From the NCBI RefSeq assembly GCF_000760935.2, contig NZ_CP049744.1:4185501-4249500 (forward strand): DNA of 64,000 bases, written 5' to 3'. Position 1 is the stretch's first letter. Every line of letters starts with the position of its first letter. The position numbers and the translations under genes are program-made. Below, one piece after another: positions 1 to 64,000 of the stretch. The stretch comes from Rhodococcoides fascians A25f. Lineage in GTDB: Bacteria; Actinomycetota; Actinomycetes; Mycobacteriales; Mycobacteriaceae. The notes below the pieces were generated by a model. The model saw nothing but the letters and a program-made list of their open reading frames with translations. It had not been told where the DNA came from and ran no database searches.

Positions 1-174
1 CCGTACGAGGGCGGCGTCAACTTGGCGAACACCTTGGGCGGATCGCTTCTCACCGTCGATGGCGACCAGCACACCGTGGCGTTCGGTGCAACAAGCACCT
101 GCGTCAACGACATCGTCGAGAACTACCTCGTCGATCTCCAATCCCCACCGACCGACACCCGCTGCGCTCTGTAA
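1..174 (+). CDS. S33/TAP-like alpha/beta hydrolase, C-terminal end (partial)
   Basis: This is the last 57 codons of a gene that starts before the window. Its end closely matches the ends of the two complete S33-type lipoproteins at 2892 and 5239: a GGVxLAxxLGGxLLTVxGxQH stretch carrying the catalytic His, a conserved Cys (TCVND) and a closing RCAL. It is therefore a third paralogue of this secreted peptidase/carboxylesterase family, with the TAP-like C-terminal domain. The S9 peptidase starts 24 bp downstream, so the two are probably co-transcribed. Here the residue after the catalytic His is Thr (DQHT), where the paralogues have Gly (QHG). Confidence 0.85.
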   Translation, partial: PYEGGVNLANTLGGSLLTVDGDQHTVAFGATSTCVNDIVENYLVDLQSPPTDTRCAL

Positions 175-197
175 CAGCCCGAACGAAAGGACGAATC

Positions 198-2084
198 ATG
201 ACTGCACCCCTACTGATCTCGGTCGAGGACTTCTTCGGCCCACCCGTTCGGTCCGGTGCCACGATCTCACCGGACGGCAACACGATGGCGTTCCTCGCGC
301 CGTGGAAAGACCGTCTGAACGTATGGATCGAGAACCTCGCTCCCGGCAGCGAGCCACGCTGCGTCACCGCGGACGAGACCCGCAGTGTGCACGACTTCCG
401 GTGGACGGACGACCCCCGCTGGCTGCTGTATCTGCAGGACACCGGCGGTGACGAGAACAACCACGTGTTCCGCGTCGACCTGGAGGATCCAGACTGCGCG
501 GCAGTCGATCTGACGCCGTTCCCCGGCTCCCGCGCGGTGGCCATCGAACCCGTGCGGGGCAAGGCCGGTGTGTACACCGTCCTGATCAACGCGAGAAACA
601 TCGCCGAGTTCGACCTCTACGAAATCGAGATCGCCACAGGTGAATTGACGATGATCCGGCAGAGCCCGGGCGTCGGCCGGTATCCGATGCTCGGTGCCGA
701 CGGCAAGGTGTTCGTCTTCGCGATGACCGCCGACGGCACCATCGACATCACGCGGTTGGACGAGTCAGGAGCAGAAACCACGGTGGCGTCGTTCGACGGC
801 ACCGACTACCCGATGGGCATCAGCCCGATGCAGATCACTGCGGACGGTACCGGCATGTGGCTGGGTTCCAACCGAGGGCGCGACTTGACCCATCTGATCC
901 GACTCGACCTTGAGACCGGCGAGGAGACCCTCGTCGACAGCCACCCGACACTCGAACTCGACGGTGCGCGACGAGCCGTCGAACAGACCTCGCCACCGCT
1001 GATCTGCCACAGTGCAACCGGAGAGCTCATCGGTGTTCGGTATCTGGGAGAACGCCAGGTGATCCATGCATTGGAACCGGGTTTCGCAGAGATCCTGAAG
1101 AATCTGGAGCAACTGTTCGACGGTGACATCGGAGCACTGTCCTCCGACGAGAGCGGACAGAAGTGGATTGTCAGCTTCATCCACGACCGCGATCCGTCCG
1201 TCACCTACTACTACGATCACAACACCGGATCGAGTCGCCGACTGTTCCGCCCCTACCCACATCTCGATCCCGAGGACATGGCCCCGATGGTGCCGGTGAG
1301 CATTCAGGCGCGTGACGGGCTGACTCTGCCGACGTATCTGACGCTTCCGGTGGGCGTAGAACCCGAGAGTCTGCCGATGGTTCTGTTGGTGCACGGCGGC
1401 CCCTGGTATCGGGATTCGTGGAACTTCGATCCCATCGCGCAAATGCTGGCGAACCGCGGATATGCAGTGTTGCAGGTCAACTTTCGCGGGTCCGTCGGAT
1501 ACGGCACAGCGCACACGAACGCCGGGGTCGGCCAATTCGCGGGCGCGATGCACGACGATCTCATCGATGCAGTGAACTGGGCGGTCGAAGCGGGATACGC
1601 CGATCGCGAGCGAGTGGCCATCATGGGTGGTTCCTACGGCGGCTATGCGGCGCTGGTGGGCGCATCGTTCACTCCCGACACGTTTGCCGCGGCCATCGAC
1701 TGCGTCGGCATCTCGGACCTGTCGAACTTCATGCGCACCCAACCGGCCTTCATCGGCCCGGGAATCATCAACAGCTGGCACCGCTTTGTCGGCGACCCCG
1801 CCGACCCCGATCAGCTGGCCGACATGCTGGCACGATCCCCCATCTCCAAGCTCGACGCGATACGTGCGCCGCTCCTGATTGCGCAGGGTGCCAACGATCC
1901 TCGGGTCGTCAAGGCAGAGTCGGACAACGTCGTCGAGCGCCTGAGGTCACGTAGCGTCGACGTCGACTACCTCGTGTTCGACGACGAGGGCCACGGATTC
2001 GTGAACCCGGAGAACAGTATTCGCTACTACCGCGCGGTGGAAGAGTTTCTCGCCCAGCACCTCGGCGGCCGTAGTCTGCCATGA
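198..2084 (+). CDS. S9 family (prolyl oligopeptidase/acylaminoacyl-peptidase type) serine peptidase
   Basis: This 628-residue protein has the S9 layout: an N-terminal beta-propeller half (SPDGNTMAFLAPWKDRLNVW and similar repeats over about residues 20-350) and a C-terminal alpha/beta-hydrolase domain. The nucleophile is Ser479 in MGGSYGGYAA. The acid lies in the QGANDPRV loop and the base in DDEGHGF. The oxyanion-side LLVHGGPW motif is present. No signal peptide is evident, so it is probably cytoplasmic and would cleave short oligopeptides, perhaps made by the exported S33 enzymes on either side. The ATG follows an AACGAAAGGACG ribosome-binding region. It sits directly downstream of the S33 fragment and converges on the TetR gene. 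Confidence 0.93.
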   Translation: MTAPLLISVEDFFGPPVRSGATISPDGNTMAFLAPWKDRLNVWIENLAPGSEPRCVTADETRSVHDFRWTDDPRWLLYLQDTGGDENNHVFRVDLEDPDCAAVDLTPFPGSRAVAIEPVRGKAGVYTVLINARNIAEFDLYEIEIATGELTMIRQSPGVGRYPMLGADGKVFVFAMTADGTIDITRLDESGAETTVASFDGTDYPMGISPMQITADGTGMWLGSNRGRDLTHLIRLDLETGEETLVDSHPTLELDGARRAVEQTSPPLICHSATGELIGVRYLGERQVIHALEPGFAEILKNLEQLFDGDIGALSSDESGQKWIVSFIHDRDPSVTYYYDHNTGSSRRLFRPYPHLDPEDMAPMVPVSIQARDGLTLPTYLTLPVGVEPESLPMVLLVHGGPWYRDSWNFDPIAQMLANRGYAVLQVNFRGSVGYGTAHTNAGVGQFAGAMHDDLIDAVNWAVEAGYADRERVAIMGGSYGGYAALVGASFTPDTFAAAIDCVGISDLSNFMRTQPAFIGPGIINSWHRFVGDPADPDQLADMLARSPISKLDAIRAPLLIAQGANDPRVVKAESDNVVERLRSRSVDVDYLVFDDEGHGFVNPENSIRYYRAVEEFLAQHLGGRSLP

Positions 2085-2126
2085 TCGGAAGCACAGTGGA
2101 TGTGGATCGGAAGCTCGTCGTCGAAG

Positions 2127-2768
2127 TCAGTCCGAGTCGCCCTTCGGCATGGGTGCAGCGGTGTGAAAAAGCATCGAAATGGCGTGCTGCAGAACGTCTG
2201 TTTCCGAGCGAATTCGAGTAGCGTCGGTCGGGAGGGCTCGTGCTACGGAGAGCCCGTCCAGTACCACGTTGAGATAGGCGGCGCGCTGGGTGTTGTCACC
2301 CGGCGGCAGGGCACCTTCTTTGTCGAGGACCTCCAGCCAGTGTCCTATGTGCCGGAGGCCGGCTGCGCTGAAAGCGAGGTACGTGTCGATGGCATCGGCG
2401 TTGAGCTCCGCGCTGAGGTACGTGCCGAACGTCCGTCGCCACGTATCTCGGGCTTGCTCACCGGTCCCGGTGGCCGACAACACCTGCTGCATACAGGCCA
2501 ACAGTCGCTCCTCGGCAGGCACCGTGGCGTCTTCGATGACATTTTTGCTCGCCACCAGTCCGGTGATTCCCGCGGCGACTTCGTCCATCAGTACTCGCTG
2601 CGTGGGAAAGAAATGACGCAGTGATCCGGTACTGACCCCGGCTCGCGCGGCGACCGCTCGGACGCTGATCCGGGTAACCGGATCCTCGGACACCATCGTC
2701 GCGGCCGCGATCAGAATTCGGTCCTTGGTGCTGGGTTCGCTTTTTCGAGTCTCCACATTGTCCGACAC
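2127..2768 (-). CDS. TetR family transcriptional regulator
   Basis: This is a TetR-type repressor of 213 residues from the GTG at 2768. An upstream in-frame start at 2858 would put the operator inside the gene, so the inner GTG is preferred. The N-terminal helix-turn-helix reads ISVRAVAARAGVSTGSLRHF. The remainder is the helical ligand-binding domain typical of TetR_C members. It is divergent from the S33 lipoprotein gene at 2892. A perfect 12-bp inverted repeat in the shared promoter region (2783-2818) recurs before the gene at 4575. The likely role is repression of the surrounding hydrolase genes and of itself; the ligand is unknown. Confidence 0.9.
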   Translation of the reverse strand: MSDNVETRKSEPSTKDRILIAAATMVSEDPVTRISVRAVAARAGVSTGSLRHFFPTQRVLMDEVAAGITGLVASKNVIEDATVPAEERLLACMQQVLSATGTGEQARDTWRRTFGTYLSAELNADAIDTYLAFSAAGLRHIGHWLEVLDKEGALPPGDNTQRAAYLNVVLDGLSVARALPTDATRIRSETDVLQHAISMLFHTAAPMPKGDSD

Positions 2769-2782
2769 CTTCCCGACCCTAA

Positions 2783-2818
2783 TACAGCGTGATACCTTGA
2801 GCCTACTATCACGCTGTA
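2783..2818. promoter_or_regulatory. Inverted-repeat operator, probably for the adjacent TetR
   Basis: TACAGCGTGATA (2783-2794) and its exact reverse complement TATCACGCTGTA (2807-2818) are separated by 12 bp. They lie between the divergent TetR (start 2768) and S33 hydrolase (start 2892) genes. The right arm and its 3' flank, CTATCACGCTGTACTAGT, is repeated exactly at 4538-4555 before the next gene unit. That binding is by the neighbouring TetR is inferred from position. Confidence 0.8.
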
Positions 2819-2891
2819 CTAGTCGCGCCGTTGGAAGAGAACAACACAGCGCTCGCACCTACGCCGCCGAGCCTCTGAGAGAGGAATTACG

Positions 2892-4457
2892 ATGCTTCAC
2901 AGTCGATCTCACCGGAGCCAGAAAGATCGGGGCCGCCGGACGGCAATGCTCGACACCGCCGCAGTGACAATGGCTGGATTGTGGGCTCTCACCTCGTGCA
3001 GCGCACCGCCCTCGGTTCAGCCGCAGCCTTCGCCTGCACCGACACGTTACGAACAACAAACACTCGACTTCTCTTCGTGCGACCCTGCTGCCACAGGCAT
3101 TGCCGACGATAGGGTCGAATGCACAACGCTCGAAGTACCGCTCGATTACGCGGCTGTCGACGGGCCCACCATCGAGCTCGGGATTTCCCGCATTCGAGCC
3201 ACCGGGAACGTTCGCGTCGGATCGGTCGCGGTCAACCCCGGTGGCCCGGGAGCCCCGAGTCTCGGATTCGTGACCGCGGTTGCAGACTCCTGGGGCAACG
3301 GTCCCGCTCGCGAACACTTCGACATCGTATCGATGGATCCACGTGGAGTCGGGAGCTCGCAACCGGCCATCGACTGCTACACCGACCAGGAACGAGACGA
3401 TGACGCCATCGTGTCGGGAGTTCCCGCTGGGGCGTTGGCCTGGACCGCGGAATCGACCCGCTCGGTTCTCGATCAGTGCGCTCGACGCAGCGGTGGTATG
3501 GATGTCCTGGGACAGATGGGTACCCAGAACGTGGCCCGAGATCTCGATGTCCTGCGCGCTGCGCTCGGCGACGAGCAGCTGACGTTCCTCGGTGCCAGCT
3601 ACGGAACACGTGTGGGCACGATCTATGCGCAACAGTTTCCGCACCGGGTCCGCGCGATGGTTCTCGACGGCGCAGTCGACCCGCGCAAGAATGTTCTCGA
3701 ACGCCAGATCCAAACGTTTTCCGGGTTGCAGCGTTCCTTCGACGAGCTGGCTCGCTACTGCATCGAACGAGGAAGCTGCCCCCTGGGAAGTGAACCGGCC
3801 CGAGCGACCGATGCTGCCCAGAATTTGCTTCGACCACTTGTCGACAATCCGGTCCGAACTGCCGACGGTCGTCGGCTGACCTACTACTCGGCGATCGAAG
3901 CCATCACCCTCGGTCTCTACTCGAACCAGGCCTGGGACAGCGTCATCGGCGGCTTGGCCGACCTACGGGCCGGGCGCGGTGAGGTGCTTCTCGCGCTGCG
4001 AGATCTCTCGGCGCAGCGCGGACCCGACGGAACGTACACCAACTCTTCCGAAGCTACTCTCGCCATCAACTGCCTCGACGAAATACGACCGACACCGGAG
4101 CACACGACATCCACCGTCGCCGAGATCAATTCCGCGGCACCGTACATGGACCCAGGTTTCGACGTGGACACACATTACGGATGCGAGGGCTGGCCCGACG
4201 AACACGTACTCGACTATCCCTACGGCGACAACATCACCGGCCTCCCGCAGACACTCGTGGTATCGGTCACCGGCGACGGACTGACACCACACGAAGGCGG
4301 TGTGGCGCTGGCAGACAACCTCGGCGGGCGGCTCCTCACCGTGGACGGCGAACAGCACGGTGCCACCACCGCAGCGAACCCATGCGTCAACTCGATCGTC
4401 GAACGCTATCTCGTCGATCTCACCATTCCCGACGGCGACTTGCGTTGCAGTCTGTAG
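2892..4457 (+). CDS. Secreted S33/TAP-like alpha/beta hydrolase lipoprotein
   Basis: This 521-residue exported hydrolase belongs to the tripeptidyl-aminopeptidase-like group (actinobacterial SlpD/E and mycobacterial CaeA/Hip1 belong to it). A charged N-terminus and hydrophobic stretch lead to a lipobox-like LTSC at about residue 36, so it is probably a lipoprotein. The alpha/beta-hydrolase core carries VNPGGPG (oxyanion region), MDPRGVGSS and the nucleophile Ser236 in GASYG. The C-terminal TAP-like domain carries the acid (TGDGLTPHEGG) and the base (EQHGA). A GAGAGGAATTACG region precedes the ATG. It is divergent from the TetR gene with the operator between. The protein is paralogous to 1-174 and 5239-6834. 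Confidence 0.9.
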   Translation: MLHSRSHRSQKDRGRRTAMLDTAAVTMAGLWALTSCSAPPSVQPQPSPAPTRYEQQTLDFSSCDPAATGIADDRVECTTLEVPLDYAAVDGPTIELGISRIRATGNVRVGSVAVNPGGPGAPSLGFVTAVADSWGNGPAREHFDIVSMDPRGVGSSQPAIDCYTDQERDDDAIVSGVPAGALAWTAESTRSVLDQCARRSGGMDVLGQMGTQNVARDLDVLRAALGDEQLTFLGASYGTRVGTIYAQQFPHRVRAMVLDGAVDPRKNVLERQIQTFSGLQRSFDELARYCIERGSCPLGSEPARATDAAQNLLRPLVDNPVRTADGRRLTYYSAIEAITLGLYSNQAWDSVIGGLADLRAGRGEVLLALRDLSAQRGPDGTYTNSSEATLAINCLDEIRPTPEHTTSTVAEINSAAPYMDPGFDVDTHYGCEGWPDEHVLDYPYGDNITGLPQTLVVSVTGDGLTPHEGGVALADNLGGRLLTVDGEQHGATTAANPCVNSIVERYLVDLTIPDGDLRCSL

Positions 4458-4511
4458 AGCCACGACCAGCACGACGCGTAACACCCAGATTATTGCGTGA
4501 CAACTTTCCAT

Positions 4512-4555
4512 CACAGCGTGCTAGCGTTATCCCGCGACTATCACGCTGTACTAGT
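4512..4555. promoter_or_regulatory. Second copy of the TetR-type operator
   Basis: CACAGCGTGCTA (4512-4523) pairs imperfectly with TATCACGCTGTA (4539-4550). The right arm plus flank is an 18-bp exact match to the site at 2806-2823. The spacer is 15 bp here against 12 bp at the first site. It ends 20 bp before the ATG at 4575, a good position for repression of the 4575-6834 unit. Confidence 0.72.
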
Positions 4556-4574
4556 TGGATCGAGGGTCGATCGA

Positions 4575-5216
4575 ATGGGAATCGAACAGTGGCGCTACCG
4601 CCGCATTCGCGCCGGATCGGGTGAGCCGCTCCGGCGGTACCGCTGGTGGCAGATGTTCGGCAGATCGCTCCGGTCGATCACGCTCACCGCACCCGACGGC
4701 ACGACGTCGGTCTACGCCGTCGATGTTCGGCACATGGGCGACGCAAAGGACGGTGAGGTGCGCGCTCGCCTCTACGTCGACGGCGCACAGCAGTCGTACG
4801 CAAAAATGCCGACCCGCTTCCCCGTCCCCGGTGGGCACATCGAGGTCGCGGCTACCGGATTCGGGCTCAAGCGCTGCCATTACGTGCGTGAGGACGGCAC
4901 CGAACAGCAGCTGTCTCCCGATCCCGCTTCCGCAGAGGGACGCCGAGCTCGGCTGCACCACCGGCACCCCGGTCCCAGTCGCGTCATCGGTCTCATCTCG
5001 ATCCTGCTCGTCATCGGCGGCCTCTGCGTGGAGGTGCCGCAGATCATCGCATCCCTCTCTCTCATCCCCCCCATCGCCGACTCGATCGGAACATTCACCT
5101 CACCCATCCGACTGCCGCTCCACGTCAACCTGCTCATCGGATTCGCCGCCGTCATCGGGAGCACTGAACGAGCTCTACGGATGCGATCGAGCTGGATCGA
5201 CGAACTGGCCAGCTGA
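4575..5216 (+). CDS. Small membrane protein of unknown function
   Basis: This 213-residue protein is not recognised as a named family. The N-terminal about 130 residues are soluble and basic (IEQWRYRRIRAGSG, then a beta-rich region). Two hydrophobic segments follow near the C-terminus (VIGLISILLVIGGLCV and HVNLLIGFAAVIG). The ATG at 4575 is preferred over an upstream in-frame ATG at 4497 because the latter lies before the operator at 4512-4555. A GAGGG lies upstream at suitable distance. It is 22 bp before the S33 hydrolase at 5239 and probably co-transcribed, so a role beside that exported enzyme is possible but unproven. Confidence 0.75.
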   Translation: MGIEQWRYRRIRAGSGEPLRRYRWWQMFGRSLRSITLTAPDGTTSVYAVDVRHMGDAKDGEVRARLYVDGAQQSYAKMPTRFPVPGGHIEVAATGFGLKRCHYVREDGTEQQLSPDPASAEGRRARLHHRHPGPSRVIGLISILLVIGGLCVEVPQIIASLSLIPPIADSIGTFTSPIRLPLHVNLLIGFAAVIGSTERALRMRSSWIDELAS

Positions 5217-5238
5217 ACCCCACCGAAGGAACACCACC

Positions 5239-6834
5239 ATGACCCGCACGACTCCCACAGATTTACGATCGAAGGACGACGAACGACGGCGACGGCCGAA
5301 GCCGGTGATAGCGGCGGCTGCCGCTGCTGCCTTGGCGCTCCTGCTCGCCGGATGCTCCGGTGCAGCACCGAATGATGACGACAGCGCGAACAGGGTCGGC
5401 CTCGAACGGTTCATGGAGCAGGAGCTCGCATTCGGGGCGTGCGATGCCAGCGTCGTGGACTCCCAGCCGCCCGTTCCCGAGATCGTCGAGGCGGCAGAGA
5501 AGGCGAAGTGCGCGATGCTCACGGTGCCGATGAATTACGAGGACCTCGACGGCACGACCATCGAAATCGCCGTCGCGCGCATTTCCGCCACCGGCGACAA
5601 CCCGATCGGCTCCGTCCTGCTGAACCCGGGCGGTCCCGGAGCGGCGGGGACTACGCTCGCTCCACTCGTCGATGCCCTGTGGACGGGAGGTCCCATCCCC
5701 GAACGCTTCGACATCGTCGGCTTCGATCCGCGCGGAGTCGGTCTCAGCACACCGGCAATCGACTGCTACTCCGATGAGGAGCGCGACGCCGACGCACCCC
5801 TGTCGGCTCTCGGCGAGTGGACCGAAGAATCCGCGCGCGCCATCGTCGACAAATGCGCCGACGGCTCCGGAAGCACAGAGGTACTCGCCCATCTCGGGAC
5901 ACGGGATGTCGCTCGCGACATGGATGTGCTCCGCTCCGCGCTCGGCGATGACAAGCTCACCTATGCGGGAGTCAGCTACGGCACTCGACTCGGTTCGGTG
6001 TACGCCGAGATGTTCCCCGAGAATGTCCGCGCTCTCGTTCTCGACGGCGCGGTGGATCCGCTCATGGACACCGCGGATCGCAGGATCCAGCTCAGTGAAG
6101 GACTGCAGGCCTCGTTCCAGCGTTTCGCAGACTTCTGCGTCACGCAGGCCGCATGCCCGCTCGGAACCGACCCGGCGCAGGCGACCGCTGAAGCCCAGGA
6201 GCTCCTCCAACCTCTCGAGAAAGAACCGCTGATGTCCGCCGACGGACGAAAGGTCGGCTTCCTCGCCGCCGGTGAAGGCATTGTCTCCGGCCTCTACTCC
6301 GAAGCGAGCTGGCCCACCATCATCGCGGGGCTGACGGAGCTCGAAGCCGGACGACCCGACGCTCTGCTCGCGATTCGCGACGGGTACTACGGCCGGTCCG
6401 ACAGTGGGGAGTACACCAATTCGTTCGAAGCGCTCTTCGCCATCAACTGCCTCGACGAGGAACGGTTCACCGAAGAAGAGATGGCCCAGCTCGGCCGCGA
6501 TCTCAACGAGGCAGTGCCGTTCCTCGACCCCGGATCAACTCCCCCTACGCAGGACGGGTGCGAGTTCTGGCCGGCCGAGCCCACACTCGGATACCCCTAC
6601 GCCACCGACATCGACGGGCTTCCCGAGGTGCTCGTGGTCTCTGCCACCGGAGACCCCGTGACACCTCACGAAGGAGGCATCAGCCTTGCCGACACCCTCG
6701 GGGCGCGGTTGCTCACGGTCGAGGCCAACCAGCACGGAACGATCATCTCCGCCAACGCCTGCGTCGACGGGGCACTCGCCGACTACCTGATCGACCTCGA
6801 ACTGCCGGATGAAGGTGCACGCTGCACCATCTGA
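5239..6834 (+). CDS. Secreted S33/TAP-like alpha/beta hydrolase lipoprotein
   Basis: This 531-residue protein is the closest paralogue of the gene at 2892. A basic N-terminus, an Ala-rich hydrophobic stretch and the lipobox LLAGC (about residues 35-40) indicate a lipoprotein. The core motifs LLNPGGPGAAG, FDPRGVGLS and the nucleophile Ser246 in GVSYG are present. The TAP-like C-terminal domain carries ATGDPVTPHEGG and NQHGT. The ATG at 5239 follows CCGAAGGAACACCACC. The frame stays open upstream to 4555, but that extension lies under the membrane-protein gene and lacks a signal sequence. A strong hairpin follows at once. An aminopeptidase or carboxylesterase role on the cell surface is expected. 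Confidence 0.92.
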   Translation: MTRTTPTDLRSKDDERRRRPKPVIAAAAAAALALLLAGCSGAAPNDDDSANRVGLERFMEQELAFGACDASVVDSQPPVPEIVEAAEKAKCAMLTVPMNYEDLDGTTIEIAVARISATGDNPIGSVLLNPGGPGAAGTTLAPLVDALWTGGPIPERFDIVGFDPRGVGLSTPAIDCYSDEERDADAPLSALGEWTEESARAIVDKCADGSGSTEVLAHLGTRDVARDMDVLRSALGDDKLTYAGVSYGTRLGSVYAEMFPENVRALVLDGAVDPLMDTADRRIQLSEGLQASFQRFADFCVTQAACPLGTDPAQATAEAQELLQPLEKEPLMSADGRKVGFLAAGEGIVSGLYSEASWPTIIAGLTELEAGRPDALLAIRDGYYGRSDSGEYTNSFEALFAINCLDEERFTEEEMAQLGRDLNEAVPFLDPGSTPPTQDGCEFWPAEPTLGYPYATDIDGLPEVLVVSATGDPVTPHEGGISLADTLGARLLTVEANQHGTIISANACVDGALADYLIDLELPDEGARCTI

Positions 6835-6870
6835 GCCATCGAGCGGGCCCCGATCCGCTCGATGGCTCAG
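6831..6870 (+). terminator. Strong hairpin terminator after the S33 hydrolase
   Basis: A perfect 16-bp stem (CTGAGCCATCGAGCGG at 6831-6846, complement at 6855-6870) with an 8-nt loop begins at the stop codon of the hydrolase. There is no long T-run, as is common in actinobacteria. Confidence 0.8.
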
Positions 6871-6976
6871 TAGGCCTGCCGCTCAATCACGAGCTGCCGC
6901 AATCGCATCGGTGTGCAGCGCATCGGCGTGGAACGCCGCGGGTGTAGAGCAGGTTGAACAGGTCAGCAAAATCCAG

Positions 6977-7000
6977 TTGTGACGGTCTCGTGACACCGAG
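6977..7000. repeat. 24-bp motif repeated at 7355-7378
   Basis: TTGTGACGGTCTCGTGACAC plus CGAG matches the 24 bp at 7355-7378 with only three differences. A more diverged copy is at 25240-25263. Repeated short motifs beside a tRNA-end-like segment could be recombinase arm-type binding sites; that is inference. Confidence 0.5.
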
Positions 7001-7086
7001 CCACGCGCGAAGAAAACGGCCCGACAGGAAACTAGGCCTGAACTGCACGAATACGAACTTTTGCCGATGGCCAGTGTCAAGAATGC

Positions 7087-7378
7087 GCGGATCTGAAATC
7101 CGCTGCCTCGGTTGTCCACTCGAATCCGTGGTAGGCCGCCGAACTCCGCGCTACCACCCGAAAACCACTGTCCTGGTCCGAAAATCTGGATCCATATGGA
7201 CTCCGGTGCCCCCAGTCGGACTCGAACCGACACTGTGCGAATTTCTAGTCCCCACAGATGAATCCACCTGAACGTCTCTGGACTCGATATTCGTTTCATT
7301 GCAACACTTTCCGTGCAGTACCGTCCGATCCAGTCCATGTCGGGTCGTACCGACTTGTGACACTCTCGTGACACCGAA
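7087..7378 (-). repeat. Direct repeat copy A with tRNA-3'-end-like segment (candidate attachment site)
   Basis: This segment aligns end to end, with clear divergence, to 24977-25263. Shared landmarks in the same order and spacing are GCGGATCT-AATCCGCTG, GGATCCATATGGACTCC (7188-7204 against 25075-25091), the T-arm-like GTCGGACTCGAACCGAC (7215-7231), and a terminal TTGTGACAC...CACCGA block. Read on the minus strand, the T-arm is followed by TGGGGGCACC, as at the 3' end of a tRNA. No matching 5' acceptor strand (GCCCCCA) is found upstream, so this is not a complete tRNA gene. A tRNA 3' end beside flanking repeats is the usual footprint of site-specific integration. Confidence 0.65.
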
Positions 7379-7967
7379 CTTCACCCAACCCGGTCCGAGT
7401 GGACGATCATGAACCTTGGCAAGTGGAGGCGGATCTACACGGACCGAGTGACCAGTAGCGCGTACCGACGCTCGGCAGATTCAGTGGCACCGGAAGTTCA
7501 TGCTTCGCAAGTAACGCTATCAGCGCTTCCTGACATCGAGCTTTGCCAATAACAGTTAAGACAATGCCATCAGCGCTTCCGCTTCGCGCGCTCGACGATG
7601 CAGGTCCTGATATTGACCTAACGCGCCGGTTGGGACCGAGACGCGCGCCCGGCCCCACTCCCCCGATTGAAATCCCTCGGCTGCAGTTCTCTGCCGTCGA
7701 ACCGGGTGCGCTCATAAACCCCGTCGTATCAGTACATCGACGACGAGCGGATGTCCCTGTGGCAGTTCCGAACCCTCGATCCCGTAATCTCGGTGTACAC
7801 CATCAGGGGCCTCAGTTATCGACTCTTCCCGACAAGCGGGCCGAGGAAAAAACCTTCAGAACACCCGGCACGAACGAAGGCCAAACTTCCGGACCGGTGC
7901 CGGTCGACTTCCTGGACCGACCACCACCGAAGCGCTCAGGCAATCAACTTGATTTGCTGCGCCGTGG

Positions 7968-8798
7968 TCAACTCCGAGCAATGCCGTCGACAACTCTCCG
8001 ACTTCCTTCGATAACGCGGCGTGCCCGCTCATGCGGCGACACCCCGACCTCCCTCAGCGCCTGCAGTGGCACCTCGGCGCTGACCGTGATGTCGCGGGGC
8101 AAGAGCTCCAAGATTCGGACCAGCGGGAGGTCGCCACTACCCGGTATTCCGCGGTTGTGCACCGCTTCCATCATGTAGGCGCTGAGATCCATAGTTCCTA
8201 GCGGACCGTCACTGATCTGGCAGTAACCAAACAGGTCGGAATCCACATTTGCAATGTCATCGGGCCCCTCACCGGCACGGGCCAGGTGCAGTGTATCGAG
8301 CATGATTTTCAGGTTCGGTTGATTGATCTTAGCGACGAGGGCCGCAGCCGCGGCGAGTGTCGGCACGTGGGACAACGGGGTGAACTCGATGAGCACCCCC
8401 AACCCGAGGTCCTCGGCGAGCACAGCCAGCTCGCCTAAGGTGTCCTGGACCGAACCCGGCTCGCGCACGACAGTCTCGTCCGCCTCGAACGCACAGGCGT
8501 TAGCGTAGGGGGCACCCAGCTCAACCAACAAGTCCAGTTGCCGTTTCAACTGCTCCATGCTGCCGGCGGCATTGATGAGAAAGCCATCACCCATCGAAAT
8601 AGTCATTCCGGCATCATCGATCTGCGTAAGAGTAGTTCTCAGCGTGGCGGGGTCGAGGAGTTCGTGACGATTGATACTCAAGCACACCGAGTCGGCACCT
8701 GCGCCGGCCGCTGCAGCGATGAAGACGGGCAGCGGTTCATCGTACAAACTGAGATGTTCCAAACCGACGGGCCGGGATCCGTGACGACTTATGCTCAT
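7968..8798 (-). CDS. Sugar phosphate isomerase/epimerase family TIM-barrel protein
   Basis: This 276-residue protein has the AP-endonuclease-2/xylose-isomerase-like TIM-barrel pattern: VLIEFTPLSHVPT, LKIMLDTLHLARAG and YCQISDGPLG carry the usual Glu, Asp/His and substrate-side positions. The C-terminal SAEVPLQALREVG supplies the last acidic ligand. Substrate cannot be read from sequence; relatives act as hydroxypyruvate, inosose or ketose isomerases. The ATG at 8798 is chosen because GGAG stands 8 nt before it; a GTG at 8807 overlaps that spacing. It stands alone between the decayed region and an IS remnant, so it may be an orphan of a larger cluster. Confidence 0.82.
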   Translation of the reverse strand: MSISRHGSRPVGLEHLSLYDEPLPVFIAAAAGAGADSVCLSINRHELLDPATLRTTLTQIDDAGMTISMGDGFLINAAGSMEQLKRQLDLLVELGAPYANACAFEADETVVREPGSVQDTLGELAVLAEDLGLGVLIEFTPLSHVPTLAAAAALVAKINQPNLKIMLDTLHLARAGEGPDDIANVDSDLFGYCQISDGPLGTMDLSAYMMEAVHNRGIPGSGDLPLVRILELLPRDITVSAEVPLQALREVGVSPHERARRVIEGSRRVVDGIARS

Positions 8799-9058
8799 TT
8801 TTATCACTCCGTCCAGACCCGCTTATCTCTGAGAAGAGAGACGGTTGTGTCCATATTTGTCCCACAGTAGGGCGCGTCTCAGCTCGCGATGCAGGTCACG
8901 TCTCGATGAGCGGGACAGTGGTTTCGGGTCGGCCCGCCGGTGCCGGAAGCGTCCCACCGCCCAGTCTCAGAAGTGCCCGAATTCGATTCGGCCAGAGCAT
9001 AAACGGAAAGTGCTATATAGATTGGGCGAAGGCGAGTGATGACGACGAAGGCTGCACT

Positions 9059-9620
9059 CCTTGATCCGCCACGTCTCGCCTGTCGATCACGCCCCCGGTC
9101 GCCTCGTTCCCCCCTGGGATCTGGTGAAGTGCCGGTTCGACCAGGGGCACGTCGATGCGGTGTGGACCGGGACATCACTTACCTGAACTGCGGTGAGGGC
9201 GATGCATACCTCTGCGCGATCAAGGATGAACACTCGAAGGTAGCCTCGGGGTGGCCGTTGCCGATCACGTGCGCGCCGAACTAGTTCTGGATACTTTGCA
9301 CATGGCAGTCGCCGACCGTGGCGGCGACGTCGCGGGCACAATCGCACACTCGGACAGCGGAAGGCAGCATGCCGCTGCGTTGACAAAGAAAGCGTGCGAA
9401 CAGTACGGGTTGCGGCGTTCGATGGGCAAGATCGGGATTCGCTGGGACAACGCCGGTGCCGAGAGCTTGTGGTCGACGTTCAAGCACGACTTTTACATTC
9501 GGCACGCGTTCGTATTCAGATCCAAATTGATTGCTGTAGTTCGCCATTGGATGTATTTCCACAACAAACTCCGCCGCTTTCATCGACCACTACATCTCGC
9601 AGACCGACAATCGGGTCACG
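9059..9620 (+). pseudogene. IS3-family transposase (OrfB) remnant
   Basis: The DDE core of an IS3-type transposase is spread over three reading frames: KCRFDQGHVDAVWTG, then DITYLNCGEGDAYLCAIKDE, then VADHVRAELVLDTLHMAVAD to FHNKLRRFHR. The three catalytic positions can still be placed (GDITYL, AHSDSGRQH for the usual SDRGSQY, NAGAESLW). Frameshifts near 9165 and 9245 and decay after 9570 make it inactive. I see no terminal inverted repeats and no OrfA. It lies inside the repeat-flanked region. Confidence 0.85.
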
Positions 9621-10177
9621 GTGCTGAGCAGAACGCACGCAACGCGCAACGACGTCACATATTTGTGGCACCTCGACGCGGAACTGCTGCATTCCACCAC
9701 TGCCGCGTTCACCAAGCTTTGATCGGAGTACGGAACATTCGATGACGCAGTCAACTGCGTTGGGATCTGGGGACACGCCCACGTTGCGAACATCACCAGT
9801 GCCGAGTTGACGCGAACGTGCGCAATTAATCTCGCGATAACTATTGCGACCACTCGGGAAGAATCGACACGTATGGCGGCCGCATCGGCATGGCACCCGA
9901 TGGCCCCACAGGCTAGACAATCCTGTCTCGTAACTTTCCAGCGGCCCTGCGACTCCGCTCCGGCAAATGTGCCCACACGATGTTTTCATCGTAGGCCACG
10001 TGGTGGCGTAGGTAACCGACAGTATCCCGACGAGACGGTTGCCAATGCGCGGGGTGCTTGGTGGTGGAGATCGCAAGGCGTCTTTGCGAACTACACACAG
10101 CCATATCACCGGGGAAGCGCTACAACGAGTCTGTATCGCGCGTTCTTTGTTGAGTTCGAGAGAATGCTTCTCGGCGG
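9621..10177. other. Intergenic stretch without recognisable genes
   Basis: About 560 bp between the transposase remnant and the WhiB gene. Open frames on both strands show no family motif. I see no clear hairpin or repeat here. Confidence 0.6.
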
Positions 10178-10594
10178 TCAGGCGCGGGAGCCGGTAGCGC
10201 CAGAAACTGGGAAAGCGCTGCGCCGTCCCGGAGGTGGGAGGTGCGCTGAGATCTTCAGACCTCCCGGTGTTCGGCTTTCAACGATCCCAGTTTCAGGTTT
10301 CCCAGCTGGAGAGGAACAGTTCAGCAGTTCGAATCGTTCGGTTGCAGTAAGCCCGCCCCAGATTCCGTAGGGCTCGAAGTTTTCCAGCGCAAAGGAGCGA
10401 CACCTGTCTACTACCGGGCAAGTAGAGCAGTGCCGTTTCGCTGCGTTCTCCATTCGTCTCAACGCCGCACCTCGAACTCCGTGCGGCGGATAGAAGATCG
10501 ATATCGATTCCGAACGGCACCGCGCTTCGAGCTGCCATTCCCACTCTGAGTTCTGGGGAGCGGGGAGCCTGGGTGGAGGGAATGAGTTACGCAT
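10178..10594 (-). CDS. WhiB-family iron-sulfur transcription factor
   Basis: This 138-residue protein has the WhiB domain: Cys26, Cys56, Cys59 and Cys65 in the C-x29-C-x2-C-x5-C spacing that binds a [4Fe-4S] cluster, followed by the YGIWGGLT turn and a TATERFELL segment. The C-terminal tail of about 40 residues is basic and Pro/Gly-rich (GGLKISAHLPPPGRRS), as in DNA-contacting tails. WhiB proteins are confined to actinobacteria and work with sigma factors in redox or stress responses. The ATG at 10594 has no strong Shine-Dalgarno. A second, broken WhiB-like sequence lies at 31345-31610. Confidence 0.88.
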   Translation of the reverse strand: MRNSFPPPRLPAPQNSEWEWQLEARCRSESISIFYPPHGVRGAALRRMENAAKRHCSTCPVVDRCRSFALENFEPYGIWGGLTATERFELLNCSSPAGKPETGIVESRTPGGLKISAHLPPPGRRSAFPVSGATGSRA

Positions 10595-10660
10595 GGTTCA
10601 ACTTTCGAACTGAGCTCGCCCGGGGTCGGGGGTGATTGCCGACCCCGGCTGATAATATGG

Positions 10661-11761
10661 TCAACCGTTAAAACTGTCGTATGTTCCGGCGCGTTCCGGC
10701 CCCGGAAACACCTCACCCGCGAATAGTTTCCGGGCGGTGCGAATCACCGCGGCGCGGCGGACGTCGACCTCACCAGATGCCGCCGATTCCACTTCGATGT
10801 CAACATCGAAAAAACCGGTGGGGTGCTCGATTCGCACTACGCCGCCATCACGCGTGCGGGTCACGCGTTCTGCCACCGACCCTCCAAGGCGGGCAGCTGT
10901 TCCCACGGTGAGTGCGCCGAGAACGCCGATGGCGGTGTGGCACCGCACCGGGATGAAGGTCCTCGTCGCGATACTGCCGTCGGCTCGAGGTTCGGACACG
11001 AGTGTAATTTTTGGAATGGTTGATTCGGTTACGTCACCGAGCCCCATCAGCTTCGCAGCCTGCGCTCGGATGGTCGCGACACGTTCGCTGAGTTCGGCGT
11101 TGTTCTCGAGGTCCGACGGGCTCTCGTGTCCGCTCACTCCGACATCCGTCGCGGCCAAAACCACTGTGGGCATTCCGTTGTCGATGCATGTCACTTCGAT
11201 ACCGTCGACGACATCGATCACGTTCCCGGTGGGAAGGAGCTTCCCGCAACTCGATCCTGCCGTGTCAGAGAATGCGATGCTCACCTCGGCTGCTGTGCCG
11301 GGGACACCGTCGATACGACCTGTTCCCGAATACTCGACATTGCCCGATGGAGTGGGGAACGTAGACGCTGCATAGCTGTCAGAGTTGAGCATTTTGATTC
11401 GTACTGTGGTCTGACGCTCCCCGGCTACGACGAGTCCTCGTTCGAGCGCGAATTGCCCGACTCCGGCGAGTAGGTTGCCGCAGTTCTGGGACGAGCTGAC
11501 CGTCGCGCTGTCGACGCCGACCTGCAGGAAAAGGTAGTCAACGTCCGCCCGTGGATCATCGGACGTTCCGACTATCGCTACCTTACTGGTAAGCGGATGA
11601 CCCCCGCCGATACCGTCGATTTGACGGGTATCGGGCGAGCCCATGATCCGAAGTAGCAGACGGTCGCGTTCGATCACACCGGCAGGCAAGTCCTCGGCCA
11701 GAAAAAAAGCACCTTTCGATGTTCCACCGCGCATCCATGTGCAGTGGATCCCACCGGTCAT
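10661..11761 (-). CDS. galD: 4-oxalomesaconate tautomerase (PrpF family)
   Basis: This 366-residue PrpF-family protein begins IHCTWMRGGTSKGAFF, the family signature, and carries IDGIGGGHPLTSKVAIV and the SSQNCGNLLAGVG stretch with the first catalytic Cys. A second Cys lies in FIPVRCHTAIGVLGAL. PrpF members include GalD, which interconverts keto and enol forms of 4-oxalomesaconate, and AcnD-linked PrpF. No acnD or prpC lies nearby, whereas the two upstream genes are GalC- and GalB-like, so GalD is the better reading. Its ATG overlaps the stop of galC as ATGA, which implies translational coupling. Confidence 0.85.
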   Translation of the reverse strand: MTGGIHCTWMRGGTSKGAFFLAEDLPAGVIERDRLLLRIMGSPDTRQIDGIGGGHPLTSKVAIVGTSDDPRADVDYLFLQVGVDSATVSSSQNCGNLLAGVGQFALERGLVVAGERQTTVRIKMLNSDSYAASTFPTPSGNVEYSGTGRIDGVPGTAAEVSIAFSDTAGSSCGKLLPTGNVIDVVDGIEVTCIDNGMPTVVLAATDVGVSGHESPSDLENNAELSERVATIRAQAAKLMGLGDVTESTIPKITLVSEPRADGSIATRTFIPVRCHTAIGVLGALTVGTAARLGGSVAERVTRTRDGGVVRIEHPTGFFDVDIEVESAASGEVDVRRAAVIRTARKLFAGEVFPGPERAGTYDSFNG

Positions 11762-12471
11762 GCTTCACTCCGTTGTTCGCGGTCGAATTCCTGCTGGGTC
11801 AAGTATCGGACGCCCAAATCAGCGAGAACCGGCCGCAGACCGTACCGATCGAGACCGAGTTGCCCTCCTCGGAATGCCTGCCGTGCAGCTTCTTCCTTGT
11901 CGAGGCGAGCACGCGATGATTCGACTGCCGTCGCCGCGGTGCGACGAGGAACAATGACAACACCATCGTCGTCGGCCACCACCACGTCCCCTGGGTTCAC
12001 CGTCACCTGCCCCAGCACTATCGGGACGTTGACCGATCCTGCGGTGGCCTTGACCGTCCCCTGCGCCGATACAGCCCGTGACCACACCGGGAAGTCCATC
12101 TCGTTGAGCTCGGTGAGATCACGAACGCCTGCCGCGGTCACAAGTCCGCGAACCCCTCGTACCTGCAGCGCAGTCGCGAACAGCTCGCCGAACATACCGT
12201 CGGTCGACGGCGAATTCGTCGCGACCACCAGAATGTCACCGGCAGTACATTGTTCGACGGCCGCGTGAATCATCAGATTGTCGCCCGGCCACGAGTGGAC
12301 GGTAACTGCGTTGCCGGCAATCCGCGCGCCCGACTGGATCGGCCGAAACTCCGGACCAGGCAGACCGGTTCGACCTTGCGCTTCGTGGACGGTGGCCGTC
12401 CCGAACTCCGCCAGTGCGTCGACGACGTCAAGCGGTGTCCGGACGGGGTCGGTGACGATGACCGGGTTCAT
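11758..12471 (-). CDS. galC: 4-carboxy-4-hydroxy-2-oxoadipate aldolase (RraA-like)
   Basis: This 237-residue protein belongs to the RraA-like fold used by class II pyruvate aldolases HMG/CHA aldolase (GalC, LigK, ProA). The substrate/metal region is seen in RGVRGLVTAAGVRDLTEL (Arg-Asp of the active site) and NPGDVVVADDDGVVIVP near the C-terminus. The reaction is cleavage of 4-carboxy-4-hydroxy-2-oxoadipate to pyruvate and oxaloacetate, usually with oxaloacetate decarboxylase activity. The ATG at 12471 overlaps the galB stop (ATGA). The frame is open further upstream, but that part lies inside galB and reads as shadow. Confidence 0.88.
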   Translation of the reverse strand: MNPVIVTDPVRTPLDVVDALAEFGTATVHEAQGRTGLPGPEFRPIQSGARIAGNAVTVHSWPGDNLMIHAAVEQCTAGDILVVATNSPSTDGMFGELFATALQVRGVRGLVTAAGVRDLTELNEMDFPVWSRAVSAQGTVKATAGSVNVPIVLGQVTVNPGDVVVADDDGVVIVPRRTAATAVESSRARLDKEEAARQAFRGGQLGLDRYGLRPVLADLGVRYLTQQEFDREQRSEA

Positions 12472-13214
12472 GCCAGCACTCCGGCGACCTCGGGGTAGTA
12501 CCGCACGTACGCTTCTCCCAGGGTGTCGGTGGTGAAACCGAGGTTTGGGCCGGCGTTGCGCTTGAGTTGCACACCGCGCCTGCGCGCGAGGTCGGTGTAG
12601 TAGGTCCACATGTGCTCCTGCGCGACAAGGCTTTCCATTGCCTTGCGCTTCTGCGGGAACACTTCGGTGATATCGAGAAGGACGTTGGGCTTGAAGTCGC
12701 TCTGTTCCGGCTGATGTGGCTCGAAGAAGAAGACCGGCGGTGCCCCGAGTGCGTCACCTTCGGCGGGGTATCCGATTGCTTGCGCGAGGATCCGAGCGTC
12801 GAGAGCCATTCTTGCCGCGACCGGGTGGTCCGCGTTGTAGGGGTCCGTCAGTGGATGTGTCAGCACGACAGTCGGTTTGACATCGCGGTATACGTGCACC
12901 AGCTTGTCGACGATCTCGGGAGATTGCAGCAGAGGATAGTCGCCCGCATCGAAGAACTCGACTTCCGCACCCAGAGCTGATGCCGCTGCCTCCGCCTCGC
13001 CGCGACGAAGAGCCTTGATCTCCTCCAGAGTCTTTCCATCTCGCCATGCACGCGCCGACTCTCCGCGTTCGCCGTAGCTGAGGCACACGACCTTGGCTCG
13101 TTCACCGCGGGCCGTGGCGGCCGCGATTGCGCCGCCCGCACGCCACACGAAGTCTCCGGCGTGGGCACTGATCACCAGCAGAGCTGGTTTGACATTTGTT
13201 GGCACTGGTTTCAC
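12468..13214 (-). CDS. galB: 4-oxalomesaconate hydratase (PIG-L/LmbE family)
   Basis: This 248-residue PIG-L-type metalloprotein carries AHAGDFVWRAGGAIA near the N-terminus, the form of the LmbE HxxD metal motif found in Pseudomonas putida GalB, and HPLTDPYNADH with the further metal histidine. GalB of that family hydrates 4-oxalomesaconate to 4-carboxy-4-hydroxy-2-oxoadipate, the substrate of the next gene product. The order galB-galC-galD with ATGA overlaps at both junctions makes this a tight three-gene operon. Its upstream region (13215-13482) holds an AT-rich motif shared with the GntR/ligI intergenic region. Confidence 0.87.
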   Translation of the reverse strand: MKPVPTNVKPALLVISAHAGDFVWRAGGAIAAATARGERAKVVCLSYGERGESARAWRDGKTLEEIKALRRGEAEAAASALGAEVEFFDAGDYPLLQSPEIVDKLVHVYRDVKPTVVLTHPLTDPYNADHPVAARMALDARILAQAIGYPAEGDALGAPPVFFFEPHQPEQSDFKPNVLLDITEVFPQKRKAMESLVAQEHMWTYYTDLARRRGVQLKRNAGPNLGFTTDTLGEAYVRYYPEVAGVLA

Positions 13215-13275
13215 CTAACGACGAAGTTCCGGACGCGGACGCGCCCGCTGCTCCACCAGTAATCCACATCACCTT

Positions 13276-13300
13276 CGTGATTGTCAACAATTTTGGACAC
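13276..13300. promoter_or_regulatory. Candidate GntR operator upstream of galB
   Basis: This AT-rich stretch carries ATTGTCAACAATT, which is palindromic around its centre, running into CAACAATTTTGG (13285-13296). The reverse complement of the last, CCAAAATTGTTG, occurs at 14174-14185 before the GntR gene. FCD-type GntR proteins often bind TTGT-ACAA-like sites. It lies 60-85 bp before the galB start. Confidence 0.62.
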
Positions 13301-13482
13301 AGAAAGATTGACCAGACTGTTGACGAAACCGGTGCGGTGTGGTTAACGTAAGTCCCCATCAGGTGACGTGAGTCACCACCAGCCCTTCATCCCTGGGAGC
13401 CCCGATGAACTCGTACGAAGACCTTTGTTCGCCGTCGGTCTCGAGTTCCCTACGTGTCGCCCCGGTGAAAGATGAGCCGGGT

Positions 13483-14151
13483 CTACCGCGTTGCGGCAAC
13501 CTCGCGGAGCGCAGTGATCACACTCCGCAAATGTGCGCGCATGGCAGCCTCGGCTGCATCGGAGTCGCGGGCGCAGACGGCATCGATGATGGCGACATGC
13601 TCGGGCAGCGACACCGACATACGTCCAGGATGCATCGCCAGCTTGAACTGATGTCGGACGAGTTGCCCGCGCAGCCGCTCCAAAATCTCGTCCGCGGATC
13701 GCTGGGCGCTGATCTCGCGAATACGTCTGTGCAGCAACTGATTCTGACGGGAGTATCCGAAGACGTCGCCTGCTGCGGCGGATTCGGTGATCGCTCGGCG
13801 AAGATCGGTGAACTCGGCAATTCCTGCGTCGGTGACATTGCGTGCAGCCCGGGCGGCACACAGTCCTTCGACGACCATGCGGACCTCGGTGATCTCGACC
13901 GCCTCGTCGAGGGAGACCGACCGCACCCGCGCACCCCGATTGGCGACACGTTCGATCAAGCCTTGAGCGCCGAGTTCTTGCAAAGCAGCGCGCACAGCGC
14001 TCCGACTGGCATGGAACTGTGTGCACAGATCAGCTTCGACCATGCGTTGGTTGGGCGCGAAGTCACCACCGAGAATCGCCTGCCGAATCCCATCGGTCAC
14101 CACAGTGTGATCGGTGATCAGTTCCTTCGATCCCTGTTCCGTCATCGACAT
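13483..14151 (-). CDS. GntR family (FadR/FCD type) regulator of the PDC/4-oxalomesaconate genes
   Basis: This 222-residue protein has an N-terminal GntR winged helix (VTDGIRQAILGGDFAPNQRM, then FHASRSAVRAALQELGAQGL) and a C-terminal all-helical FCD ligand domain with the usual metal-ligand pattern (EVRMVVEG, NQLLHRRI, LPEHVAIIDAV). The ATG at 14151 is chosen because AAGGTGG stands just before it; longer forms run into the ligI promoter region. It is divergent from ligI-MFS and upstream of galBCD in the same direction, so it is well placed to control both arms. The effector is probably a pathway intermediate. Confidence 0.88.
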   Translation of the reverse strand: MSMTEQGSKELITDHTVVTDGIRQAILGGDFAPNQRMVEADLCTQFHASRSAVRAALQELGAQGLIERVANRGARVRSVSLDEAVEITEVRMVVEGLCAARAARNVTDAGIAEFTDLRRAITESAAAGDVFGYSRQNQLLHRRIREISAQRSADEILERLRGQLVRHQFKLAMHPGRMSVSLPEHVAIIDAVCARDSDAAEAAMRAHLRSVITALREVAATR

Positions 14152-14165
14152 CGAGCCACCTTCAA

Positions 14166-14190
14166 CATTGTCACCAAAATTGTTGCGTAA
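14166..14190. promoter_or_regulatory. Candidate GntR operator between gntR and ligI
   Basis: CCAAAATTGTTG (14174-14185) is the exact reverse complement of 13285-13296 upstream of galB, within an AT-rich patch (ATTGTCACCAAAATTGTTGC). It lies 23 bp before the GntR start and would suit autoregulation and ligI control. Binding by this GntR is inferred. Confidence 0.62.
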
Positions 14191-14306
14191 ATCGTAACTC
14201 AAGTAATGGATTCTTTGCCGACTTTCGACCGAACCGACAGCCGCCGTGGGATTGCTCGCCCCGATAAACGAGAAGAACACCCAACTTGTCGAGACTGGAG
14301 AACCGC

Positions 14307-15227
14307 ATGACCACACCTGCCGTCAAAAGCCCAGGATGGCTCGACTGGTATCCCGACCCGAGCACACCGCGCTTCGCGATGCCAACCGGGGCCGTGGACG
14401 CTCACTGCCATGTCTTCGGTCCGTCCGATCAGTTCCCGTTCGCCGACGAACGCAAGTACACACCGTGCGACGCAAGCAAAGACCAACTGTTTGCCCTCCG
14501 CGACCATCTCGGAGCCACCCGCAACGTCATCGTCCAAGCAACGTGCCACGGAGCTGACAACACCGCCATGCTCGACGCCGTCGAAGCTTCCAGCGGTACG
14601 GCCCGCGGCATCGCCACGGTCCGCCCCAACGTCACCGACACCGAACTGCGCACACTGCACGACGCGGGCGTCCGAGGGGTCCGCTTCAACTTCCTCAAAC
14701 GGCTGGTCGACACCGCCCCCGACGCCGATTTGCTCACGATCGCGAAACGAATCGAGCCTCTGGGCTGGCACATCGTCATCTACTTCGAAGGCCCGGACCT
14801 CGTGGACCTCGAAGGATTTTTCGACACACTCCCGGTCCCGATCGTGATCGACCACATGGGCCGACCCGACGTCACATCACCCGTCGACGGTCCGGAGTTC
14901 GATCGATTCCTTCGGTTCGTCGAACGCAACGACGCATGGGTGAAAGTCAGCTGCCCAGAACGACTCACCGCCACCGGACCGGCCGCACTCAACGGTGAAC
15001 GCAACTCCTACCTCGACGTAGTTCCCTTCGAGCGAAAAGTCGTCGACGAGTTCCCGGACTCGGTTCTCTGGGGAAGCGACTGGCCCCACCCGAATCTAAC
15101 CGACCACATGCCCGACGACGGTCTGATTGTCGACCGCATTCCACTCTTCGCACCCACGTCCGAGATCCAACACAAACTCCTCGTCGCCAACCCCACGCGG
15201 CTGTACTGGCCGAACGAGAACGCCTGA
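14307..15227 (+). CDS. ligI: 2-pyrone-4,6-dicarboxylate hydrolase
   Basis: This 306-residue amidohydrolase-superfamily protein is LigI-like throughout: GAVDAHCHVFGP (His33, His35), FALRDHLGATRNVIVQATCH, GVRGVRFNFLKRLVD, IVIDHMGRPDV and SVLWGSDWPHPN with the catalytic Asp. LigI hydrolyses the lactone 2-pyrone-4,6-dicarboxylate to 4-oxalomesaconate without needing a metal. GGAG precedes the ATG at good spacing. The product feeds GalD, GalB and GalC encoded in the opposite direction. An MFS transporter follows 36 bp downstream, apparently in the same transcript. Confidence 0.93.
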   Translation: MTTPAVKSPGWLDWYPDPSTPRFAMPTGAVDAHCHVFGPSDQFPFADERKYTPCDASKDQLFALRDHLGATRNVIVQATCHGADNTAMLDAVEASSGTARGIATVRPNVTDTELRTLHDAGVRGVRFNFLKRLVDTAPDADLLTIAKRIEPLGWHIVIYFEGPDLVDLEGFFDTLPVPIVIDHMGRPDVTSPVDGPEFDRFLRFVERNDAWVKVSCPERLTATGPAALNGERNSYLDVVPFERKVVDEFPDSVLWGSDWPHPNLTDHMPDDGLIVDRIPLFAPTSEIQHKLLVANPTRLYWPNENA

Positions 15228-15263
15228 TCGCCGCTCCGACCACCCCAAGAATTGAGTAACACG

Positions 15264-16625
15264 ATGCAACACTCCAACGCGGCGAACCGACTCGATCGTA
15301 TGCCGGTGTCCAAATTCCACAAGATCACCTTGATCGCCATCTCGTTTGCGTACTTCTTCGAATTCGCAGACCTCAACACCTTCGCCACCACAGTCCCCAA
15401 GCTCATCTCGGTCTGGGGCGTAAACGTCAATCAGATTGCCTACGTCACTTCGCTGTCGTTCGTGGGGATGTTCTTCGGTTCCATGATCGGCGGCTACATC
15501 GCTGACAGGCTCGGACGCAAGAAGGCGCTGTTCGCAACCACCATCTGGTTCGCGACGTTCTCCTTCCTCTCGGTGTTCACCTGGGACATCTACTCACTCG
15601 GACTGCTGCGAATTCTCACGTCAGCAGGACTGTCGGCCATGACGGTCGCCGCGGTCATCTACGTCAACGAGATATTTCCGAGCGCGATTCGCGGCAAGTA
15701 CCAGGCCTACGCGATTGCCATCGGTATCTGCGGAACTCCGGTCACCAACCTCATCGCCAGCGCGGTGGTGCCGGCCAGTGATTGGTCGTGGCGACTGGTC
15801 TATCTCTGGGGTGCATGCGGAATCTTCTTCTTGATCTTCGCCCGCAGGCTGAAGGAGTCCCCACGCTGGTACGAGAGCAAGGGCGAGTACGACAAAGCCA
15901 ACGAAATCCTGAAAGAGATCGAAGACAGCATCGTTGCCGAGTCGGGTCCGCTGCCCGAGCCGAAGGCCGAGGTGATCGAGACAGCGTCGCAGACCAAAGC
16001 ACCTCTGAAGATGTTGTTGCAGAAGCGATACCTGTTTCCAACCGTTCTACTGTCGGTCATGTGGATCACTCAGACAATCGGATTCTTCGGATACTCGAGT
16101 TGGGCACCGACCCTCCTCGCAAACGAAGGCTTCAGCGTCGAAGATTCGATCTTCTACGTAGCACTCACCACGGTCGGTGCACCACTGGGATCACTGCTAG
16201 CCGCCCAGATTACCGATCGATTCGAACGCAAGTGGTGCCTGGCGATCTTCGGTGCCGTGATTGCCGTCTGCGGCCTTCTCTACGGCCTCACCTTCAACCC
16301 GATCATGATCGTCACCTTCGGATTCCTCGTGAACTTCTTCGAACGTGGCTACACAGCAGTTGCTTACGCCTACTCCCCTGAAGTCTTCGACACCCGCGCA
16401 CGATCCTTGGGCACAGGCGTCTCCTACGGCCTCGGCCGCCTGTCGAATGCCATCGGACCACTGATCATCGTCGCGCTCTACAACGGCCAGGGCTACCAAA
16501 GCGTCTTCTACTTCATCGCGGGTATGTGGCTGTTCGGCTCCATCACTCTCGCCATCTTCGGGCCGAAAACCCGACAAGCTCGCCTCGCAGCAAGCGCACC
16601 CACCACACAGCCCGCCACCCCTTGA
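15264..16625 (+). CDS. MFS transporter, probably for an aromatic or PDC-type dicarboxylate
   Basis: This is a 453-residue, about 12-helix major facilitator protein. The loop 2-3 motif GGYIADRLGRKKALF is present and repeated in weaker form after TM8 (AAQITDRFERKW). A long cytoplasmic loop (about residues 195-250) carries ESPRWYESKGEYDKAN, typical of the sugar-porter/niacin-transporter-like branch. Its position directly after ligI suggests import of 2-pyrone-4,6-dicarboxylate or a precursor such as protocatechuate or gallate. The ATG at 15264 is preferred; a TTG at 15252 is also in frame. A strong terminator follows. Confidence 0.87.
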   Translation: MQHSNAANRLDRMPVSKFHKITLIAISFAYFFEFADLNTFATTVPKLISVWGVNVNQIAYVTSLSFVGMFFGSMIGGYIADRLGRKKALFATTIWFATFSFLSVFTWDIYSLGLLRILTSAGLSAMTVAAVIYVNEIFPSAIRGKYQAYAIAIGICGTPVTNLIASAVVPASDWSWRLVYLWGACGIFFLIFARRLKESPRWYESKGEYDKANEILKEIEDSIVAESGPLPEPKAEVIETASQTKAPLKMLLQKRYLFPTVLLSVMWITQTIGFFGYSSWAPTLLANEGFSVEDSIFYVALTTVGAPLGSLLAAQITDRFERKWCLAIFGAVIAVCGLLYGLTFNPIMIVTFGFLVNFFERGYTAVAYAYSPEVFDTRARSLGTGVSYGLGRLSNAIGPLIIVALYNGQGYQSVFYFIAGMWLFGSITLAIFGPKTRQARLAASAPTTQPATP

Positions 16626-16657
16626 TCAGAAGCTGACCCGCACAAGCGAATACGACG

Positions 16658-16699
16658 AAATAGCCCCGGAACCTGACTTGTCAGGTTCCGGGGCTATTT
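16658..16699 (+). terminator. Terminator after ligI-MFS
   Basis: A perfect 20-bp stem (AAATAGCCCCGGAACCTGAC at 16658-16677 and its complement at 16680-16699) with a 2-nt loop; the 3' arm ends in TATTT. It is one of the strongest hairpins in the window and closes the ligI-MFS unit. Confidence 0.9.
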
Positions 16700-16762
16700 G
16701 CTATCGAACGGACTACCGAACCAGCTGATCGAAAACCAGCATGTTGCCACGCGTCGACGCCG

Positions 16763-17040
16763 TTAAACGCTGTCGACCGCGATGATCGACGCTGCAAGCC
16801 CCCGACCGCTTCGCAGGTTCAGACCGGACAACTTCTTCCATCTGTCGGTTCGATAGGACGCTGTGTTGGGGTGGACATGAAGCAACTGCGCACTCTTGCT
16901 GATCGAGAAACCCGTGTCCGAGGAGGACTTACCGTATCCGCCAGATCCGGGTGCTCGCGGGCCACGAGCGCGGGCTGGGCGAGTATCGGTGCCAGCCGTT
17001 CCCTGTCCGAACACAAGCCGATCCTGGGCCGCGACCCCAC
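16763..17040 (-). pseudogene. PucR/CdaR-type regulator, C-terminal remnant
   Basis: The last part reads FSISKSAQLLHVHPNTASYR and then WKKLSGLNLRSGRGLAASI, the classical PucR C-terminal helix-turn-helix with its intact natural end. Upstream coding (RLAPILAQPALVAREHPDLA) continues in a different frame, so a frameshift lies near 16930. The sensory part is gone. PucR members often control purine, GABA or alcohol catabolism, which fits the aldehyde dehydrogenase fragment that follows on the other strand. Confidence 0.8.
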
Positions 17041-17114
17041 TGAGAGGCTGAACTTTACAACCGATACGCCCCTGAACCCGACCTACCGAGTTCCGGGACT
17101 GTCTGTTGTCCGGC

Positions 17115-17290
17115 GCTGTCGAGTTCTCGACTTACCCGCTGCTCATCGACATGGATGTTTTACCGGGTGCAGCGCTGACCACACATCCCGAAGACGACGA
17201 TGTCGCGTTCACCGGATCCACAACCGACCAGGCCATCGCTTCTGCTGCCGGAGGATCCCTGAAGAGCATTTCGCTCGAGCTATGCGGTTT
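17115..17290 (+). pseudogene. Aldehyde dehydrogenase fragment
   Basis: An open stretch of about 60 codons contains DDVAFTGSTTDQAIASAAGG and SLKSISLELCG, the NAD-binding and LELGG regions of aldehyde dehydrogenases (the second Gly of LELGG is Cys here). No start region and no catalytic-Cys half are present. It is a fragment of a roughly 480-residue enzyme, divergent from the PucR remnant. Confidence 0.75.
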
Positions 17291-17366
17291 CAGCGACGAA
17301 TTCGTATGTCGCACGTTCTGACACGATTCCAGCTCTGCGCATTCATCCTGCGTCTGATGCCGGGGT

Positions 17367-18497
17367 TCACTCGGTGCCGCCGTAATCGGCGACCTTGTCA
17401 CGCCAGACGGAGTGCGGGTGCGCCCCGTCGAGCGATGCGCCCGCTTGAAGCACGAATTCGATCCACACCGACGGCCCGTCGATTCGGACGTAGTCACTGA
17501 CCTGGTCGACGCCCGCGGTGCCGGAGAACGCCACGTAGGTGTTGTCCAGTTCCGCGGTGTACTTGGCCAGAATCGTAGCGGCGTCGGCGTCGTCGATGTC
17601 GCTGACGTAGGTGTTCATCGCTGCGACGACGAGTGCCTTCTGCTCCGGGGAGAGTGATGAGACCGGTACCCCGGTCTGGGTCGCGGGGAACTGACCGTCC
17701 TTCTGTGGGCCGACCAGAATGTCGGTGTAGACCTCGTCCTGTTTAGCTGCCGCCTGCTGCTCCGGAGTCAGCGATCCCACGAGGTTCGCGAAGGCGACTC
17801 GTTCCTGCTCCATCGGCATGTTCGAGCGGTCGTTCTCGTCGAAGCTGTAGCCGGGCTCGACACCGCGGAACGACGGTGTCGCTCCGACGAGCACTCCATC
17901 GGTGTAGGTGTTGGCGAACGCCGTGTGGTGTCCGCCGTAGTACAGCTCCCAGGTGCCGGAGTCGGACGGTGTGCCGAGGAAGGCGAAGTGGAAGTTGCCC
18001 GAACCGAATCCGCCGTCCTGCCCGGTGGCGTTCGCCGCGAGGTAGTCGTCGGCATTCAGGATCTGCTGAATCTCGTCGTAGCCTTCGTTGTCGGCCGTGC
18101 CCGACGCTTCCTTCAGAATGTCCATCACGAGCGCGAGCTGCTCTGGGGAGAACTCACTCAGTGTCGGGCCGACGCGATCGCGGTATCCCTGGGGCGGAAA
18201 GTTGCTCCACTTCTCGGCAGTGTCCAGCGAATAGTCGAGGACCATCGACGACGCGAGATCGGCGTCCGCACTTGCGATGAGCTCGTTGGAAAGGCAGGTG
18301 ATCTTCGAGTAGCCCGACTCCGCATCGCAATCGGAGGATGACGTCGCCGCGGACTCGGATGCGGCCGACTCGGTAGAGGGGGTGTCGTCCTGGGTGGACG
18401 AGCAGCCGACGAGCGCTGCTCCGGTCATCAGGAATATTCCTGCAGCCGAGGCTGCTCGCGTGCGGCCCGATCGCGTTGGACAGGGAATGCGCATCAT
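17367..18497 (-). CDS. DUF3500 family lipoprotein (second of a pair)
   Basis: This 376-residue protein has a lipoprotein signal (LMTGAALVGC, Cys about residue 32), a Ser/Thr-rich linker and a DUF3500 domain. Notable features are YDEIQQILNADDYL, FLGTPSDSGTWELYYGGHHT, ATPSFRGVEPGYSF and ADYGGT at the end. The GGHH pair is conserved in its sister at 19858 and could bind a metal or cofactor, but the family's function is unknown to me. The ATG at 18497 follows GAGGAGCAC and overlaps the stop of the HupE-like gene as ATGA, so the two are translationally coupled. Confidence 0.85.
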   Translation of the reverse strand: MMRIPCPTRSGRTRAASAAGIFLMTGAALVGCSSTQDDTPSTESAASESAATSSSDCDAESGYSKITCLSNELIASADADLASSMVLDYSLDTAEKWSNFPPQGYRDRVGPTLSEFSPEQLALVMDILKEASGTADNEGYDEIQQILNADDYLAANATGQDGGFGSGNFHFAFLGTPSDSGTWELYYGGHHTAFANTYTDGVLVGATPSFRGVEPGYSFDENDRSNMPMEQERVAFANLVGSLTPEQQAAAKQDEVYTDILVGPQKDGQFPATQTGVPVSSLSPEQKALVVAAMNTYVSDIDDADAATILAKYTAELDNTYVAFSGTAGVDQVSDYVRIDGPSVWIEFVLQAGASLDGAHPHSVWRDKVADYGGTE

Positions 18498-19861
18498 GTG
18501 CTCCTCAGTAGTGAATCATGTTGTATGGAAATGGGTTTCGGGTATCCGGTCGGCCGAGAGCGATACAGCATGAATGCGGCAATCGCGGCTGCGAGCCACA
18601 GGGCCGCGACCACGTAGACGGAGACGTCGACGAGGCTGTCTGCCGCAGTGGCGACGGCATTCGGAACGCCCACGCGGTCCAACACCCATCCGACGGCCGC
18701 AGTGCCTGCCAGCGCAGCCGCGACGATTCTCAGCGGGCCGTAGACACGTGTGCGGGCCAGGACCATCAGCGGCGGCAGGACCACCGCCACTACGGCAAGC
18801 TGCATCAGTTCGATACCGATGTTGAAGCCGAACAAACTGGTAGCGAGTTGGCTGCCGGTCAGATCGTGCTCGGTCAGCGTGGTAGAGAACGCGAGGCCAT
18901 GGACCAGCCCGAACAGGCCGGCTATCAACGCTTCTCGGCCAGGGAAGGTCGGTCTGATGGCATGGAGAGCTGCGATGAGAATGCTGACGGCGATGAGCAC
19001 CTCGATGGGTTGCTGCGGAACAGGGAATCCGATCGAACCCAACGTGAGGGTGACGGAATGGCCGAGTGTGAACGCGAGGGTTATCGCTGCTATCCGGCGC
19101 ACTGCCGTTGTCGGTCGTGCAGCCCCGGCCCACCGCCGACCGGCTACGAGCAGCGGGGCTGGAAGCAGCAGTGTCAGCAGAAACAGTTGGTGATCGGTGC
19201 CTTCCCGGATGTGCGATATACCGAGCGAGACCATGCTGGTGAAGCCCTGCCACATACTGCCGTCGTCGAGTCGCACGGTGAGTGGAGTGATCTCACCGGT
19301 GACGGTATCCAGGCCAACGGTACCGATCTCGTGAACGGAATCGATGGTGCCGGTGGACCAATCGGATCGAACGGTCACCAGGACGACATGGGTGATGACC
19401 CGATGTATCACGGCGTCGTAGCCGAGATCGAACGTTCGCTCGTCGGCACCTGCGGGTGGGGTGAGGTGTGCCGTCGTGGTCACGGTGTCGTAGACACCGG
19501 TTCCGACGTTTTCTGCGGAATCGATGGTGAGGTCGTCGAGAGTGACCGCCCACGGTTGTCCGTCGACCGATGTCGGTCGGAAATGGGAACCGAGATAGCT
19601 CGAGAATTCGGCGGAGTGGGCGTCGACTTGATCCTGAGTCGCCGAATCGAGATCGATCCCGCTTGCGGCTTCGAGATCGCTGAGCGGAATGGTCAGTTCG
19701 GCGTCGATCTCACCCGAGTGCACGTCCAGTTCGACTGTCGTAGTGGGAAGGACGTGCGCCGAGGCGGTGCTGCCGATCAGCCATACCCCGATCGCGGACA
19801 CGATGACGGCGAGCCCGGCGATCGACCTGCGGAATCGTGGGACTTCTCGGGCCGAGATCAT
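18494..19861 (-). CDS. HupE/UreJ-like membrane protein with N-terminal extracytoplasmic domain
   Basis: This 455-residue protein begins with a signal-like helix (IAGLAVIVSAIGVWLIG), then about 190 extracytoplasmic residues of beta-rich character. The C-terminal half has about seven membrane helices and the HupE/UreJ signature: ISHIREGTDHQLFLLTLLLP, then TLGHSVTLTLG and GLFGLVHGLAFSTTL. HupE/UreJ proteins are linked to nickel or cobalt uptake, and related extended forms occur beside other metal systems. The histidines in HI-x-EG-x-DH are the probable metal ligands. The start overlaps the upstream DUF3500 stop (ATGA) and the stop overlaps the downstream DUF3500 start (ATGA). Confidence 0.87.
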   Translation of the reverse strand: MISAREVPRFRRSIAGLAVIVSAIGVWLIGSTASAHVLPTTTVELDVHSGEIDAELTIPLSDLEAASGIDLDSATQDQVDAHSAEFSSYLGSHFRPTSVDGQPWAVTLDDLTIDSAENVGTGVYDTVTTTAHLTPPAGADERTFDLGYDAVIHRVITHVVLVTVRSDWSTGTIDSVHEIGTVGLDTVTGEITPLTVRLDDGSMWQGFTSMVSLGISHIREGTDHQLFLLTLLLPAPLLVAGRRWAGAARPTTAVRRIAAITLAFTLGHSVTLTLGSIGFPVPQQPIEVLIAVSILIAALHAIRPTFPGREALIAGLFGLVHGLAFSTTLTEHDLTGSQLATSLFGFNIGIELMQLAVVAVVLPPLMVLARTRVYGPLRIVAAALAGTAAVGWVLDRVGVPNAVATAADSLVDVSVYVVAALWLAAAIAAFMLYRSRPTGYPKPISIQHDSLLRST

Positions 19862-20982
19862 GCCTGCGTGCCGCCGTAGTCGGTGGTGCGGTCGCGCCAT
19901 ACCGAGTGTGGGTGGTTGCCGGACAATACGATTCCGTGCTGCATGGAGAACTCGATCCAGACCGACGGGCCGTCGATACGTACGTAGTCGTCTTGCTCGG
20001 TCACTGCTGTGCTGCCAGAATACGACACATACGTCACGTCGAGTTCGCTTTCGTACTTCGCGAGGATCGTCGCGGCGTCCGCATCGTCGATGTCGTCGAC
20101 GTAGGTGGCGATCGCAGCCATTACTAGTTGCTTCTGTTCCGCAGTGAGCGTGGAAGCCTGTACGCCCTCCTTGGCGGTCGGGAAGGCCCAGTCCTTGCCC
20201 GGCGTCAGCAGTATGTCGGAGTAGACGGAGTCGAGCTTCGCGGCGGCCAACTCCTCGGTCGACATCCCGGCGAGCATCGCCGCGAACGAGGCCTGCTCGT
20301 TCTCCAGCGGCGCGAAGGTGGCGCCGTTCTCCTCGTACGTGCCGTACGGTTCGACCCCGCGGAACGACGGGGTCGCCCCTGCCAACGCGCCGTCGGTATA
20401 CGTGTTGGCGAAGGCGAGGTGATGCCCGCCGAACTGAAGCTCCCAGGTGCCGGAGTCGGACGGTGTGCCGAGGAAGGCGATGTAGTAGTTCCCGGAGCCG
20501 TAGTCTGTCCCCCCGCCGTTGGCTGCGAGGTAGTCGTCGGCGTTCAGCAGCTGCTGGATCTCGTCGTATCCGTCGCCCGCCGCCGAACCGGTGACGGCCT
20601 GAAGGAGGGTGTCGAGCGCTGCGAGTTGGGTGTCGTCCAGCTCGCTGAGCTGCAACCCGATCCGACCCTGGCCTCCACGCAGGAGTGCCTGAGGCAGGTT
20701 GGACCACTTCTCGGCGTTCTCCAGCGAGTACTCCTGCTGTAGCGACGTCTTCTGCTCGTCGGTCAGTGTCGCGGCGAATGCGTCGGCGGCGGCAACTACC
20801 GAGCCCGTCTCGGCCGAGGTCGACGTAGAAACAGTGGTGGTGGTAGCGGCAACGCTCGTCGCTGCCGCGGTGGAATCGCCGTCCGTGCCGCATGCAACGA
20901 GGGAAAGACCGAGGAATGCCGTCATCGATGACGCGACGAGCAACTTCCTGGCACGTGTGTAGCGGTAGGTGTGTGTACGCAT
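19858..20982 (-). CDS. DUF3500 family lipoprotein (first of a pair)
   Basis: This 374-residue protein is paralogous to the gene at 17367. The signal region LLVASSMTAFLGLSLVAC gives a lipobox Cys near residue 31, then a Thr/Ser/Ala-rich linker. The DUF3500 domain shares YDEIQQLLNADDYLAANGGG, FLGTPSDSGTWELQFGGHHL, ATPSFRGVEPYGTY and HPHSVWRDRTTDYGGT with its sister. The ATG at 20982 gives the same length as the sister; a longer form from 21069 would bury the signal. No Shine-Dalgarno is evident. It heads the coupled DUF3500/HupE-like/DUF3500 operon. Confidence 0.85.
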   Translation of the reverse strand: MRTHTYRYTRARKLLVASSMTAFLGLSLVACGTDGDSTAAATSVAATTTTVSTSTSAETGSVVAAADAFAATLTDEQKTSLQQEYSLENAEKWSNLPQALLRGGQGRIGLQLSELDDTQLAALDTLLQAVTGSAAGDGYDEIQQLLNADDYLAANGGGTDYGSGNYYIAFLGTPSDSGTWELQFGGHHLAFANTYTDGALAGATPSFRGVEPYGTYEENGATFAPLENEQASFAAMLAGMSTEELAAAKLDSVYSDILLTPGKDWAFPTAKEGVQASTLTAEQKQLVMAAIATYVDDIDDADAATILAKYESELDVTYVSYSGSTAVTEQDDYVRIDGPSVWIEFSMQHGIVLSGNHPHSVWRDRTTDYGGTQA

Positions 20983-21065
20983 GGGAGAACAGTAGAAAGA
21001 TAGTGTCCTTCTGTTCTGTACCGCAGCTGTGAATTCACTGTGAGCGGCGTCGAGTAGAAGTCCGA

Positions 21066-22163
21066 TCACGTGCGCGAAATCGATGACGCACGCACGAGTT
21101 CGTCCCGGACGGCATCACCGAGCGAGGCAGTGGTTCCGTTTCCGCCCAGGTCGGCCGTGAGTGCTGATTTGTCTTTTGCAAGAACAGTCTCGACCGCATG
21201 GAGGACAGCGGCTCCAGCCTGGGCTTCTCCAAGGTGCTCGAGCATCATTGCCGCACTCCAGATCTGACCCATGGGGTTAGCGATTCCCAATCCGGCGATG
21301 TCCGGCGCGGAGCCGTGCACCGGCTCGAACAGGCTGGGGAATGTGCGCTCCGGATTGATGTTGCCGCTCGGAGCGATACCGATGGTTCCGGTGCAAGCCG
21401 GCCCGAGGTCGGACAAGATGTCGCCGAACAGATTGCTACCGACTACTACGTCGAACCAATCCGGATGGAGAACAAAATTCGCAGCGAGAATATCGATGTG
21501 ATATTTGTCCACGCGGACGTCGCTGTATCGGGTTGCCATCGCCTCGACTCGACTGTCCCAGTACGGCATCGAGATGGAGATACCGTTGCTTTTGGTGGCC
21601 GATGTGAGGTGCTTCTTCGGCCGGGTTTCCGCTAGATCGAACGCATACTTCAGGATCCGGTCGACTCCCGTGCGCGTCATCACCGTTTCCTGTAGGACGG
21701 TTTCGCGGTCGGTTCCCTCGAACATCATTCCACCGACCGAGGAGTATTCACCCTCGGTGTTCTCCCGTACGACATAGAAGTCGATGTCACCGGGCAGCCG
21801 ACCGGCTAGCGGACTGTCCACCCCGGGCAGGAGCTTGACCGGACGAAGGTTCACATACTGATCGAAGTGACGGCGGAACTGAAGCAAGCTACCCCACAAC
21901 GACACGTGATCCGGTACGACCTCGGGCCAACCCACGGCTCCGAAGAAGATCGAATCGAACGACCGCAACTCCTCGAACCAGCCTTTCGGCAGCATCTCAC
22001 CCGTGTCGAGATAGTAATCGGCGCTGGCGTAGTCGAACTGTTCGAGGTCGATAGTGAAGTCGAATGCAGACGCAGCTGCATCGAGCACCTTGAGCCCCTC
22101 CACCATCACTTCCTTGCCGATTCCGTCACCGGGTATGGCGGCGATGCGATGGGTGACTCCCAT
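21066..22163 (-). CDS. Tartrate dehydrogenase/decarboxylase or D-malate dehydrogenase
   Basis: This 365-residue beta-decarboxylating dehydrogenase belongs to the isopropylmalate/isocitrate dehydrogenase superfamily. It shows AAIPGDGIGKEV, the phosphate-less substrate loop region around LQFRRHFDQYVNLRPVKLLP, YVVRENTEGEYS, the catalytic Lys region (KYHIDILAANFVL), and GSNLFGDILSDLG with the metal aspartates. The pattern fits the TtuC/DmlA branch rather than LeuB, as no leu genes are nearby. NAD- and metal-dependent oxidation of tartrate or D-malate is expected. GGAG precedes the ATG at 22163. It is divergent from the LysR gene. Confidence 0.88.
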   Translation of the reverse strand: MGVTHRIAAIPGDGIGKEVMVEGLKVLDAAASAFDFTIDLEQFDYASADYYLDTGEMLPKGWFEELRSFDSIFFGAVGWPEVVPDHVSLWGSLLQFRRHFDQYVNLRPVKLLPGVDSPLAGRLPGDIDFYVVRENTEGEYSSVGGMMFEGTDRETVLQETVMTRTGVDRILKYAFDLAETRPKKHLTSATKSNGISISMPYWDSRVEAMATRYSDVRVDKYHIDILAANFVLHPDWFDVVVGSNLFGDILSDLGPACTGTIGIAPSGNINPERTFPSLFEPVHGSAPDIAGLGIANPMGQIWSAAMMLEHLGEAQAGAAVLHAVETVLAKDKSALTADLGGNGTTASLGDAVRDELVRASSISRT

Positions 22164-22298
22164 GGGGTGCTCCGATCTCGGCCTCGAACGACCGATTGTC
22201 ATGACGTGACTGTCTCGATAAGCGTAGGAGGCAATATGATGGATCGAAAGACCCATGTGAGCAACGCAGTCTTGCCGAAATCGACAAAAGGTCATCCG

Positions 22299-23204
22299 AT
22301 GCGAGTCCACGAGATCGACGACATCGGTTTTTTCGATGTCGTCTCGAGGTCGAACAGTCTCACCGCGGTAGGCCGAGAGCTGGGGGTCTCCGTTTCGGCT
22401 ATCAGCAAGCGGTTAGCGCGGCTGGAAGGGCGACTGGGAGTACGTCTGGTCACGCGAAGCACTCGCCGATTGACGCTGACCCCGGAGGGCGAGCGCTACG
22501 CGGCCGGCGCTGCGGCCATCGCGGCCGAGGTGGTAGAACTCGAGGAGTCCGTCACCGGCAACTACGCCGAATTACGCGGACGACTTCGGGTTCATTCGTC
22601 GGTCGGTCTGGGTCGGGCGCACATAGCCCCCGTGATGGCGGAGTTCGTTGCCGACAACCCTGGCGTGCATGTCGATCTGGAATTGTCCGCCAAGCCGCTG
22701 AACGTCGCCGAGACACCGTTCGACATCGGTATTCGAGTGGGAAACCTGCAGGATTCACGATTGACGGCCAAACGACTGTGCCAGAACCGGCGCGTGGTGT
22801 GCGCGTCACCGAGTTACCTCGCCGCGCATGGAGCACCACGGGTGCTGCGGGATCTCGACGACCACAATTGCATTGTTTTACGACAAGATGAAGGCGATTA
22901 CGCGTTGTGGCGCTTCGGTTTCGGCGATGACGACACCGCGGTTCGGGTATCTGGGAACATGATCAGCAACGACGGCGATGTCGCAACCCAGTGGTGCGTC
23001 GACGGCCGGGGACTACTGATGCGGTCGCTGTGGCACGTCACCCCACTCCTGCAGGCTGGAGCACTGGTACAGGTGCTAGATGACATCGACACCCCGGCAG
23101 CCGACGTTCACGCACTCTTCTCATCTGGCCCGGGGGTTCCGCGCAGAGTACGCGCCGCCGTCGACTACCTGCGTGCTCGAATAGCCGACCGAGTCGAATC
23201 TTGA
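22299..23204 (+). CDS. LysR family transcriptional regulator
   Basis: This 301-residue protein has the LysR winged helix-turn-helix (FFDVVSRSNSLTAVGREL, VSVSAISKRLARLEGRLGVR) and the periplasmic-binding-like effector domain (RGRLRVHSSVGLGRAHIAPV, FDIGIRVGNL). The ATG at 22299 follows AAAGG and gives the usual family length; an earlier in-frame ATG at 22236 is possible. The 135-bp gap to the divergent tartrate/malate dehydrogenase gene is the natural place for its binding site. It probably activates that gene in response to its substrate. Confidence 0.9.
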   Translation: MRVHEIDDIGFFDVVSRSNSLTAVGRELGVSVSAISKRLARLEGRLGVRLVTRSTRRLTLTPEGERYAAGAAAIAAEVVELEESVTGNYAELRGRLRVHSSVGLGRAHIAPVMAEFVADNPGVHVDLELSAKPLNVAETPFDIGIRVGNLQDSRLTAKRLCQNRRVVCASPSYLAAHGAPRVLRDLDDHNCIVLRQDEGDYALWRFGFGDDDTAVRVSGNMISNDGDVATQWCVDGRGLLMRSLWHVTPLLQAGALVQVLDDIDTPAADVHALFSSGPGVPRRVRAAVDYLRARIADRVES

Positions 23205-23509
23205 TGAGTGGTAAGACCTTTCGGGACCCCGGACGGATGTGGCGGGTTCGGTAGACGCTTCGAGACACACCACTGCGACGGAGACGAGCAACTGTGCGGT
23301 GTGAACAACGACGCGACCTGGGCTGCTGCGACAACACTCTCGAGATCGCCGAGGCCCCTCCGTGTCCAGACTGCAGAGCTACCCCTCGCGGGGAGCGTGG
23401 AGACTGCGGCCCCAGCATCAGTGGACAGAGCTCGAACCGCGTCGATTCACAGCAACCACCCAGCCGACTGACAGCTAGTCGACGCCCCGAAGGTTCTACA
23501 GTCCTCGGT
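23205..23509. other. Intergenic stretch before the esterase gene
   Basis: About 305 bp. Open frames here lack start signals and family motifs. I see no repeat, hairpin or operator that I can support. Confidence 0.55.
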
Positions 23510-24496
23510 ATGACTCCTACACGAATCGGCCGGCGAGCGTTCCTCGGCGGCACCATCGGAGTACTTGCTGCAGCCGGGTTGACGGCATGCACCGGTACCA
23601 GTTCACAGGCCACTGCTACGACGTCTGCTGCCGATACCTCTACTTCGGCGGCTGCCGACGCTGCCACCGTTCCCAGCATCGACGAACTCGTTGCCGCCGT
23701 CACCTCATCGTTCACGCAGGCGTCGTACACCGACACCGAGACTGGACTTGTACTGCCGTACAACATCTTTCTCCCAGAGGGGTACGACACCGGAACCAAA
23801 TACCCACTCGTGCACTACATCGCGGACTCGAGCTTGGTCGGGCAGGACGTCACCGCTCCGTTGTCCCAATACGGTGCCTTGATTTGGGCGAGCGAGACCG
23901 AACAGGCGAAGCACCCGAGCATCGTCGTTGTACCCGAATACCCCGAAGTGATTCTCGACGACCACGACAGTTTCACCACCACCGACTACGTCGAACTGAC
24001 AGCGCGGTTCGTTAATTTTCTACGCACCGAGTACAGCGTCGACACCAACCGTGTCTACGGCACCGGTCAGTCGATGGGTTGCATGACAACTATGTACCTC
24101 ACCGCCAAGTATCCCGATCTCTTTGCCGCCGAGATGCTCGTGTCGGGGCAGTGGGACATCACTACACTGCAGAACCTGACGGAGGCAACATTCGTGTACA
24201 CCGCCGCAGGCGGCGACGCCAATGCAACGGGCGGCCAAACCGAGGTAGAAAACATGCTCAGCACCGCGGGCGTACCGTTCCAGACCGCGACGTGGGACGC
24301 GACGTGGGAGCCTGCGAAGCTCGATTCCTCTGCCCAGGCACTCTTGTCGGCCGGTGACTCGGCCAACTTCGCCACCTTCGCCACCGGGACGGTTTTGACC
24401 GCGAACCCCGTGTCGAACATGGAACACATGGCTTCCTTCGAACCTGCCTACAAAATAACCGCACTGCGTGACTGGTTGTTCGCACAACAGGCGTGA
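23510..24496 (+). CDS. Tat-exported alpha/beta-hydrolase (esterase) lipoprotein
   Basis: This 328-residue protein begins RIGRRAFLGGTIG, a twin-arginine signal, followed by a lipobox LTAC, so it is probably exported folded and lipid-anchored. The hydrolase domain has the feruloyl-esterase/PHB-depolymerase-like layout: YNIFLPEGYDTGTKYPLVHY, nucleophile Ser188 in TGQSMGCM, and the likely base in NMEHMASFEPAY at the C-terminus. The substrate cannot be read. It is monocistronic, with an unresolved 305-bp stretch upstream and a decayed region downstream. Confidence 0.85.
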   Translation: MTPTRIGRRAFLGGTIGVLAAAGLTACTGTSSQATATTSAADTSTSAAADAATVPSIDELVAAVTSSFTQASYTDTETGLVLPYNIFLPEGYDTGTKYPLVHYIADSSLVGQDVTAPLSQYGALIWASETEQAKHPSIVVVPEYPEVILDDHDSFTTTDYVELTARFVNFLRTEYSVDTNRVYGTGQSMGCMTTMYLTAKYPDLFAAEMLVSGQWDITTLQNLTEATFVYTAAGGDANATGGQTEVENMLSTAGVPFQTATWDATWEPAKLDSSAQALLSAGDSANFATFATGTVLTANPVSNMEHMASFEPAYKITALRDWLFAQQA

Positions 24497-25515
24497 GACA
24501 GACGACGCATACGCGCCAAGATCTATGACGCCTCCGAACCGTTGTGTGACAGCGCCTTTCGTCTTCTCGAGACTCTCCTCATCTCGACGGTCGAAACGAG
24601 GTCGGTTCGGCGGGCTGGCAGTCTTGCACGGGGACAACGCTGCCCACCAATCTTGAAGATGCGCTGTCGGTTCACCGCGACGACACGGTGAACTGCAGTC
24701 TCGCCGACAAGCGCAGTCACTCTGAGCTGACATCGCGTCGATCGACGGCAGCGCTAGCCATCCGCTCGGCCGCCGCGTGCCCGCTCGACCAGACGGATCG
24801 CAAACAAGTTTGCGCAGATGATTCCGAATCGACGCCCACACCAGGGCTCAGCTCGTACCAAGATGCGTCAGCCGTGTGTCAGCCAGACCGCGACAATAGG
24901 CCTTATCGCAGCGCTGAGACCTGCCTCGAGCTGCACATGTCTGCCGATAAGCGATCAACCGAGCTCCTGCCGGTCAGCGGATCTTGAATCCGCTGCGCCA
25001 CTTGTCTATTCAAAACGAACGAAGTTCACGAAGGCCACGACACCCGTCGAAACTCGTTGCTTCTTCTGAAATTCGGATCCATATGGACTCCAATGCCTCC
25101 AGTCGGACTCGACCCGACACTTGACGTATTTAAAGTCCTCAGAAGTGGATTCACCTGAAGTATGAAGGACTCACATTTGATTCCTTGCAGGACTTTTCGT
25201 GCATTAACAGTCAACACTGTCAGGGACGAATCTAGCTGCTTGTAACACCCTTGCGTCACCGAGCCGCCTCCGATCCACCGGTACCGAACAGTCGCGGTCG
25301 GCCACGGACAACCACGGCACCGAATGGACGCAGAGCGTCAGCGTGCAGCGCTTCTATCGGACGGCACGGAGGCCGGTTCCCAATTCACCACTTCGCACCG
25401 AGCGGCACTCCAGACCGCACCGGAAACCCGTCAACGACCCACATCTGCCGGCCAGTGTGTCCGATGGTCGATAGCCGTCGGTGTCGACAAAGCAGTCCGA
25501 CCCATGCCGTACGAG
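24497..25515. other. Gene-free kilobase carrying repeat copy B
   Basis: Apart from repeat copy B (24977-25263) and the operator at its right edge I see no gene. Short open frames on both strands have no motif support. Confidence 0.6.
24977..25263 (-). repeat. Direct repeat copy B with tRNA-3'-end-like segment
   Basis: This is the partner of 7087-7378 in the same orientation 17.9 kb away. GGATCCATATGGACTCC (25075-25091) is identical to copy A. GTCGGACTCGACCCGAC (25102-25118) differs by one base from the copy A T-arm. The end motif TTGTAACACCCTTGCGTCAC (from 25240) is more diverged. On the minus strand GCGGATTCAAGATCCGC (24977-24993) could fold as a 5-bp stem with a 7-nt loop like an anticodon arm, but a full tRNA cannot be assembled. 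Confidence 0.62.
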
Positions 25516-25547
25516 TCATATAATGACTTATCGACACTATTATATGA
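25516..25547. promoter_or_regulatory. 11-10-11 operator upstream of the DUF1537 kinase gene
   Basis: TCATATAATGA (25516-25526) and CTATTATATGA (25537-25547) form an inverted pair with a 10-bp spacer, just before the chosen start. The same architecture occurs at 27032-27063 and 33803-33834, and a lone half-site at 32109. The 3' half-site of the copy at 33824, TCATTATATGA, is the exact reverse complement of the 5' half here. Confidence 0.75.
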
Positions 25548-25558
25548 AAAGAGGCGTC

Positions 25559-26992
25559 ATGTTCCATCCCTCTATCGGTTTCGCGGCCGCAGTGATGTCT
25601 GCGCCCGACCCGCACCAGCGCTACACCCCTACGTCCGTTTCGGAACTGCGTGACCCGGCCGAGATCGTGGTGGTCATCGATGATGATCCCACCGGTAGTC
25701 AATCCGTACGGGGTGTCCCGCTCTTGACGAGTTGGTCGCCGGATGATCTACGGTGGGCGTTCGACCAGGGCTGTCCCGGCGTATATGTTCTCACCAACTC
25801 GCGCAGCCTGACGGAGAACGATGCTGTTCGCGTCACTGCCGACGTGGTTCGCGCGGCAACCCGGGCGGCGGAAGTCAGCGGACGCCGACCGGTGTTCGTG
25901 AGCCGATCCGATTCGACGCTGCGTGGACACTTTCCGGCTGAGACCGACGTGATCATCGAGTCTGCGAGGGCGGACGTTTCAGGGGTCGTGCTCGTTCCGG
26001 CATTTCCCGCCGCAGGGCGATTGACGCTGCACGGGATTCATTACGTGGAGCGGGCCGGCGAGCTGATTCCTGTTTCCGCTACCGAGTTCGCGCGGGATGC
26101 GACATTCGGCTTCGAGTCGTCATATCTCCCGGACTATGTTCACGAAAAGACCTCGGGCGCCACCGCCGCCGATGACGTGCTCGTGATCGACATCGGTACG
26201 GTCCGGGCCGGTGTCGAGGCAATCGCGGAGCGCCTTGGCAGCGCGCGAGGTGCTGTCCCGATCGTGGTAGACGTTCTCGACGAGCACGATCTGATTGTGA
26301 TCGCTCTCGGATTTCAGCAGGCAGAGTCGCGCGGCCAGCGTTTCGTCTATCGAGTGGGGCCCGCCTTCGTGCGCGCCCGGCTGGGTCAGGACACACCCGC
26401 AACTGTGCAGCCGAGCGATTTTGCCTTCACCGCAGAGACCGCTGCCCACGGCTTGGTTGTGGTGGGTTCGCACACAAAATTGACGACCGCACAGCTTGCA
26501 GAACTGCACGATCGTTACGCCGAGGCGGTCGTCGTAGAGATTCCGGTCGAAGCTGTATCCGATGCTGCGGAAGCGGACAGAATCGAGCGTGAGTGCATCC
26601 AGAGGGTCGTCGAGGCTCTCCCCCACGCGCACGTCATCGTGCAGACCAGTCGCAACCTGGTTCGGTTTCACGATCCCGAGGCGAGCCTTGCCCTTTCTCG
26701 ACGGGTGTCCCAGGTCGTGGTGAACATCGTGGCGGGTGTGCTGGCAGCCCTGCCGCCGAAGTTCGTGGTCGCCAAAGGCGGTATCACTTCCCATGATGTT
26801 GCAGCACGGGGCCTGTCGATATCCCGGGCGATGATCGTCGGGCCGATGCTGCCCGGTTTGGTGTCTCTACTCCGTCCGGTGGGTGGTCCGGCAGAGGGGA
26901 TCCCTTACGTGGTGTTTCCCGGCAATGTCGGCGGCGAAGGAGATCTGCTGTCGGTCGTCTGCGCTCTGGCCGGACACGCAGTCGCGAGTTGA
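25559..26992 (+). CDS. DUF1537 four-carbon acid sugar kinase family protein
   Basis: This 477-residue protein has the two-domain DUF1537 layout. The N-terminal domain has VVIDDDPTGSQS and RSDSTLRGHFPAE; the C-terminal nucleotide-binding domain has VVAKGGITSHDVAARGL and PYVVFPGNVGGEGDL. Characterised relatives (DtnK, LtnK, OtnK) phosphorylate threonate, erythronate or 2-oxotetronates. An isomerase of the OtnI/Hyi type lies 1.6 kb downstream, but no OtnC-type decarboxylase or tetronate dehydrogenase is seen, so the exact substrate is open. The ATG at 25559 is chosen because an earlier in-frame ATG at 25544 lies within the operator half-site. Confidence 0.87.
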   Translation: MFHPSIGFAAAVMSAPDPHQRYTPTSVSELRDPAEIVVVIDDDPTGSQSVRGVPLLTSWSPDDLRWAFDQGCPGVYVLTNSRSLTENDAVRVTADVVRAATRAAEVSGRRPVFVSRSDSTLRGHFPAETDVIIESARADVSGVVLVPAFPAAGRLTLHGIHYVERAGELIPVSATEFARDATFGFESSYLPDYVHEKTSGATAADDVLVIDIGTVRAGVEAIAERLGSARGAVPIVVDVLDEHDLIVIALGFQQAESRGQRFVYRVGPAFVRARLGQDTPATVQPSDFAFTAETAAHGLVVVGSHTKLTTAQLAELHDRYAEAVVVEIPVEAVSDAAEADRIERECIQRVVEALPHAHVIVQTSRNLVRFHDPEASLALSRRVSQVVVNIVAGVLAALPPKFVVAKGGITSHDVAARGLSISRAMIVGPMLPGLVSLLRPVGGPAEGIPYVVFPGNVGGEGDLLSVVCALAGHAVAS

Positions 26993-27031
26993 GTCTTGTC
27001 AATCTCAGCAACAAGGCTTACGTTGTTTGAG

Positions 27032-27063
27032 TCACAATGTGCATTTCAAAGTTCATTATGTGA
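27032..27063. promoter_or_regulatory. 11-10-11 operator upstream of the MHS transporter gene
   Basis: TCACAATGTGC (27032-27042) and TCATTATGTGA (27053-27063) have the same spacing as the sites at 25516 and 33803. The right half differs from TCATTATATGA at one position. It ends 20 bp before the ATG. Confidence 0.68.
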
Positions 27064-27083
27064 CATTCATCGAGGAGGTCACA

Positions 27084-28505
27084 ATGGATCAGTCCCGATC
27101 AGGGTCTCAACAGGTCGACAAGCAGACTGTGCGCAGGGTTGTGTCATCGAGTTTCATCGGCACGACACTCGAGTACTACGAGTTCTTCATCTACGCCGCG
27201 GCGTCCGCGCTCGTATTCAACAAGATATTTTTCCCGAGCTTCTCGCCGGTCGTCGGCGTGCTGGCCTCGTTCGCAACGTTCGCGGTCGGATTCGTGGCAC
27301 GGCCTATCGGATCCATCGTGCTCGGCTCGATGGGCGACCGCTTGGGCCGAAAGAGGGCGCTGGTGCTGTCGATGGTGTTGATGGGGGTATCTACAGTCGC
27401 CATCGGCCTGCTCCCCTCGTACGGCACAATCGGTTTCCTCGCACCGCTGCTGCTGGTGCTGTTCCGGCTCGTCCAGGGCTTCGCACTGGGCGGGGAATGG
27501 GGAGGAGCAGCATTGATGCTCGTAGAGAACGCCAGACCCGAGCGCCGGTTCTCGATGGGCAGCGTGGTGAACATGGGCACTCCTGGCGGACTGATCCTTT
27601 CCACCGCCGTCATTTCCGCAACAGTCTCCTTCACCGGCGACAATTTCGAGACATGGGGTTGGCGCGTACCGTTCCTACTCAGCGCCGTCTTGGTGCTCGC
27701 CGCCTACTACATTCGCAGCAAACTCGAGGAAACCCCTGAATTCCGGCAGTCCCTGTCCGAAGTAAAAAGACCGGTTCGAGTTCCCATCCGCGCCGTGCTG
27801 CGCCGCGGCTGGCGTCAGGTGCTGCAGATCTTTTTGATCTGTGGCGCGGCCAACGCGGTCTACTTCATCGTCGCTACCTACACACTGTCCTACGCGACCA
27901 GCGAGCTCGGAATACCCCGTCAAGAAGTGTTGTACGCGCAGCTTGCTGCAGCATTCGTCTATGTCGTTGCGATTCCCGCGTACGGGCGACTCGCAGACAA
28001 GATCGGACCCGCCAAAGTCGTCGCCATCGGGTGCGGACTGTCTGCATTGTTCGCGTTCTTCTACTTCCCGTTGATCTCCACCGGGAATCTGTTCTTGATC
28101 TTTATCGGGATGACGTTCGGACTGAGCGCTGTGCACGCAGCTATCCAGGCTCCGCAGGCGGGCATGTTCACCGACAAGTTCCCTGTCCGAGTTCGCTATT
28201 CGGGTGTTGCGTTCAGCCAGGCCCTCCCCACTGCGATAGTAGGTGGAACATCACCGTTCATCGCTACTGCGCTCTTTTCCGCGACCGGCAGCACAACCCC
28301 GATCGCCGCCTACATGGCAACGTTCGCAGTGATCGGATTTGTCACCGCCCTGACGTGGAATCGCACCGAGGGCAAGAAGACGATGGTCGTCGAGGATGAC
28401 AGTGCCACCGGCCGTCCCGAAGCCGCCGACCCCGCCGAGGGATCGTCGCTACCTCGTCCCGCCGCCGAGACGTTGCCCAATTCCGATCCCGCGACGAGCA
28501 GCTGA
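27084..28505 (+). CDS. MFS transporter of the metabolite:H+ symporter (MHS) type
   Basis: This 473-residue, 12-helix transporter opens with SSFIGTTLEYYEFFIYAAAS, the MHS/ProP/ShiA signature, followed by GSMGDRLGRKRALVLSM (motif A) and FRLVQGFALGGEWGGAALML. A polar C-terminal tail rich in Pro and Ala follows the last helix. MHS proteins import small organic acids with protons. GAGGAGG precedes the ATG at 27084 and the operator lies just before it, shared with the kinase and CoA-transferase genes. A four-carbon acid or related hydroxy acid is a sensible guess for the cargo. Confidence 0.88.
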   Translation: MDQSRSGSQQVDKQTVRRVVSSSFIGTTLEYYEFFIYAAASALVFNKIFFPSFSPVVGVLASFATFAVGFVARPIGSIVLGSMGDRLGRKRALVLSMVLMGVSTVAIGLLPSYGTIGFLAPLLLVLFRLVQGFALGGEWGGAALMLVENARPERRFSMGSVVNMGTPGGLILSTAVISATVSFTGDNFETWGWRVPFLLSAVLVLAAYYIRSKLEETPEFRQSLSEVKRPVRVPIRAVLRRGWRQVLQIFLICGAANAVYFIVATYTLSYATSELGIPRQEVLYAQLAAAFVYVVAIPAYGRLADKIGPAKVVAIGCGLSALFAFFYFPLISTGNLFLIFIGMTFGLSAVHAAIQAPQAGMFTDKFPVRVRYSGVAFSQALPTAIVGGTSPFIATALFSATGSTTPIAAYMATFAVIGFVTALTWNRTEGKKTMVVEDDSATGRPEAADPAEGSSLPRPAAETLPNSDPATSS

Positions 28506-28567
28506 CGGTTGCAGTGATCCGCGCCGTACGCGCGACCGCGTAAATCTTTGACAAGAAAGAGAATTCG

Positions 28568-29389
28568 ATGACGCCCTTACCTGTTAGGACGACAGCCAAT
28601 CTCACCCTGCTCTTTCCCGAGGTCGACTTTCTCCACCGGCCGCGCGCTGCCAAAGAGGCAGGTTTCGACCGCGTCGAATGTTGGTGGCCATTCGGGGCGA
28701 AACCGCGCCCCACCGCCTCCGAGGTCAACGAATTCGTCTCGGCGATCGACGATGCCGGCGTCAAGCTGGTGCACATGAATCTGTTCGGTGGCGACATGGC
28801 AGCTGGCGAACGCGGGGTCCTATCCCACCCCGAACGCCGAGATGATTTCGCGGACAGCCTCGAACCGGTCCGTACGATCGCGCGTGATCTCGGTACGAAG
28901 TTGTTCAATGTGCCGTACGGCCACAGCCGGTCCGATCTGAATTCAGACGACGCCTTCACCGTCGCCGAACAGAATCTGCGCGCCGCGCACGAAGCGCTGA
29001 AAGAGTTCGATGCCGTGGTGCTTCTGGAAGCTGTCAGCGGTATGCCGCAGTATCCGATCAAGACCAGCGACGACGCCATCGCCTTATTGGACCGACTACG
29101 TGCCCGTGACGCAGGACCGACGGGCTACTTGTTCGACCAATTCCATCTGGTCCGAAACGGCGAAGACGTGTTCGACAGTGTTCGGCGGGTCGCGCCCTAC
29201 ATTGCGCATGTGCAAGTTGCGGACACGCCTGACCGCCACGAACCGGGTAGTGGGGACTTCGACTTCACGGGCTGGCTGAAACTGCTGAACGACGTCGGGT
29301 ACGTCGGGGACATCGCACTCGAATTCAATCCGGCGGGGAACACTCTCGATGCGCTCTCCGCGATCCGCAGGAGCGGAGTGTTCCACTGA
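28568..29389 (+). CDS. Hydroxypyruvate isomerase / 2-oxotetronate isomerase-like TIM-barrel protein
   Basis: This 273-residue protein matches the Hyi/OtnI group: TANLTLLFPEVDFLHRPRAA near the N-terminus, LLEAVSG (acidic ligand), LFDQFHLVRNGEDV, HVQVADTPDRHEPG and a closing DIALEFNPAG. OtnI relatives interconvert 2-oxotetronate and 3-oxotetronate around a DUF1537 kinase step, which suits the kinase encoded upstream. Its stop overlaps the crotonase start by one base (TGATG), so the two are coupled. Confidence 0.85.
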   Translation: MTPLPVRTTANLTLLFPEVDFLHRPRAAKEAGFDRVECWWPFGAKPRPTASEVNEFVSAIDDAGVKLVHMNLFGGDMAAGERGVLSHPERRDDFADSLEPVRTIARDLGTKLFNVPYGHSRSDLNSDDAFTVAEQNLRAAHEALKEFDAVVLLEAVSGMPQYPIKTSDDAIALLDRLRARDAGPTGYLFDQFHLVRNGEDVFDSVRRVAPYIAHVQVADTPDRHEPGSGDFDFTGWLKLLNDVGYVGDIALEFNPAGNTLDALSAIRRSGVFH

Positions 29390-30153
29390 TGAGCTCCGGT
29401 GTGACGGGCACTCGGATCGGCAGTGTCTTGGAGATCGTTGTCTCGCGACCTCACGAACGAAATGCTCTGAGGCCGAACACGCTCGCAGCACTGGGGAAGG
29501 TACTGAACGACGCAGAAGCCGATGCTTCGGTGAGCGGTGTGATTCTTCGGGCGTCCGGCGAGACTTTTTTGTACGGCGGAATCTTCACCGACGAAACCAG
29601 CGATGACAGTGAACCTCTTCACGTGTCGGCGATCTACAAGCCCGCTATCGGATCCGTATTCGAGGCATGGCGACGGCGAACATTCCCTGTCATCGCGGTA
29701 GTAAATGGGCCAGCGCTGGCATTCGGATGCGCTCTGGCTCTGACCGCCGATGTGACCATTGCATCACCCGCCGCGACATTCACCTTGCCCGAACTCGACA
29801 ACGGCCTCGTCCCGGTCTATGCCATCGCGTTGATGGCCACTCGCTACGACATGAATGCCATCCGAGACCTTGTATTGACACGGCACTCGTTGAGCGCCGT
29901 CGACGCCGCCACCCGCGGGATGGTCAACGAACTTGCGGCAAGCACAACCGTCGCGGAAACTATTGTCGACGCGCATGTGCACCTATGGAATCGATTGGGC
30001 CGCAACGTTACCAAGCAAGCCATGCAGACTTTCGAGGCACTCGACCGGGCGGACCTCCTAGATTCTCGTCGGATTGCCGACGAGGGACTCGAATTGCTCT
30101 TCGACCGATTCAGGTCGAAGCAATCGACACAGGACTACCTGGAACGGTTCTGA
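29389..30153 (+). CDS. Enoyl-CoA hydratase/isomerase family protein, divergent
   Basis: This 254-residue crotonase-fold protein shows SRPHERNALRPNT, the first oxyanion region ASGETFLYGG (usually GxGxxFCAGGD) and the second GPALAFGCALALTADV (usually HGxxxGGGxEL). LPELDNGLVP retains the family Glu region. Both oxyanion loops deviate from consensus, so the activity may not be classical hydration. The C-terminal 50 residues are helical and longer than usual in charge content. It overlaps the isomerase gene and precedes the citrate synthase gene by 34 bp. Confidence 0.8.
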   Translation: MSSGVTGTRIGSVLEIVVSRPHERNALRPNTLAALGKVLNDAEADASVSGVILRASGETFLYGGIFTDETSDDSEPLHVSAIYKPAIGSVFEAWRRRTFPVIAVVNGPALAFGCALALTADVTIASPAATFTLPELDNGLVPVYAIALMATRYDMNAIRDLVLTRHSLSAVDAATRGMVNELAASTTVAETIVDAHVHLWNRLGRNVTKQAMQTFEALDRADLLDSRRIADEGLELLFDRFRSKQSTQDYLERF

Positions 30154-30187
30154 TTTGCAGGCTTCTTCAACGAAAGAGTGAACAGCA

Positions 30188-31306
30188 ATGTCCGTAATGG
30201 ATCTACCGCAGGATTTCATCAGTGGATTAGAAGGCGTCGTGGCATTCACCACCGACATCGCCGAACCGGACAAAGACGGCGGCGCATTGCGATACCGCGG
30301 AGTGGACATCGAAGATCTTGTGTCCAAGCACGTCACCTTCGGCAACGTCTGGGCGCTTCTCGTCGACGGCCGCTTCGGACCAGGACTACCGCCGGCCGAG
30401 CCTTTCCCGCTACCGATCCACACCGGCGACGTCCGCGTCGACGTTCAAGCGGGCCTGGCCATGCTCGCACCCATCTGGGGCTACCAGCCACTGCTCGACA
30501 TCGACGACACCACCGCCCGCGACAACCTCGCCTGCGCGTCGGTGATGGCCCTGTCCTACGTCGCCCAGTCCGCGCGCGGCATCTACCAGCCCGCGGTGCC
30601 GCAGAAGAAGATCGACCAGTGCGAAACCGTCACCGCGCGGTTCATGACGCGATGGAAAGGTGACCCGGACCCCGCGCATACCGAGGCCATCGACGCCTAC
30701 TGGGTCTCCGCCGCGGAACACGGCCTGAATGCGTCGACGTTCACCGCCCGCGTCATCGCCTCCACCGGAGCCGACGTCGCAGCATCCCTGTCCGGGGCCA
30801 TCGGCGCAATGTCCGGGCCGCTGCACGGCGGCGCACCGGCCCGCGTGCTGCCGATGATCGAAGAGGTCGAGAAGTCCGACGATGCCCGCGGACTCGTCAA
30901 GGGAATCCTCGACCGCAAAGAAAAGCTCATGGGCTTCGGCCATCGCGTCTACCGCGCGGAAGACCCACGCGCACGGGTGCTCCGTGCAACCGCCAAGCGC
31001 TTGAACGCACCGCGCTACGAAGTAGCAGCCGCTCTCGAGCAGGCAGCACTCGCGGAACTGCGCGAGCGTCGCCCCGACCGTCCCATCGAAACCAACGTAG
31101 AATTCTGGGCCGCCGTCATCCTCGACTTCGCTGAAGTTCCCGCCCAGATGATGCCCGCCATGTTCACCTGCGGCCGCACCGCCGGCTGGTGCGCGCACAT
31201 CCTCGAGCAAAAGCGCCTCGGCAAACTCGTCCGCCCCGCCGCCATCTACACCGGACCGTCCCCGCGTACCCCCGAATCGGTCGATGGGTGGGGCCGCACG
31301 GCCTGA
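30188..31306 (+). CDS. citA: Citrate synthase 2 (CitA type)
   Basis: This 372-residue protein is near-identical in pattern to mycobacterial CitA: GLEGVVAFTTDIAEPDKDGG, LRYRGVDIEDLV, MSGPLHGGAPARVLPM (active-site His), MGFGHRVYRAEDPRARVL (second His) and ETNVEFWAAVILDFA (catalytic Asp region). It condenses acetyl-CoA with oxaloacetate, or possibly propionyl-CoA as in 2-methylcitrate synthases. It is shorter than hexameric GltA. It may be native chromosome backbone rather than part of the acid-sugar cluster. The ATG at 30188 follows GAAAGAG. Confidence 0.92.
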   Translation: MSVMDLPQDFISGLEGVVAFTTDIAEPDKDGGALRYRGVDIEDLVSKHVTFGNVWALLVDGRFGPGLPPAEPFPLPIHTGDVRVDVQAGLAMLAPIWGYQPLLDIDDTTARDNLACASVMALSYVAQSARGIYQPAVPQKKIDQCETVTARFMTRWKGDPDPAHTEAIDAYWVSAAEHGLNASTFTARVIASTGADVAASLSGAIGAMSGPLHGGAPARVLPMIEEVEKSDDARGLVKGILDRKEKLMGFGHRVYRAEDPRARVLRATAKRLNAPRYEVAAALEQAALAELRERRPDRPIETNVEFWAAVILDFAEVPAQMMPAMFTCGRTAGWCAHILEQKRLGKLVRPAAIYTGPSPRTPESVDGWGRTA

Positions 31307-31344
31307 CCCGCACTCGAACAGGCAGGGCAGCGTTAAGCAACAAC

Positions 31345-31610
31345 AAACTTGCCCCGAGCTTCCAGATCCGACCGTCGAAAATTGGCAATGGCCTCTCTCC
31401 GCGCGGTGCCGGTCCATGCCGTCGAGCTTGCCCCCCCGGACCGGAGCACGGGGTAGTTCTGACGAACCGCGACGCCGCCGCAGCGGCGGTTTGTCGGCAG
31501 TGCCCGGTAGTCGCTCAATGTCGGCAGGACGCCCTTGCTGCACGTGAGCGCTACGGGTACCTGGGGAGGTCCCACCCCCGCCGAACGCAAACGACTCACC
31601 CACAGGATTA
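31345..31610 (+). pseudogene. WhiB-family gene broken by frameshifts
   Basis: WhiB sequence runs through three frames: NWQWPLSARCRSMPSSL, then EHGVVLTNRDAAAAAVCRQC with CPVVAQCRQDALAARERYGY, then TWGGPTPAERKRLTHR. Together they make a recognisable WhiB domain with all four cysteines and the WGG turn (GLT replaced by GPT). Frameshifts near 31430 and 31555 break it. It lies directly after citA. Sequencing error is an alternative explanation to decay. Confidence 0.8.
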
Positions 31611-32224
31611 CGTCGCACGCTCCTGTAGCTGGTGGCGCCGGGCATTCACGGTACAGGACGCCCGATTCGGGCACAGACTGCTCCTTTCGTGCACGCCTTC
31701 TCGTGCGAGCGGTGCGGTGCTTCGCCTGTTTTACGCGCCATTGCGGACGTCACCTTCAGCCGTCGTCATTCGTCCGCCCCGACTTCGATTCGTGACTTCG
31801 ACCGGCGACGTCGAGTGTGGTGTGGACCCACGAACCGGGCGTTCACCGGGCTGGGCCGGCATCCGACTTCTTGATTCACCAGCCGTGTCACTAGTTTCCC
31901 GCCCATGCCGCAGTCCCTCGGCCCTTGAGGAACTAATACGTTGTCTCACAACTTTTTTCGGCGCAGTACTTAACTATCCCCGTAGGGTCGACGCGTTCGA
32001 GAATCGAAGACAGCAACGGGCACATCTCAGCTGTTGCCGGATCTGAAGATGCGGCTGATCAGGCCATCCCCGATGCCCGGTTTCCTTGCGATCGACAACA
32101 CAACGTGATCATATAGTGACAAGGAACACCTAATTTTGTTTACATTGTGAATGCAGCCGTACGGGACGTGTACGGCCTGCGCCGTAGCCATCCCGTTCCC
32201 GGGTCGTCCAACGAAAGAGTCACG
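31611..32224. other. Intergenic region before the GntP transporter gene
   Basis: About 600 bp without a supported gene. Its right part holds TCATATAGTGA (32109-32119), one mismatch from the 5' half-site at 25516, and TTACATTGTGA (32140-32150), a weaker half-site 20 bp further on. The stretch 31611-32100 shows nothing I recognise. Confidence 0.55.
32109..32150. promoter_or_regulatory. Possible partial copy of the 11-10-11 operator upstream of gntP
   Basis: TCATATAGTGA matches the half-site TCATATAATGA at ten of eleven positions, but the next similar half lies 20 bp away instead of 10. It is positioned about 75-115 bp before the GntP start. It is less certain than the three well-spaced sites. 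Confidence 0.45.
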
Positions 32225-33688
32225 ATGTCCAATACATGGATCGTCATCAACACCGCGATCGCGGTGCTCGCTGTCGTGGTCCTGATCATGCGTTTGAAGT
32301 TCAATCCGGTTATTTCTCTGGTCGTAGGTGCCGCCTACCTCGGCCTCGTGACCGGTGCTGGGGTGCGCACGACAGTGGACACCATCACAGCGGGATTCGG
32401 TGAAATCATGGCCGAGGTCGGCCTCCTGGTGGCATTCGGTGTGCTGACCGGCGCGATTCTTCATGAGATGGGCGCGATCGGCAGGCTGGTCGATGCTTTG
32501 CTGAAAGTCTTCGGGCCCAAGCGTGTTCCAATGGCGTTCTCGCTCACCCTTGCCACTGCACTACAATCGATCTTCCTCGATGTATTGGTAGTGATCTCGG
32601 CACCACTCGCGCGCAGCATCGGTACTCGAATCGGCAAGGCCGGAACCGCACGAATGGCCACGGCCCTGGCAATAGGCGGAGAATGCGGAATTGTCCTCAT
32701 GGTTCCTGGTGTCGGCACCATCGCCCTCGCCGGCCTATTGGGGGTCCCTCTGGGAAAAATGCTGCTTTTCGGACTCGTCGTCATCGTCCCCACGGTCGCC
32801 ATTGCGGTCTCGATCATGTCGTTCCTGTTTCAGCGGGGATGGTGGAGCGAGGCTGACGAAGAGGCAGTCCGCATCGATGTCGAAAGCGCTCACGACACTG
32901 GACGGAGCGACCCCGAACACCATGGGGACGCCGGTGCCACAACGACTTCCCGCCGCGCGCAAGATCCGACCATGCCCCAAGACGACGCCCCGAGCAGAGT
33001 AGATCGATCATCCACTGTTGTGGCCTCGCCACCGACCGAACGCCCGGTCCCACTGGCAATGCTCTTCGCTCCCCTGATGCTCTCGCTGGTCCTGATCGGC
33101 CTCGGCGCGATCTTCGGCATCGCTGATGTTGAAATTGGCATAGTGGAGTTCATCTCCGAACCTGCCATCGCACTCCTGATCGGACTGGTCGGCACCTCGT
33201 TGCTCGCGCGCCGCACCATCGGCCGGGACCGGGTGGAGAAAGCCGTCGGACGAGGTTTTGCCGAGAGTGGTCAGATTCTGCTGCTGACCGGAGTCGGCGG
33301 ATCACTCGCCGCGGTGATTAAGCTCGCCGGACTCGGCGAAATCCTGGGACAGTACTTCTCCGCCAACACCGTCGCGCCTGTGCTGCTGGTCTGGGTCATT
33401 GCAGCCCTGCTGCACATCGCCGTGGGATCGGTGACCATATCGGCGATCACCTCAGCGGGCATCCTCGCCCCCGTGGCACCGATGATCGGACTCGATCCCG
33501 TCTTCCTCGCCCTCGCAGCGGGCGCTGGTTCGCTGTTCGCCATACACGTCACCTCGAACACGTTTTGGCTCCTGAAATCCCTCATGGGACAGACCACCCG
33601 CGGAACTCTCAAAACGTGCACCGTGGGGGTGTCGGTCGCATCGGTGGTCGCATTGTGCATCATCACCCCCCTGAGTCTGGTGCTGTGA
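32225..33688 (+). CDS. GntP-family organic acid permease
   Basis: This 487-residue, about 12-helix protein of the GntP/gluconate-symporter family carries FNPVISLVVGAAYLGLVTG, ALQSIFLDVLVVISAPLAR, IHVTSNTFWLLKSLMGQTTR and repeated Gly-rich helices. A hydrophilic cytoplasmic loop of about 75 residues (roughly 205-280) between the two halves is Asp/Ser/Thr-rich and longer than in gluconate permeases. The family imports gluconate, fructuronate, D-serine or hydroxy acids. Its neighbours (CoA-transferase, HMG-CoA-lyase-like) suggest a hydroxy-dicarboxylate cargo. Its ATG follows AACGAAAGAGTCACG. Confidence 0.87.
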   Translation: MSNTWIVINTAIAVLAVVVLIMRLKFNPVISLVVGAAYLGLVTGAGVRTTVDTITAGFGEIMAEVGLLVAFGVLTGAILHEMGAIGRLVDALLKVFGPKRVPMAFSLTLATALQSIFLDVLVVISAPLARSIGTRIGKAGTARMATALAIGGECGIVLMVPGVGTIALAGLLGVPLGKMLLFGLVVIVPTVAIAVSIMSFLFQRGWWSEADEEAVRIDVESAHDTGRSDPEHHGDAGATTTSRRAQDPTMPQDDAPSRVDRSSTVVASPPTERPVPLAMLFAPLMLSLVLIGLGAIFGIADVEIGIVEFISEPAIALLIGLVGTSLLARRTIGRDRVEKAVGRGFAESGQILLLTGVGGSLAAVIKLAGLGEILGQYFSANTVAPVLLVWVIAALLHIAVGSVTISAITSAGILAPVAPMIGLDPVFLALAAGAGSLFAIHVTSNTFWLLKSLMGQTTRGTLKTCTVGVSVASVVALCIITPLSLVL

Positions 33689-33802
33689 TCGCAGGAAGCA
33701 ACGGCTGAGTCTCTCGAATTTCCCGTTCCAGGAGGGCGTCATCGAATTCGGAGTCGCCATAACCATCCCTTGACCGAGCGACCGCAGAACCGTACGATCG
33801 AA

Positions 33803-33834
33803 TCATAATATGAAGCCTCATGTTCATTATATGA
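33803..33834. promoter_or_regulatory. 11-10-11 operator upstream of the CoA-transferase gene
   Basis: TCATAATATGA (33803-33813) and TCATTATATGA (33824-33834) with a 10-bp spacer. The right half is the exact reverse complement of the left half at 25516. It abuts the AAGGAG ribosome-binding site (33835), so bound protein would block transcription start or initiation. Confidence 0.77.
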
Positions 33835-33847
33835 AGGAGTAGGCGAG

Positions 33848-35056
33848 ATGGCCCACACCCGAGGAGCGCTCGAGGACATCCGCGTCCTCGAACTAGGAAA
33901 TTTCATCGCCGCCCCCACAGCTGGCCGAATCCTCGCGGACTTCGGCGCGGACGTGATCAAGGTCGAACGCCCCCGAACTGGAGACGAGCTCCGTAACTGG
34001 CGATTACGAGCTGGTGATACATCCCTACTCTTTCGCAGCGTCGCTCGCAGCAAACGGTCCTTGACCCTCGATCTCCGCACCGACGAAGGACGCGAGATCG
34101 CACTGAAATTGATCGCACGTACTGACATCGTCCTCGAGAATTTTCGTCCCGGGACTCTTGAGAAGTGGGGACTCGGTGAAGATGCGCTACGCGAGGTCAA
34201 TCCCGACCTTGTGTTCGTGCGCGTTTCGGGCTTCGGACAGACAGGGCCCAACAGCCACCTCGCGGGTTTCGGCGCGGTCGCCGAGGCTTACGGTGGCCTA
34301 CGCCACCTCACCGGCGAACCCGGACAAACCCCGGTTAGAACTGGAGTGAGTCTTGCCGATTTCGTAGCTGGGCTGTACGCCGTTGTCGGAGCACTGATCG
34401 GAATAATTGGCAAGCGTAGCGGTCGCGGCGGAGAAACAGTCGATGTCGCTCTCTACGAAGCGATCTACTCCATGCTCGAGTCCACCCTTCCCGACTATTC
34501 TGCCTTCGGGACCATTCGGGGCGCACTGGGCAGCAAGATGCCCGGCGTATGCCCCTCCGGCACGTATCTGTGCTCGGACGGAAAATACATTGTCATCGCC
34601 GGCAACGGCGACGCGATCTACGGCCGATTCATGAACGTCGTCGGACGACCGGACCTCGGTACCGACATTGCTCTACAGACCAACGCCGGACGCGTGGAAC
34701 GCGAAACCGAGATCGACGCAGCCATCTCGGACTGGGCTGTGTCACTCGACAGCAAAGCTGCATTGCAGTTGCTCGCCGACGCGTTCGTGCCGAGTGGACC
34801 GATCAACACCATCGAAGATCTCGCCGACGATCCGCATCTTGAAGCACGTGGAATGAACGAGCGCCACTCGATCCGGATCGACGCGGATACCGAACAGGAG
34901 GTGCTTTTTCCTGGAATCGTCCCACGGCTGTCCGCAGCTCCCGGCCGGACCCGATGGATGGGACCGGACCTCGGATCGCATACCAAAGACGTCCTTACCG
35001 AGATCGGTTACGACACAGACCACATCGAAGCCTTCGACACCAAGGGAGTCATCTGA
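33848..35056 (+). CDS. Class III (CaiB/BaiF) CoA-transferase
   Basis: This 402-residue family III CoA-transferase has IRVLELGNFIAAPTAGRILADFG, DVIKVERPRTGDELR, the long conserved middle (LVFVRVSGFGQTGPNSHLAG) and GGLRHLTGEPGQTPVRTGVS. The catalytic Asp lies in the region after LDLRTDEGREIALKLIARTDIV. It activates a carboxylic acid with CoA from a donor such as succinyl-CoA. Only 2 bp separate it from the lyase gene, and the HMG-CoA-lyase-like product probably cleaves the thioester it makes; 3-hydroxy-3-methylglutarate or citramalate are fitting substrates. AAGGAG precedes the ATG. Confidence 0.9.
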   Translation: MAHTRGALEDIRVLELGNFIAAPTAGRILADFGADVIKVERPRTGDELRNWRLRAGDTSLLFRSVARSKRSLTLDLRTDEGREIALKLIARTDIVLENFRPGTLEKWGLGEDALREVNPDLVFVRVSGFGQTGPNSHLAGFGAVAEAYGGLRHLTGEPGQTPVRTGVSLADFVAGLYAVVGALIGIIGKRSGRGGETVDVALYEAIYSMLESTLPDYSAFGTIRGALGSKMPGVCPSGTYLCSDGKYIVIAGNGDAIYGRFMNVVGRPDLGTDIALQTNAGRVERETEIDAAISDWAVSLDSKAALQLLADAFVPSGPINTIEDLADDPHLEARGMNERHSIRIDADTEQEVLFPGIVPRLSAAPGRTRWMGPDLGSHTKDVLTEIGYDTDHIEAFDTKGVI

Positions 35057-35058
35057 GC

Positions 35059-35970
35059 ATGAGCGACAGAGTATTCATCACCGACGTCACACTCCGCGAC
35101 GGGCTGCAAATCGAACCCACAATCGTCCCGACAGCAGACAAGATCGCATTCGGAAAAGCACTTATCGCGGCAGGGTTCGAAGAACTCGAAGTCGGCTCCT
35201 GGGTCAACCCCAAGGCCGTACCGACGATGGCTGACACTGCAGAGGTCGTAGCGGGCCTCGCGGACACGCCGGCGACGTTCCATACCTTGCTCATGAACGA
35301 GAGAGGCGCGGAAAACGCGGTGCGGGCCGGCGCCCGCAATGTTCGGCTGGTCGTGTCGGCCACCGATGGACACAGTAAATCGAATGCCGGCGTACCCACC
35401 GACGAGGCACTCGAACGTATTCGGCGCGCAGCTGAGATTCTCACCGAGGCCGGCATCCGCATCGAGGGTGCGATCGCAACCGCGTTCGTATGCCCATTCG
35501 ACGGCGACACCCCGGTCGAGCGCACAGCCCGCGTCGCACAGACCTACATCGATCTGGGTGCCGAAACCGTCATCATCTCCGACACTATCGGTGCTGCGTC
35601 CCCGGGAGACGTACGCCGCGTCGTCGCAGAACTCGCCACTCGCCTACCCGTCGAGCGCATCGCTCTGCACCTGCACGACACCTACGGCATGGCGTCCGCG
35701 AGCGCTTGGGCGGGCTTCGCACTCGGCATCCGACGCTTCGACGGCGCACTCGGAGGACTCGGTGGGTGCCCCTTCGCACCCGGCGCTACCGGAAATATCG
35801 CCAGCGATGATCTGATTCACATGTTTCACCGTGAAGGCATCGACACCGGCGTCGACGTCGACGCCCTGCCCGCACTCCGTGACCGGCTCTCCGGTCTGGT
35901 TGGACATCCGTTGGCGTCCTCGCTGGCACGAATCCCGGCCACCCCTTCACGCCTACGTCGCGTCGCCTGA
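35059..35970 (+). CDS. Hydroxymethylglutaryl-CoA lyase-like enzyme
   Basis: This 303-residue DRE-TIM metallolyase carries ITDVTLRDGLQIEPT (metal Asp and Arg), ALHLHDTYGMASA (metal histidines) and GGLGGCPFAPGATGN with catalytic Cys237, the HMG-CoA lyase signature. It cleaves a 3-hydroxy-3-methyl acyl-CoA of the HMG-CoA type to acetoacetate and acetyl-CoA; relatives act on citramalyl-CoA or other branched thioesters. It is co-transcribed with the CoA-transferase. A strong hairpin closes the unit 19 bp after its stop. Confidence 0.9.
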   Translation: MSDRVFITDVTLRDGLQIEPTIVPTADKIAFGKALIAAGFEELEVGSWVNPKAVPTMADTAEVVAGLADTPATFHTLLMNERGAENAVRAGARNVRLVVSATDGHSKSNAGVPTDEALERIRRAAEILTEAGIRIEGAIATAFVCPFDGDTPVERTARVAQTYIDLGAETVIISDTIGAASPGDVRRVVAELATRLPVERIALHLHDTYGMASASAWAGFALGIRRFDGALGGLGGCPFAPGATGNIASDDLIHMFHREGIDTGVDVDALPALRDRLSGLVGHPLASSLARIPATPSRLRRVA

Positions 35971-35988
35971 GCACAACGTCCGAACACC

Positions 35989-36033
35989 GAGGTCTGGGAC
36001 AGGGATGAGTACAGACTCCGTGTCCCAGACCTC
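35989..36033 (+). terminator. Terminator after the CoA-transferase/lyase unit
   Basis: A perfect 13-bp stem, GAGGTCTGGGACA (35989-36001) with TGTCCCAGACCTC (36021-36033), and a 19-nt loop. Confidence 0.82.
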
Positions 36034-36134
36034 GTCTACCTCCGGATCTCGTCCAACGACACTGCGCGACGTCATCGGTCCCACCGCGCGAGCCTCGCCT
36101 GTAGAGAAGGAATCAGCTGTCAGATGGCCTCGAC

Positions 36135-36419
36135 CGTCGCCTTACAGGACCGCAACGGAACGATCCCGTACTGATCCACGGCACCGACATCCTCACCGAG
36201 CAAGAGTAGATCCGCGGTTCAATCGATATCGGAGTTGCGAAGGTCAACGTCGACGCAGAACTACGGCGCGCAGCTTTGGCCGCGTCGCTCCACTTCACAG
36301 CAGACTCGGACGATGCCTCGGACGCGGTGGAGACGTGGGGCGCAGCGCGGCGGGCGATACAGCACACGGTTGTGACCTCGATCGAACTCTTCGACACTTC
36401 GGTCTCGATCAACGCGTAA
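36135..36419 (+). pseudogene. Class II ketose-bisphosphate aldolase, C-terminal remnant
   Basis: After an in-frame TAG at 36207 the plus strand reads IRGSIDIGVAKVNVDAELRR, the KVN-x-(D/N)TELR hallmark of GatY/KbaY/FbaA-type aldolases, and runs through RAIQHTVVTSIELFD to a natural stop at 36419. Before the TAG, VLIHGTDILTEQE corresponds to the usual LVLHGGSGL segment. The N-terminal two thirds are absent. Such aldolases are frequent partners of DUF1537 kinases, so this may be the lost last step of the pathway encoded at 25.5-29.4 kb. Confidence 0.72.
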
Positions 36420-36532
36420 CACTGCGCCAACGATCGCCGCGTCCTCGATCCAAGAGAGCCACACGGGCGGTGAAATCACCTGTTGACATGTCGATGCCAC
36501 TTGTTGGCATTGAGTTCTCGTAAGGTGAAAAG

Positions 36533-37180
36533 ATGAATGCGACGCACAAGTCCGAACCGACCAAAACCGGAGTCGGCGTCCTCGACAAAAGCGTTGCCAT
36601 GATGGACCTCGTCGAACGACATCCGATGACACTTCCGGAAATTACCGATTCGCTCGATGTCAACATCTCCACCGCATACCGCCTGGCTACTGCCTTGTGC
36701 CGCCATGGCTTCATGCGACGCGACGACGACGGTCGCTACTTTCTCGGCCACCGCTTCAGTCAGGCCGTGCTCACCGAGACAGCCGGCCCCGCGCTGCGAC
36801 AGCTCAGAGATACGACAGGTGAATCGACCCAGCTCTGGGTCAAACGCGGAGCATACAGACTGTGTGTGCTGAGTTTCGAGTCCAACGATGCGCTACGTGT
36901 AGTCCTCGAAGTCGGCAGCCTCATCCCCCTCCAGGAGGGATCGGCTGCACTGATACTCACCGGCCGCTACGACACCGAACTCGGCTACGCAGCAACCGAA
37001 GGCACCCGCGTACCCGGAATTGGGTCCGTTAGCGCACCCGTGTTGGCGGGCGATCAACTCGTCGCTGCGGTTTGCCTGACCGGACCACTTCCACGCATAA
37101 CACCCGACCCCGGATCGAAATTCGGCAACCTCGTCGCCGAATGCGGCGCACGAATCGGCTCGACCCTGCCCGCCACCTGA
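36533..37180 (+). CDS. IclR family transcriptional regulator
   Basis: This 215-residue protein has an IclR winged helix (GVLDKSVAMMDLVERHPMTL, ITDSLDVNISTAYRLATALC) and a short effector domain with the Gly-rich LQEGSAALILTG and GSVSAPVLAGDQLVAAVCLTG motifs. It is about 40 residues shorter than typical IclR proteins, mainly in the effector domain. AAGGTG precedes the ATG. It is the only intact regulator between 25.5 and 38 kb, which makes it the leading candidate for the 11-10-11 operators, though it stands 0.5 kb after that group. Confidence 0.87.
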   Translation: MNATHKSEPTKTGVGVLDKSVAMMDLVERHPMTLPEITDSLDVNISTAYRLATALCRHGFMRRDDDGRYFLGHRFSQAVLTETAGPALRQLRDTTGESTQLWVKRGAYRLCVLSFESNDALRVVLEVGSLIPLQEGSAALILTGRYDTELGYAATEGTRVPGIGSVSAPVLAGDQLVAAVCLTGPLPRITPDPGSKFGNLVAECGARIGSTLPAT

Positions 37181-37452
37181 CTTGCAGATCGAACAACCCA
37201 GCAAGTGCGGCACTCGCCGCGCGTCGATTGGCTGCGATGTCCGCCGAGTGCGTGGAGACGACGGAGGACCGAGTCACCCTCCCCAACGCCGTGAGCGCGC
37301 CGGCACCCGACCGCACAGTGAAAGATAGTCGCAGCAACCGAGTCCGAGACGGAGATCGGTTCAGTACTGTCCTCCCAGGGCTGCCGAAACGTTCGACCGC
37401 GCAGGGGTGCAGATCATGGGGCACCCGTGTGAGTCTGTGTCGCCGAATCGGG

Positions 37453-37870
37453 TTAGAACTTCGTGAAGTCCTCCGGAGGTGTGGTGATGCTCCAATACCC
37501 GAACACCCCCGGACCAGTGTTCTCGATACATGAGATGCACCAGCAGCGTGTTCGTACCAGCTGCCCGGCTGAGATCACCCGAACCTCGTTATCGTCCAAC
37601 AACATTGTCGCTGTGCCCTCTTCGACCAACCACACCTGCTCGGATACCTCGTGCACGTGCGACTCGGAGACAGCCCCCGATTGAAGGGCCACCCTCAGAT
37701 CGTCATCTGCGCATCCGGCGCATTCGCCGTCCACAAGATCTGAGCAGAATCCTCGCCCGGATTACGCAAGACCGTTGCGTCCGCGATCGACAAAACAGAC
37801 ACGACCGGTGGCGACTCGTCGAGAGCCTCCGGCGTCTCGCGTACCGCCGGCGCGGATACATTCGCAGCAG
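37453..37870 (-). pseudogene. Cupin-domain protein with frameshifts
   Basis: The minus strand reads LRNPGEDSAQILWTANAPDA and then, in another frame, SGAVSESHVHEVSEQVWLVE with EGTATMLLDDNEVRVISAGQ, a complete first cupin motif (HVH and the distal Glu). The second motif is damaged (RCWCISCIENTGPG where PxxxxHxIxNTG is expected), followed by an intact end GYWSITTPPEDFTKF. At least one frameshift near 37690 and another near 37545 inactivate it. Small cupins of this kind occur with ring-cleavage and FAH genes. Confidence 0.75.
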
Positions 37871-38237
37871 GCCCTGAATTCAAACCCTGGGACACCAGCA
37901 GAACGGTCGCCGTTGCCATTGTTGTCAGCGCAGCCCCTTCCGAATTCGATCATCACAGTTCGCGCCACTCCTCGATACCTCGAATCCTCGATCACATCGG
38001 CCCTCATGCCGGATGCAATCCCATCGATCACAGCTTGGCTTCGAATATTGAATAATAACTGCAAATAATGAACACCTTCGTGAAAGGCGGAGGCCTGCTC
38101 GAAGCGACGCTCTCCGACATGAGGGTCGTCGATGTCCGAGCGAGTTCCCGGTGCCGGGGCGATCCGTTGACCACATGACGAACGGTTCACATTCGAGCGA
38201 ACGGTCCCGGTAACGGACGGTCGAGAGCGGCAAACCG
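37871..38237. other. Intergenic stretch without clear content
   Basis: About 370 bp of short open frames without family motifs between the cupin and FAH remnants. Confidence 0.5.
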
Positions 38238-38360
38238 CTGGACGATATGCCCGAAACCCACCCGTGGCTCCCGAAGCCCGGAGATACCGTCGGAGTGGAG
38301 GTCAAGCGTCTCGGCATCGTGCGTAATCCGATCGTGGACAACAACGGTCGCCGTCCACTA
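38238..38360 (+). pseudogene. FAH-family hydrolase, C-terminal fragment
   Basis: The frame starting LDDMPETHPWLPKPGDTVGV and continuing EVKRLGIVRNPIVDNNG matches the last beta-strands of fumarylacetoacetate-hydrolase-fold enzymes (GDVVEVEVEGLGxLRNxVV). The catalytic domain is missing. With the cupin remnant it suggests that a gentisate-like or homoprotocatechuate-like ring-cleavage cluster once stood here. Confidence 0.65.
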
Positions 38361-38392
38361 GACAGGCGTACAGGGCCCGCTGCTCCCTGCCA

Positions 38393-39604
38393 GTGGGTAC
38401 TGTCGGGTCTGTGAATTTCGTTGATACCGTCCGCGACTGGACCGAAAGCGGTGTCATGGCGCTAACTGGGCACGCCGACGGTCCTCCCGTGCTGCCTCCA
38501 GGCAATGCGGCCTCGGTTGCGCGTTCGCTCTCGATTCTTCTCGCAGCAGCAACTGTCCTTACCGAGCACCCCGTCACCGTCGACGGTGCCGCTTTACTCG
38601 CGGAACGGGCGGCCTTCACCGGTCGAAGTCGAAACGGCACCGTCTCGGTCGGCGGATCGGCGAGATTGTTGCGTACCCGCGATAGCTGGGGCGTGATCTC
38701 CTGCGCCCGTCCGGATGACGTGCATCTGCTCGGAGCCTTGGTCGGCGAGGAGCTTTCGGATCACAACGTGTGGCCCAAGGTCGCGAGATGGCTCGAATCC
38801 ACACCAGACGACGAGGTGACCGCACGCATCTCCATGCTCGGCATCGCAGGCGGCGTGGTTCGTGAACCCGACGAGGCAGTGTGTACTAATTCGTTTTCGC
38901 ACAACCGTTTTCGGTCGGTCGAGGGCGCACTCGTCGTCGACTTCAGCGCCCTCTGGGCCGGACCGTTGTGCGCCCACCTCCTCGGACTGGCGGGGGCACG
39001 AATCGTCAAGGTCGAAACCCCGCAGCGACCGGACGGTGCCAGGCGCGGTAACGCCGAGTTCTATCGCCTGCTGCACGGTGGCCACGAGTCGGTCGCCCTC
39101 GATCCTTCGATACGCAGCCAGCGCGACGCACTCGCACAGCTGGTGGCCAGAGCGGACATCGTCATCGAGTCGTCCCGCCCGCGCGCGCTCATCGGATTCG
39201 GACTCGATCCCGAACGCTTCGCACAGAATGGCGGCGTGTGGGTCTCCATCACCGCCGCGGGCCGCTCGTCCGACCGAATAGGTTTCGGTGACGACATCGC
39301 CGCGACGAGCGGTCTGGTGGCCTGGGACGTCCACGGCACACCACTCTTCGTGGGTGACGCCATAGCCGATCCATTGACTGGATTGGCCTCCGCTGCAGCC
39401 GTTCTCACTAGCCGCACCGACTGCGGGCAGCTGATCGACATGTCGATGTCCTCTGTCGTCGGCTCGACTGTGTCCACCGCGACCGCCCCAGCGCAGCACT
39501 CCGGAGCACACCCCCCACAGTGCCGCACACGTCCTGGCCGTGCACCCCTGTCGGGCGAGACGACAGCAGCCACACTTCATAGCTTGGGTATCGAGGTGCC
39601 ATGA
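38393..39604 (+). CDS. CoA-transferase family III protein with degenerate N-terminal half
   Basis: This 403-residue protein has a CaiB/BaiF-like core in its second half: VVDFSALWAGPLCAHLLGLA, GARIVKVETPQRPDGAR, ARADIVIESSRPRALIGFGL and GVWVSITAAGRSS. The first about 175 residues look like a diverged half-domain (ALTGHADGPPVLPPGNAASV). No catalytic Asp can be placed with confidence. The GTG at 38393 is a provisional start; a second GTG lies at 38411. Its stop overlaps the amidohydrolase start (ATGA), implying coupling. Confidence 0.75.
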   Translation: MGTVGSVNFVDTVRDWTESGVMALTGHADGPPVLPPGNAASVARSLSILLAAATVLTEHPVTVDGAALLAERAAFTGRSRNGTVSVGGSARLLRTRDSWGVISCARPDDVHLLGALVGEELSDHNVWPKVARWLESTPDDEVTARISMLGIAGGVVREPDEAVCTNSFSHNRFRSVEGALVVDFSALWAGPLCAHLLGLAGARIVKVETPQRPDGARRGNAEFYRLLHGGHESVALDPSIRSQRDALAQLVARADIVIESSRPRALIGFGLDPERFAQNGGVWVSITAAGRSSDRIGFGDDIAATSGLVAWDVHGTPLFVGDAIADPLTGLASAAAVLTSRTDCGQLIDMSMSSVVGSTVSTATAPAQHSGAHPPQCRTRPGRAPLSGETTAATLHSLGIEVP

Positions 39605-41007
39605 CCATCAGGGTGATTCAGGACGTCGAGGTGAACGGCATCCGGGGGATGGACATCCGAATCGAACACGGAGTCATCGACAGCATCGGCCGAGGGCTGA
39701 GTACGACGGGCGCGGACGTGGTGGACGGTCACGACAAGTCGGTCATTCCTGGCCTGACCGATCACCATCTTCACCTGCACGCACTAGCTGCGGCATCGTT
39801 GTCGGTGCGGTGTGGTCCCACAGCGATCGGGGGTGCTGCAGACCTCGCTCGGGCGTTGGCCTCGTCGCCCGGAGACCAAGCCGGTTGGGTCCGAGGTGTT
39901 GGATACGACGAGCGAACAGCGGGTCTGCTCGACGCGACGAGGCTGGACGAGTTGCATTCGGACCGACCGGTAAGGATCCAACACCGTAGCGGCGCACTGT
40001 GGATGCTCAATTCGCTGGCGGTCACGGCCTCGAGGCTGGCAGACGCCGATCACCCTGGAATAGAACGCTCCGTGCACGGCTTGCCCACCGGTCGCGTGTG
40101 GCGCGCGGATACATGGCTGCGCACACGCCTTCCCGAACTACCCCCACCGAGCCTGAACGAGGTAGGGCACACATTGGCCCGGTTCGGAGTCACCTCGGTC
40201 ACCGACGCGACCCCCGACATGCCACGCGAGTCTCGAACTGCCATCGAGCAGGCCATGGCGGAAGGGCACCTCCCGCAGCGTGTGCACCTCATGGGCTTTC
40301 CGCTGGTTTCCGACCCACTCGAATCCTCGGACACCGGCGGGCGGCTGACGTGCGGGCCGTACAAGATCGTTGTCGCCGATTCTGCACTGCCCGATATCGA
40401 TTCGCTGACACGGGTGATCCGAAAAGCTCATTGCCTCGAACGGGCGGTCGCTGTCCACTGTGTGAGTATCGAATCCCTTGTGCTGGTACTTCACGCATTC
40501 GACGAAATCGGTTCGCTGGACGGAGACCGCATCGAGCATGCATCGGTGGTTCCGCTCCAGTTGGTCGATCGGATCCACGAGTTGGGCCTGCGGGTCGTCA
40601 CTCAGCCAGGGTTCCTCGCCGATCGAGGCGACTTGTTCCTCCGCGAAGCCGACGCGCTCGATGCAAGCAACCTGTACCGCTGCGCATCGCTGATCGGCGC
40701 TTCGATCCCCGTTGCCTTCTCGAGTGACGCTCCGTACGGTCCACTCGACCCCTGGTCGGTCATCGTGAGTGCAACCGACCGACTGAGCGAGTCCGGTGTG
40801 TCCGTCGCTGCAGACGAGCGGATCCACGCCCGCGTCGCACTCGACGCGTTTCTTTCGCCGAGCCACGATCCTGGCGGTCCGCCTCAGCGAGTCACCGTTG
40901 GCATGCAAGCGGACCTTGTCCTTCTGCATGCATCGCTCGACACCGTTCTTCGCAATCCCAGTGCAGACGCAGTGCAAGCAACCTATATCGCAGGCGATCC
41001 GGTGTGA
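39601..41007 (+). CDS. YtcJ-like metal-dependent amidohydrolase
   Basis: This 468-residue amidohydrolase (Amidohydro_3 type) shows VIPGLTDHHLHLHALAA (HxH metal pair), RAVAVHCVSIES, DGDRIEHASVVP and PVAFSSDAPYGPLDPW with the catalytic Asp, then RVTVGMQADLVLL near the end. YtcJ relatives hydrolyse cyclic amides, formamides or esters; the substrate is not evident. It is translationally coupled to the CoA-transferase gene. Its last 25 bp overlap the end of the convergent crotonase gene. Confidence 0.87.
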   Translation: MTIRVIQDVEVNGIRGMDIRIEHGVIDSIGRGLSTTGADVVDGHDKSVIPGLTDHHLHLHALAAASLSVRCGPTAIGGAADLARALASSPGDQAGWVRGVGYDERTAGLLDATRLDELHSDRPVRIQHRSGALWMLNSLAVTASRLADADHPGIERSVHGLPTGRVWRADTWLRTRLPELPPPSLNEVGHTLARFGVTSVTDATPDMPRESRTAIEQAMAEGHLPQRVHLMGFPLVSDPLESSDTGGRLTCGPYKIVVADSALPDIDSLTRVIRKAHCLERAVAVHCVSIESLVLVLHAFDEIGSLDGDRIEHASVVPLQLVDRIHELGLRVVTQPGFLADRGDLFLREADALDASNLYRCASLIGASIPVAFSSDAPYGPLDPWSVIVSATDRLSESGVSVAADERIHARVALDAFLSPSHDPGGPPQRVTVGMQADLVLLHASLDTVLRNPSADAVQATYIAGDPV

Positions 41008-42023
41008 ATTCGGTCCACGAGGTTCCATCGTTCGGCTGTCGCCGCATCGATCCTGTTGCCGGTCAACATCAACCAGGCAGAACGCCAGCGCCCGATACGC
41101 CGAGAGACGCTGACGGTCCCCCCGGCACCCGGGACCAATCCCATCGACACCTCGGGTAAGGCGAAGACCGCATTCGAATCGGCGACGACGAGTCCGGCGA
41201 AGGCAGCGAGTTCGAGCCCACCACCGATGACAGCACCATGCACGTGCGCGACGCAACGGGTCCCCAACCTCTCGGCCAGTCGATAGATCTGTTCTCCCGG
41301 ACGGTGTTCGGTGCGAATCAGGTGCGCAGTCGCGGGGTCCGGGGTGGAACCGAATTCCGTCAGGTCACCGCCGCTGCTGAACGACTTTCCGCGGCCGCTC
41401 AGTACCACTTCGTCGATCGTGTCGTCGACCAGCGCGAGTTGGAGAGCCTCCACCAGTTGATCGCGCATGCCCGCATCGATCGCGTTGTGCACCTCGGGCC
41501 GGTCCAGTTCGATGGTGAGTCTGTCATTGTCTCTGCTCACCTGCACTGTGGAGCACGCGCTGGACCCTCGACAGCTTCTCCTGCCGGCAAGCCAACCTCG
41601 GAATTCCGGACCGGATTGCAGGGTCGAATACGCCATCGACTCCGCAACGAGTGCGCTGTGAACGTCGAGTGTCTGGGCCATCCGTAAGAGACCGTTGCAC
41701 GTCATCGACGCCAGCGGAGCTGCCCGCACAGAATCGGCGATCTGGGCAACTTCTCGTTCGACACCGGAGACACGGACGCTCCGAAATCCCTCAGCGGGAC
41801 CGTCGTCGATCGAGAACGACAGCGATTCGCCCAGCACTTCGAGGTTTTCCGACGGGGAGCCGATTCCGATGAGAATGCGGTGCGACCTGCGAGCGCGCTG
41901 TGCTGCAGCGGATACCGTCTCGGTATCGGCCCTCTCCGTCAGATCGACGAAGGACACCACATCGTCCGGCGACACCGGATCGAGATCGGCGGCTGCCAGA
42001 CGTGCGATGGAGACTGTCCTCAT
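40983..42023 (-). CDS. Enoyl-CoA hydratase with extra N-terminal domain
   Basis: This 346-residue protein has a complete crotonase core in its C-terminal 200 residues: LDRPEVHNAIDAGMRDQL, SGRGKSFSSGGDL, HGAVIGGGLELAAFAGLVVA and LPEVSMGLVPGAGG. The first 150 residues form a second, diverged crotonase-like or helical domain ending ALVAESMAYSTLQSGPEFRG, seen in a sub-group of actinobacterial enoyl-CoA hydratases. The ATG at 42023 is chosen; a GTG at 42032 is possible. It converges on the amidohydrolase and is divergent from the SDR at 42176, with which it may share a promoter region. Confidence 0.83.
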   Translation of the reverse strand: MRTVSIARLAAADLDPVSPDDVVSFVDLTERADTETVSAAAQRARRSHRILIGIGSPSENLEVLGESLSFSIDDGPAEGFRSVRVSGVEREVAQIADSVRAAPLASMTCNGLLRMAQTLDVHSALVAESMAYSTLQSGPEFRGWLAGRRSCRGSSACSTVQVSRDNDRLTIELDRPEVHNAIDAGMRDQLVEALQLALVDDTIDEVVLSGRGKSFSSGGDLTEFGSTPDPATAHLIRTEHRPGEQIYRLAERLGTRCVAHVHGAVIGGGLELAAFAGLVVADSNAVFALPEVSMGLVPGAGGTVSVSRRIGRWRSAWLMLTGNRIDAATAERWNLVDRIHTGSPAI

Positions 42024-42175
42024 TGCGCTCACAGCCCTCTCGGTTGCCACGCCCGACTGCGCAGATCGGCATTCCCACTGAACGGTCCGATGCATAGGAG
42101 TCGCGGATTCAAAAGTCTACAGTGCGGCCAAGTACCGACGATCGGACGACCGATCGCAACGAGATGGAGATGAAT

Positions 42176-42931
42176 ATGCTTGAGGCACTGCACGACCGAC
42201 GAATTCTCGTCACCGGCGCGGCAACAGGGATCGGCGCCTCCGCCGTTCGCGTGTTGTCCGCTGCAGGCGCGCGGGTGGTGGGGACCTACCATCGGACTCC
42301 ACCGCCGATGTCGGAGTCCGATGTGACGTGGATTCGGTGCAACGTCGTCGACGAAAATTCCGTCGCGGATTGCCTCACCGAGACAGTCGATCTCCTCGGG
42401 GGCCTCGACGTTCTGGTACACGCCGCGGGTCTGTGGGAGCCAGGCGCACCCGGCGCAATCGACCAGAACAACCTCCGTACCATGATCGACGTCAATTTCG
42501 GTGCCACCGTGATCACCAATCAGGCCGCATACGCGGTGATGCGCGAGCACGGCGGCCAGATCATCAATTTCGGTTCGAGCGAAGGCGTGTCGGGTAGCCC
42601 CCTGTCGGCGACGTACGCATCGGCAAAGGCCGCCGTTCACGCGTGGACGCGATCCGCCGCGCGCACGTGGGCGAAGGACGGTGTGACGGTCAATGCGCTC
42701 GCACCTGCAGTGGCCACACCGGGTGCCGACCGACGAACTGATTTCATCGGTCCCGAAGCTGCAGCTCGATTCGAGAAACAGCTCGAGACTCTGATACCCC
42801 TGGGCGGCAAATTGGGTGAGCCCGACGAAGACCTCGGGCCGATACTGGTCTTTCTCGCCGGCACGGGCGCACATTTCATGACTGGCCAACTGATCGCGGT
42901 CAACGGAGGACTTCTCATGCTCGGTGCCTAG
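42176..42931 (+). CDS. Short-chain dehydrogenase/reductase
   Basis: This 251-residue classical SDR has the cofactor motif LVTGAATGIGASAV, the NAG-equivalent HAAGLW, a Ser (FGSS) and YASAKAAVHAW carrying the catalytic Tyr and Lys, and a closing FMTGQLIAVNGGLL. An Arg/Lys pair that would mark NADPH preference is not obvious. GGAG lies 6 nt before the ATG at 42176; two earlier in-frame ATGs (42164, 42170) overlap that site. The substrate is probably a hydroxyacyl-CoA or cyclic alcohol, given neighbouring CoA genes. Confidence 0.87.
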   Translation: MLEALHDRRILVTGAATGIGASAVRVLSAAGARVVGTYHRTPPPMSESDVTWIRCNVVDENSVADCLTETVDLLGGLDVLVHAAGLWEPGAPGAIDQNNLRTMIDVNFGATVITNQAAYAVMREHGGQIINFGSSEGVSGSPLSATYASAKAAVHAWTRSAARTWAKDGVTVNALAPAVATPGADRRTDFIGPEAAARFEKQLETLIPLGGKLGEPDEDLGPILVFLAGTGAHFMTGQLIAVNGGLLMLGA

Positions 42932-42950
42932 CCGTCGATCAGACGCGACG

Positions 42951-42994
42951 ACGAACTGCGGCCCCTGGATGAATAGCCAGGAGCCGCAGTTCGT
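42951..42994. terminator. Bidirectional terminator between SDR and membrane protein
   Basis: ACGAACTGCGGC (42951-42962) pairs with GCCGCAGTTCGT (42983-42994), with an inner CCTGG/CCAGG pair. It serves the two convergent genes. Confidence 0.8.
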
Positions 42995-43018
42995 TGTGCA
43001 GGAAGATCAAATTCCGAT

Positions 43019-43762
43019 TCAGACTCGGGACGCTGTCTCGGCCGTGACCGAAGCCTTGTGCTCTGCTTCCTCGGACTTGACTGCCTTGAGAAGGAGGAGC
43101 GGTGTCGATACCTTCCACAGCAGGTAGGCGAACGACGGGAGCCAGAAGGCGAAAAGACCGTTCCAGGCCAACGGGCCGTCTTGGACCACGAAGATGAAGA
43201 CTCCGGGAGCCAACACAACACCCAGGAAGAAGTTGAGGTAGCCAAACCACCGCGGGAAGATCGGCGTGCTCCGCTTGTCGGACATCACGGCGATGCCGAT
43301 GGCCACGACCTGTAGCACGAAGACCAGTGCGAAACCCACGTACATGAAGTAGAACAAGTCCGTGAGGACGGACAGGATCTCCGGTGAGCGTTCTTCTGCG
43401 CGGTAGGCCGCTGTGGCAAGAACGAAAAGCGGGTACATGAATCCGATGGGGGCCACGACGCCCGTCAGAAGCTGTGTCATGGACAGCAATCCCCAGCCGC
43501 CCTCGATCCGGTTCATCTGCCAGCTGGTGGTGACGACGAACAGATACTCGAGCGGCACGACGAACGAAATAAGCACGACGGACCACAGGATGCCGGATCG
43601 GTTGGCGATCAGAAATTCCTTGATGCCATCGGGTTCCATGGTCGGTGACAACGGCGGCTGCACTTTCGCAAAGGAGAAGAAACAGATACCCACCACAATC
43701 ATGACCACGAATCCGGACCATGCAGCAATCCGTTGATACTTGAACTGAAGGCCCTTGTTCAT
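43019..43762 (-). CDS. Multi-pass membrane protein of unknown function
   Basis: This 247-residue protein has about six hydrophobic helices (for example GFVVMIVVGICFFSFA, GFALVFVLQVVAIGIAVM, GYLNFFLGVVLAPGVFIFVV) and a charged C-terminal tail. I do not recognise the family by name. The loop between TM1 and TM2 (SPTMEPDGIKEFLIANRSG) is probably extracytoplasmic. It starts just downstream of the MaoC remnant on the same strand and may belong to the ring-degradation operon that begins at 48350, perhaps as a transporter accessory or respiratory partner. Confidence 0.78.
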   Translation of the reverse strand: MNKGLQFKYQRIAAWSGFVVMIVVGICFFSFAKVQPPLSPTMEPDGIKEFLIANRSGILWSVVLISFVVPLEYLFVVTTSWQMNRIEGGWGLLSMTQLLTGVVAPIGFMYPLFVLATAAYRAEERSPEILSVLTDLFYFMYVGFALVFVLQVVAIGIAVMSDKRSTPIFPRWFGYLNFFLGVVLAPGVFIFVVQDGPLAWNGLFAFWLPSFAYLLWKVSTPLLLLKAVKSEEAEHKASVTAETASRV

Positions 43763-43882
43763 CTGAGAGATCTCCTTGATCGGTATCGCCCCTCGGCGTC
43801 GACTTCGTCGTGTGACGAACGTTTACAGTGTGGTGAACAGCACAAAAAAACATCGCAGGAAATTCCGGTGACCGGAACGCAA

Positions 43883-44350
43883 TTAGCGGTGATTCTCTCG
43901 AAGATAGATTCTGCTGATCAAATCAGCAGTGCAACAGACTTTTCGGGCGTACTCGCGCTCCACCGTCACACGAGTGACGAGCTGAACCGCCCCGGGCAGT
44001 CTTGCGACGCTACGGATCGTCATTCGTCCTCGGAGACGGCTGTTCACGGGTGCCGGTGCAACGAATCTCACGCGATCGAGCCCGCAGTTGACTCCCATCG
44101 ACACGCCTTCCAACCGACGCAGCCGGCCGAGGAAGTACGGAATCAGAGCGAGGGTCAGAAACTCCTGCGCCCCAGTAGTACCCACCGAACCGGGCACGAT
44201 CTCCCGGCGGGGAGAGTCGGTGCCCGGTGCATGCGAGCTCGCCCGCGCGAACGAGTCGATTCGATGTTGCGACAGCGTGATCCAGTCGGTCGGTCCGATG
44301 TCGCGCCCAACGGCCGCTTCCACATCCGATACGTCACGAAGCACGATCAC
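43883..44350 (-). pseudogene. MaoC-like (R)-hydratase, damaged
   Basis: From a GTG at 44350 the frame reads GRDIGPTDWITLSQHRIDSF, then after an unfamiliar stretch of about 25 residues continues EFLTLALIPYFL, EGVSMGVNCGLDRVRF and VTRVTVEREYARK, the body of MaoC hot-dog hydratases. The segment that should carry the catalytic Asp and His (GDHQWIHxDP...GTIAHG) is replaced by SSHAPGTDSPRREIVPGSVG and TTGAQ. Either a compensated frameshift or loss of the active site is likely. It overlaps the end of the luciferase-like remnant upstream. Confidence 0.68.
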
Positions 44351-44840
44351 GAGGGCACCGAGATCGGTTGTGGAACAGGGGCAGAACCTCCCGCGCGAGC
44401 AACGCAGAGGTGCATCCGGGATCAGGTGCACCTCGATCGATTGCGTGGAGAACGACGGCATCGGCAACATGTGCGGAATACACATCGACTATCAGCGACA
44501 CCAGACCTCGCGCGGTTCCGACGTAGCGCACGGTGCTACCGAACATTTCCTCACCGCGCAGACTCAGACGAGTCCGAGCCGACGGAGCGTCGTCGGCAAT
44601 CAGGACATCTATGTCGAGGGCCACGCTCAGAGAGGCCGGATCTCCGCCTGCGTCCGTCCACGAGCGGCGCACTCTTTCTCGTTCACGAATTCCGCCGCCG
44701 AGATCAGGTTGTCGCATCCGGTGGAACTTGTCGCGGCGCGCTTCTACGTCCTCAGCGAGTATCACCGACAGGCCCGGTCTACCCATCTCACCGTCGCCGA
44801 CACCGGCTTCCCGCCCAACCGGGCGCTGGTCGATCGTCAT
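44334..44840 (-). pseudogene. Luciferase-like flavin monooxygenase, internally deleted
   Basis: The 168-residue frame begins with an ATGA overlap to the SDR gene, like a real cistron, but only a fraction of an LLM protein is present. The C-terminal part RSWTDAGGDPASLSVALDID, GSTVRYVGTARGLVSLIVDV and VVLHAIDRG matches the end of the roughly 330-residue LLM fold. EMGRPGLSVILAEDVEARRD near the start matches a more N-terminal segment. About 150 residues are missing, so it is probably non-functional. Confidence 0.65.
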
Positions 44841-45694
44841 ACCGGCGGGGCTCCCGATGTTGTCGCAGTCAGAAGTGCACCTGCGTCGACCTTCAATTGC
44901 TGTCCCGTTACGAATCGGGCAGCGTCGGAGGCGAGGTAGAGAACTGCTTCGCTGATGTCTCTCGTCGAGATCGTCTTCACCGGGAGTTTGTGCGAGCTTC
45001 CGAACGCGGATTGAGCATCCTCGTGGGTCGGCGCGTCGAGATCGGGTCGAAAGAGCTTGTACATGGCATCGTTCTGCAACATCGCCGTGTCGATGTTGCC
45101 CGGATGAACGGCGTTGACCCGAATATTCAAGGGAGCCAGCTGAAGTGCCGTCTCATGGACGAACCGGGCGACGGCCCGCTTGGCGTGCCCGTACCCCGCC
45201 GCCCCAGGTCCCGCGGCAGGATTGTCCACCAGCCCGGTGAGCATCGATGCCATCGAGCCGATGCACACGATCGATGCACCCGATTCCAAGTACCCGAATG
45301 CGACTTCTACGGTGTTGATCACCCCGACGAGATCCACCGACAGCGTGTCGAAGTATCCGACAAGTGGGACATCGGCACCGATCGGGCAGATCGCCGCATT
45401 TGCCACCACGACATCGAGTCGGCCCATCTCGGCCACACCGAATTTCAGCGCCTCCGCGATGCTCGAGCGATCTCGAACATCGGCCACCCGAGTGACGATT
45501 CGACGACCCGTGTCCTGCACCAGCCGTGCTGTCTCGGCGAGGTCCGCCTCGGTCGCCATCGCGTACGTCGCGGTGTCGATCTGATCGCAGATATCGACCG
45601 CGATGATGTCGGCACCCTCCTCGGCCAGCCGCACCGCGTGCGAGCGCCCTTGACCACGAGCTGCCCCCGTGATGAAAACAACCTTGCCGTCCAT
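44837..45694 (-). CDS. Mycofactocin-coupled SDR family oxidoreductase
   Basis: This 285-residue SDR matches the mycofactocin-coupled family: MDGKVVFITGAARGQGRSHA, VDICDQIDTATYAMATEADL (the family insertion), VANAAICPIG, a Ser-Tyr-Lys triad in CIGSMAS and GYGHAKRAV, and RFVTGQQLKVDAG at the end. Members keep a tightly bound NAD and pass electrons to mycofactocin; the best-known substrates are alcohols such as carveol. A secondary ring alcohol is therefore plausible. It follows the ketosteroid-dehydrogenase-like gene by 82 bp with a small hairpin between. Confidence 0.88.
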   Translation of the reverse strand: MDGKVVFITGAARGQGRSHAVRLAEEGADIIAVDICDQIDTATYAMATEADLAETARLVQDTGRRIVTRVADVRDRSSIAEALKFGVAEMGRLDVVVANAAICPIGADVPLVGYFDTLSVDLVGVINTVEVAFGYLESGASIVCIGSMASMLTGLVDNPAAGPGAAGYGHAKRAVARFVHETALQLAPLNIRVNAVHPGNIDTAMLQNDAMYKLFRPDLDAPTHEDAQSAFGSSHKLPVKTISTRDISEAVLYLASDAARFVTGQQLKVDAGALLTATTSGAPPV

Positions 45695-45731
45695 ACGTCC
45701 GGTCACACACAACTCCACTTCGTATTTCGGA

Positions 45732-45757
45732 GCGGGCCACCCGAGAGGTGAGCCCGC
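45732..45757 (-). promoter_or_regulatory. Intercistronic hairpin between the KstD-like and SDR genes
   Basis: GCGGGC-CACC (45732-45741) pairs with GGTG-A-GCCCGC (45747-45757) with a single bulged base. It could be a weak terminator or an mRNA processing or stability element. Confidence 0.5.
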
Positions 45758-45776
45758 CCTGGTTCGGCCAGCTGGA

Positions 45777-47387
45777 TCACTGGTCGGCGTTGCGGCTGTT
45801 CTCCATGTCGAGAACCGCCAGATAGGAGAACGCCAGGGACGAGCCGATGGGGGTGCCGGCACCCGGGTACACGCTCCCGGACATCGCGGCCATAGTGTTG
45901 CCCGCAGCGTAGAGGCCCTTTATCGGCGACCCGTTCGTGGTCAGAACCCGAGCGCACTCGTCGGTCCGGAGTCCGCCCTTCGTTCCGATGTCGGAGAGCC
46001 GAATCGTGGCGGCATAGTAGGGAGCAGTATCGATCGCCCCGAGGAGCGGATTGGGAACATCCTGAGGCAGCGGAACGATGTAGTTCTGCGCAGGAAGAGC
46101 AGGGAAACCGACGACATACCGGAACATGTTGTCCCAGGGCGTCTCCCCGCGATGGAACCTGTCGTCGACACCGGATTCCGAGGCCGCGTTGAATTCCTTG
46201 ACGGTATTGCTGAGGTTCTCGAAAGGAACACCGATCATGTCGGCCAGTTCCTCGAGCGTATCGGCCTTGACCAGCGCGCCCGACTCGAACCATTCCGGGC
46301 GCACCGGCACGGCAGGATCACCGCCGAAGCTGTCCCTGTCGATCTGCTTCTGATCGAGAATCCATCGGACCGGCATGTGCGACACCCCGGTAGTTGCCTC
46401 TGCGTTGTATATAGCATGGCCGGATTGGTCGTACGGCTGCGTCTCGTTGGTGAAACGTTCGCCTGCTCCGTTCACCCAGATCCCGCCGCGTGTGCCGGTC
46501 TGGAAGACGGGTTGACCGTCCGGCTGAACGAGGCCGGGTACGAACCACGCTTCGTCCATCAAATCGATATCGGCACCGACCGCTATGCCGGCGGTCAACG
46601 CATCACCGGTATTGCTTTCGACTCCGTTGGACCACTCGCCGGTGAGGGGGACCCTGCCGTACTCGGTGCGCAACTGTGCGTTGTGTTCGAATCCGCCTGC
46701 GGCGAGCAGAACTCCGCGTTCCGCTCGATATGTCACCTCCGCACCGTCGCTGGTGGCCTTGAGGCCCACGACGCGGCCATCCTCGATAACGAGACTGCTC
46801 AGCGCCGTGTTCAGGCGGAGCACGCCGTGACCGGTGTCGAGGAATGCCAACAGCGCTCGGCCGATCAGTGCCCGCCCACCCGACAGGACCGGGCCTTCGT
46901 CGTCACCCCAACGTTCGTCCGGAATCGACTTGCGCAGGATGGCGAGGTTGTCGCCGAGCTCGGCGGCGGAAAGCGGTGAGGGAAAGATCGTGTTTCCTGC
47001 AGGTGAAAAGCCAGGCGCGGCAGCGAAGTACTCCGGAACCGGCTGGTGGAAGAACTGCCCGAACCGCTCATTCGTCTCCAGTTCGTCGATCAGCTCTCTT
47101 CCGGCTTTGAAATATGCATCCTGCAGTGGCTCGCGGGACGGGTCGTCGACCAAGGCGCGCAGATACTCGCGAGCGTTGTCTGTGCCGTCCTCGATGCCGG
47201 CCCGCGTCACGGGAGCGCTTCCGGGATACCACAATCCGGCACCGGAATAGGCGGTGGTACCGCCGACCTTGTCGGTCTTTTCGATGACGAGTGTGCGAAG
47301 ACCGCGAGACGCGGCGACGTAGGCACCGATCAGTCCGCCGCCTGAACCTACGACTATGACATCGAATGTCTCCACTTCAGTGGCCAT
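45777..47387 (-). CDS. FAD-dependent 3-ketosteroid-delta1-dehydrogenase-like protein
   Basis: This 536-residue FAD_binding_2 flavoprotein has DVIVVGSGGGLIGAYVAASR (dinucleotide fold), VIEKTDKVGGTTAYSGAGLW, GGRALIGRALLAFL, LLAAGGFEHNAQLRTEY and a C-terminal GLYAAGNTMAAMSGSVYPG with GAGTPIGSSLAFSY. KstD enzymes desaturate the ring of 3-ketosteroids next to the carbonyl; smaller relatives can desaturate cyclohexanones or cyclohexenones towards phenols. AGGAGG stands 6 nt before the ATG at 47387. The neighbouring mycofactocin-type SDR would supply the ketone. True steroid specificity is not provable from sequence. Confidence 0.88.
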   Translation of the reverse strand: MATEVETFDVIVVGSGGGLIGAYVAASRGLRTLVIEKTDKVGGTTAYSGAGLWYPGSAPVTRAGIEDGTDNAREYLRALVDDPSREPLQDAYFKAGRELIDELETNERFGQFFHQPVPEYFAAAPGFSPAGNTIFPSPLSAAELGDNLAILRKSIPDERWGDDEGPVLSGGRALIGRALLAFLDTGHGVLRLNTALSSLVIEDGRVVGLKATSDGAEVTYRAERGVLLAAGGFEHNAQLRTEYGRVPLTGEWSNGVESNTGDALTAGIAVGADIDLMDEAWFVPGLVQPDGQPVFQTGTRGGIWVNGAGERFTNETQPYDQSGHAIYNAEATTGVSHMPVRWILDQKQIDRDSFGGDPAVPVRPEWFESGALVKADTLEELADMIGVPFENLSNTVKEFNAASESGVDDRFHRGETPWDNMFRYVVGFPALPAQNYIVPLPQDVPNPLLGAIDTAPYYAATIRLSDIGTKGGLRTDECARVLTTNGSPIKGLYAAGNTMAAMSGSVYPGAGTPIGSSLAFSYLAVLDMENSRNADQ

Positions 47388-47453
47388 GATTTCCTCCTGA
47401 GATGAGTGTCGAACCATTGGTTCGACGGATGATGACGTGTGCGCTCGAACGGC

Positions 47454-47738
47454 TCAGAGAAACACGAAAAATCCTGACAGCACGAGCCATAGTGCAACGC
47501 AATATATTTCGAAGGCAGCGCGGAGCTCCCACGGAGCGTGACGCAGTTCCATGAAGTCCAAGCCGACCAGTCGAACTTTGATCGCGGCAATGGCGAGAAC
47601 GACGATTGCCGAGACCGTGCCGCCGTGGGAGTCCAGCGTCAGCAAAGGGCCCACGACGGCCGCGAGGACCAAGATGACCCACGTGACGACGATTCGGGCG
47701 GGAAGAAGCTGTTTCAGGTCGATCGAACTTGTTGTCAT
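47454..47738 (-). CDS. Cytochrome oxidase subunit IV-like (NorF/CyoD-type) small membrane protein
   Basis: This 94-residue protein has three hydrophobic helices (IVVTWVILVLAAVVGPLL, VSAIVVLAIAAIKVRLVGLD, AAFEIYCVALWLVLSGFFVF) and the FMELRHAPWELRAAFE loop common to prokaryotic COX4/NorF-like proteins. It lies 3 bp after the COX3-like gene, and the pair resembles NorE-NorF. No oxidase subunit I or II is present, so it would associate with an oxidase encoded elsewhere or support a membrane oxygenation system. Confidence 0.82.
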   Translation of the reverse strand: MTTSSIDLKQLLPARIVVTWVILVLAAVVGPLLTLDSHGGTVSAIVVLAIAAIKVRLVGLDFMELRHAPWELRAAFEIYCVALWLVLSGFFVFL

Positions 47739-47741
47739 GAG

Positions 47742-48350
47742 TCATACCGCCAGATAGACGAGAGGGAACAGGACCATCCAGAGAAGATCGACCAGGTGCC
47801 AGTAACACGAACCGCCCTCGAAGACGAGACGCTGTGTACCCGTGAGTTCGACTCGATGTCGCGCGCGAGTGAACATCACCCACAGTGCGACGAGACCTAT
47901 GACTACGTGAAACAGGTGCGTGCCGGTGAGAATGAAGAACCACATGTAATAGGGACCGACCTCCGGCCCGTGCCCGGCGCCGATCATGTGGATATATTCG
48001 GAAATCTTGAGCACCGTAAAAAACACGCCGCACGCAATCGCACCCAGATACAGCCTCGATGCCAAGCGATGAGCTCCGAGACGGAGGGCGTTCAGGGCCA
48101 CAACGACCAACAGTGAACTGACGAGCAAGATCATCGTGTTGGTCAGCCCTATGGCCAATCCCAGCGCCTCACGAGATGCTGTGAACTCCTCCGGTTCCTT
48201 GCTGCGCTCCATCAAGAAGGCGACGAAGAAGAAGCCGAAGACGATCATGTCACCGAGAAGAAAGACCCACAGACCGGGCTCGCCGGGAATCCGTCGTCCC
48301 TTCTCATGTGCCGTTTCTCGAGCCGTCGCGAGATTCGTATCGCTCGTCAC
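47742..48350 (-). CDS. Cytochrome c oxidase subunit III-like (NorE-type) protein
   Basis: This 202-residue, five-helix COX3-family protein carries GEPGLWVFLLGDMIVFGFFF at the N-terminus, LGLAIGLTNTMILLVSSLLV, TGTHLFHVVIGLVALWVMF and FEGGSCYWHLVDLLWMVLFP. The length is that of NorE-like short subunit III proteins. The GTG at 48350 gives the usual length; a GTG at 48449 is also in frame. It appears to head a minus-strand operon with the NorF-like, KstD-like and mycofactocin-type SDR genes. Its metabolic link to ring oxidation is unclear. Confidence 0.83.
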   Translation of the reverse strand: MTSDTNLATARETAHEKGRRIPGEPGLWVFLLGDMIVFGFFFVAFLMERSKEPEEFTASREALGLAIGLTNTMILLVSSLLVVVALNALRLGAHRLASRLYLGAIACGVFFTVLKISEYIHMIGAGHGPEVGPYYMWFFILTGTHLFHVVIGLVALWVMFTRARHRVELTGTQRLVFEGGSCYWHLVDLLWMVLFPLVYLAV

Positions 48351-48705
48351 GAGACCAACCAACTTGTGGAGATCGTCCCGCGGCGGTGTCTGAACATGAC
48401 GTTGAGTCCCCTTCGATCGTGGCTCGTCGGCGCTGATGATCCAAATCACGTTTCACGCACACGAGTGATGCACATCTCTTTGTTGCTCCGACCACAGTCT
48501 CACCGTGTGCACTACGGACGAGGCGGTCGAATCCCACTCACCGAGACGCAACCCAGATCCGATGCCGACGAGTACAGTCATTTTTAGACCGACTGTTCGA
48601 TTCTTGTCCGAAAGCGGTCGGTTGCGTCCATACTGATTCGGCATGGTGTTGTAACAAGTAATACATATCGAGATCATGAGCCATGCCGGCGCTAGGAGGT
48701 TGACG
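48351..48705. other. Divergent promoter region between the COX3-like and IclR genes
   Basis: 355 bp that must hold promoters for the minus-strand 48350-43019 run and the plus-strand 48706-54471 run. GACCGACTG (48590) and CGGTCGGT (48623) form a loose inverted pair, which could be an IclR site; support is weak. No gene is visible apart from the possible N-terminal extension of the COX3-like protein. Confidence 0.5.
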
Positions 48706-49587
48706 ATGTCCGATGCTCCATCAAGCATGGTCGAACGCGTGGTTCTGATTCTGGATGTCTTCGCCCGGTCATCGGGCACCCTGACACTCGGACAGATCAG
48801 TTCACGCAGCAGATTGCCTCGGTCGTCGGTACACCGAATCCTGCAACAATTGGTCACGGCGCGGTGGATCGACCGGCGGGACAACGAGTACACACTCGGT
48901 TTGCGTATGTTCGAGATCGGTAGTCAGGTCGAACAACGTACCCGCTTCAGCGAGATCTCTCGACCCCTTATGCAGGAACTCTCCACGGCAACCGGACACG
49001 TGGTGCACCTCGCGTTGCTCGACGAACACGATGTGGTCTACCTCGAGAAGGTTGGCGGCCCCTTCGGCGGCAGACTCCCCTCGCGCGTGGGCGGCAGGTT
49101 GCCGGCCCATTGCACCGGCGTAGGAAAAGTCCTACTGGCCTACTCCCCCGATCCGATAGTCGAGGAATACAAGAAGAGCGGCATGAGGCGTCAGACAAAC
49201 GCGAGCATCATGAGTGAGGAAGCACTGGAGTCTTCGATCCGTAGCATCCGAAACTTCGGATACTCCACGGAGCGGGGTGAAGCGGTTCCCGGTGTCGCGT
49301 GTGTCGGTGCCCCCATTTTCGAGTTCGGCAATGTGGTGGCCGCCATTTCGGCATGCGGACCCCAGCAAAGGCTGCGGGTCGACGAACTCAAGCATCGAAT
49401 CATGTGGACCGCAGCCGAAATCTCCCGCCGTCTCATGGCGTCGAGTTGCCCACCGAGCCGAACGGCCAATCAGCTGCCCTTTACGGCGCAGAACGCCACG
49501 GTCGTCGATTTCCAACAACCTGTCGGATGGCATCACACCACAGCTTCCGAAGGACCAACAAGACGCGAAAGGGTCGAGAAGTGCTGA
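48706..49587 (+). CDS. IclR family regulator of the meta-cleavage operon
   Basis: This 293-residue protein has an IclR winged helix (VVLILDVFARSSGTLTLGQI, LPRSSVHRILQQLVTARWID) and a full effector domain (GHVVHLALLDEHDVVYLEKV, PAHCTGVGKVLLAYSPDPIV, YSTERGEAVPGVACVGAPIF). A 45-residue C-terminal tail extends beyond the usual end. GGAGG stands before the ATG at 48706. It is the first gene of the plus-strand unit with hydratase, dioxygenase, hydrolase, hydroxylase and reductase, and is divergent from the COX3/KstD-like operon, so it can control both. Confidence 0.9.
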   Translation: MSDAPSSMVERVVLILDVFARSSGTLTLGQISSRSRLPRSSVHRILQQLVTARWIDRRDNEYTLGLRMFEIGSQVEQRTRFSEISRPLMQELSTATGHVVHLALLDEHDVVYLEKVGGPFGGRLPSRVGGRLPAHCTGVGKVLLAYSPDPIVEEYKKSGMRRQTNASIMSEEALESSIRSIRNFGYSTERGEAVPGVACVGAPIFEFGNVVAAISACGPQQRLRVDELKHRIMWTAAEISRRLMASSCPPSRTANQLPFTAQNATVVDFQQPVGWHHTTASEGPTRRERVEKC

Positions 49588-49618
49588 TCGACAAAGTTTT
49601 CAGAGACGTGGGATCACG

Positions 49619-50419
49619 GTGAACGTGGCCCCCGGGGTAATCGACGCGGTCGCCGACCGCCTACAGAATGCCGCCACAGCAGGTATTGCCTGCAATCCGG
49701 TCATCGACCTGATCGGTACGAGCGACATCGATACCGCGTATGCGGTGCAGCAAACGCTCACCCGAAGACGGATCGCGTCGGGCGCTCGACTCATCGGGCG
49801 CAAGATCGGACTGACCTCGGTCGCAGTTCAAGCTCAGATCGGTGTCGACCGACCAGATTTCGGAGTGCTGTTCGACGACATGCGATTCTCCGACACCGAC
49901 CTGATTCCTTTCGGCAGGTTGCTGCAACCCAAGGCCGAGGCCGAGGTCGCGTTCGTACTCGGATCCGATATCGACGACGCGTCCTCACCCGACGCGGTAC
50001 GTGCTGCCGTCGAATTCGCCTATCCGGCACTGGAGATCGTCGATAGCCGAATCAAACAGTGGCAGATCGGTATCACCGATACCGTCGCCGACAATGCGTC
50101 TTCCGGAGTATTCGTCATTGGTGAAACCGGCTTCGGTCTCTCGGATGTGGAGCCTCGGGACGTCGTTATGACCATGAGGCGAAACGGCGAAGTCGTCTCT
50201 CGAGGCACCGGCAGAGATTGCCTTGGCGATCCCCTTGCCGCATTGGCGTGGCTGGCCACCACCGCTATCGATATCGGATCACCGCTTCGCGCAGGCGATA
50301 TCGTGCTTTCGGGTGCACTGGGGCCAATGGTCACAGTCCATCCCGGCGATGTGTTCGAGGCCGACATCGACCCACTCGGTTCCATCTCGGCGCGCTTCTC
50401 TTTGGCCGAGAACAGCTGA
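49619..50419 (+). CDS. 2-keto-4-pentenoate hydratase (2-hydroxypenta-2,4-dienoate hydratase)
   Basis: This 266-residue protein of the MhpD/HsaE/BphE type has ARLIGRKIGLTSVAVQAQIG, FGVLFDDMRFSDTD, the metal-ligand segment KAEAEVAFVLGSDI (Glu-x-Glu), ALEIVDSRIKQWQIGITDTV and DIVLSGALGPMVTVHPGD. It adds water to 2-hydroxypenta-2,4-dienoate to give 4-hydroxy-2-oxovalerate. The start is GTG at 49619, with another GTG at 49625. The matching aldolase and acetaldehyde dehydrogenase are not in the window. Confidence 0.9.
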   Translation: MNVAPGVIDAVADRLQNAATAGIACNPVIDLIGTSDIDTAYAVQQTLTRRRIASGARLIGRKIGLTSVAVQAQIGVDRPDFGVLFDDMRFSDTDLIPFGRLLQPKAEAEVAFVLGSDIDDASSPDAVRAAVEFAYPALEIVDSRIKQWQIGITDTVADNASSGVFVIGETGFGLSDVEPRDVVMTMRRNGEVVSRGTGRDCLGDPLAALAWLATTAIDIGSPLRAGDIVLSGALGPMVTVHPGDVFEADIDPLGSISARFSLAENS

Positions 50420-50552
50420 TGCCTCGCTGCGATCCCGGCAATTCAGGGACCGGAAACGGCGATCCTGTCCCGCTGGCCGGGACGCCCACCACGGTCGTCA
50501 CCCGGCCGGAAATAGCGTTCCAACCCGTACTAACCACTCGAAGGAGAGCTCG

Positions 50553-51554
50553 ATGACCATGTCCCACGATTACGACCCAGGTCCCCGAATTGCCCACGCG
50601 GGCAGCATCAATCTGGGAACCAAAAATCTCGAACGCTCGCTCTGGTTCTTCCGTGACCTTCTGGGGATGGAGGTCACCGCGCAAGCCGACGGTGTTGCAT
50701 ACCTTCGCGGATATCAGGAACTCACCCACCACTCGCTCGTGCTCACCCAGCAGACCGAATCGTTGGTGAACACCTACAGCTTCCGCGTCCAGCGCAAGCA
50801 GGACGTCGAGCTGTTCCAGAAACAGCTCGATCGCGAAGAGATCGAGTCGATCGAATTGGCCGCAGGCCACGAGACCGGTCGCGGCGAAGCGATCCGTTTT
50901 CTCCTGCCCGGCGGTGAGCACCCTATCGAGCTGTACTACGACATCGAGAAGCCACTTGCCGACGAATCGATCCGCTCGAAGCTGCCGAGCAACAGCTCAC
51001 GTCGGCGCGGATTCGGAGTTCGGCGACTCGATCACCTCAACGTTCAGTGCAGCCCAGGCACGGTCAACCAAGCAGAGGGCTGGCTGCAGGAATCGCTCGG
51101 CTTCAAGCGCCGCGAGTTCGTGATGATTCCCGACCATCCCACGACTGTGATGGCATCGTGGTTGTCGGTGACTCCGCAGGTGCACGACATCGCCATCGGC
51201 ATCAATCCGCACGACGAGAACGGCCAGTTCCACCACGTCGCGTTCAACATCGAGAACTTCGCCGACGTTCTCAGGATTGCCGACGAGGTCCGCGATCTGG
51301 ATATCGAATACGGTGCCGGGCCGGGCAAGCACGGCGTCGGTCAGGCGATGTACCTCTACCTTCACGATCCCGGTTCGGGCCATCGAGTCGAGCTGTACTC
51401 GGGCGGTTACTTGATCTTCGATCCCGATTTCGAAGCCATCGAATGGAAGCTTCCCGAAATTTCTTATGGTCAGACGTGGTATGGCGACCTCCTCGACGTG
51501 GGACCCCAGGGCACCTTCCTGACCACTACGCCGTCCGCAGGCCTCAAGCCGTAA
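50553..51554 (+). CDS. Type I extradiol (catechol 2,3-type) dioxygenase
   Basis: This 333-residue two-domain VOC protein has the metal ligands His161 (RRLDHLNVQ), His227 or His228 (QFHHVAFN) and Glu280 (HRVELYSGGY), the type I extradiol signature. Its N-terminal domain is the usual inactive repeat (AGSINLGTKNLERSLWFFRD). The C-terminal 30 residues (LPEISYGQTWYGDLLDVGP) are an extension seen in alkylcatechol-type enzymes. It would open a substituted catechol next to the hydroxyls. AAGGAG precedes the ATG. The hydrolase that follows accepts the product. Confidence 0.93.
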   Translation: MTMSHDYDPGPRIAHAGSINLGTKNLERSLWFFRDLLGMEVTAQADGVAYLRGYQELTHHSLVLTQQTESLVNTYSFRVQRKQDVELFQKQLDREEIESIELAAGHETGRGEAIRFLLPGGEHPIELYYDIEKPLADESIRSKLPSNSSRRRGFGVRRLDHLNVQCSPGTVNQAEGWLQESLGFKRREFVMIPDHPTTVMASWLSVTPQVHDIAIGINPHDENGQFHHVAFNIENFADVLRIADEVRDLDIEYGAGPGKHGVGQAMYLYLHDPGSGHRVELYSGGYLIFDPDFEAIEWKLPEISYGQTWYGDLLDVGPQGTFLTTTPSAGLKP

Positions 51555-51589
51555 CGGAGCCCGGCCGGTAGTCGCACGAAAGAAACTCC

Positions 51590-51625
51590 GACGCGTCTGC
51601 GCGATCACGCTCGTGCAGACGCGTC
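51590..51625 (+). promoter_or_regulatory. Hairpin between the dioxygenase and hydrolase genes
   Basis: GACGCGTCTGC (51590-51600) pairs perfectly with GCAGACGCGTC (51615-51625), loop 14 nt. It may tune read-through or mRNA stability between two genes that should be co-expressed. Confidence 0.6.
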
Positions 51626-51673
51626 ACGCACACCGAATCGGCAGCGATGAGGCTGCCAGAGAGGCTCCCACAG

Positions 51674-52549
51674 ATGACGAGTCCAATCTCCTTCGAGTCC
51701 ACGCGAAAGACCGCGCAGGTCGAGGACCTCACGTTCGCCTATCACGAAGCGGGCACGGGTGAGCCACTCATCATGCTTCACGGGTCCGGTCCCGGTGTCA
51801 GCGCCTGGTCCAACTTCCGGGACAATCTGCCGTTCTTCGCCAACGACTTTCGCGTCATCATGCCGGATCTTCCGGGCTTCGGCGGTACCGAACTTCCCCC
51901 GCTCGACGAGGTGTACACCGTCGCCGCGGCCAAGTGGATCGCCCGCTTCATGGACCATCTCGGAATCGAGTCCGCCCGTTTCGTCGGCAATTCCATGGGT
52001 GGGGCGGTGTCGGCCGAACTTGCGGCCTTGTACCCCCATCGGGTGAGGAGAATGGCGCTGATGGGTTCGGGCGGTATGTCCGTCGGGATCTTTCAGGCAG
52101 AGCCGAGCGAAGGCTTTCTCCGCTTGTTCGAGTTTCTCGAGGATCCGACCCGCGACCGCATGATCGGGTGGATCAAGACCATGGTGTTCGACAAGAAGCT
52201 CATCACCGACGAGTTGGTAGACCAAAGAATGCAGAATGCGCTCGCCGATGGAGTACTCGGCCGCACCAAGGCCATCTTCGGCTCCATGTTCAACCCCAAG
52301 AACCAGGCGACGTACACCCCGCTGTGGACCAAAGCCGCGTCGATCACCACCGACACACTGCTGCTGTGGGGACGCGACGACCGCATGCTTCCGTACGACC
52401 AAGCGCATTTCGCCACCAGATGGCTCCCGGAAGTGGAACTGCACACGTTCGCACACTGCGGCCATTGGATTCAGGTCGAGCGCAAGTCCGACTTCGAGCG
52501 CGTCGTGCAGGAATTCCTGACCCGTGAAGAACCGACCCCAGCACAGTGA
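51674..52549 (+). CDS. Meta-cleavage product hydrolase (HsaD/BphD-like)
   Basis: This 291-residue alpha/beta hydrolase has IMLHGSGPGVSAWSNFRDNL (oxyanion loop of MCP hydrolases), MPDLPGFGGTELP, nucleophile Ser107 in VGNSMGGAVS, LLLWGRDDRMLPYDQAHF (acid) and FAHCGHWIQVERKSDF (base). It cleaves the C-C bond of the ring-opened vinylogous 1,5-diketone to 2-hydroxypenta-2,4-dienoate and an acid. The ATG at 51674 follows AGAGAGG. The released acid is a likely substrate for the FadD and beta-oxidation genes downstream. Confidence 0.92.
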   Translation: MTSPISFESTRKTAQVEDLTFAYHEAGTGEPLIMLHGSGPGVSAWSNFRDNLPFFANDFRVIMPDLPGFGGTELPPLDEVYTVAAAKWIARFMDHLGIESARFVGNSMGGAVSAELAALYPHRVRRMALMGSGGMSVGIFQAEPSEGFLRLFEFLEDPTRDRMIGWIKTMVFDKKLITDELVDQRMQNALADGVLGRTKAIFGSMFNPKNQATYTPLWTKAASITTDTLLLWGRDDRMLPYDQAHFATRWLPEVELHTFAHCGHWIQVERKSDFERVVQEFLTREEPTPAQ

Positions 52550-52719
52550 CGGTTCGTATCCAACAGACCCCACACACACTTCGCCACCTGTCAAAGCGAA
52601 CATCCCGCTCACCGGGATCGCAAGGGCGATAGTCGGTTACGGGGTACACAATCGAGTAAAGCCCCTCCGCATCCGTCGGAACGGGGATGTATCGGTATCG
52701 AGAAACAGAGGTAGTCGAC

Positions 52720-53904
52720 ATGGTCCACGAAGTTGTCAAGCGCGTCGAAGAATTGGGCCCCGAACTGGCGGCTCTGGCCGAGGAGAACGAAAGCCTGGGC
52801 AAACTGAGCGACCAGACCGCGAGTCTGATGCGCCAGATCGGCGTCATGCGTTTGCTGCAGCCTTCCGATTTCGGTGGGTACCAGGCACACCCGCGTGACT
52901 TTGCCGAGGCGGTCATGGGAATCGCCAAGCACGACCCCGCAGCAGGCTGGGTTTCCGGAGTGGTCGGGGTCCACCCATGGGAACTCGCACAGATGGATCG
53001 CAAGTTGCAGCAGGAGATCTGGGGTGACGATCCGGACGTGTGGGTCGCGTCCCCGTACATGCCCAACGGTGTTGCCGATCCGACCGGTGACGATTCTTTC
53101 GTCCTCAGCGGCCGCTGGCCGTTCTCCTCCGGTGCAGATCATTGTCAGTGGGACTTCCTGGGTGCCATGAAGGGCAACGGATCCGGTGCGCCGATCATGC
53201 CGCCCGAGGTCATGCACGTCGTATTGCCGCGCTCGGACTACCAGATCATCGATGGCTCATGGGAGGTCGTTGGCCTGTCCGGCACCGGAAGCAAGGACGT
53301 CGTCGTCGACAAGGCCACCATCCCGGCCTATCGGACTGTGATGCAGTCGGATATCGCGGGTGGAGTTGCTGCGGCCCGCGCAGGACGCCACGACACCGTG
53401 TACAAGTTGTCCTTCGGTGTGATGTTCCCGCTCGGCATCACCTCAGCAGTCATCGGAATTTGTGAGGGCGCGCTGGCAACCCACCTCCAGATTCAGAAGG
53501 ATCGCGTTGCCGTGACCGGTGTTCAGGTCCGCGACGATCCGTACGCGCTCTACGCAGCAGGACAGGCTGCATCGGAGATTGCCGCATCACGTACGCAACT
53601 GATCGACGGAATCAGCCGTTTGTACGACATCGTCGAATCCGGTGGTGAGCCGACAACGGAGGACAAGTCCAACCAGCGTCGCAATCAGGTTCGCTGCGCG
53701 TGGCGCGCAGTGCAGGCAGTCGACGCGATCTTCGCTCGATCAGGCGGCGGTGCCATCCGTAAATCGAGCCCGATGCAGCGGTACTGGCGTGACGCGCACG
53801 TGGGTCTGCAGCACATGATCCACGGTGACGGAGTTGCCTACCACTCCAACGCTCTGCACATGATGGAGCTCGACACTCCCCCCGGAATGCTCGTGATGCT
53901 CTGA
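52720..53904 (+). CDS. Flavin-dependent monooxygenase, HsaA-like (acyl-CoA-dehydrogenase fold)
   Basis: This 394-residue group D flavin monooxygenase has the acyl-CoA dehydrogenase fold: MRQIGVMRLLQPSDFGGYQA, AAGWVSGVVGVHPWELAQM, VLSGRWPFSSGADHCQW, WEVVGLSGTGSKDVVVDKAT and a C-terminal QRYWRDAHVGLQHMIHG. HsaA uses reduced flavin from a partner reductase to hydroxylate a phenolic ring ortho to the hydroxyl. The partner reductase is encoded next. An ATG at 52687 is also in frame, but GAGG before 52720 and family length favour the latter. Confidence 0.9.
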   Translation: MVHEVVKRVEELGPELAALAEENESLGKLSDQTASLMRQIGVMRLLQPSDFGGYQAHPRDFAEAVMGIAKHDPAAGWVSGVVGVHPWELAQMDRKLQQEIWGDDPDVWVASPYMPNGVADPTGDDSFVLSGRWPFSSGADHCQWDFLGAMKGNGSGAPIMPPEVMHVVLPRSDYQIIDGSWEVVGLSGTGSKDVVVDKATIPAYRTVMQSDIAGGVAAARAGRHDTVYKLSFGVMFPLGITSAVIGICEGALATHLQIQKDRVAVTGVQVRDDPYALYAAGQAASEIAASRTQLIDGISRLYDIVESGGEPTTEDKSNQRRNQVRCAWRAVQAVDAIFARSGGGAIRKSSPMQRYWRDAHVGLQHMIHGDGVAYHSNALHMMELDTPPGMLVML

Positions 53905-53940
53905 CCGTCAGTTCTACACAGTAATTCGAAAGGGGACAGG

Positions 53941-54471
53941 GTGGATTCGGAGTTGGGCACGCTGGATGGTCGCCACCTGCGCGACGTGATGGGCAACTTT
54001 CCCACGAGCGTCGTTGCAGTGACCGCTCTCGACCCCGAGAGCGAGCCGGTGGGAATGGTCGTCGGATCGTTCACATCGGTATCGCTCGACCCGCCCTTGG
54101 TATCCTTCCTCGCTGACCGTTCGTCATCGACACTTCCCAAAATTATTCTTGCCAAACGATTTTGCGCAAATGCGCTGGCGTCAGATCAAGAAGCCCTATG
54201 CCGCAAGATGGCGCGGCGTGGAGCAGACCGATTCGACGGCGTCGCCTGGGAACCGTCTGCGCTGGCGAACCCGATCCTGGAAGGAACGGTGGCCTGGATC
54301 GATTGCACCATCGAGAAAGTGGTCGAGCTCGGTGACCACGACCTGGTGGTCGGCCGTATCCACGACCTGAAAGTGGTATCGACGAAGACGCCTCTGCTGT
54401 TCTTCCGTGGCGGCTATGGCGATTACTTCTCGAGTTCTCAGCTACTGCTGGATAGCCACCGAAGCTGGTGA
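53941..54471 (+). CDS. Flavin reductase, HsaB-like partner of the monooxygenase
   Basis: This 176-residue flavin-reductase-fold protein has LRDVMGNFPTSVVAVTALDP, GMVVGSFTSVSLDPPLVSFL (flavin binding), KRFCANALASDQEALCRKMA and GDHDLVVGRIHDLKV. It reduces FAD or FMN with NAD(P)H and hands the free flavin to the HsaA-like oxygenase. The GTG start at 53941 follows GAAAGGGGACAGG. It is the last gene of the plus-strand unit, closed by a strong hairpin. Confidence 0.9.
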   Translation: MDSELGTLDGRHLRDVMGNFPTSVVAVTALDPESEPVGMVVGSFTSVSLDPPLVSFLADRSSSTLPKIILAKRFCANALASDQEALCRKMARRGADRFDGVAWEPSALANPILEGTVAWIDCTIEKVVELGDHDLVVGRIHDLKVVSTKTPLLFFRGGYGDYFSSSQLLLDSHRSW

Positions 54472-54480
54472 GAACAGAAC

Positions 54481-54514
54481 GAACGGGCCGGTGACATCAT
54501 TCACCGGCCCGTTC
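54481..54514. terminator. Bidirectional terminator
   Basis: GAACGGGCCGGTGA (54481-54494) pairs perfectly with TCACCGGCCCGTTC (54501-54514), 6-nt loop. It lies between the flavin reductase (+) and the crotonase (-). Confidence 0.9.
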
Positions 54515-54546
54515 TCGTGTTGTCGCCTTCTGCTTTTCTGGCGGTT

Positions 54547-55323
54547 TCACGTTCCGTTCCACTTCGGTGGGCGGCGTTCGACGAATGCGGCAGGCCCCTC
54601 GATGGCGTCCTGGGAAGCGAACACCGGATCGGTGTATGCGCCTTGCACCGCGAAGGCCTCGTCATCGGTCAACGTTCTCGATGCAAGTGCAAATGCCTTG
54701 CTGGCCCGTACTGCCAGCGGTGCATTGCCGGCAATGGTCACAGCCAGTTCGCGGGCTACCGCGAGAGCTTCACCATCCTCGACAACACGATTGAGCATTC
54801 CGTGTCCGAGCGCCGTCCGGGCCGACATCGGTTGTCCGGTCAACAACAATTCCAACGCGACCGCACGCGGAAGTACACGTGGGGCGCGGAAGATGCCGCC
54901 GGCGCGAGCGGCGAGACCCCGCGTCACCTCGGGTAGACCGAACTGCGCACTCTCTCCTGCGACCACCAGATCCGAGGCCAGAACCAGCTCGAAGCCGCCT
55001 CCCAGTGCCCAACCCTCCACCGCAGCGATGAGAGGCTTTGTGGGAGGGGACTCCACTAGACCGCCGAACCCCCTGCCGTCGACGACCGGCCGTTCACCCA
55101 ACTGAAAGCGCTTGAGATCCATACCGGCACAGAATGTTCCGCCGCTTCCGGTCAGAATCGCCACGTTCAGTTCCGGGTCTCGGTCCAAACGCAGCAGTGC
55201 CTCTGCGATGACGTGCGCGGCCGCCTTGGTCATCGCGTTTCGCTGTGCGGGCCGATCGATGGTGATGGTGAGGATTCCAGCCTCCGCTTCGACCCTGACT
55301 TCACTGTCCACGGCGTCGCTCAT
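54547..55323 (-). CDS. Enoyl-CoA hydratase (crotonase family)
   Basis: This 258-residue crotonase has IDRPAQRNAMTKAAAHV, TGSGGTFCAGMDLKRF (first oxyanion loop), EGWALGGGFELVLASDLVVA (second) and FGLPEVTRGLAARAGGIFRA. The usual Glu of the GLPE region is present; the second catalytic Glu position is taken by Arg-Ala (GLAARAGG). Its ATG overlaps the SDR stop (ATGA), making a coupled pair. It probably hydrates an unsaturated acyl-CoA from the dehydrogenase at 56113 so that the SDR can oxidise it. Confidence 0.9.
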   Translation of the reverse strand: MSDAVDSEVRVEAEAGILTITIDRPAQRNAMTKAAAHVIAEALLRLDRDPELNVAILTGSGGTFCAGMDLKRFQLGERPVVDGRGFGGLVESPPTKPLIAAVEGWALGGGFELVLASDLVVAGESAQFGLPEVTRGLAARAGGIFRAPRVLPRAVALELLLTGQPMSARTALGHGMLNRVVEDGEALAVARELAVTIAGNAPLAVRASKAFALASRTLTDDEAFAVQGAYTDPVFASQDAIEGPAAFVERRPPKWNGT

Positions 55324-56087
55324 CGCGGTGCCATCCGGATCGCGCCATCGAGCCGAATGGTTTCACCGTTCACGTACGAATTACCGAGCAGGGTCACAGC
55401 CATTCCTGCGTAGTCCGCCGGCTGGCCGAGTCGCTTCGGGAACGGGACGCCCGCTGCGAGACCCTCGCGAATGTCCTCACGCAAACGCGCCAACATCGGT
55501 GTGTCGAACACTCCGGGGGCGATGGTGTTCACTCGAATACCAACACTGGCTAGATCGCGCGCGGCAACCAGGGTTATGCCGTGCACCGCCGCCTTCGAGG
55601 CTGTGTAGGACGTCTGACCGATCTGGCCGTCGAACGCAGCGACGGACGCGGTCAGGACGATGGCCCCTCGCTCTCCGTCGATCGGCTCGTTGCGAGAAAC
55701 CCGGGCGGACACCAACCGAAGTACGTTGTACGTCCCGATCAAGTTCACCTCGAGCACATCGCGGAAGCTCTGCAACGGTGCAGGATTGCCCTCCTTGTCC
55801 AAGATCCGCAGACGATCCCCACCGCGGCCGGCGCAGTGCACGGCACCGCGAAGTGGACCGTGGGATTCCACGGCGTCGAGTGCGGCACCGAAGGAATCTT
55901 CGTCGGTGATGTCCACGGCGACGAAAACCGCGGCGTCGCCGAGGCCTTTTGCGGTCATCTCACCGTCCGACGTGGGTAGATCGGCAATGACGACCCGGCC
56001 GCCCGCCTCGACTATTGCGGTTGCCGTTGCCGCGCCGAGTCCGGATGCGCCGCCGGTGACGAGAAAAGTGTTGTCTGTGAGCTTCAT
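55320..56087 (-). CDS. SDR, 3-hydroxyacyl-CoA dehydrogenase type II-like
   Basis: This 255-residue SDR has FLVTGGASGLGAATATAIVE, VVIADLP, HCAGRGGDRLRIL, the Ser-Tyr-Lys set in LTASVAAFDGQIGQTSYTAS and KAA, and YVNGETIRLDGAIRM. The insertion after HCAG and the preserved IGQTSYTASK are typical of the HSD10-like 3-hydroxyacyl-CoA dehydrogenases, NAD-dependent. With the coupled crotonase, upstream dehydrogenase and thiolase, it forms a full beta-oxidation set. Confidence 0.9.
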   Translation of the reverse strand: MKLTDNTFLVTGGASGLGAATATAIVEAGGRVVIADLPTSDGEMTAKGLGDAAVFVAVDITDEDSFGAALDAVESHGPLRGAVHCAGRGGDRLRILDKEGNPAPLQSFRDVLEVNLIGTYNVLRLVSARVSRNEPIDGERGAIVLTASVAAFDGQIGQTSYTASKAAVHGITLVAARDLASVGIRVNTIAPGVFDTPMLARLREDIREGLAAGVPFPKRLGQPADYAGMAVTLLGNSYVNGETIRLDGAIRMAPR

Positions 56088-56112
56088 CGAGAATCGTATT
56101 CTTTCTTCGCAG

Positions 56113-57273
56113 TCAGGACGGGTAGCGGTTTGCCAGATCCCGGCCGATGATTTCCTTCATGATTTCGGTGGTGCCACCGACGATGGTTTGGACACGCGCG
56201 TCTGCGTAAGCGCGCGATATGGGGTATTCGTCCATATAGCCGTATCCGCCGAACATCTGCAGACACCCGTCCGTGACGCGCTTCTGCAATTCGGTGGTCC
56301 ACCACTTGGCCTTCGCCCCCAAGGTGGCGTCGAACGTGCCGTCGTTGTATGCCAGGATGCTCTGCTGAAGAAAACTGCGGGTTATCTCGACCTCGGTTGT
56401 CATTTCGGCGAGCTTGAACCGAGTGTTCTGGAAGTCGACTATTCTCTGGCCGAATGCTTTTCGCTCGCTTGTGTACTTCAGCGTCCACTCCAATGCCGCT
56501 TCGGCTGCGACGAGAGCGCGCCATGCGATCGACAACCGCTCGAGCGGCAACTGGGCGGTCAGGTGATGGAATCCGCGGCCTTCCTCACCGACGAGATTCG
56601 ACAGCGGCACGCGCACATCGGAGAAAGCGATCTCGGCAGTATCCTGGGCGTGCAAACCGAGTTTGCGCAACTTCTGCCCCCGTGCGAAACCTGGGGTGTC
56701 GGTCGGAACCAGAATGAGCGAAAGTTGCGGCCTACCCTCTTTCTCTCCCGTCCGGGCCGCGGCCAGAACCACATCCGAGGAGAAGCCGCTGGTGATGAAC
56801 GTCTTCGCTCCGTTGATCACCCACTCATCACCATCGCGGACCGCTGTGGTCTTCATCCCGCGGAGATCGCTGCCCGCGGCAGGTTCGGACAGCGCAATCG
56901 ACGCGACGGTCGAACCGTCTGCCATACCGGGTAGCCACGTCTGCTTATGCTCGGTTGTGCCGAAGGTGGTCAGGTAGGACGCGACGATGTCATCGTTGAT
57001 GGAAAAGGCCGAAGCAAGTGCCGCGGCCCCCACTCGTGCGAGTTCCTCCTGCACGACACAGCGAAAGCGATAATCAGCTGCACCTCCACCGCCGAATTCT
57101 TCGGGTATCCGGATACCGAGAATGCCCTGAGCGCCAGCTGCCTTCCACACGATTCGTCCCGTACTTCGCTCCTCCTCCCAGCGATCGAGATTCGGGGTTA
57201 CTTCTCGGCTCACGAATTCGCGGACGGACGCACGAAAGGCCGAATGGTCGGCATCGTAAAAATTCTCTGGCAT
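56113..57273 (-). CDS. Acyl-CoA dehydrogenase
   Basis: This 386-residue acyl-CoA dehydrogenase has ILGIRIPEEFGGGGAADYRF, SIALSEPAAGSDLRGMKTTA, WVINGAKTFITSGFSSDVVL (FAD binding), RKAFGQRIVDFQNTRFKLAE and QMFGGYGYMDEYPISRAYAD with the likely catalytic Glu in DEYP, and ends with the TEIMKEIIGR motif. It oxidises an acyl-CoA to the 2-enoyl-CoA, passing electrons to ETF. The gap to the SDR is 25 bp and to the thiolase 33 bp. Confidence 0.92.
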   Translation of the reverse strand: MPENFYDADHSAFRASVREFVSREVTPNLDRWEEERSTGRIVWKAAGAQGILGIRIPEEFGGGGAADYRFRCVVQEELARVGAAALASAFSINDDIVASYLTTFGTTEHKQTWLPGMADGSTVASIALSEPAAGSDLRGMKTTAVRDGDEWVINGAKTFITSGFSSDVVLAAARTGEKEGRPQLSLILVPTDTPGFARGQKLRKLGLHAQDTAEIAFSDVRVPLSNLVGEEGRGFHHLTAQLPLERLSIAWRALVAAEAALEWTLKYTSERKAFGQRIVDFQNTRFKLAEMTTEVEITRSFLQQSILAYNDGTFDATLGAKAKWWTTELQKRVTDGCLQMFGGYGYMDEYPISRAYADARVQTIVGGTTEIMKEIIGRDLANRYPS

Positions 57274-57306
57274 GGTCGATCTCCCGGTCTTTTCGCTGTC
57301 GACGAG

Positions 57307-58458
57307 TCAGTCGACGAGTTCGTAGATGGTTGCGTTCGCAGTACCGCCGCCTTCACAGATGGTCTGAAGCCCATATCGGAGCCCTCGATCGCGCATGTGG
57401 TTGATAAGGCGAGTGGTCAGAATGGCACCCGATGCCCCCAGCGGATGGCCGACCGAGATGGCACCGCCGAGCGGATTGACCCGCTCCGGGTCCGCGCCCA
57501 GTTCGATTTGCCAGGCGAGCGGTACCGGTGCAAAGGCTTCGTTGATCTCGATTGCTCCGATGTCGCCGATGGTCAACCCTGTGCGAGCGAGCACCCGTTG
57601 CGTCGCGGGTATGGGCGCGGTCAACATCATCACCGGATCGGCACCGACGACGGAGCCGGCCAGAATCCGGACGATCGGCGTCAACCCGAGCTGCCGCGCT
57701 TTCTCTGGTGTCGTGATCAGCACGCCCGCTGCGCCATCAGAGATCTGAGAGGCGTTGCCCGCGTGTATGACGCCGTCTTCGCGGAACGACGGCTTCAGCT
57801 TGGCCAACGTCTCCGGGGACGTGCCACGGCGCACTCCCTCGTCCACCGTCAATTTCGCGTCGAGCGTATCGACACCCACCAATTGAGAGTCGAATGCACC
57901 GCGGTCGATCGCTGCCGCAGTCAGTCGGTGCGAGCGGGATGCGTACTCGTCCAGTATGAGTCGAGTCAGACCCCACTTCTCGGCGATCATCTCGGCACCG
58001 GTCCCCTGATCGAGTCCGTCGACGCCGAAGCGGTCGAGTACCGTCTGACCGTAGGGGAACCCCGATGCACGGGTTGCGCCGAGCGGGACCCTGGACATCG
58101 ATTCGACTCCACCGGCGACTGCGATGTCGTAGGCGCCCGACATCACGGCATGCGCGGCCGACTCGATGGCTTGTTGTCCTGACCCGCACGCGCGGTTGAT
58201 AGTGGCCGCGGGTACCGATTCGGGCCACCCGGCAGCCAGGGTTGCGAAACGTCCGACATTGCTCGACTGGTCACCCAGTTGCGTGACACACCCCCACATC
58301 ACGTCGTCGATGGTTCCTGGATCTATTCCGCTGCGCTGCACCAATTCACGGAGGACGAGTGCCGAGAGATCTACGGGATGAATTCCGCTCAGCGATCCGT
58401 TTCGCTTCCCGATTGGCGTGCGTACTGCCTCGACGATCACTGCTTCTCGGACCTGCAA
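57307..58458 (-). CDS. Acetyl-CoA acyltransferase (thiolase)
   Basis: This 383-residue thiolase has the nucleophile in NRACGSGQQAIESAAHAVM, GGVESMSRVPLG, INEAFAPVPLAWQIEL, GGAISVGHPLGASGAILTTR and CEGGGTANATIYEL with the second Cys and His. TTG at 58458 is the proposed start because GGAG lies 7 nt upstream; a GTG at 58440 is also in frame. It heads the minus-strand unit thiolase-dehydrogenase-SDR-crotonase, divergent from the acyl-CoA dehydrogenase at 58583. Confidence 0.9.
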   Translation of the reverse strand: MQVREAVIVEAVRTPIGKRNGSLSGIHPVDLSALVLRELVQRSGIDPGTIDDVMWGCVTQLGDQSSNVGRFATLAAGWPESVPAATINRACGSGQQAIESAAHAVMSGAYDIAVAGGVESMSRVPLGATRASGFPYGQTVLDRFGVDGLDQGTGAEMIAEKWGLTRLILDEYASRSHRLTAAAIDRGAFDSQLVGVDTLDAKLTVDEGVRRGTSPETLAKLKPSFREDGVIHAGNASQISDGAAGVLITTPEKARQLGLTPIVRILAGSVVGADPVMMLTAPIPATQRVLARTGLTIGDIGAIEINEAFAPVPLAWQIELGADPERVNPLGGAISVGHPLGASGAILTTRLINHMRDRGLRYGLQTICEGGGTANATIYELVD

Positions 58459-58582
58459 GTGACTGCTCCGATCGATGTAGCTGAAGTAGCGAGAGATGAA
58501 AGAGTGGCATCGACAGCCACGATCGCTACTCAAAAGATAGATTACATGGTTAACTACGTCAAACACTGTTTAGGAGAGTTCC

Positions 58583-59635
58583 ATGGACTTCGCGCTGAGC
58601 GATGAACAAGACGCCCTCGCCGCAGCCGAACGCGCCTGGCTGACCAAGAACAACCCGATCACTTCCCGCCGGAGCACGATCGACGACGGTCCGGCGCGTC
58701 TGCGGTCCGAGGACCTCCGACATTTGCGCGACTCTGGCCTGGCAGGTCTGTTGACCGAGAACATGGGCGGCACGCACGTCGATCTCGCCGTCCTGGTGGA
58801 AGAGCACGGTCGCGCGGGAAGCGCGATTCCGCTCGCCGAATTATCCATTGCAGCAGGCCTTCTCGAGTTTCTCGACCACCCGATGAGGGAGAGCGCCGAA
58901 TCGGGAGACGAACTCGTTGTGCCGGTGGCGGCCGCGATCGACAACGCCACGATCACCGCGAGCATCGACGACGACACGCTGCGGCTGCAGGGCAGGAGCG
59001 CTCCGGTGAGCGGAGCGATCGACGTCGGCCACGTACTGATATTGGCGCAGTGCCGCGACGGAATCGAAGTTGCCGCGGTACTGCCGGTCGGTGCGGTCGA
59101 GGTGACTCCGCTCGACACACTCGATCTGACCAGGTCCTGGTCCGTGGTCGATATCGACGTAACTCTCGAAGTCGACCAATGGTACGGACTGCCCTCGGGT
59201 ACAACTGATTTCGTTCACGATCAGCTTGCTACCTACCGGGCATTCGACGCCCTCGGTGCCGCCGCACGCCTGGTCGAGGACAGCGTCGACTATACGAAGA
59301 GTCGAACGCAGTTCGGTAAGCCCATCGCGTCGTTCCAGGCCGTCAAACACCATTGCGCGAACATGGCGTTGTCCGTCGAAACAGCACGTGCGGCGCTGTG
59401 GGCTGCGGCGGTCGCCCTCGACGACAGATCACCCGAGCGCACAGCTGCGGTGTCTGCCGCTGCCGCCTACACAGGCGAAGGCACGAGCACCGTCGCTCAG
59501 ACAGCTCTTCAGGTACACGGCGGAATCGGCTTCACCTGGGAACACCACCTTCATCTGCTGATGCGCCGGATCAAGGTCGACGAGCTGCTCGATGGAACAG
59601 TATCGTTCCATCGACGCCGGCTCGTTCAGGTCTGA
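58583..59635 (+). CDS. Acyl-CoA dehydrogenase, short FadE subunit type
   Basis: This 350-residue protein has DFALSDEQDALAAAERAWLT, a shortened N-terminal domain, SRTQFGKPIASFQAVKHHCA and ALQVHGGIGFTWEHHLHLLM with the Glu of WEHH. The short length and divergent middle (no clear substrate loop) match the smaller partners of heterotetrameric FadE enzymes of the steroid type. A partner could be the dehydrogenase at 56113 or the one at 63279. TAGGAGAG precedes the ATG. It is the only plus-strand gene of this block. Confidence 0.87.
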   Translation: MDFALSDEQDALAAAERAWLTKNNPITSRRSTIDDGPARLRSEDLRHLRDSGLAGLLTENMGGTHVDLAVLVEEHGRAGSAIPLAELSIAAGLLEFLDHPMRESAESGDELVVPVAAAIDNATITASIDDDTLRLQGRSAPVSGAIDVGHVLILAQCRDGIEVAAVLPVGAVEVTPLDTLDLTRSWSVVDIDVTLEVDQWYGLPSGTTDFVHDQLATYRAFDALGAAARLVEDSVDYTKSRTQFGKPIASFQAVKHHCANMALSVETARAALWAAAVALDDRSPERTAAVSAAAAYTGEGTSTVAQTALQVHGGIGFTWEHHLHLLMRRIKVDELLDGTVSFHRRRLVQV

Positions 59636-59648
59636 GTCGCCGAACCCC

Positions 59649-59682
59649 GAAAGGCGGGAAGCGCTTTCGGTTCCCGCCTTTC
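59649..59682. terminator. Bidirectional terminator
   Basis: GAAAGGCGGGAA (59649-59660) pairs perfectly with TTCCCGCCTTTC (59671-59682), 10-nt loop. It lies between the convergent dehydrogenase (+) and crotonase (-) genes. Confidence 0.87.
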
Positions 59683-59715
59683 CTGAAGTCCGAACTCTGA
59701 ACGCAGTCCGAGTTA

Positions 59716-60525
59716 CTAGCGAGCCTGCCAAACGGGCTGCCGCTTCTCCGCGAACGCTCGCGGACCTTCCTTCGAGTCCTCGGTCGTGCGCAGTAGGTCC
59801 CACTCGGTCGCGGACAGCGCCCACTTGTGATCCTCATCGGAACGGGTGCCGTCGACAATGCCGTACGCGATTCGTTTGCTGGCCTGCACCGACAGGGGTG
59901 CATTCACGGCAATCCTCTGAGCGAGCTCGACCGCGGCCTCGACCGTGCGTCCCTCCTCGACGACTTGGTTGATCAATCCGCATTCGAGTGCTCGCTCGGC
60001 GCTGATCGGGTCGCCGGTGAAGATCATCTCCATGGCCAGTCTCTGCGGAATCTGGGCTGGAAGTCTGAACACCCCGCCGGCACCGGCAAGCAATCCGCGC
60101 TTGACCTCGGGTAGGCCGAACGTTGCGTTGGTGGATGCCACGATCAAGTCGGCGGACAGTGCCAACTCCGTGCCGCCTCCGAGGGCCGAGCCGTTGACCG
60201 CCGCTATCGTCGGCTTCTGAACGAGATGCTTGACGAATCCGGCAAAACCCCATTCCGCGTGACCTGGGGCGTACGTGCTTTCGCCTCGCGCAATCGCTTT
60301 CAGGTCCGCGCCGGCACAGAACGACTTGTCACCGGCGCCGGAGACGACGATGACGCGGACGTCTCGATCGGCTTCCGCCTCCTCGAGGGCTGCCCCTACT
60401 GCGGCACTGACGGCACTGTTCACGGCGTTACGTGCGTCCGGACGGTTGATGGAAATGATCATGACGTTTCCGGAGCGCTCCACGAGGGCAGCTGGGCGCT
60501 CCGGGGTCGTGGTTTCTTCGGTCAT
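59716..60525 (-). CDS. Enoyl-CoA hydratase (crotonase family)
   Basis: This 269-residue crotonase has INRPDARNAVNSAVSAAVG, SGAGDKSFCAGADLKAIARG, VNGSALGGGTELALSADLIV and FGLPEVKRGLLAGAGGVFRL. It is similar to the crotonase at 54547 and probably paralogous. GAGAGG lies before the ATG at 60525, which overlaps the thiolase stop (ATGA). It ends the minus-strand unit dehydrogenase-FadD-thiolase-crotonase. Confidence 0.91.
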   Translation of the reverse strand: MTEETTTPERPAALVERSGNVMIISINRPDARNAVNSAVSAAVGAALEEAEADRDVRVIVVSGAGDKSFCAGADLKAIARGESTYAPGHAEWGFAGFVKHLVQKPTIAAVNGSALGGGTELALSADLIVASTNATFGLPEVKRGLLAGAGGVFRLPAQIPQRLAMEMIFTGDPISAERALECGLINQVVEEGRTVEAAVELAQRIAVNAPLSVQASKRIAYGIVDGTRSDEDHKWALSATEWDLLRTTEDSKEGPRAFAEKRQPVWQAR

Positions 60526-61688
60526 GGTGTTACCTCTCGGATCGGGTCGATCAGTTCGAGGATCGTGGCATTGGCTTGGCCGCCGCCCTCGCACATCGTC
60601 TGAAGGCCGTACCGAATGTTGTTGCGACGCATGTGGTGAATCATGTCGGTCAGGATCCGGGCACCCGAACCGCCGAGGGGATGTCCCAGAGCTATAGCGC
60701 CGCCGTTCGGATTCAGCTTCTTCGACTCGACGCCGATTTCCTTCTGCCATGCCAGCGGCACCGATGCGAAGGCTTCGTTCACCTCGAAGACCCCGATGTC
60801 GTCCACCGTCAGTCCCGATTTGTCGAGCGCCTTCGCCGTCGCGGGGATCGGCGCGGTGAGCATGATGACGGGATCGGCGGCCGCGACGACCGCCGTGTGG
60901 ATCGCGGCGATAGGCGTCAACCCATGTGCGCGAGCAGCGTCTTCACTCATGATCAGCAACGCCGCGCACCCGTCCGAGATCTGCGAGGCATTGCCTGCAT
61001 GGATGACGCCGTCTTCTTTGAAGACGGTCTTCAGGGACGCCAGCTTCTCGACAGTGGTTCCGCGACGGATACCTTCGTCTCTTCTGACGACGGTGCCGGC
61101 CGGGGTAGTGATCGGAACGATCTGCTCGTCGAACCACCCTGCGTCCTGCGCCGCGGCCGCTCGCTCGTGAGACCGTGCGGAGAATGCGTCGAGGTCGGTG
61201 CGGCTCAAGTTCCACTTCTCGGCGATCATTTCGGCGCCCACACCCTGATTGGGTGCCACCTCGTATCGCGTGAGGAAGCCGGGACCGTACGGACTGCCGC
61301 CGACTTTGCCTGCGGAACCCATCGCAACCCGAGACATCGATTCGACACCGCCTGCGACCACTACCTCGTAGTGACCCGCTTCTACACTGGCGACGGCGAA
61401 GTTCAGTGCCTGTTGCGAGGATCCGCATTGGCGGTCGATCGTGACACCGGGAACCGAATCCGGCCACCCCGCCGACAAGACTGCATTTCTCGCGATGTCG
61501 TTGGCCTGATCACCGAGCTGCTGAACACATCCCCAAATTACATCGTCGACGATCACCGGATCGATCCCTGCGCGTTCGACGAGCGCGTTGAGCACTGCCG
61601 CAGACAGATCGGCTGGGTGGACATCTGCGAGGCCACCGTTCCTCTTACCGACGGGGCTTCTGACGGCTCCGACAATTACTGCGGACAT
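60522..61688 (-). CDS. Acetyl-CoA acyltransferase (thiolase)
   Basis: This 388-residue thiolase is closely similar to the one at 57307: DRQCGSSQQALNFAVASVEA (nucleophile Cys), GGVESMSRVAMGSAG, VNEAFASVPLAWQKEIGVES, GGAIALGHPLGGSGARILTD and CEGGGQANATILEL. It removes acetyl-CoA or propionyl-CoA in the last step of a beta-oxidation round. The ATG follows AAGGAGCAAGT. The presence of two thiolase/crotonase pairs suggests two rounds or two different side chains. Confidence 0.92.
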   Translation of the reverse strand: MSAVIVGAVRSPVGKRNGGLADVHPADLSAAVLNALVERAGIDPVIVDDVIWGCVQQLGDQANDIARNAVLSAGWPDSVPGVTIDRQCGSSQQALNFAVASVEAGHYEVVVAGGVESMSRVAMGSAGKVGGSPYGPGFLTRYEVAPNQGVGAEMIAEKWNLSRTDLDAFSARSHERAAAAQDAGWFDEQIVPITTPAGTVVRRDEGIRRGTTVEKLASLKTVFKEDGVIHAGNASQISDGCAALLIMSEDAARAHGLTPIAAIHTAVVAAADPVIMLTAPIPATAKALDKSGLTVDDIGVFEVNEAFASVPLAWQKEIGVESKKLNPNGGAIALGHPLGGSGARILTDMIHHMRRNNIRYGLQTMCEGGGQANATILELIDPIREVTP

Positions 61689-61717
61689 ACTTGCTCCTTC
61701 GAAAGTTGGTTCTTCGG

Positions 61718-63241
61718 TCAGGCGTTCTGAACGCGAGCGGATTCGAGGTCCGCGACGAGCTCGAGTACGCGGCGTCGGTCGACTTTGAGCGAGGCCCCAC
61801 GCGGCAAGGACGCGACAGTGTGAATATCGACCGGAACCTCGTAACCGGTCAGCCGGTGACGGACGAATTCGCGGAGTTCGCTCTCGCTGACGTCGGGAGC
61901 CCCCGCCACCAACTCCACCACCGCAATCGGAACTTGACCCAGCCGCTCGTCATCCCTGCCGAACACCGTGGCATCGTGCACCGACGGATGCGCGCGCAGG
62001 GCATTGCACACCGTTTCGGGCTGAATCTTGAAGCCGCCGCGCACGATGGCATCATCGGCACGGCCGTCGATGTACAGGAAGCCGTCCGTGTCCAGGTGAG
62101 CGAGGTCGCTGGTCCGAAGCCAGCTGCCGGCCCCGGCACCGACCTGAGGTGCCGATACTTCGAGTCGGCCGGTCTCCCCCACCGCCAGGACCGAACCGTC
62201 GGTAGCCACGGTGCGCATGGCCACTCCGGGGAACGGCTTTCCGACACTCCCCCGTTTCGCCTTCCACCATTGTTCGATCAGCGGCCGTGTCCATCCTGCG
62301 ACGGCACCTCCGAACTCGGTGGCTCCGTAGACGATCATGACGGGGATGTCGAACTTCTCGGTGAACTCGTCGGCCAGATCAGGGCTGACGAACGTTGTTC
62401 CCGCCGTTACGGCACGCAGGCTCGTGAGCTTCTCTTTCGGGACGTCGGCACCGAGAACTGCGCGCATGGCCGCCGGGGGAAGACTGGCTATCGCCAGTCG
62501 ATGCTCGAATACGGCATCGACCCAGCCCTCGACTGTGAATCGGGGTAGCAGCACGAACGGGCGCGCCTCGGTCAACGACTGAATAACGCTCCACATGCCG
62601 CCGATATGCACGATAGCGAGCGTCACGAGCGCGGCCTTACCGCTGAGCGGTTCGCGGATCTTGCCCGCCGCCCCGGTGTGCCGGTGAACTGCCGACATTG
62701 CCGACTCGAGCTGGCGCCATGTCAGCGGAATTCGTTTGGGCGTTCCGGTCGTCCCCGAGGTGAACATCTCCACGGCGACTGGATCTTCGGGCTGCAGCGG
62801 ATGCGAGTCGAGGACGGTGGACGGCCCGGGGATGCGTACGACTTCTGCACCGTCCACCGCGAATCCGACGACACCAGCAGCGGAGACACCCGCAGAGAAT
62901 TCTGCGCTGTCCCAGTCGCTTTGCGGTGCCAACACCACGGGTGGCCGGGACGCCACGACGTCTGCCAGGATCCGGACCATGGGTTGCATCGGATTCAACG
63001 TCACCACTGTCCGTCCGCCGCCCAGAATCGCGATCAGAGCAGCGACCGTCTCGACGCGGTTTGACACCACCACCCCGATTCGGGAGCCTTCTCCGCATCC
63101 GAGGTCGGTGAGGGCGGCGTCGATGCGCTCGGCCGTCTCTCGCACCTGTCCCCACGTGTACCAGCGCTTCTCCTGCTGGATCATTCGGGCGTCGCCGGGG
63201 GCCGACCACAGCTGTTTCAACGCTTGTCTGATACTCGTCAT
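61718..63241 (-). CDS. Acyl-CoA synthetase (AMP-binding, FadD type)
   Basis: This 507-residue ANL-family enzyme has VEMFTSGTTGTPKRIPLTW (P-loop), VIVYGATEFGGAVAGWTRP, WLRTSDLAHLDTDGFLYIDG and RADDAIVRGGFKIQPETV (hinge) and the catalytic Lys near LPRGASLKVDRRRV. It adenylates a carboxylic acid and transfers it to CoA. The N-terminal third is compact, as in enzymes for cyclic or aromatic acids rather than long-chain fatty acids. Gaps to the thiolase (29 bp) and the dehydrogenase (37 bp) indicate one operon. Confidence 0.9.
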   Translation of the reverse strand: MTSIRQALKQLWSAPGDARMIQQEKRWYTWGQVRETAERIDAALTDLGCGEGSRIGVVVSNRVETVAALIAILGGGRTVVTLNPMQPMVRILADVVASRPPVVLAPQSDWDSAEFSAGVSAAGVVGFAVDGAEVVRIPGPSTVLDSHPLQPEDPVAVEMFTSGTTGTPKRIPLTWRQLESAMSAVHRHTGAAGKIREPLSGKAALVTLAIVHIGGMWSVIQSLTEARPFVLLPRFTVEGWVDAVFEHRLAIASLPPAAMRAVLGADVPKEKLTSLRAVTAGTTFVSPDLADEFTEKFDIPVMIVYGATEFGGAVAGWTRPLIEQWWKAKRGSVGKPFPGVAMRTVATDGSVLAVGETGRLEVSAPQVGAGAGSWLRTSDLAHLDTDGFLYIDGRADDAIVRGGFKIQPETVCNALRAHPSVHDATVFGRDDERLGQVPIAVVELVAGAPDVSESELREFVRHRLTGYEVPVDIHTVASLPRGASLKVDRRRVLELVADLESARVQNA

Positions 63242-63278
63242 GAATTTGCGCCCTCGCTCGGATGGTCGATCAGGTCAA

Positions 63279-64000
63279 CTAGCGTGGCATTCCGAGGCCA
63301 CGCTCGGCGATGATGTTCCGCATGATCTCCGAGCTCCCCCCAGCAATCGTGAACGCACGCGCGTACAGGAATTCGTCCTGCCATCGTCCAGAATCGAACA
63401 CATTGTTGTCACCCTCGACGAGAATGCCTGCCTCGCCACTCAATTCGAGCGCAAACCTCTGCACCTCGACTCCGATCTCACTGAAGAACAGCTTGGCCAT
63501 CGGTGCGTCGTACGCTCGCTCCGACTTGCGCGACCACCGACTGATGTTGGCGTAGACCAACGCGGACAGAGCGGAAATCGACGCATCCAACTGGCCGAGT
63601 CGGTCCTGCACATACCCGTCCTCGATCGCAGGTCGCCCGTTCCGCTCGACGCGACGCGCCAGATCCTTCAGCGCTTCGACGCTCTGCCGCAGTCGAACAG
63701 CGTTCGCTGCCACACCTGAGCGTTCATGCGACAAGCTCGAATTGGCAACGGTCCAGCCCTGATTCAATTGTCCGACCAGAGCGTCGGGCGTCAGAACCAC
63801 ATCGTCGAGGAATACCTCGTTGAAGTCGGACGTACCTGTCATTTCGCGCAGCGGTCGGATGTCGACACCAGGAAGCGACATGTCCACGATGAACGCACTG
63901 ATGCCCTTGTGTTTGGGCGCATCGGGATCGGTGCGCGCAAGCATGTACCCGTAGTCGGACCAATGCCCGTTGGTCGTCCACACCTTCTGCCCGGTGACCC
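63279..64000 (-). CDS. Acyl-CoA dehydrogenase, partial (continues beyond the window)
   Basis: The C-terminal 239 residues of an acyl-CoA dehydrogenase are visible: VTGQKVWTTNGHWSDYGYML, HKGISAFIVDMSLPGVDIRP, REMTGTSDFNEVFLDDVVLT and TIAGGSSEIMRNIIAERGLG at the end. The N-terminal domain lies past position 64000. It is the first known gene of the minus-strand unit feeding FadD, thiolase and crotonase. The stretch GEAGILVEGDNNVFDSGRW replaces the usual GGxGYxxE(Y/F) segment, so the base position is unusual. Confidence 0.88.
   Translation of the reverse strand, partial: VTGQKVWTTNGHWSDYGYMLARTDPDAPKHKGISAFIVDMSLPGVDIRPLREMTGTSDFNEVFLDDVVLTPDALVGQLNQGWTVANSSLSHERSGVAANAVRLRQSVEALKDLARRVERNGRPAIEDGYVQDRLGQLDASISALSALVYANISRWSRKSERAYDAPMAKLFFSEIGVEVQRFALELSGEAGILVEGDNNVFDSGRWQDEFLYARAFTIAGGSSEIMRNIIAERGLGMPR

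Follow-up and report, generated by a model that had tools for sequence, protein, structure and literature searches.

A candidate island for the breakdown of a saturated cyclic compound, probably a terpenoid, by steroid-like ring reactions in Rhodococcoides fascians A25f

Steroid degradation is the best-known setting in which KstD-type enzymes aromatise a ring that is then opened by meta-cleavage. Relatives of the genes concerned lie in a 64,000-nucleotide stretch of the Rhodococcoides fascians A25f genome (NZ_CP049744.1, positions 4,185,501 to 4,249,500; hereafter the window), which raises the question of whether they serve a steroid or another alicyclic compound. A first-pass annotation had placed here an aromatisation and meta-cleavage system outside the steroid cluster, and all the gene types it named, among them FadD, three acyl-CoA dehydrogenases, two crotonases, an SDR and two thiolases, were recovered in their places by profile search (Table 1). 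Its borders (44837..64000) proved too narrow at both ends, as in window coordinates the unit extends over about 38 kb, from ~43,019 to ~80,846, and runs beyond the 64-kb edge. On balance, we read this unit as one catabolic island whose substrate would be a saturated (poly)cyclic compound and probably a terpenoid.

Table 1. Features of the island in window coordinates, with profile scores in bits and model cut-offs
Feature	Position	Strand	Evidence or remark
orf43, 247-aa membrane-type protein	43019..43762	-	no Pfam match; unannotated
Mycofactocin-coupled SDR	44837..45706	-	TIGR03971, 326 (cut-off 300); putative ring or side-chain alcohol oxidation
KstD-like flavoprotein, proposed ring-ketone desaturase	45777..47387	-	profile match; 419 to solved KstD1 chains
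COX4-like small membrane protein	47454..47738	-	PF03626, 40 (28.9)
COX3-like membrane protein	47742..48350	-	PF00510, 65 (23.8)
IclR-type regulator	48676..49587	+	profile match begins at residue 13; start uncertain
2-Hydroxy-2,4-dienoate hydratase-like	49619..50419	+	NF008461, 303 (350)
Extradiol dioxygenase, catechol 2,3-dioxygenase (C23O) type	50553..51554	+	TIGR03211, 242 (320)
HsaD/BphD-like C-C hydrolase	51674..52549	+	NF045632, 294 (400); 211 to solved HsaD/BphD chains
HsaA-like flavin-dependent hydroxylase, oxygenase subunit	52687..53904	+	NF045629, 344 (450); 465 to 2or0
HsaB-like flavin reductase	53941..54471	+	NF045630, 158 (230)
Crotonase 1	54547..55323	-	NF006100, 338 (282)
SDR, FabG-like	55320..56087	-	profile match; 81-85% identity in Williamsia and six Gordonia genomes
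Acyl-CoA dehydrogenase 1	56113..57273	-	profile match; 83% identity in Williamsia
Thiolase 1	57307..58458	-	TIGR01930, 422 (241)
Acyl-CoA dehydrogenase 2, weakly IpdE2-like	58583..59635	+	NF050027, 102 (450)
Crotonase 2	59716..60525	-	NF006100, 295 (282), longer ORF
Thiolase 2	60522..61688	-	TIGR01930, 452 (241)
FadD-type acyl-CoA ligase	61718..63241	-	NF004837, 233 (476)
Acyl-CoA dehydrogenase 3	63279..64000, end at 64466 beyond window edge	-	profile match
DitZ/PtmU3-like oxygenase	71995-73179, outside window		239 to DitZ, 130 to PtmU3

Conservation indicates more than a chance assembly, since gene order is kept in Williamsia and a rearranged core of the island is kept in six Gordonia genomes. 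From the HsaD-like gene to the P450 gene, 25 of 27 query genes were matched in Williamsia with 60-90% identity and unchanged order, the exceptions being one ferredoxin and one reductase. The KstD-like block of Williamsia lies ~31 kb away from this HsaD-to-P450 block, which would fit two or more side-by-side pathways in which the KstD-like/membrane, meta-cleavage and P450/oxygenase blocks act on different substrates. Distribution across our family survey of 251 genomes points the same way, with relatives of the DitZ/PtmU3-like oxygenase at E<=1e-100 in 42 genomes as against close orthologues of the KstD-like gene in 8. However, such a division seems very unlikely, because in the six Gordonia genomes, where the genes are ordered differently, members of all three blocks occur together (spread over two contigs in one of them, G243). 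Some findings count against our reading of the island. The Gordonia blocks lack a hydratase match, and nothing in them is closely similar to the SDR at 44837; the 80 kb read in Williamsia gave no hydratase match and a C23O-type match of only 24%. Four loci from Streptomyces that carry a protein of the KstD-like clade had neither an HsaA-like nor a C23O-type gene in their flanks.

The ring logic proposed at first pass is supported by conserved positions in the putative enzymes. Tyr120, Tyr319, Tyr507 and Gly511 of the KstD-like protein align with all four residues that we take to be catalytic in KstD1, and this Tyr, Tyr, Tyr, Gly set is invariant in 17 sequences; the extradiol dioxygenase has His, His and Glu aligned at what are presumably its metal-ligand positions. 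In a tree, the KstD-like proteins (15 rows) group in a clade of their own with support of 100/99, separate from 60 other sequences, and the island's protein scores 477, 444 and 429 bits against three related models with cut-offs of 675, 789 and 788. The HsaD-like hydrolase is likewise below its curated cut-off. As the SDR alone among the named ring types passes a family cut-off, the ring enzymes are, judged by their sequences, related to the curated steroid families but do not belong to them. Because these relatives fall below the cut-offs of every named family, the substrate cannot be read from them.

Searches for steroid markers were extended to the whole genome, where KshA oxygenase (PF19298), which had also gone unseen at first pass, gave 0 matches. 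No HsaA exceeded the cut-off anywhere in the genome, the best score belonging to the window's own HsaA-like gene, and HsaA does so in 201 of the 251 family genomes. HsaC was represented elsewhere in the genome by one partial match of 38 bits against a cut-off of 450. Given the lack of a KshA match, the weak partial HsaC and the lack of HsaA over the cut-off, the island is not the cholesterol cluster, and its original placement outside the ordinary steroid set holds. Scanned with a KstR-type motif, the window showed 0 operators, where 0.34 would be expected by chance, in line with the earlier impression that no KstR site is present.

A divergent pathway for a steroid or steroid fragment would sit more easily with these results if the steroid had already been opened by other bacteria, in which case KshA would be unnecessary. 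The conserved KstD1 residues and the HsaA-, HsaB- and HsaD-like enzymes are compatible with this explanation, and so are a P450 that scores fairly well against a CYP125-type chain, a protein of fused ChsH2/thiolase type and the steroid-like gene clusters of unassigned function described for Rhodococcus in the accessible part of one report (PMC4810484). Nevertheless, we consider it rather improbable in view of the KshA, HsaA and HsaC results and the missing operator in the window, and also of the seven other genomes with the KstD-like gene, which have a canonical HsaA besides.

We compared the island with several known pathways. By homology, its reaction order is like that of the 9,10-seco steroid pathway (KstD, KshAB, HsaABCD, HsaEFG), with desaturation, two-component flavin ortho-hydroxylation, extradiol cleavage, C-C hydrolysis, hydratase, aldolase and acylating aldehyde dehydrogenase in common. 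Unlike that pathway, whose markers are missing or weak in this genome, the island has a C23O-type dioxygenase, two mycofactocin SDRs, a DitZ-like oxygenase and COX3/COX4-like genes. The ChcB/ChcC pathway, which aromatises 4-oxocyclohexanecarboxylate, also combines SDR alcohol oxidation with KstD-family ring desaturation, whereas the ring here would be opened after HsaAB-like ortho-hydroxylation. A simple alicyclic compound (an alkylcyclohexanol, cyclohexane-alkanoate or naphthenic acid) might be converted to an alkylphenol and meta-cleaved, with the P450 acting on the side chain only. To this possibility, suggested by a dioxygenase of C23O rather than HsaC type, by the many acyl-CoA genes and by a weak likeness to 4-oxocyclohexanecarboxylate dehydrogenases (240 bits), we give a minor weight, as the ChcC1 and ChcC2 models remain far below their cut-offs in the island (240 of 1000 and 218 of 900 bits) and the DitZ/PtmU3-like oxygenase and second CoA gene set would seem to go beyond the needs of a monocyclic acid.

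The Aph 4-alkylphenol pathway of Rhodococcus resembles the island in its two-component phenol hydroxylase, extradiol dioxygenase, lower meta-cleavage genes and IclR-type regulator; the accessible text on it gives the set as aphABCDEFGHIQRS with AraC-type regulators and, in that portion, lists no KstD, P450 or mycofactocin SDR (PMC6710988). The island's hydroxylase is HsaA-like by profile, and the comparison with Aph is one of gene types. The regulator of the dit resin-acid pathway is of the IclR type, as in the island. According to the available sections of two reports, the dit pathway of Pseudomonas also shares a P450, CoA genes and a ring-cleavage dioxygenase with the island and uses the ring-hydroxylating dioxygenase DitA (PMC13063091, PMC10710418); no DitA-type Rieske dioxygenase was found among the island genes scanned. 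The two may also have a diterpenoid substrate in common.

Our preferred reading, a terpenoid-like substrate, draws on genes beyond the 64-kb edge, which comprise further CoA genes, a CoA-transferase, the fused ChsH2/thiolase-type protein, the DitZ/PtmU3-like oxygenase, the second mycofactocin SDR (341 bits, same cut-off as the first), an aldehyde dehydrogenase, ferredoxins and the P450. The P450 has its top scores to CYP101-type chains (215 bits); against our reading, a chain of the type of CYP125, a steroid side-chain hydroxylase, comes only slightly lower (201 bits). The oxygenase may be one of the amidohydrolase-related dinuclear oxygenases (DitZ, PtmU3, AibH2 and SfbO) and is nearest to DitZ of Rhodococcus rhodochrous and to PtmU3. 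Its D-x-H, H-F-G, S-E-G-G and D-Y-P-H motifs, aligned by eye with DitZ/PtmU3, may supply the metal ligands; a Gordonia orthologue has 34% identity to DitZ, a value taken from a low-confidence model. DitZ is used here as a name only. Together, the P450 and this oxygenase lend some support to the earlier guess of a terpenoid, a substrate class that we infer.

In the proposed pathway, the P450, mycofactocin SDRs and aldehyde dehydrogenase would generate a ring ketone and a carboxylate, and CoA ligases or the CoA-transferase would activate the acid. The DitZ/PtmU3-like oxygenase may then hydroxylate, perhaps with the CoA ester as its substrate. The KstD-like enzyme would desaturate the ring ketone to a phenol, which the HsaAB-like pair would convert to a catechol and the C23O-type enzyme would open. 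From the ring-opened product, the HsaD-like hydrolase would release an acid, to be finished by the acyl-CoA genes, and a 2-hydroxydienoate, to be finished by hydratase, aldolase and acetaldehyde dehydrogenase. We infer the order of these steps and every activity. The last two of these enzymes are encoded elsewhere in the genome, outside the island; the aldolase scores 544 bits against a cut-off of 286, and for acetaldehyde dehydrogenase the score is 460 bits against 282. Mycofactocin genes, which the first-pass annotation had proposed to look for, are present: the genome has mftC twice (643 and 640 bits, cut-off 265), together with MftB and MftD.

If this pathway is correct, the island would show how actinobacteria degrade other alicyclic natural products, with the ring logic tied to mycofactocin and a DitZ-like oxygenase in a genome that lacks the steroid markers we looked for. 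It also advises caution, as KstD- and HsaA-like genes alone are insufficient for calling steroid degradation. For a Rhodococcus that transforms terpenoids, a 2025 study reports, in its accessible part, no high-identity match to the resin-acid enzymes already described and does not assign the genes (PMC12294881); the island offers candidates for that case.

The island further encodes three membrane proteins. Close orthologues of orf43 occur in exactly the same 8 of 251 genomes as those of the KstD-like gene, and its distant relatives adjoin a COX3-like gene in all 12 loci examined. The orf43 sequence has six hydrophobic stretches, and its predicted structure is helical (pLDDT 92.7). Very tentatively, orf43 and the COX3-like and COX4-like proteins may form an undescribed membrane module that serves the KstD-like desaturase or its neighbours and is reused across actinobacteria; it might pass electrons to the respiratory chain or bring a hydrophobic substrate in. 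The COX3/COX4-like pair was missing from the first-pass list, and orf43, though conserved, lay outside its borders.

The island is real, conserved, larger than first reported and not the cholesterol cluster. The source genome comprises 5.9 Mb in four contigs, and the window occupies 4185501-4249500 of the 5.7-Mb contig. Genes were called with a codon-usage script and identified by profile search, which recovered every gene type named in the first-pass annotation. The genes placed there between 44837 and 64000 stand, but the end does not, as the unit continues past 64,000 to a P450 gene ending at 80846. The 106-aa soluble protein in this extension has no confident family; its counterparts in Williamsia and six Gordonia genomes are 46-60% identical to it. 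In the other half of the window (10661-36000), PrpF, RraA-like, two DUF3500, GntP-type permease, CoA-transferase and HMGL-like genes look like organic-acid catabolism.

Island genes past 64,000, in order, from codon-usage calls and profiles; ferredoxins were judged by eye, from cysteines
Feature	Window position	Remark
Crotonase		
MaoC-like		
Second FadD		
106-aa soluble protein	68273-68593	L006:4473-4793 (L006, stretch past the window edge)
CaiB-type CoA-transferase		
Fused ChsH2-OB/thiolase protein		
Amidohydrolase-type protein	71995-73179	
GntR regulator		
Second mycofactocin SDR		341 bits (cut-off 300)
Aldehyde dehydrogenase		
First ferredoxin		by eye
6PGDH-like protein		
Second ferredoxin, small		by eye
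Reductase		
P450	end 80846	

In a Williamsia genome (G119, contig of locus L010), 25 of the 27 query genes from HsaD-like to P450 are retained with conserved order and 60-90% identity; the two left unmatched are the reductase and the first ferredoxin. Its copies of the membrane-type gene orf43, the SDR, the KstD-like gene and the COX3/COX4-like pair lie ~31 kb away from this block; the hydratase was unmatched in the stretch searched, and the sole C23O-type match is 24% identical. A second KstD-like copy (G119:C3:492603-494165, 56% identity) lies ~18 kb from the first, with a further mycofactocin-type SDR nearby. Six Gordonia genomes (G141, G152, G162, G220, G243 and G250) keep a rearranged core, split over two contigs in G243, of P450, 6PGDH-like, aldehyde dehydrogenase, SDR, oxygenase, MaoC, SDR, crotonase, HsaB, HsaA, HsaD, COX3, COX4, KstD-like, orf43 and C23O-type genes; in these stretches neither a hydratase nor a close counterpart of the SDR at 44837 was matched.

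Among named relatives, those closest to the KstD-like protein come from Rhodococcus (85% and 79% identity). When 81 KstD sequences were placed in a tree, it fell in a 15-member clade (support 100/99) apart from 60 of the others; four rows have long branches, and possible false joins were flagged for two, one on the window's side. At least two of five linked genes accompany 9 of the 15 clade members, the window counted in by definition; the Williamsia row has its linked genes farther off, and the L009 row is a 6.3-kb contig. Four Streptomyces loci of the clade carry hydratase-, HsaD- and oxygenase-like genes, with no HsaA-like or C23O-type gene within the flanks. Two rows outside the clade likewise carry at least two of the five.

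Whether this is simply the species' ordinary cholesterol cluster was decided by genome-wide searches, in which the steroid markers sought were missing: no HsaA exceeded the cut-off, HsaC gave one partial match of 38 bits, KshA gave none, and tblastn with the KstD-like protein returned, its own gene aside, nothing above 34 bits. A scan of the window for KstR-type sites found none. The earlier placement outside the known steroid cluster, and the reported lack of KshA and a KstR site, were thus borne out. A second HsaA-like paralogue (G000:C1:5290326-5291465, on the source contig) scores 256 bits, below the cut-off of 450. Canonical HsaA occurs in 201 of 251 family genomes and in only 8 of 21 other same-genus genomes of that draw, so its absence is not rare in the genus. 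All seven other genomes with the island's KstD-like gene also have canonical HsaA; therefore, the island is an addition there.

The window's mycofactocin SDR passes its profile (326 bits, cut-off 300). The KstD-like protein reached 477/675, 444/789 and 429/788 bits (score/cut-off) against three KstD-type models, and the HsaA-, HsaB- and HsaD-like proteins 344/450, 158/230 and 294/400. By these profiles, the ring enzymes are relatives of curated steroid families, not members. The extradiol enzyme is a catechol 2,3-dioxygenase-type protein (242/320 bits), and the HsaC profile gave it only 20 bits. The four KstD1 catalytic positions are conserved in the KstD-like protein and invariant in 17 aligned sequences. 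His, His and Glu of the extradiol enzyme align with extradiol enzymes, and the hydrolase has Ser, Asp and His, presumably its catalytic residues, suited to its function; the catalytic positions of all three look intact. Because the hydrolase is HsaD-type, the ring-opened product may be a ketone, which suggests a 3-substituted catechol.

A 4-hydroxy-2-oxovalerate aldolase (544 bits, cut-off 286) and an acetylating acetaldehyde dehydrogenase (460 bits, cut-off 282) lie ~75 kb past the window, ~8 kb from an mftC with MftB and MftD next to it. Two mftC genes (G000:C1:4333741 and G000:C1:3931929) are well above cut-off, answering the earlier question of whether mycofactocin genes exist in the genome. 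By homology, the dienoate could therefore be finished and mycofactocin made.

The 71995-73179 protein is nearest to DitZ (239 bits; entry title, "Manganese-substituted DitZ from Rhodococcus Rhodochrous"), with PtmU3 at 130 bits. Dinuclear oxygenases of the amidohydrolase-type superfamily include PtmU3 and AibH2 (PMC10811679, PMC10401708). The P450 scored best against CYP101-type chains (CYP101D1, 213 bits; CYP101J2, 211), followed by a CYP125-type chain (201), P450cam (188) and P450cin (185). The PtmU3 substrate is probably a diterpenoid CoA ester, "dit" presumably denotes diterpenoid, and carveol dehydrogenase is a member of the mycofactocin subfamily of the island SDRs. Taken together, these likenesses make a cyclic terpenoid, with moderate confidence, a better candidate than either a steroid or a simple alkylcyclohexane; of the two substrates first suggested, the terpenoid is thus retained and the alkylcyclohexane becomes less favoured. 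The island shares its reaction logic with known ring aromatisation plus meta-cleavage systems and is a variation on it, its substrate probably being a terpenoid.

The 247-aa orf43 protein has no Pfam match; it has six hydrophobic stretches and a confident helical model (eight helices, pLDDT 92.7) with no PDB fold match at E<=0.001, and some database relatives are labelled DUF4386. Of the 251 family genomes, eight have an orthologue (at least 64% identity), and these are the very eight with a KstD-like orthologue (at least 63%). The chance of such co-occurrence is ~3e-15 for independent genomes, but these are not independent, six being of one genus. Within the KstD-like clade, orf43 is found in the flanks of 10 of 14 loci and COX3 in those of six. 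Distant orf43 relatives (28-40%) adjoin a COX3-like gene in all 12 loci sampled (L178-L189), one each from 12 of the 33 genomes having distant relatives only. At 10 of these loci tblastn also found a COX4-like gene; in the other two, an unmatched small ORF occupies its place, in keeping with COX4_pro having matched two of 70 neighbours. Together, orf43 and the COX3/COX4-like genes form a reusable membrane gene triad, for which electron transfer or uptake can be guessed. Relatives of orf43 also adjoin such genes in actinobacterial loci without the island.

The island's regulators are of the IclR and GntR types. Inverted repeats at convergent gene ends (54481-54514 and 59649-59682) are terminator-like in symmetry and position. 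Possible operators are palindromes at 58544-58559, between the divergent thiolase and acyl-CoA dehydrogenase genes, and in the gap from the KstD-like to the COX4-like gene (47388-47453).
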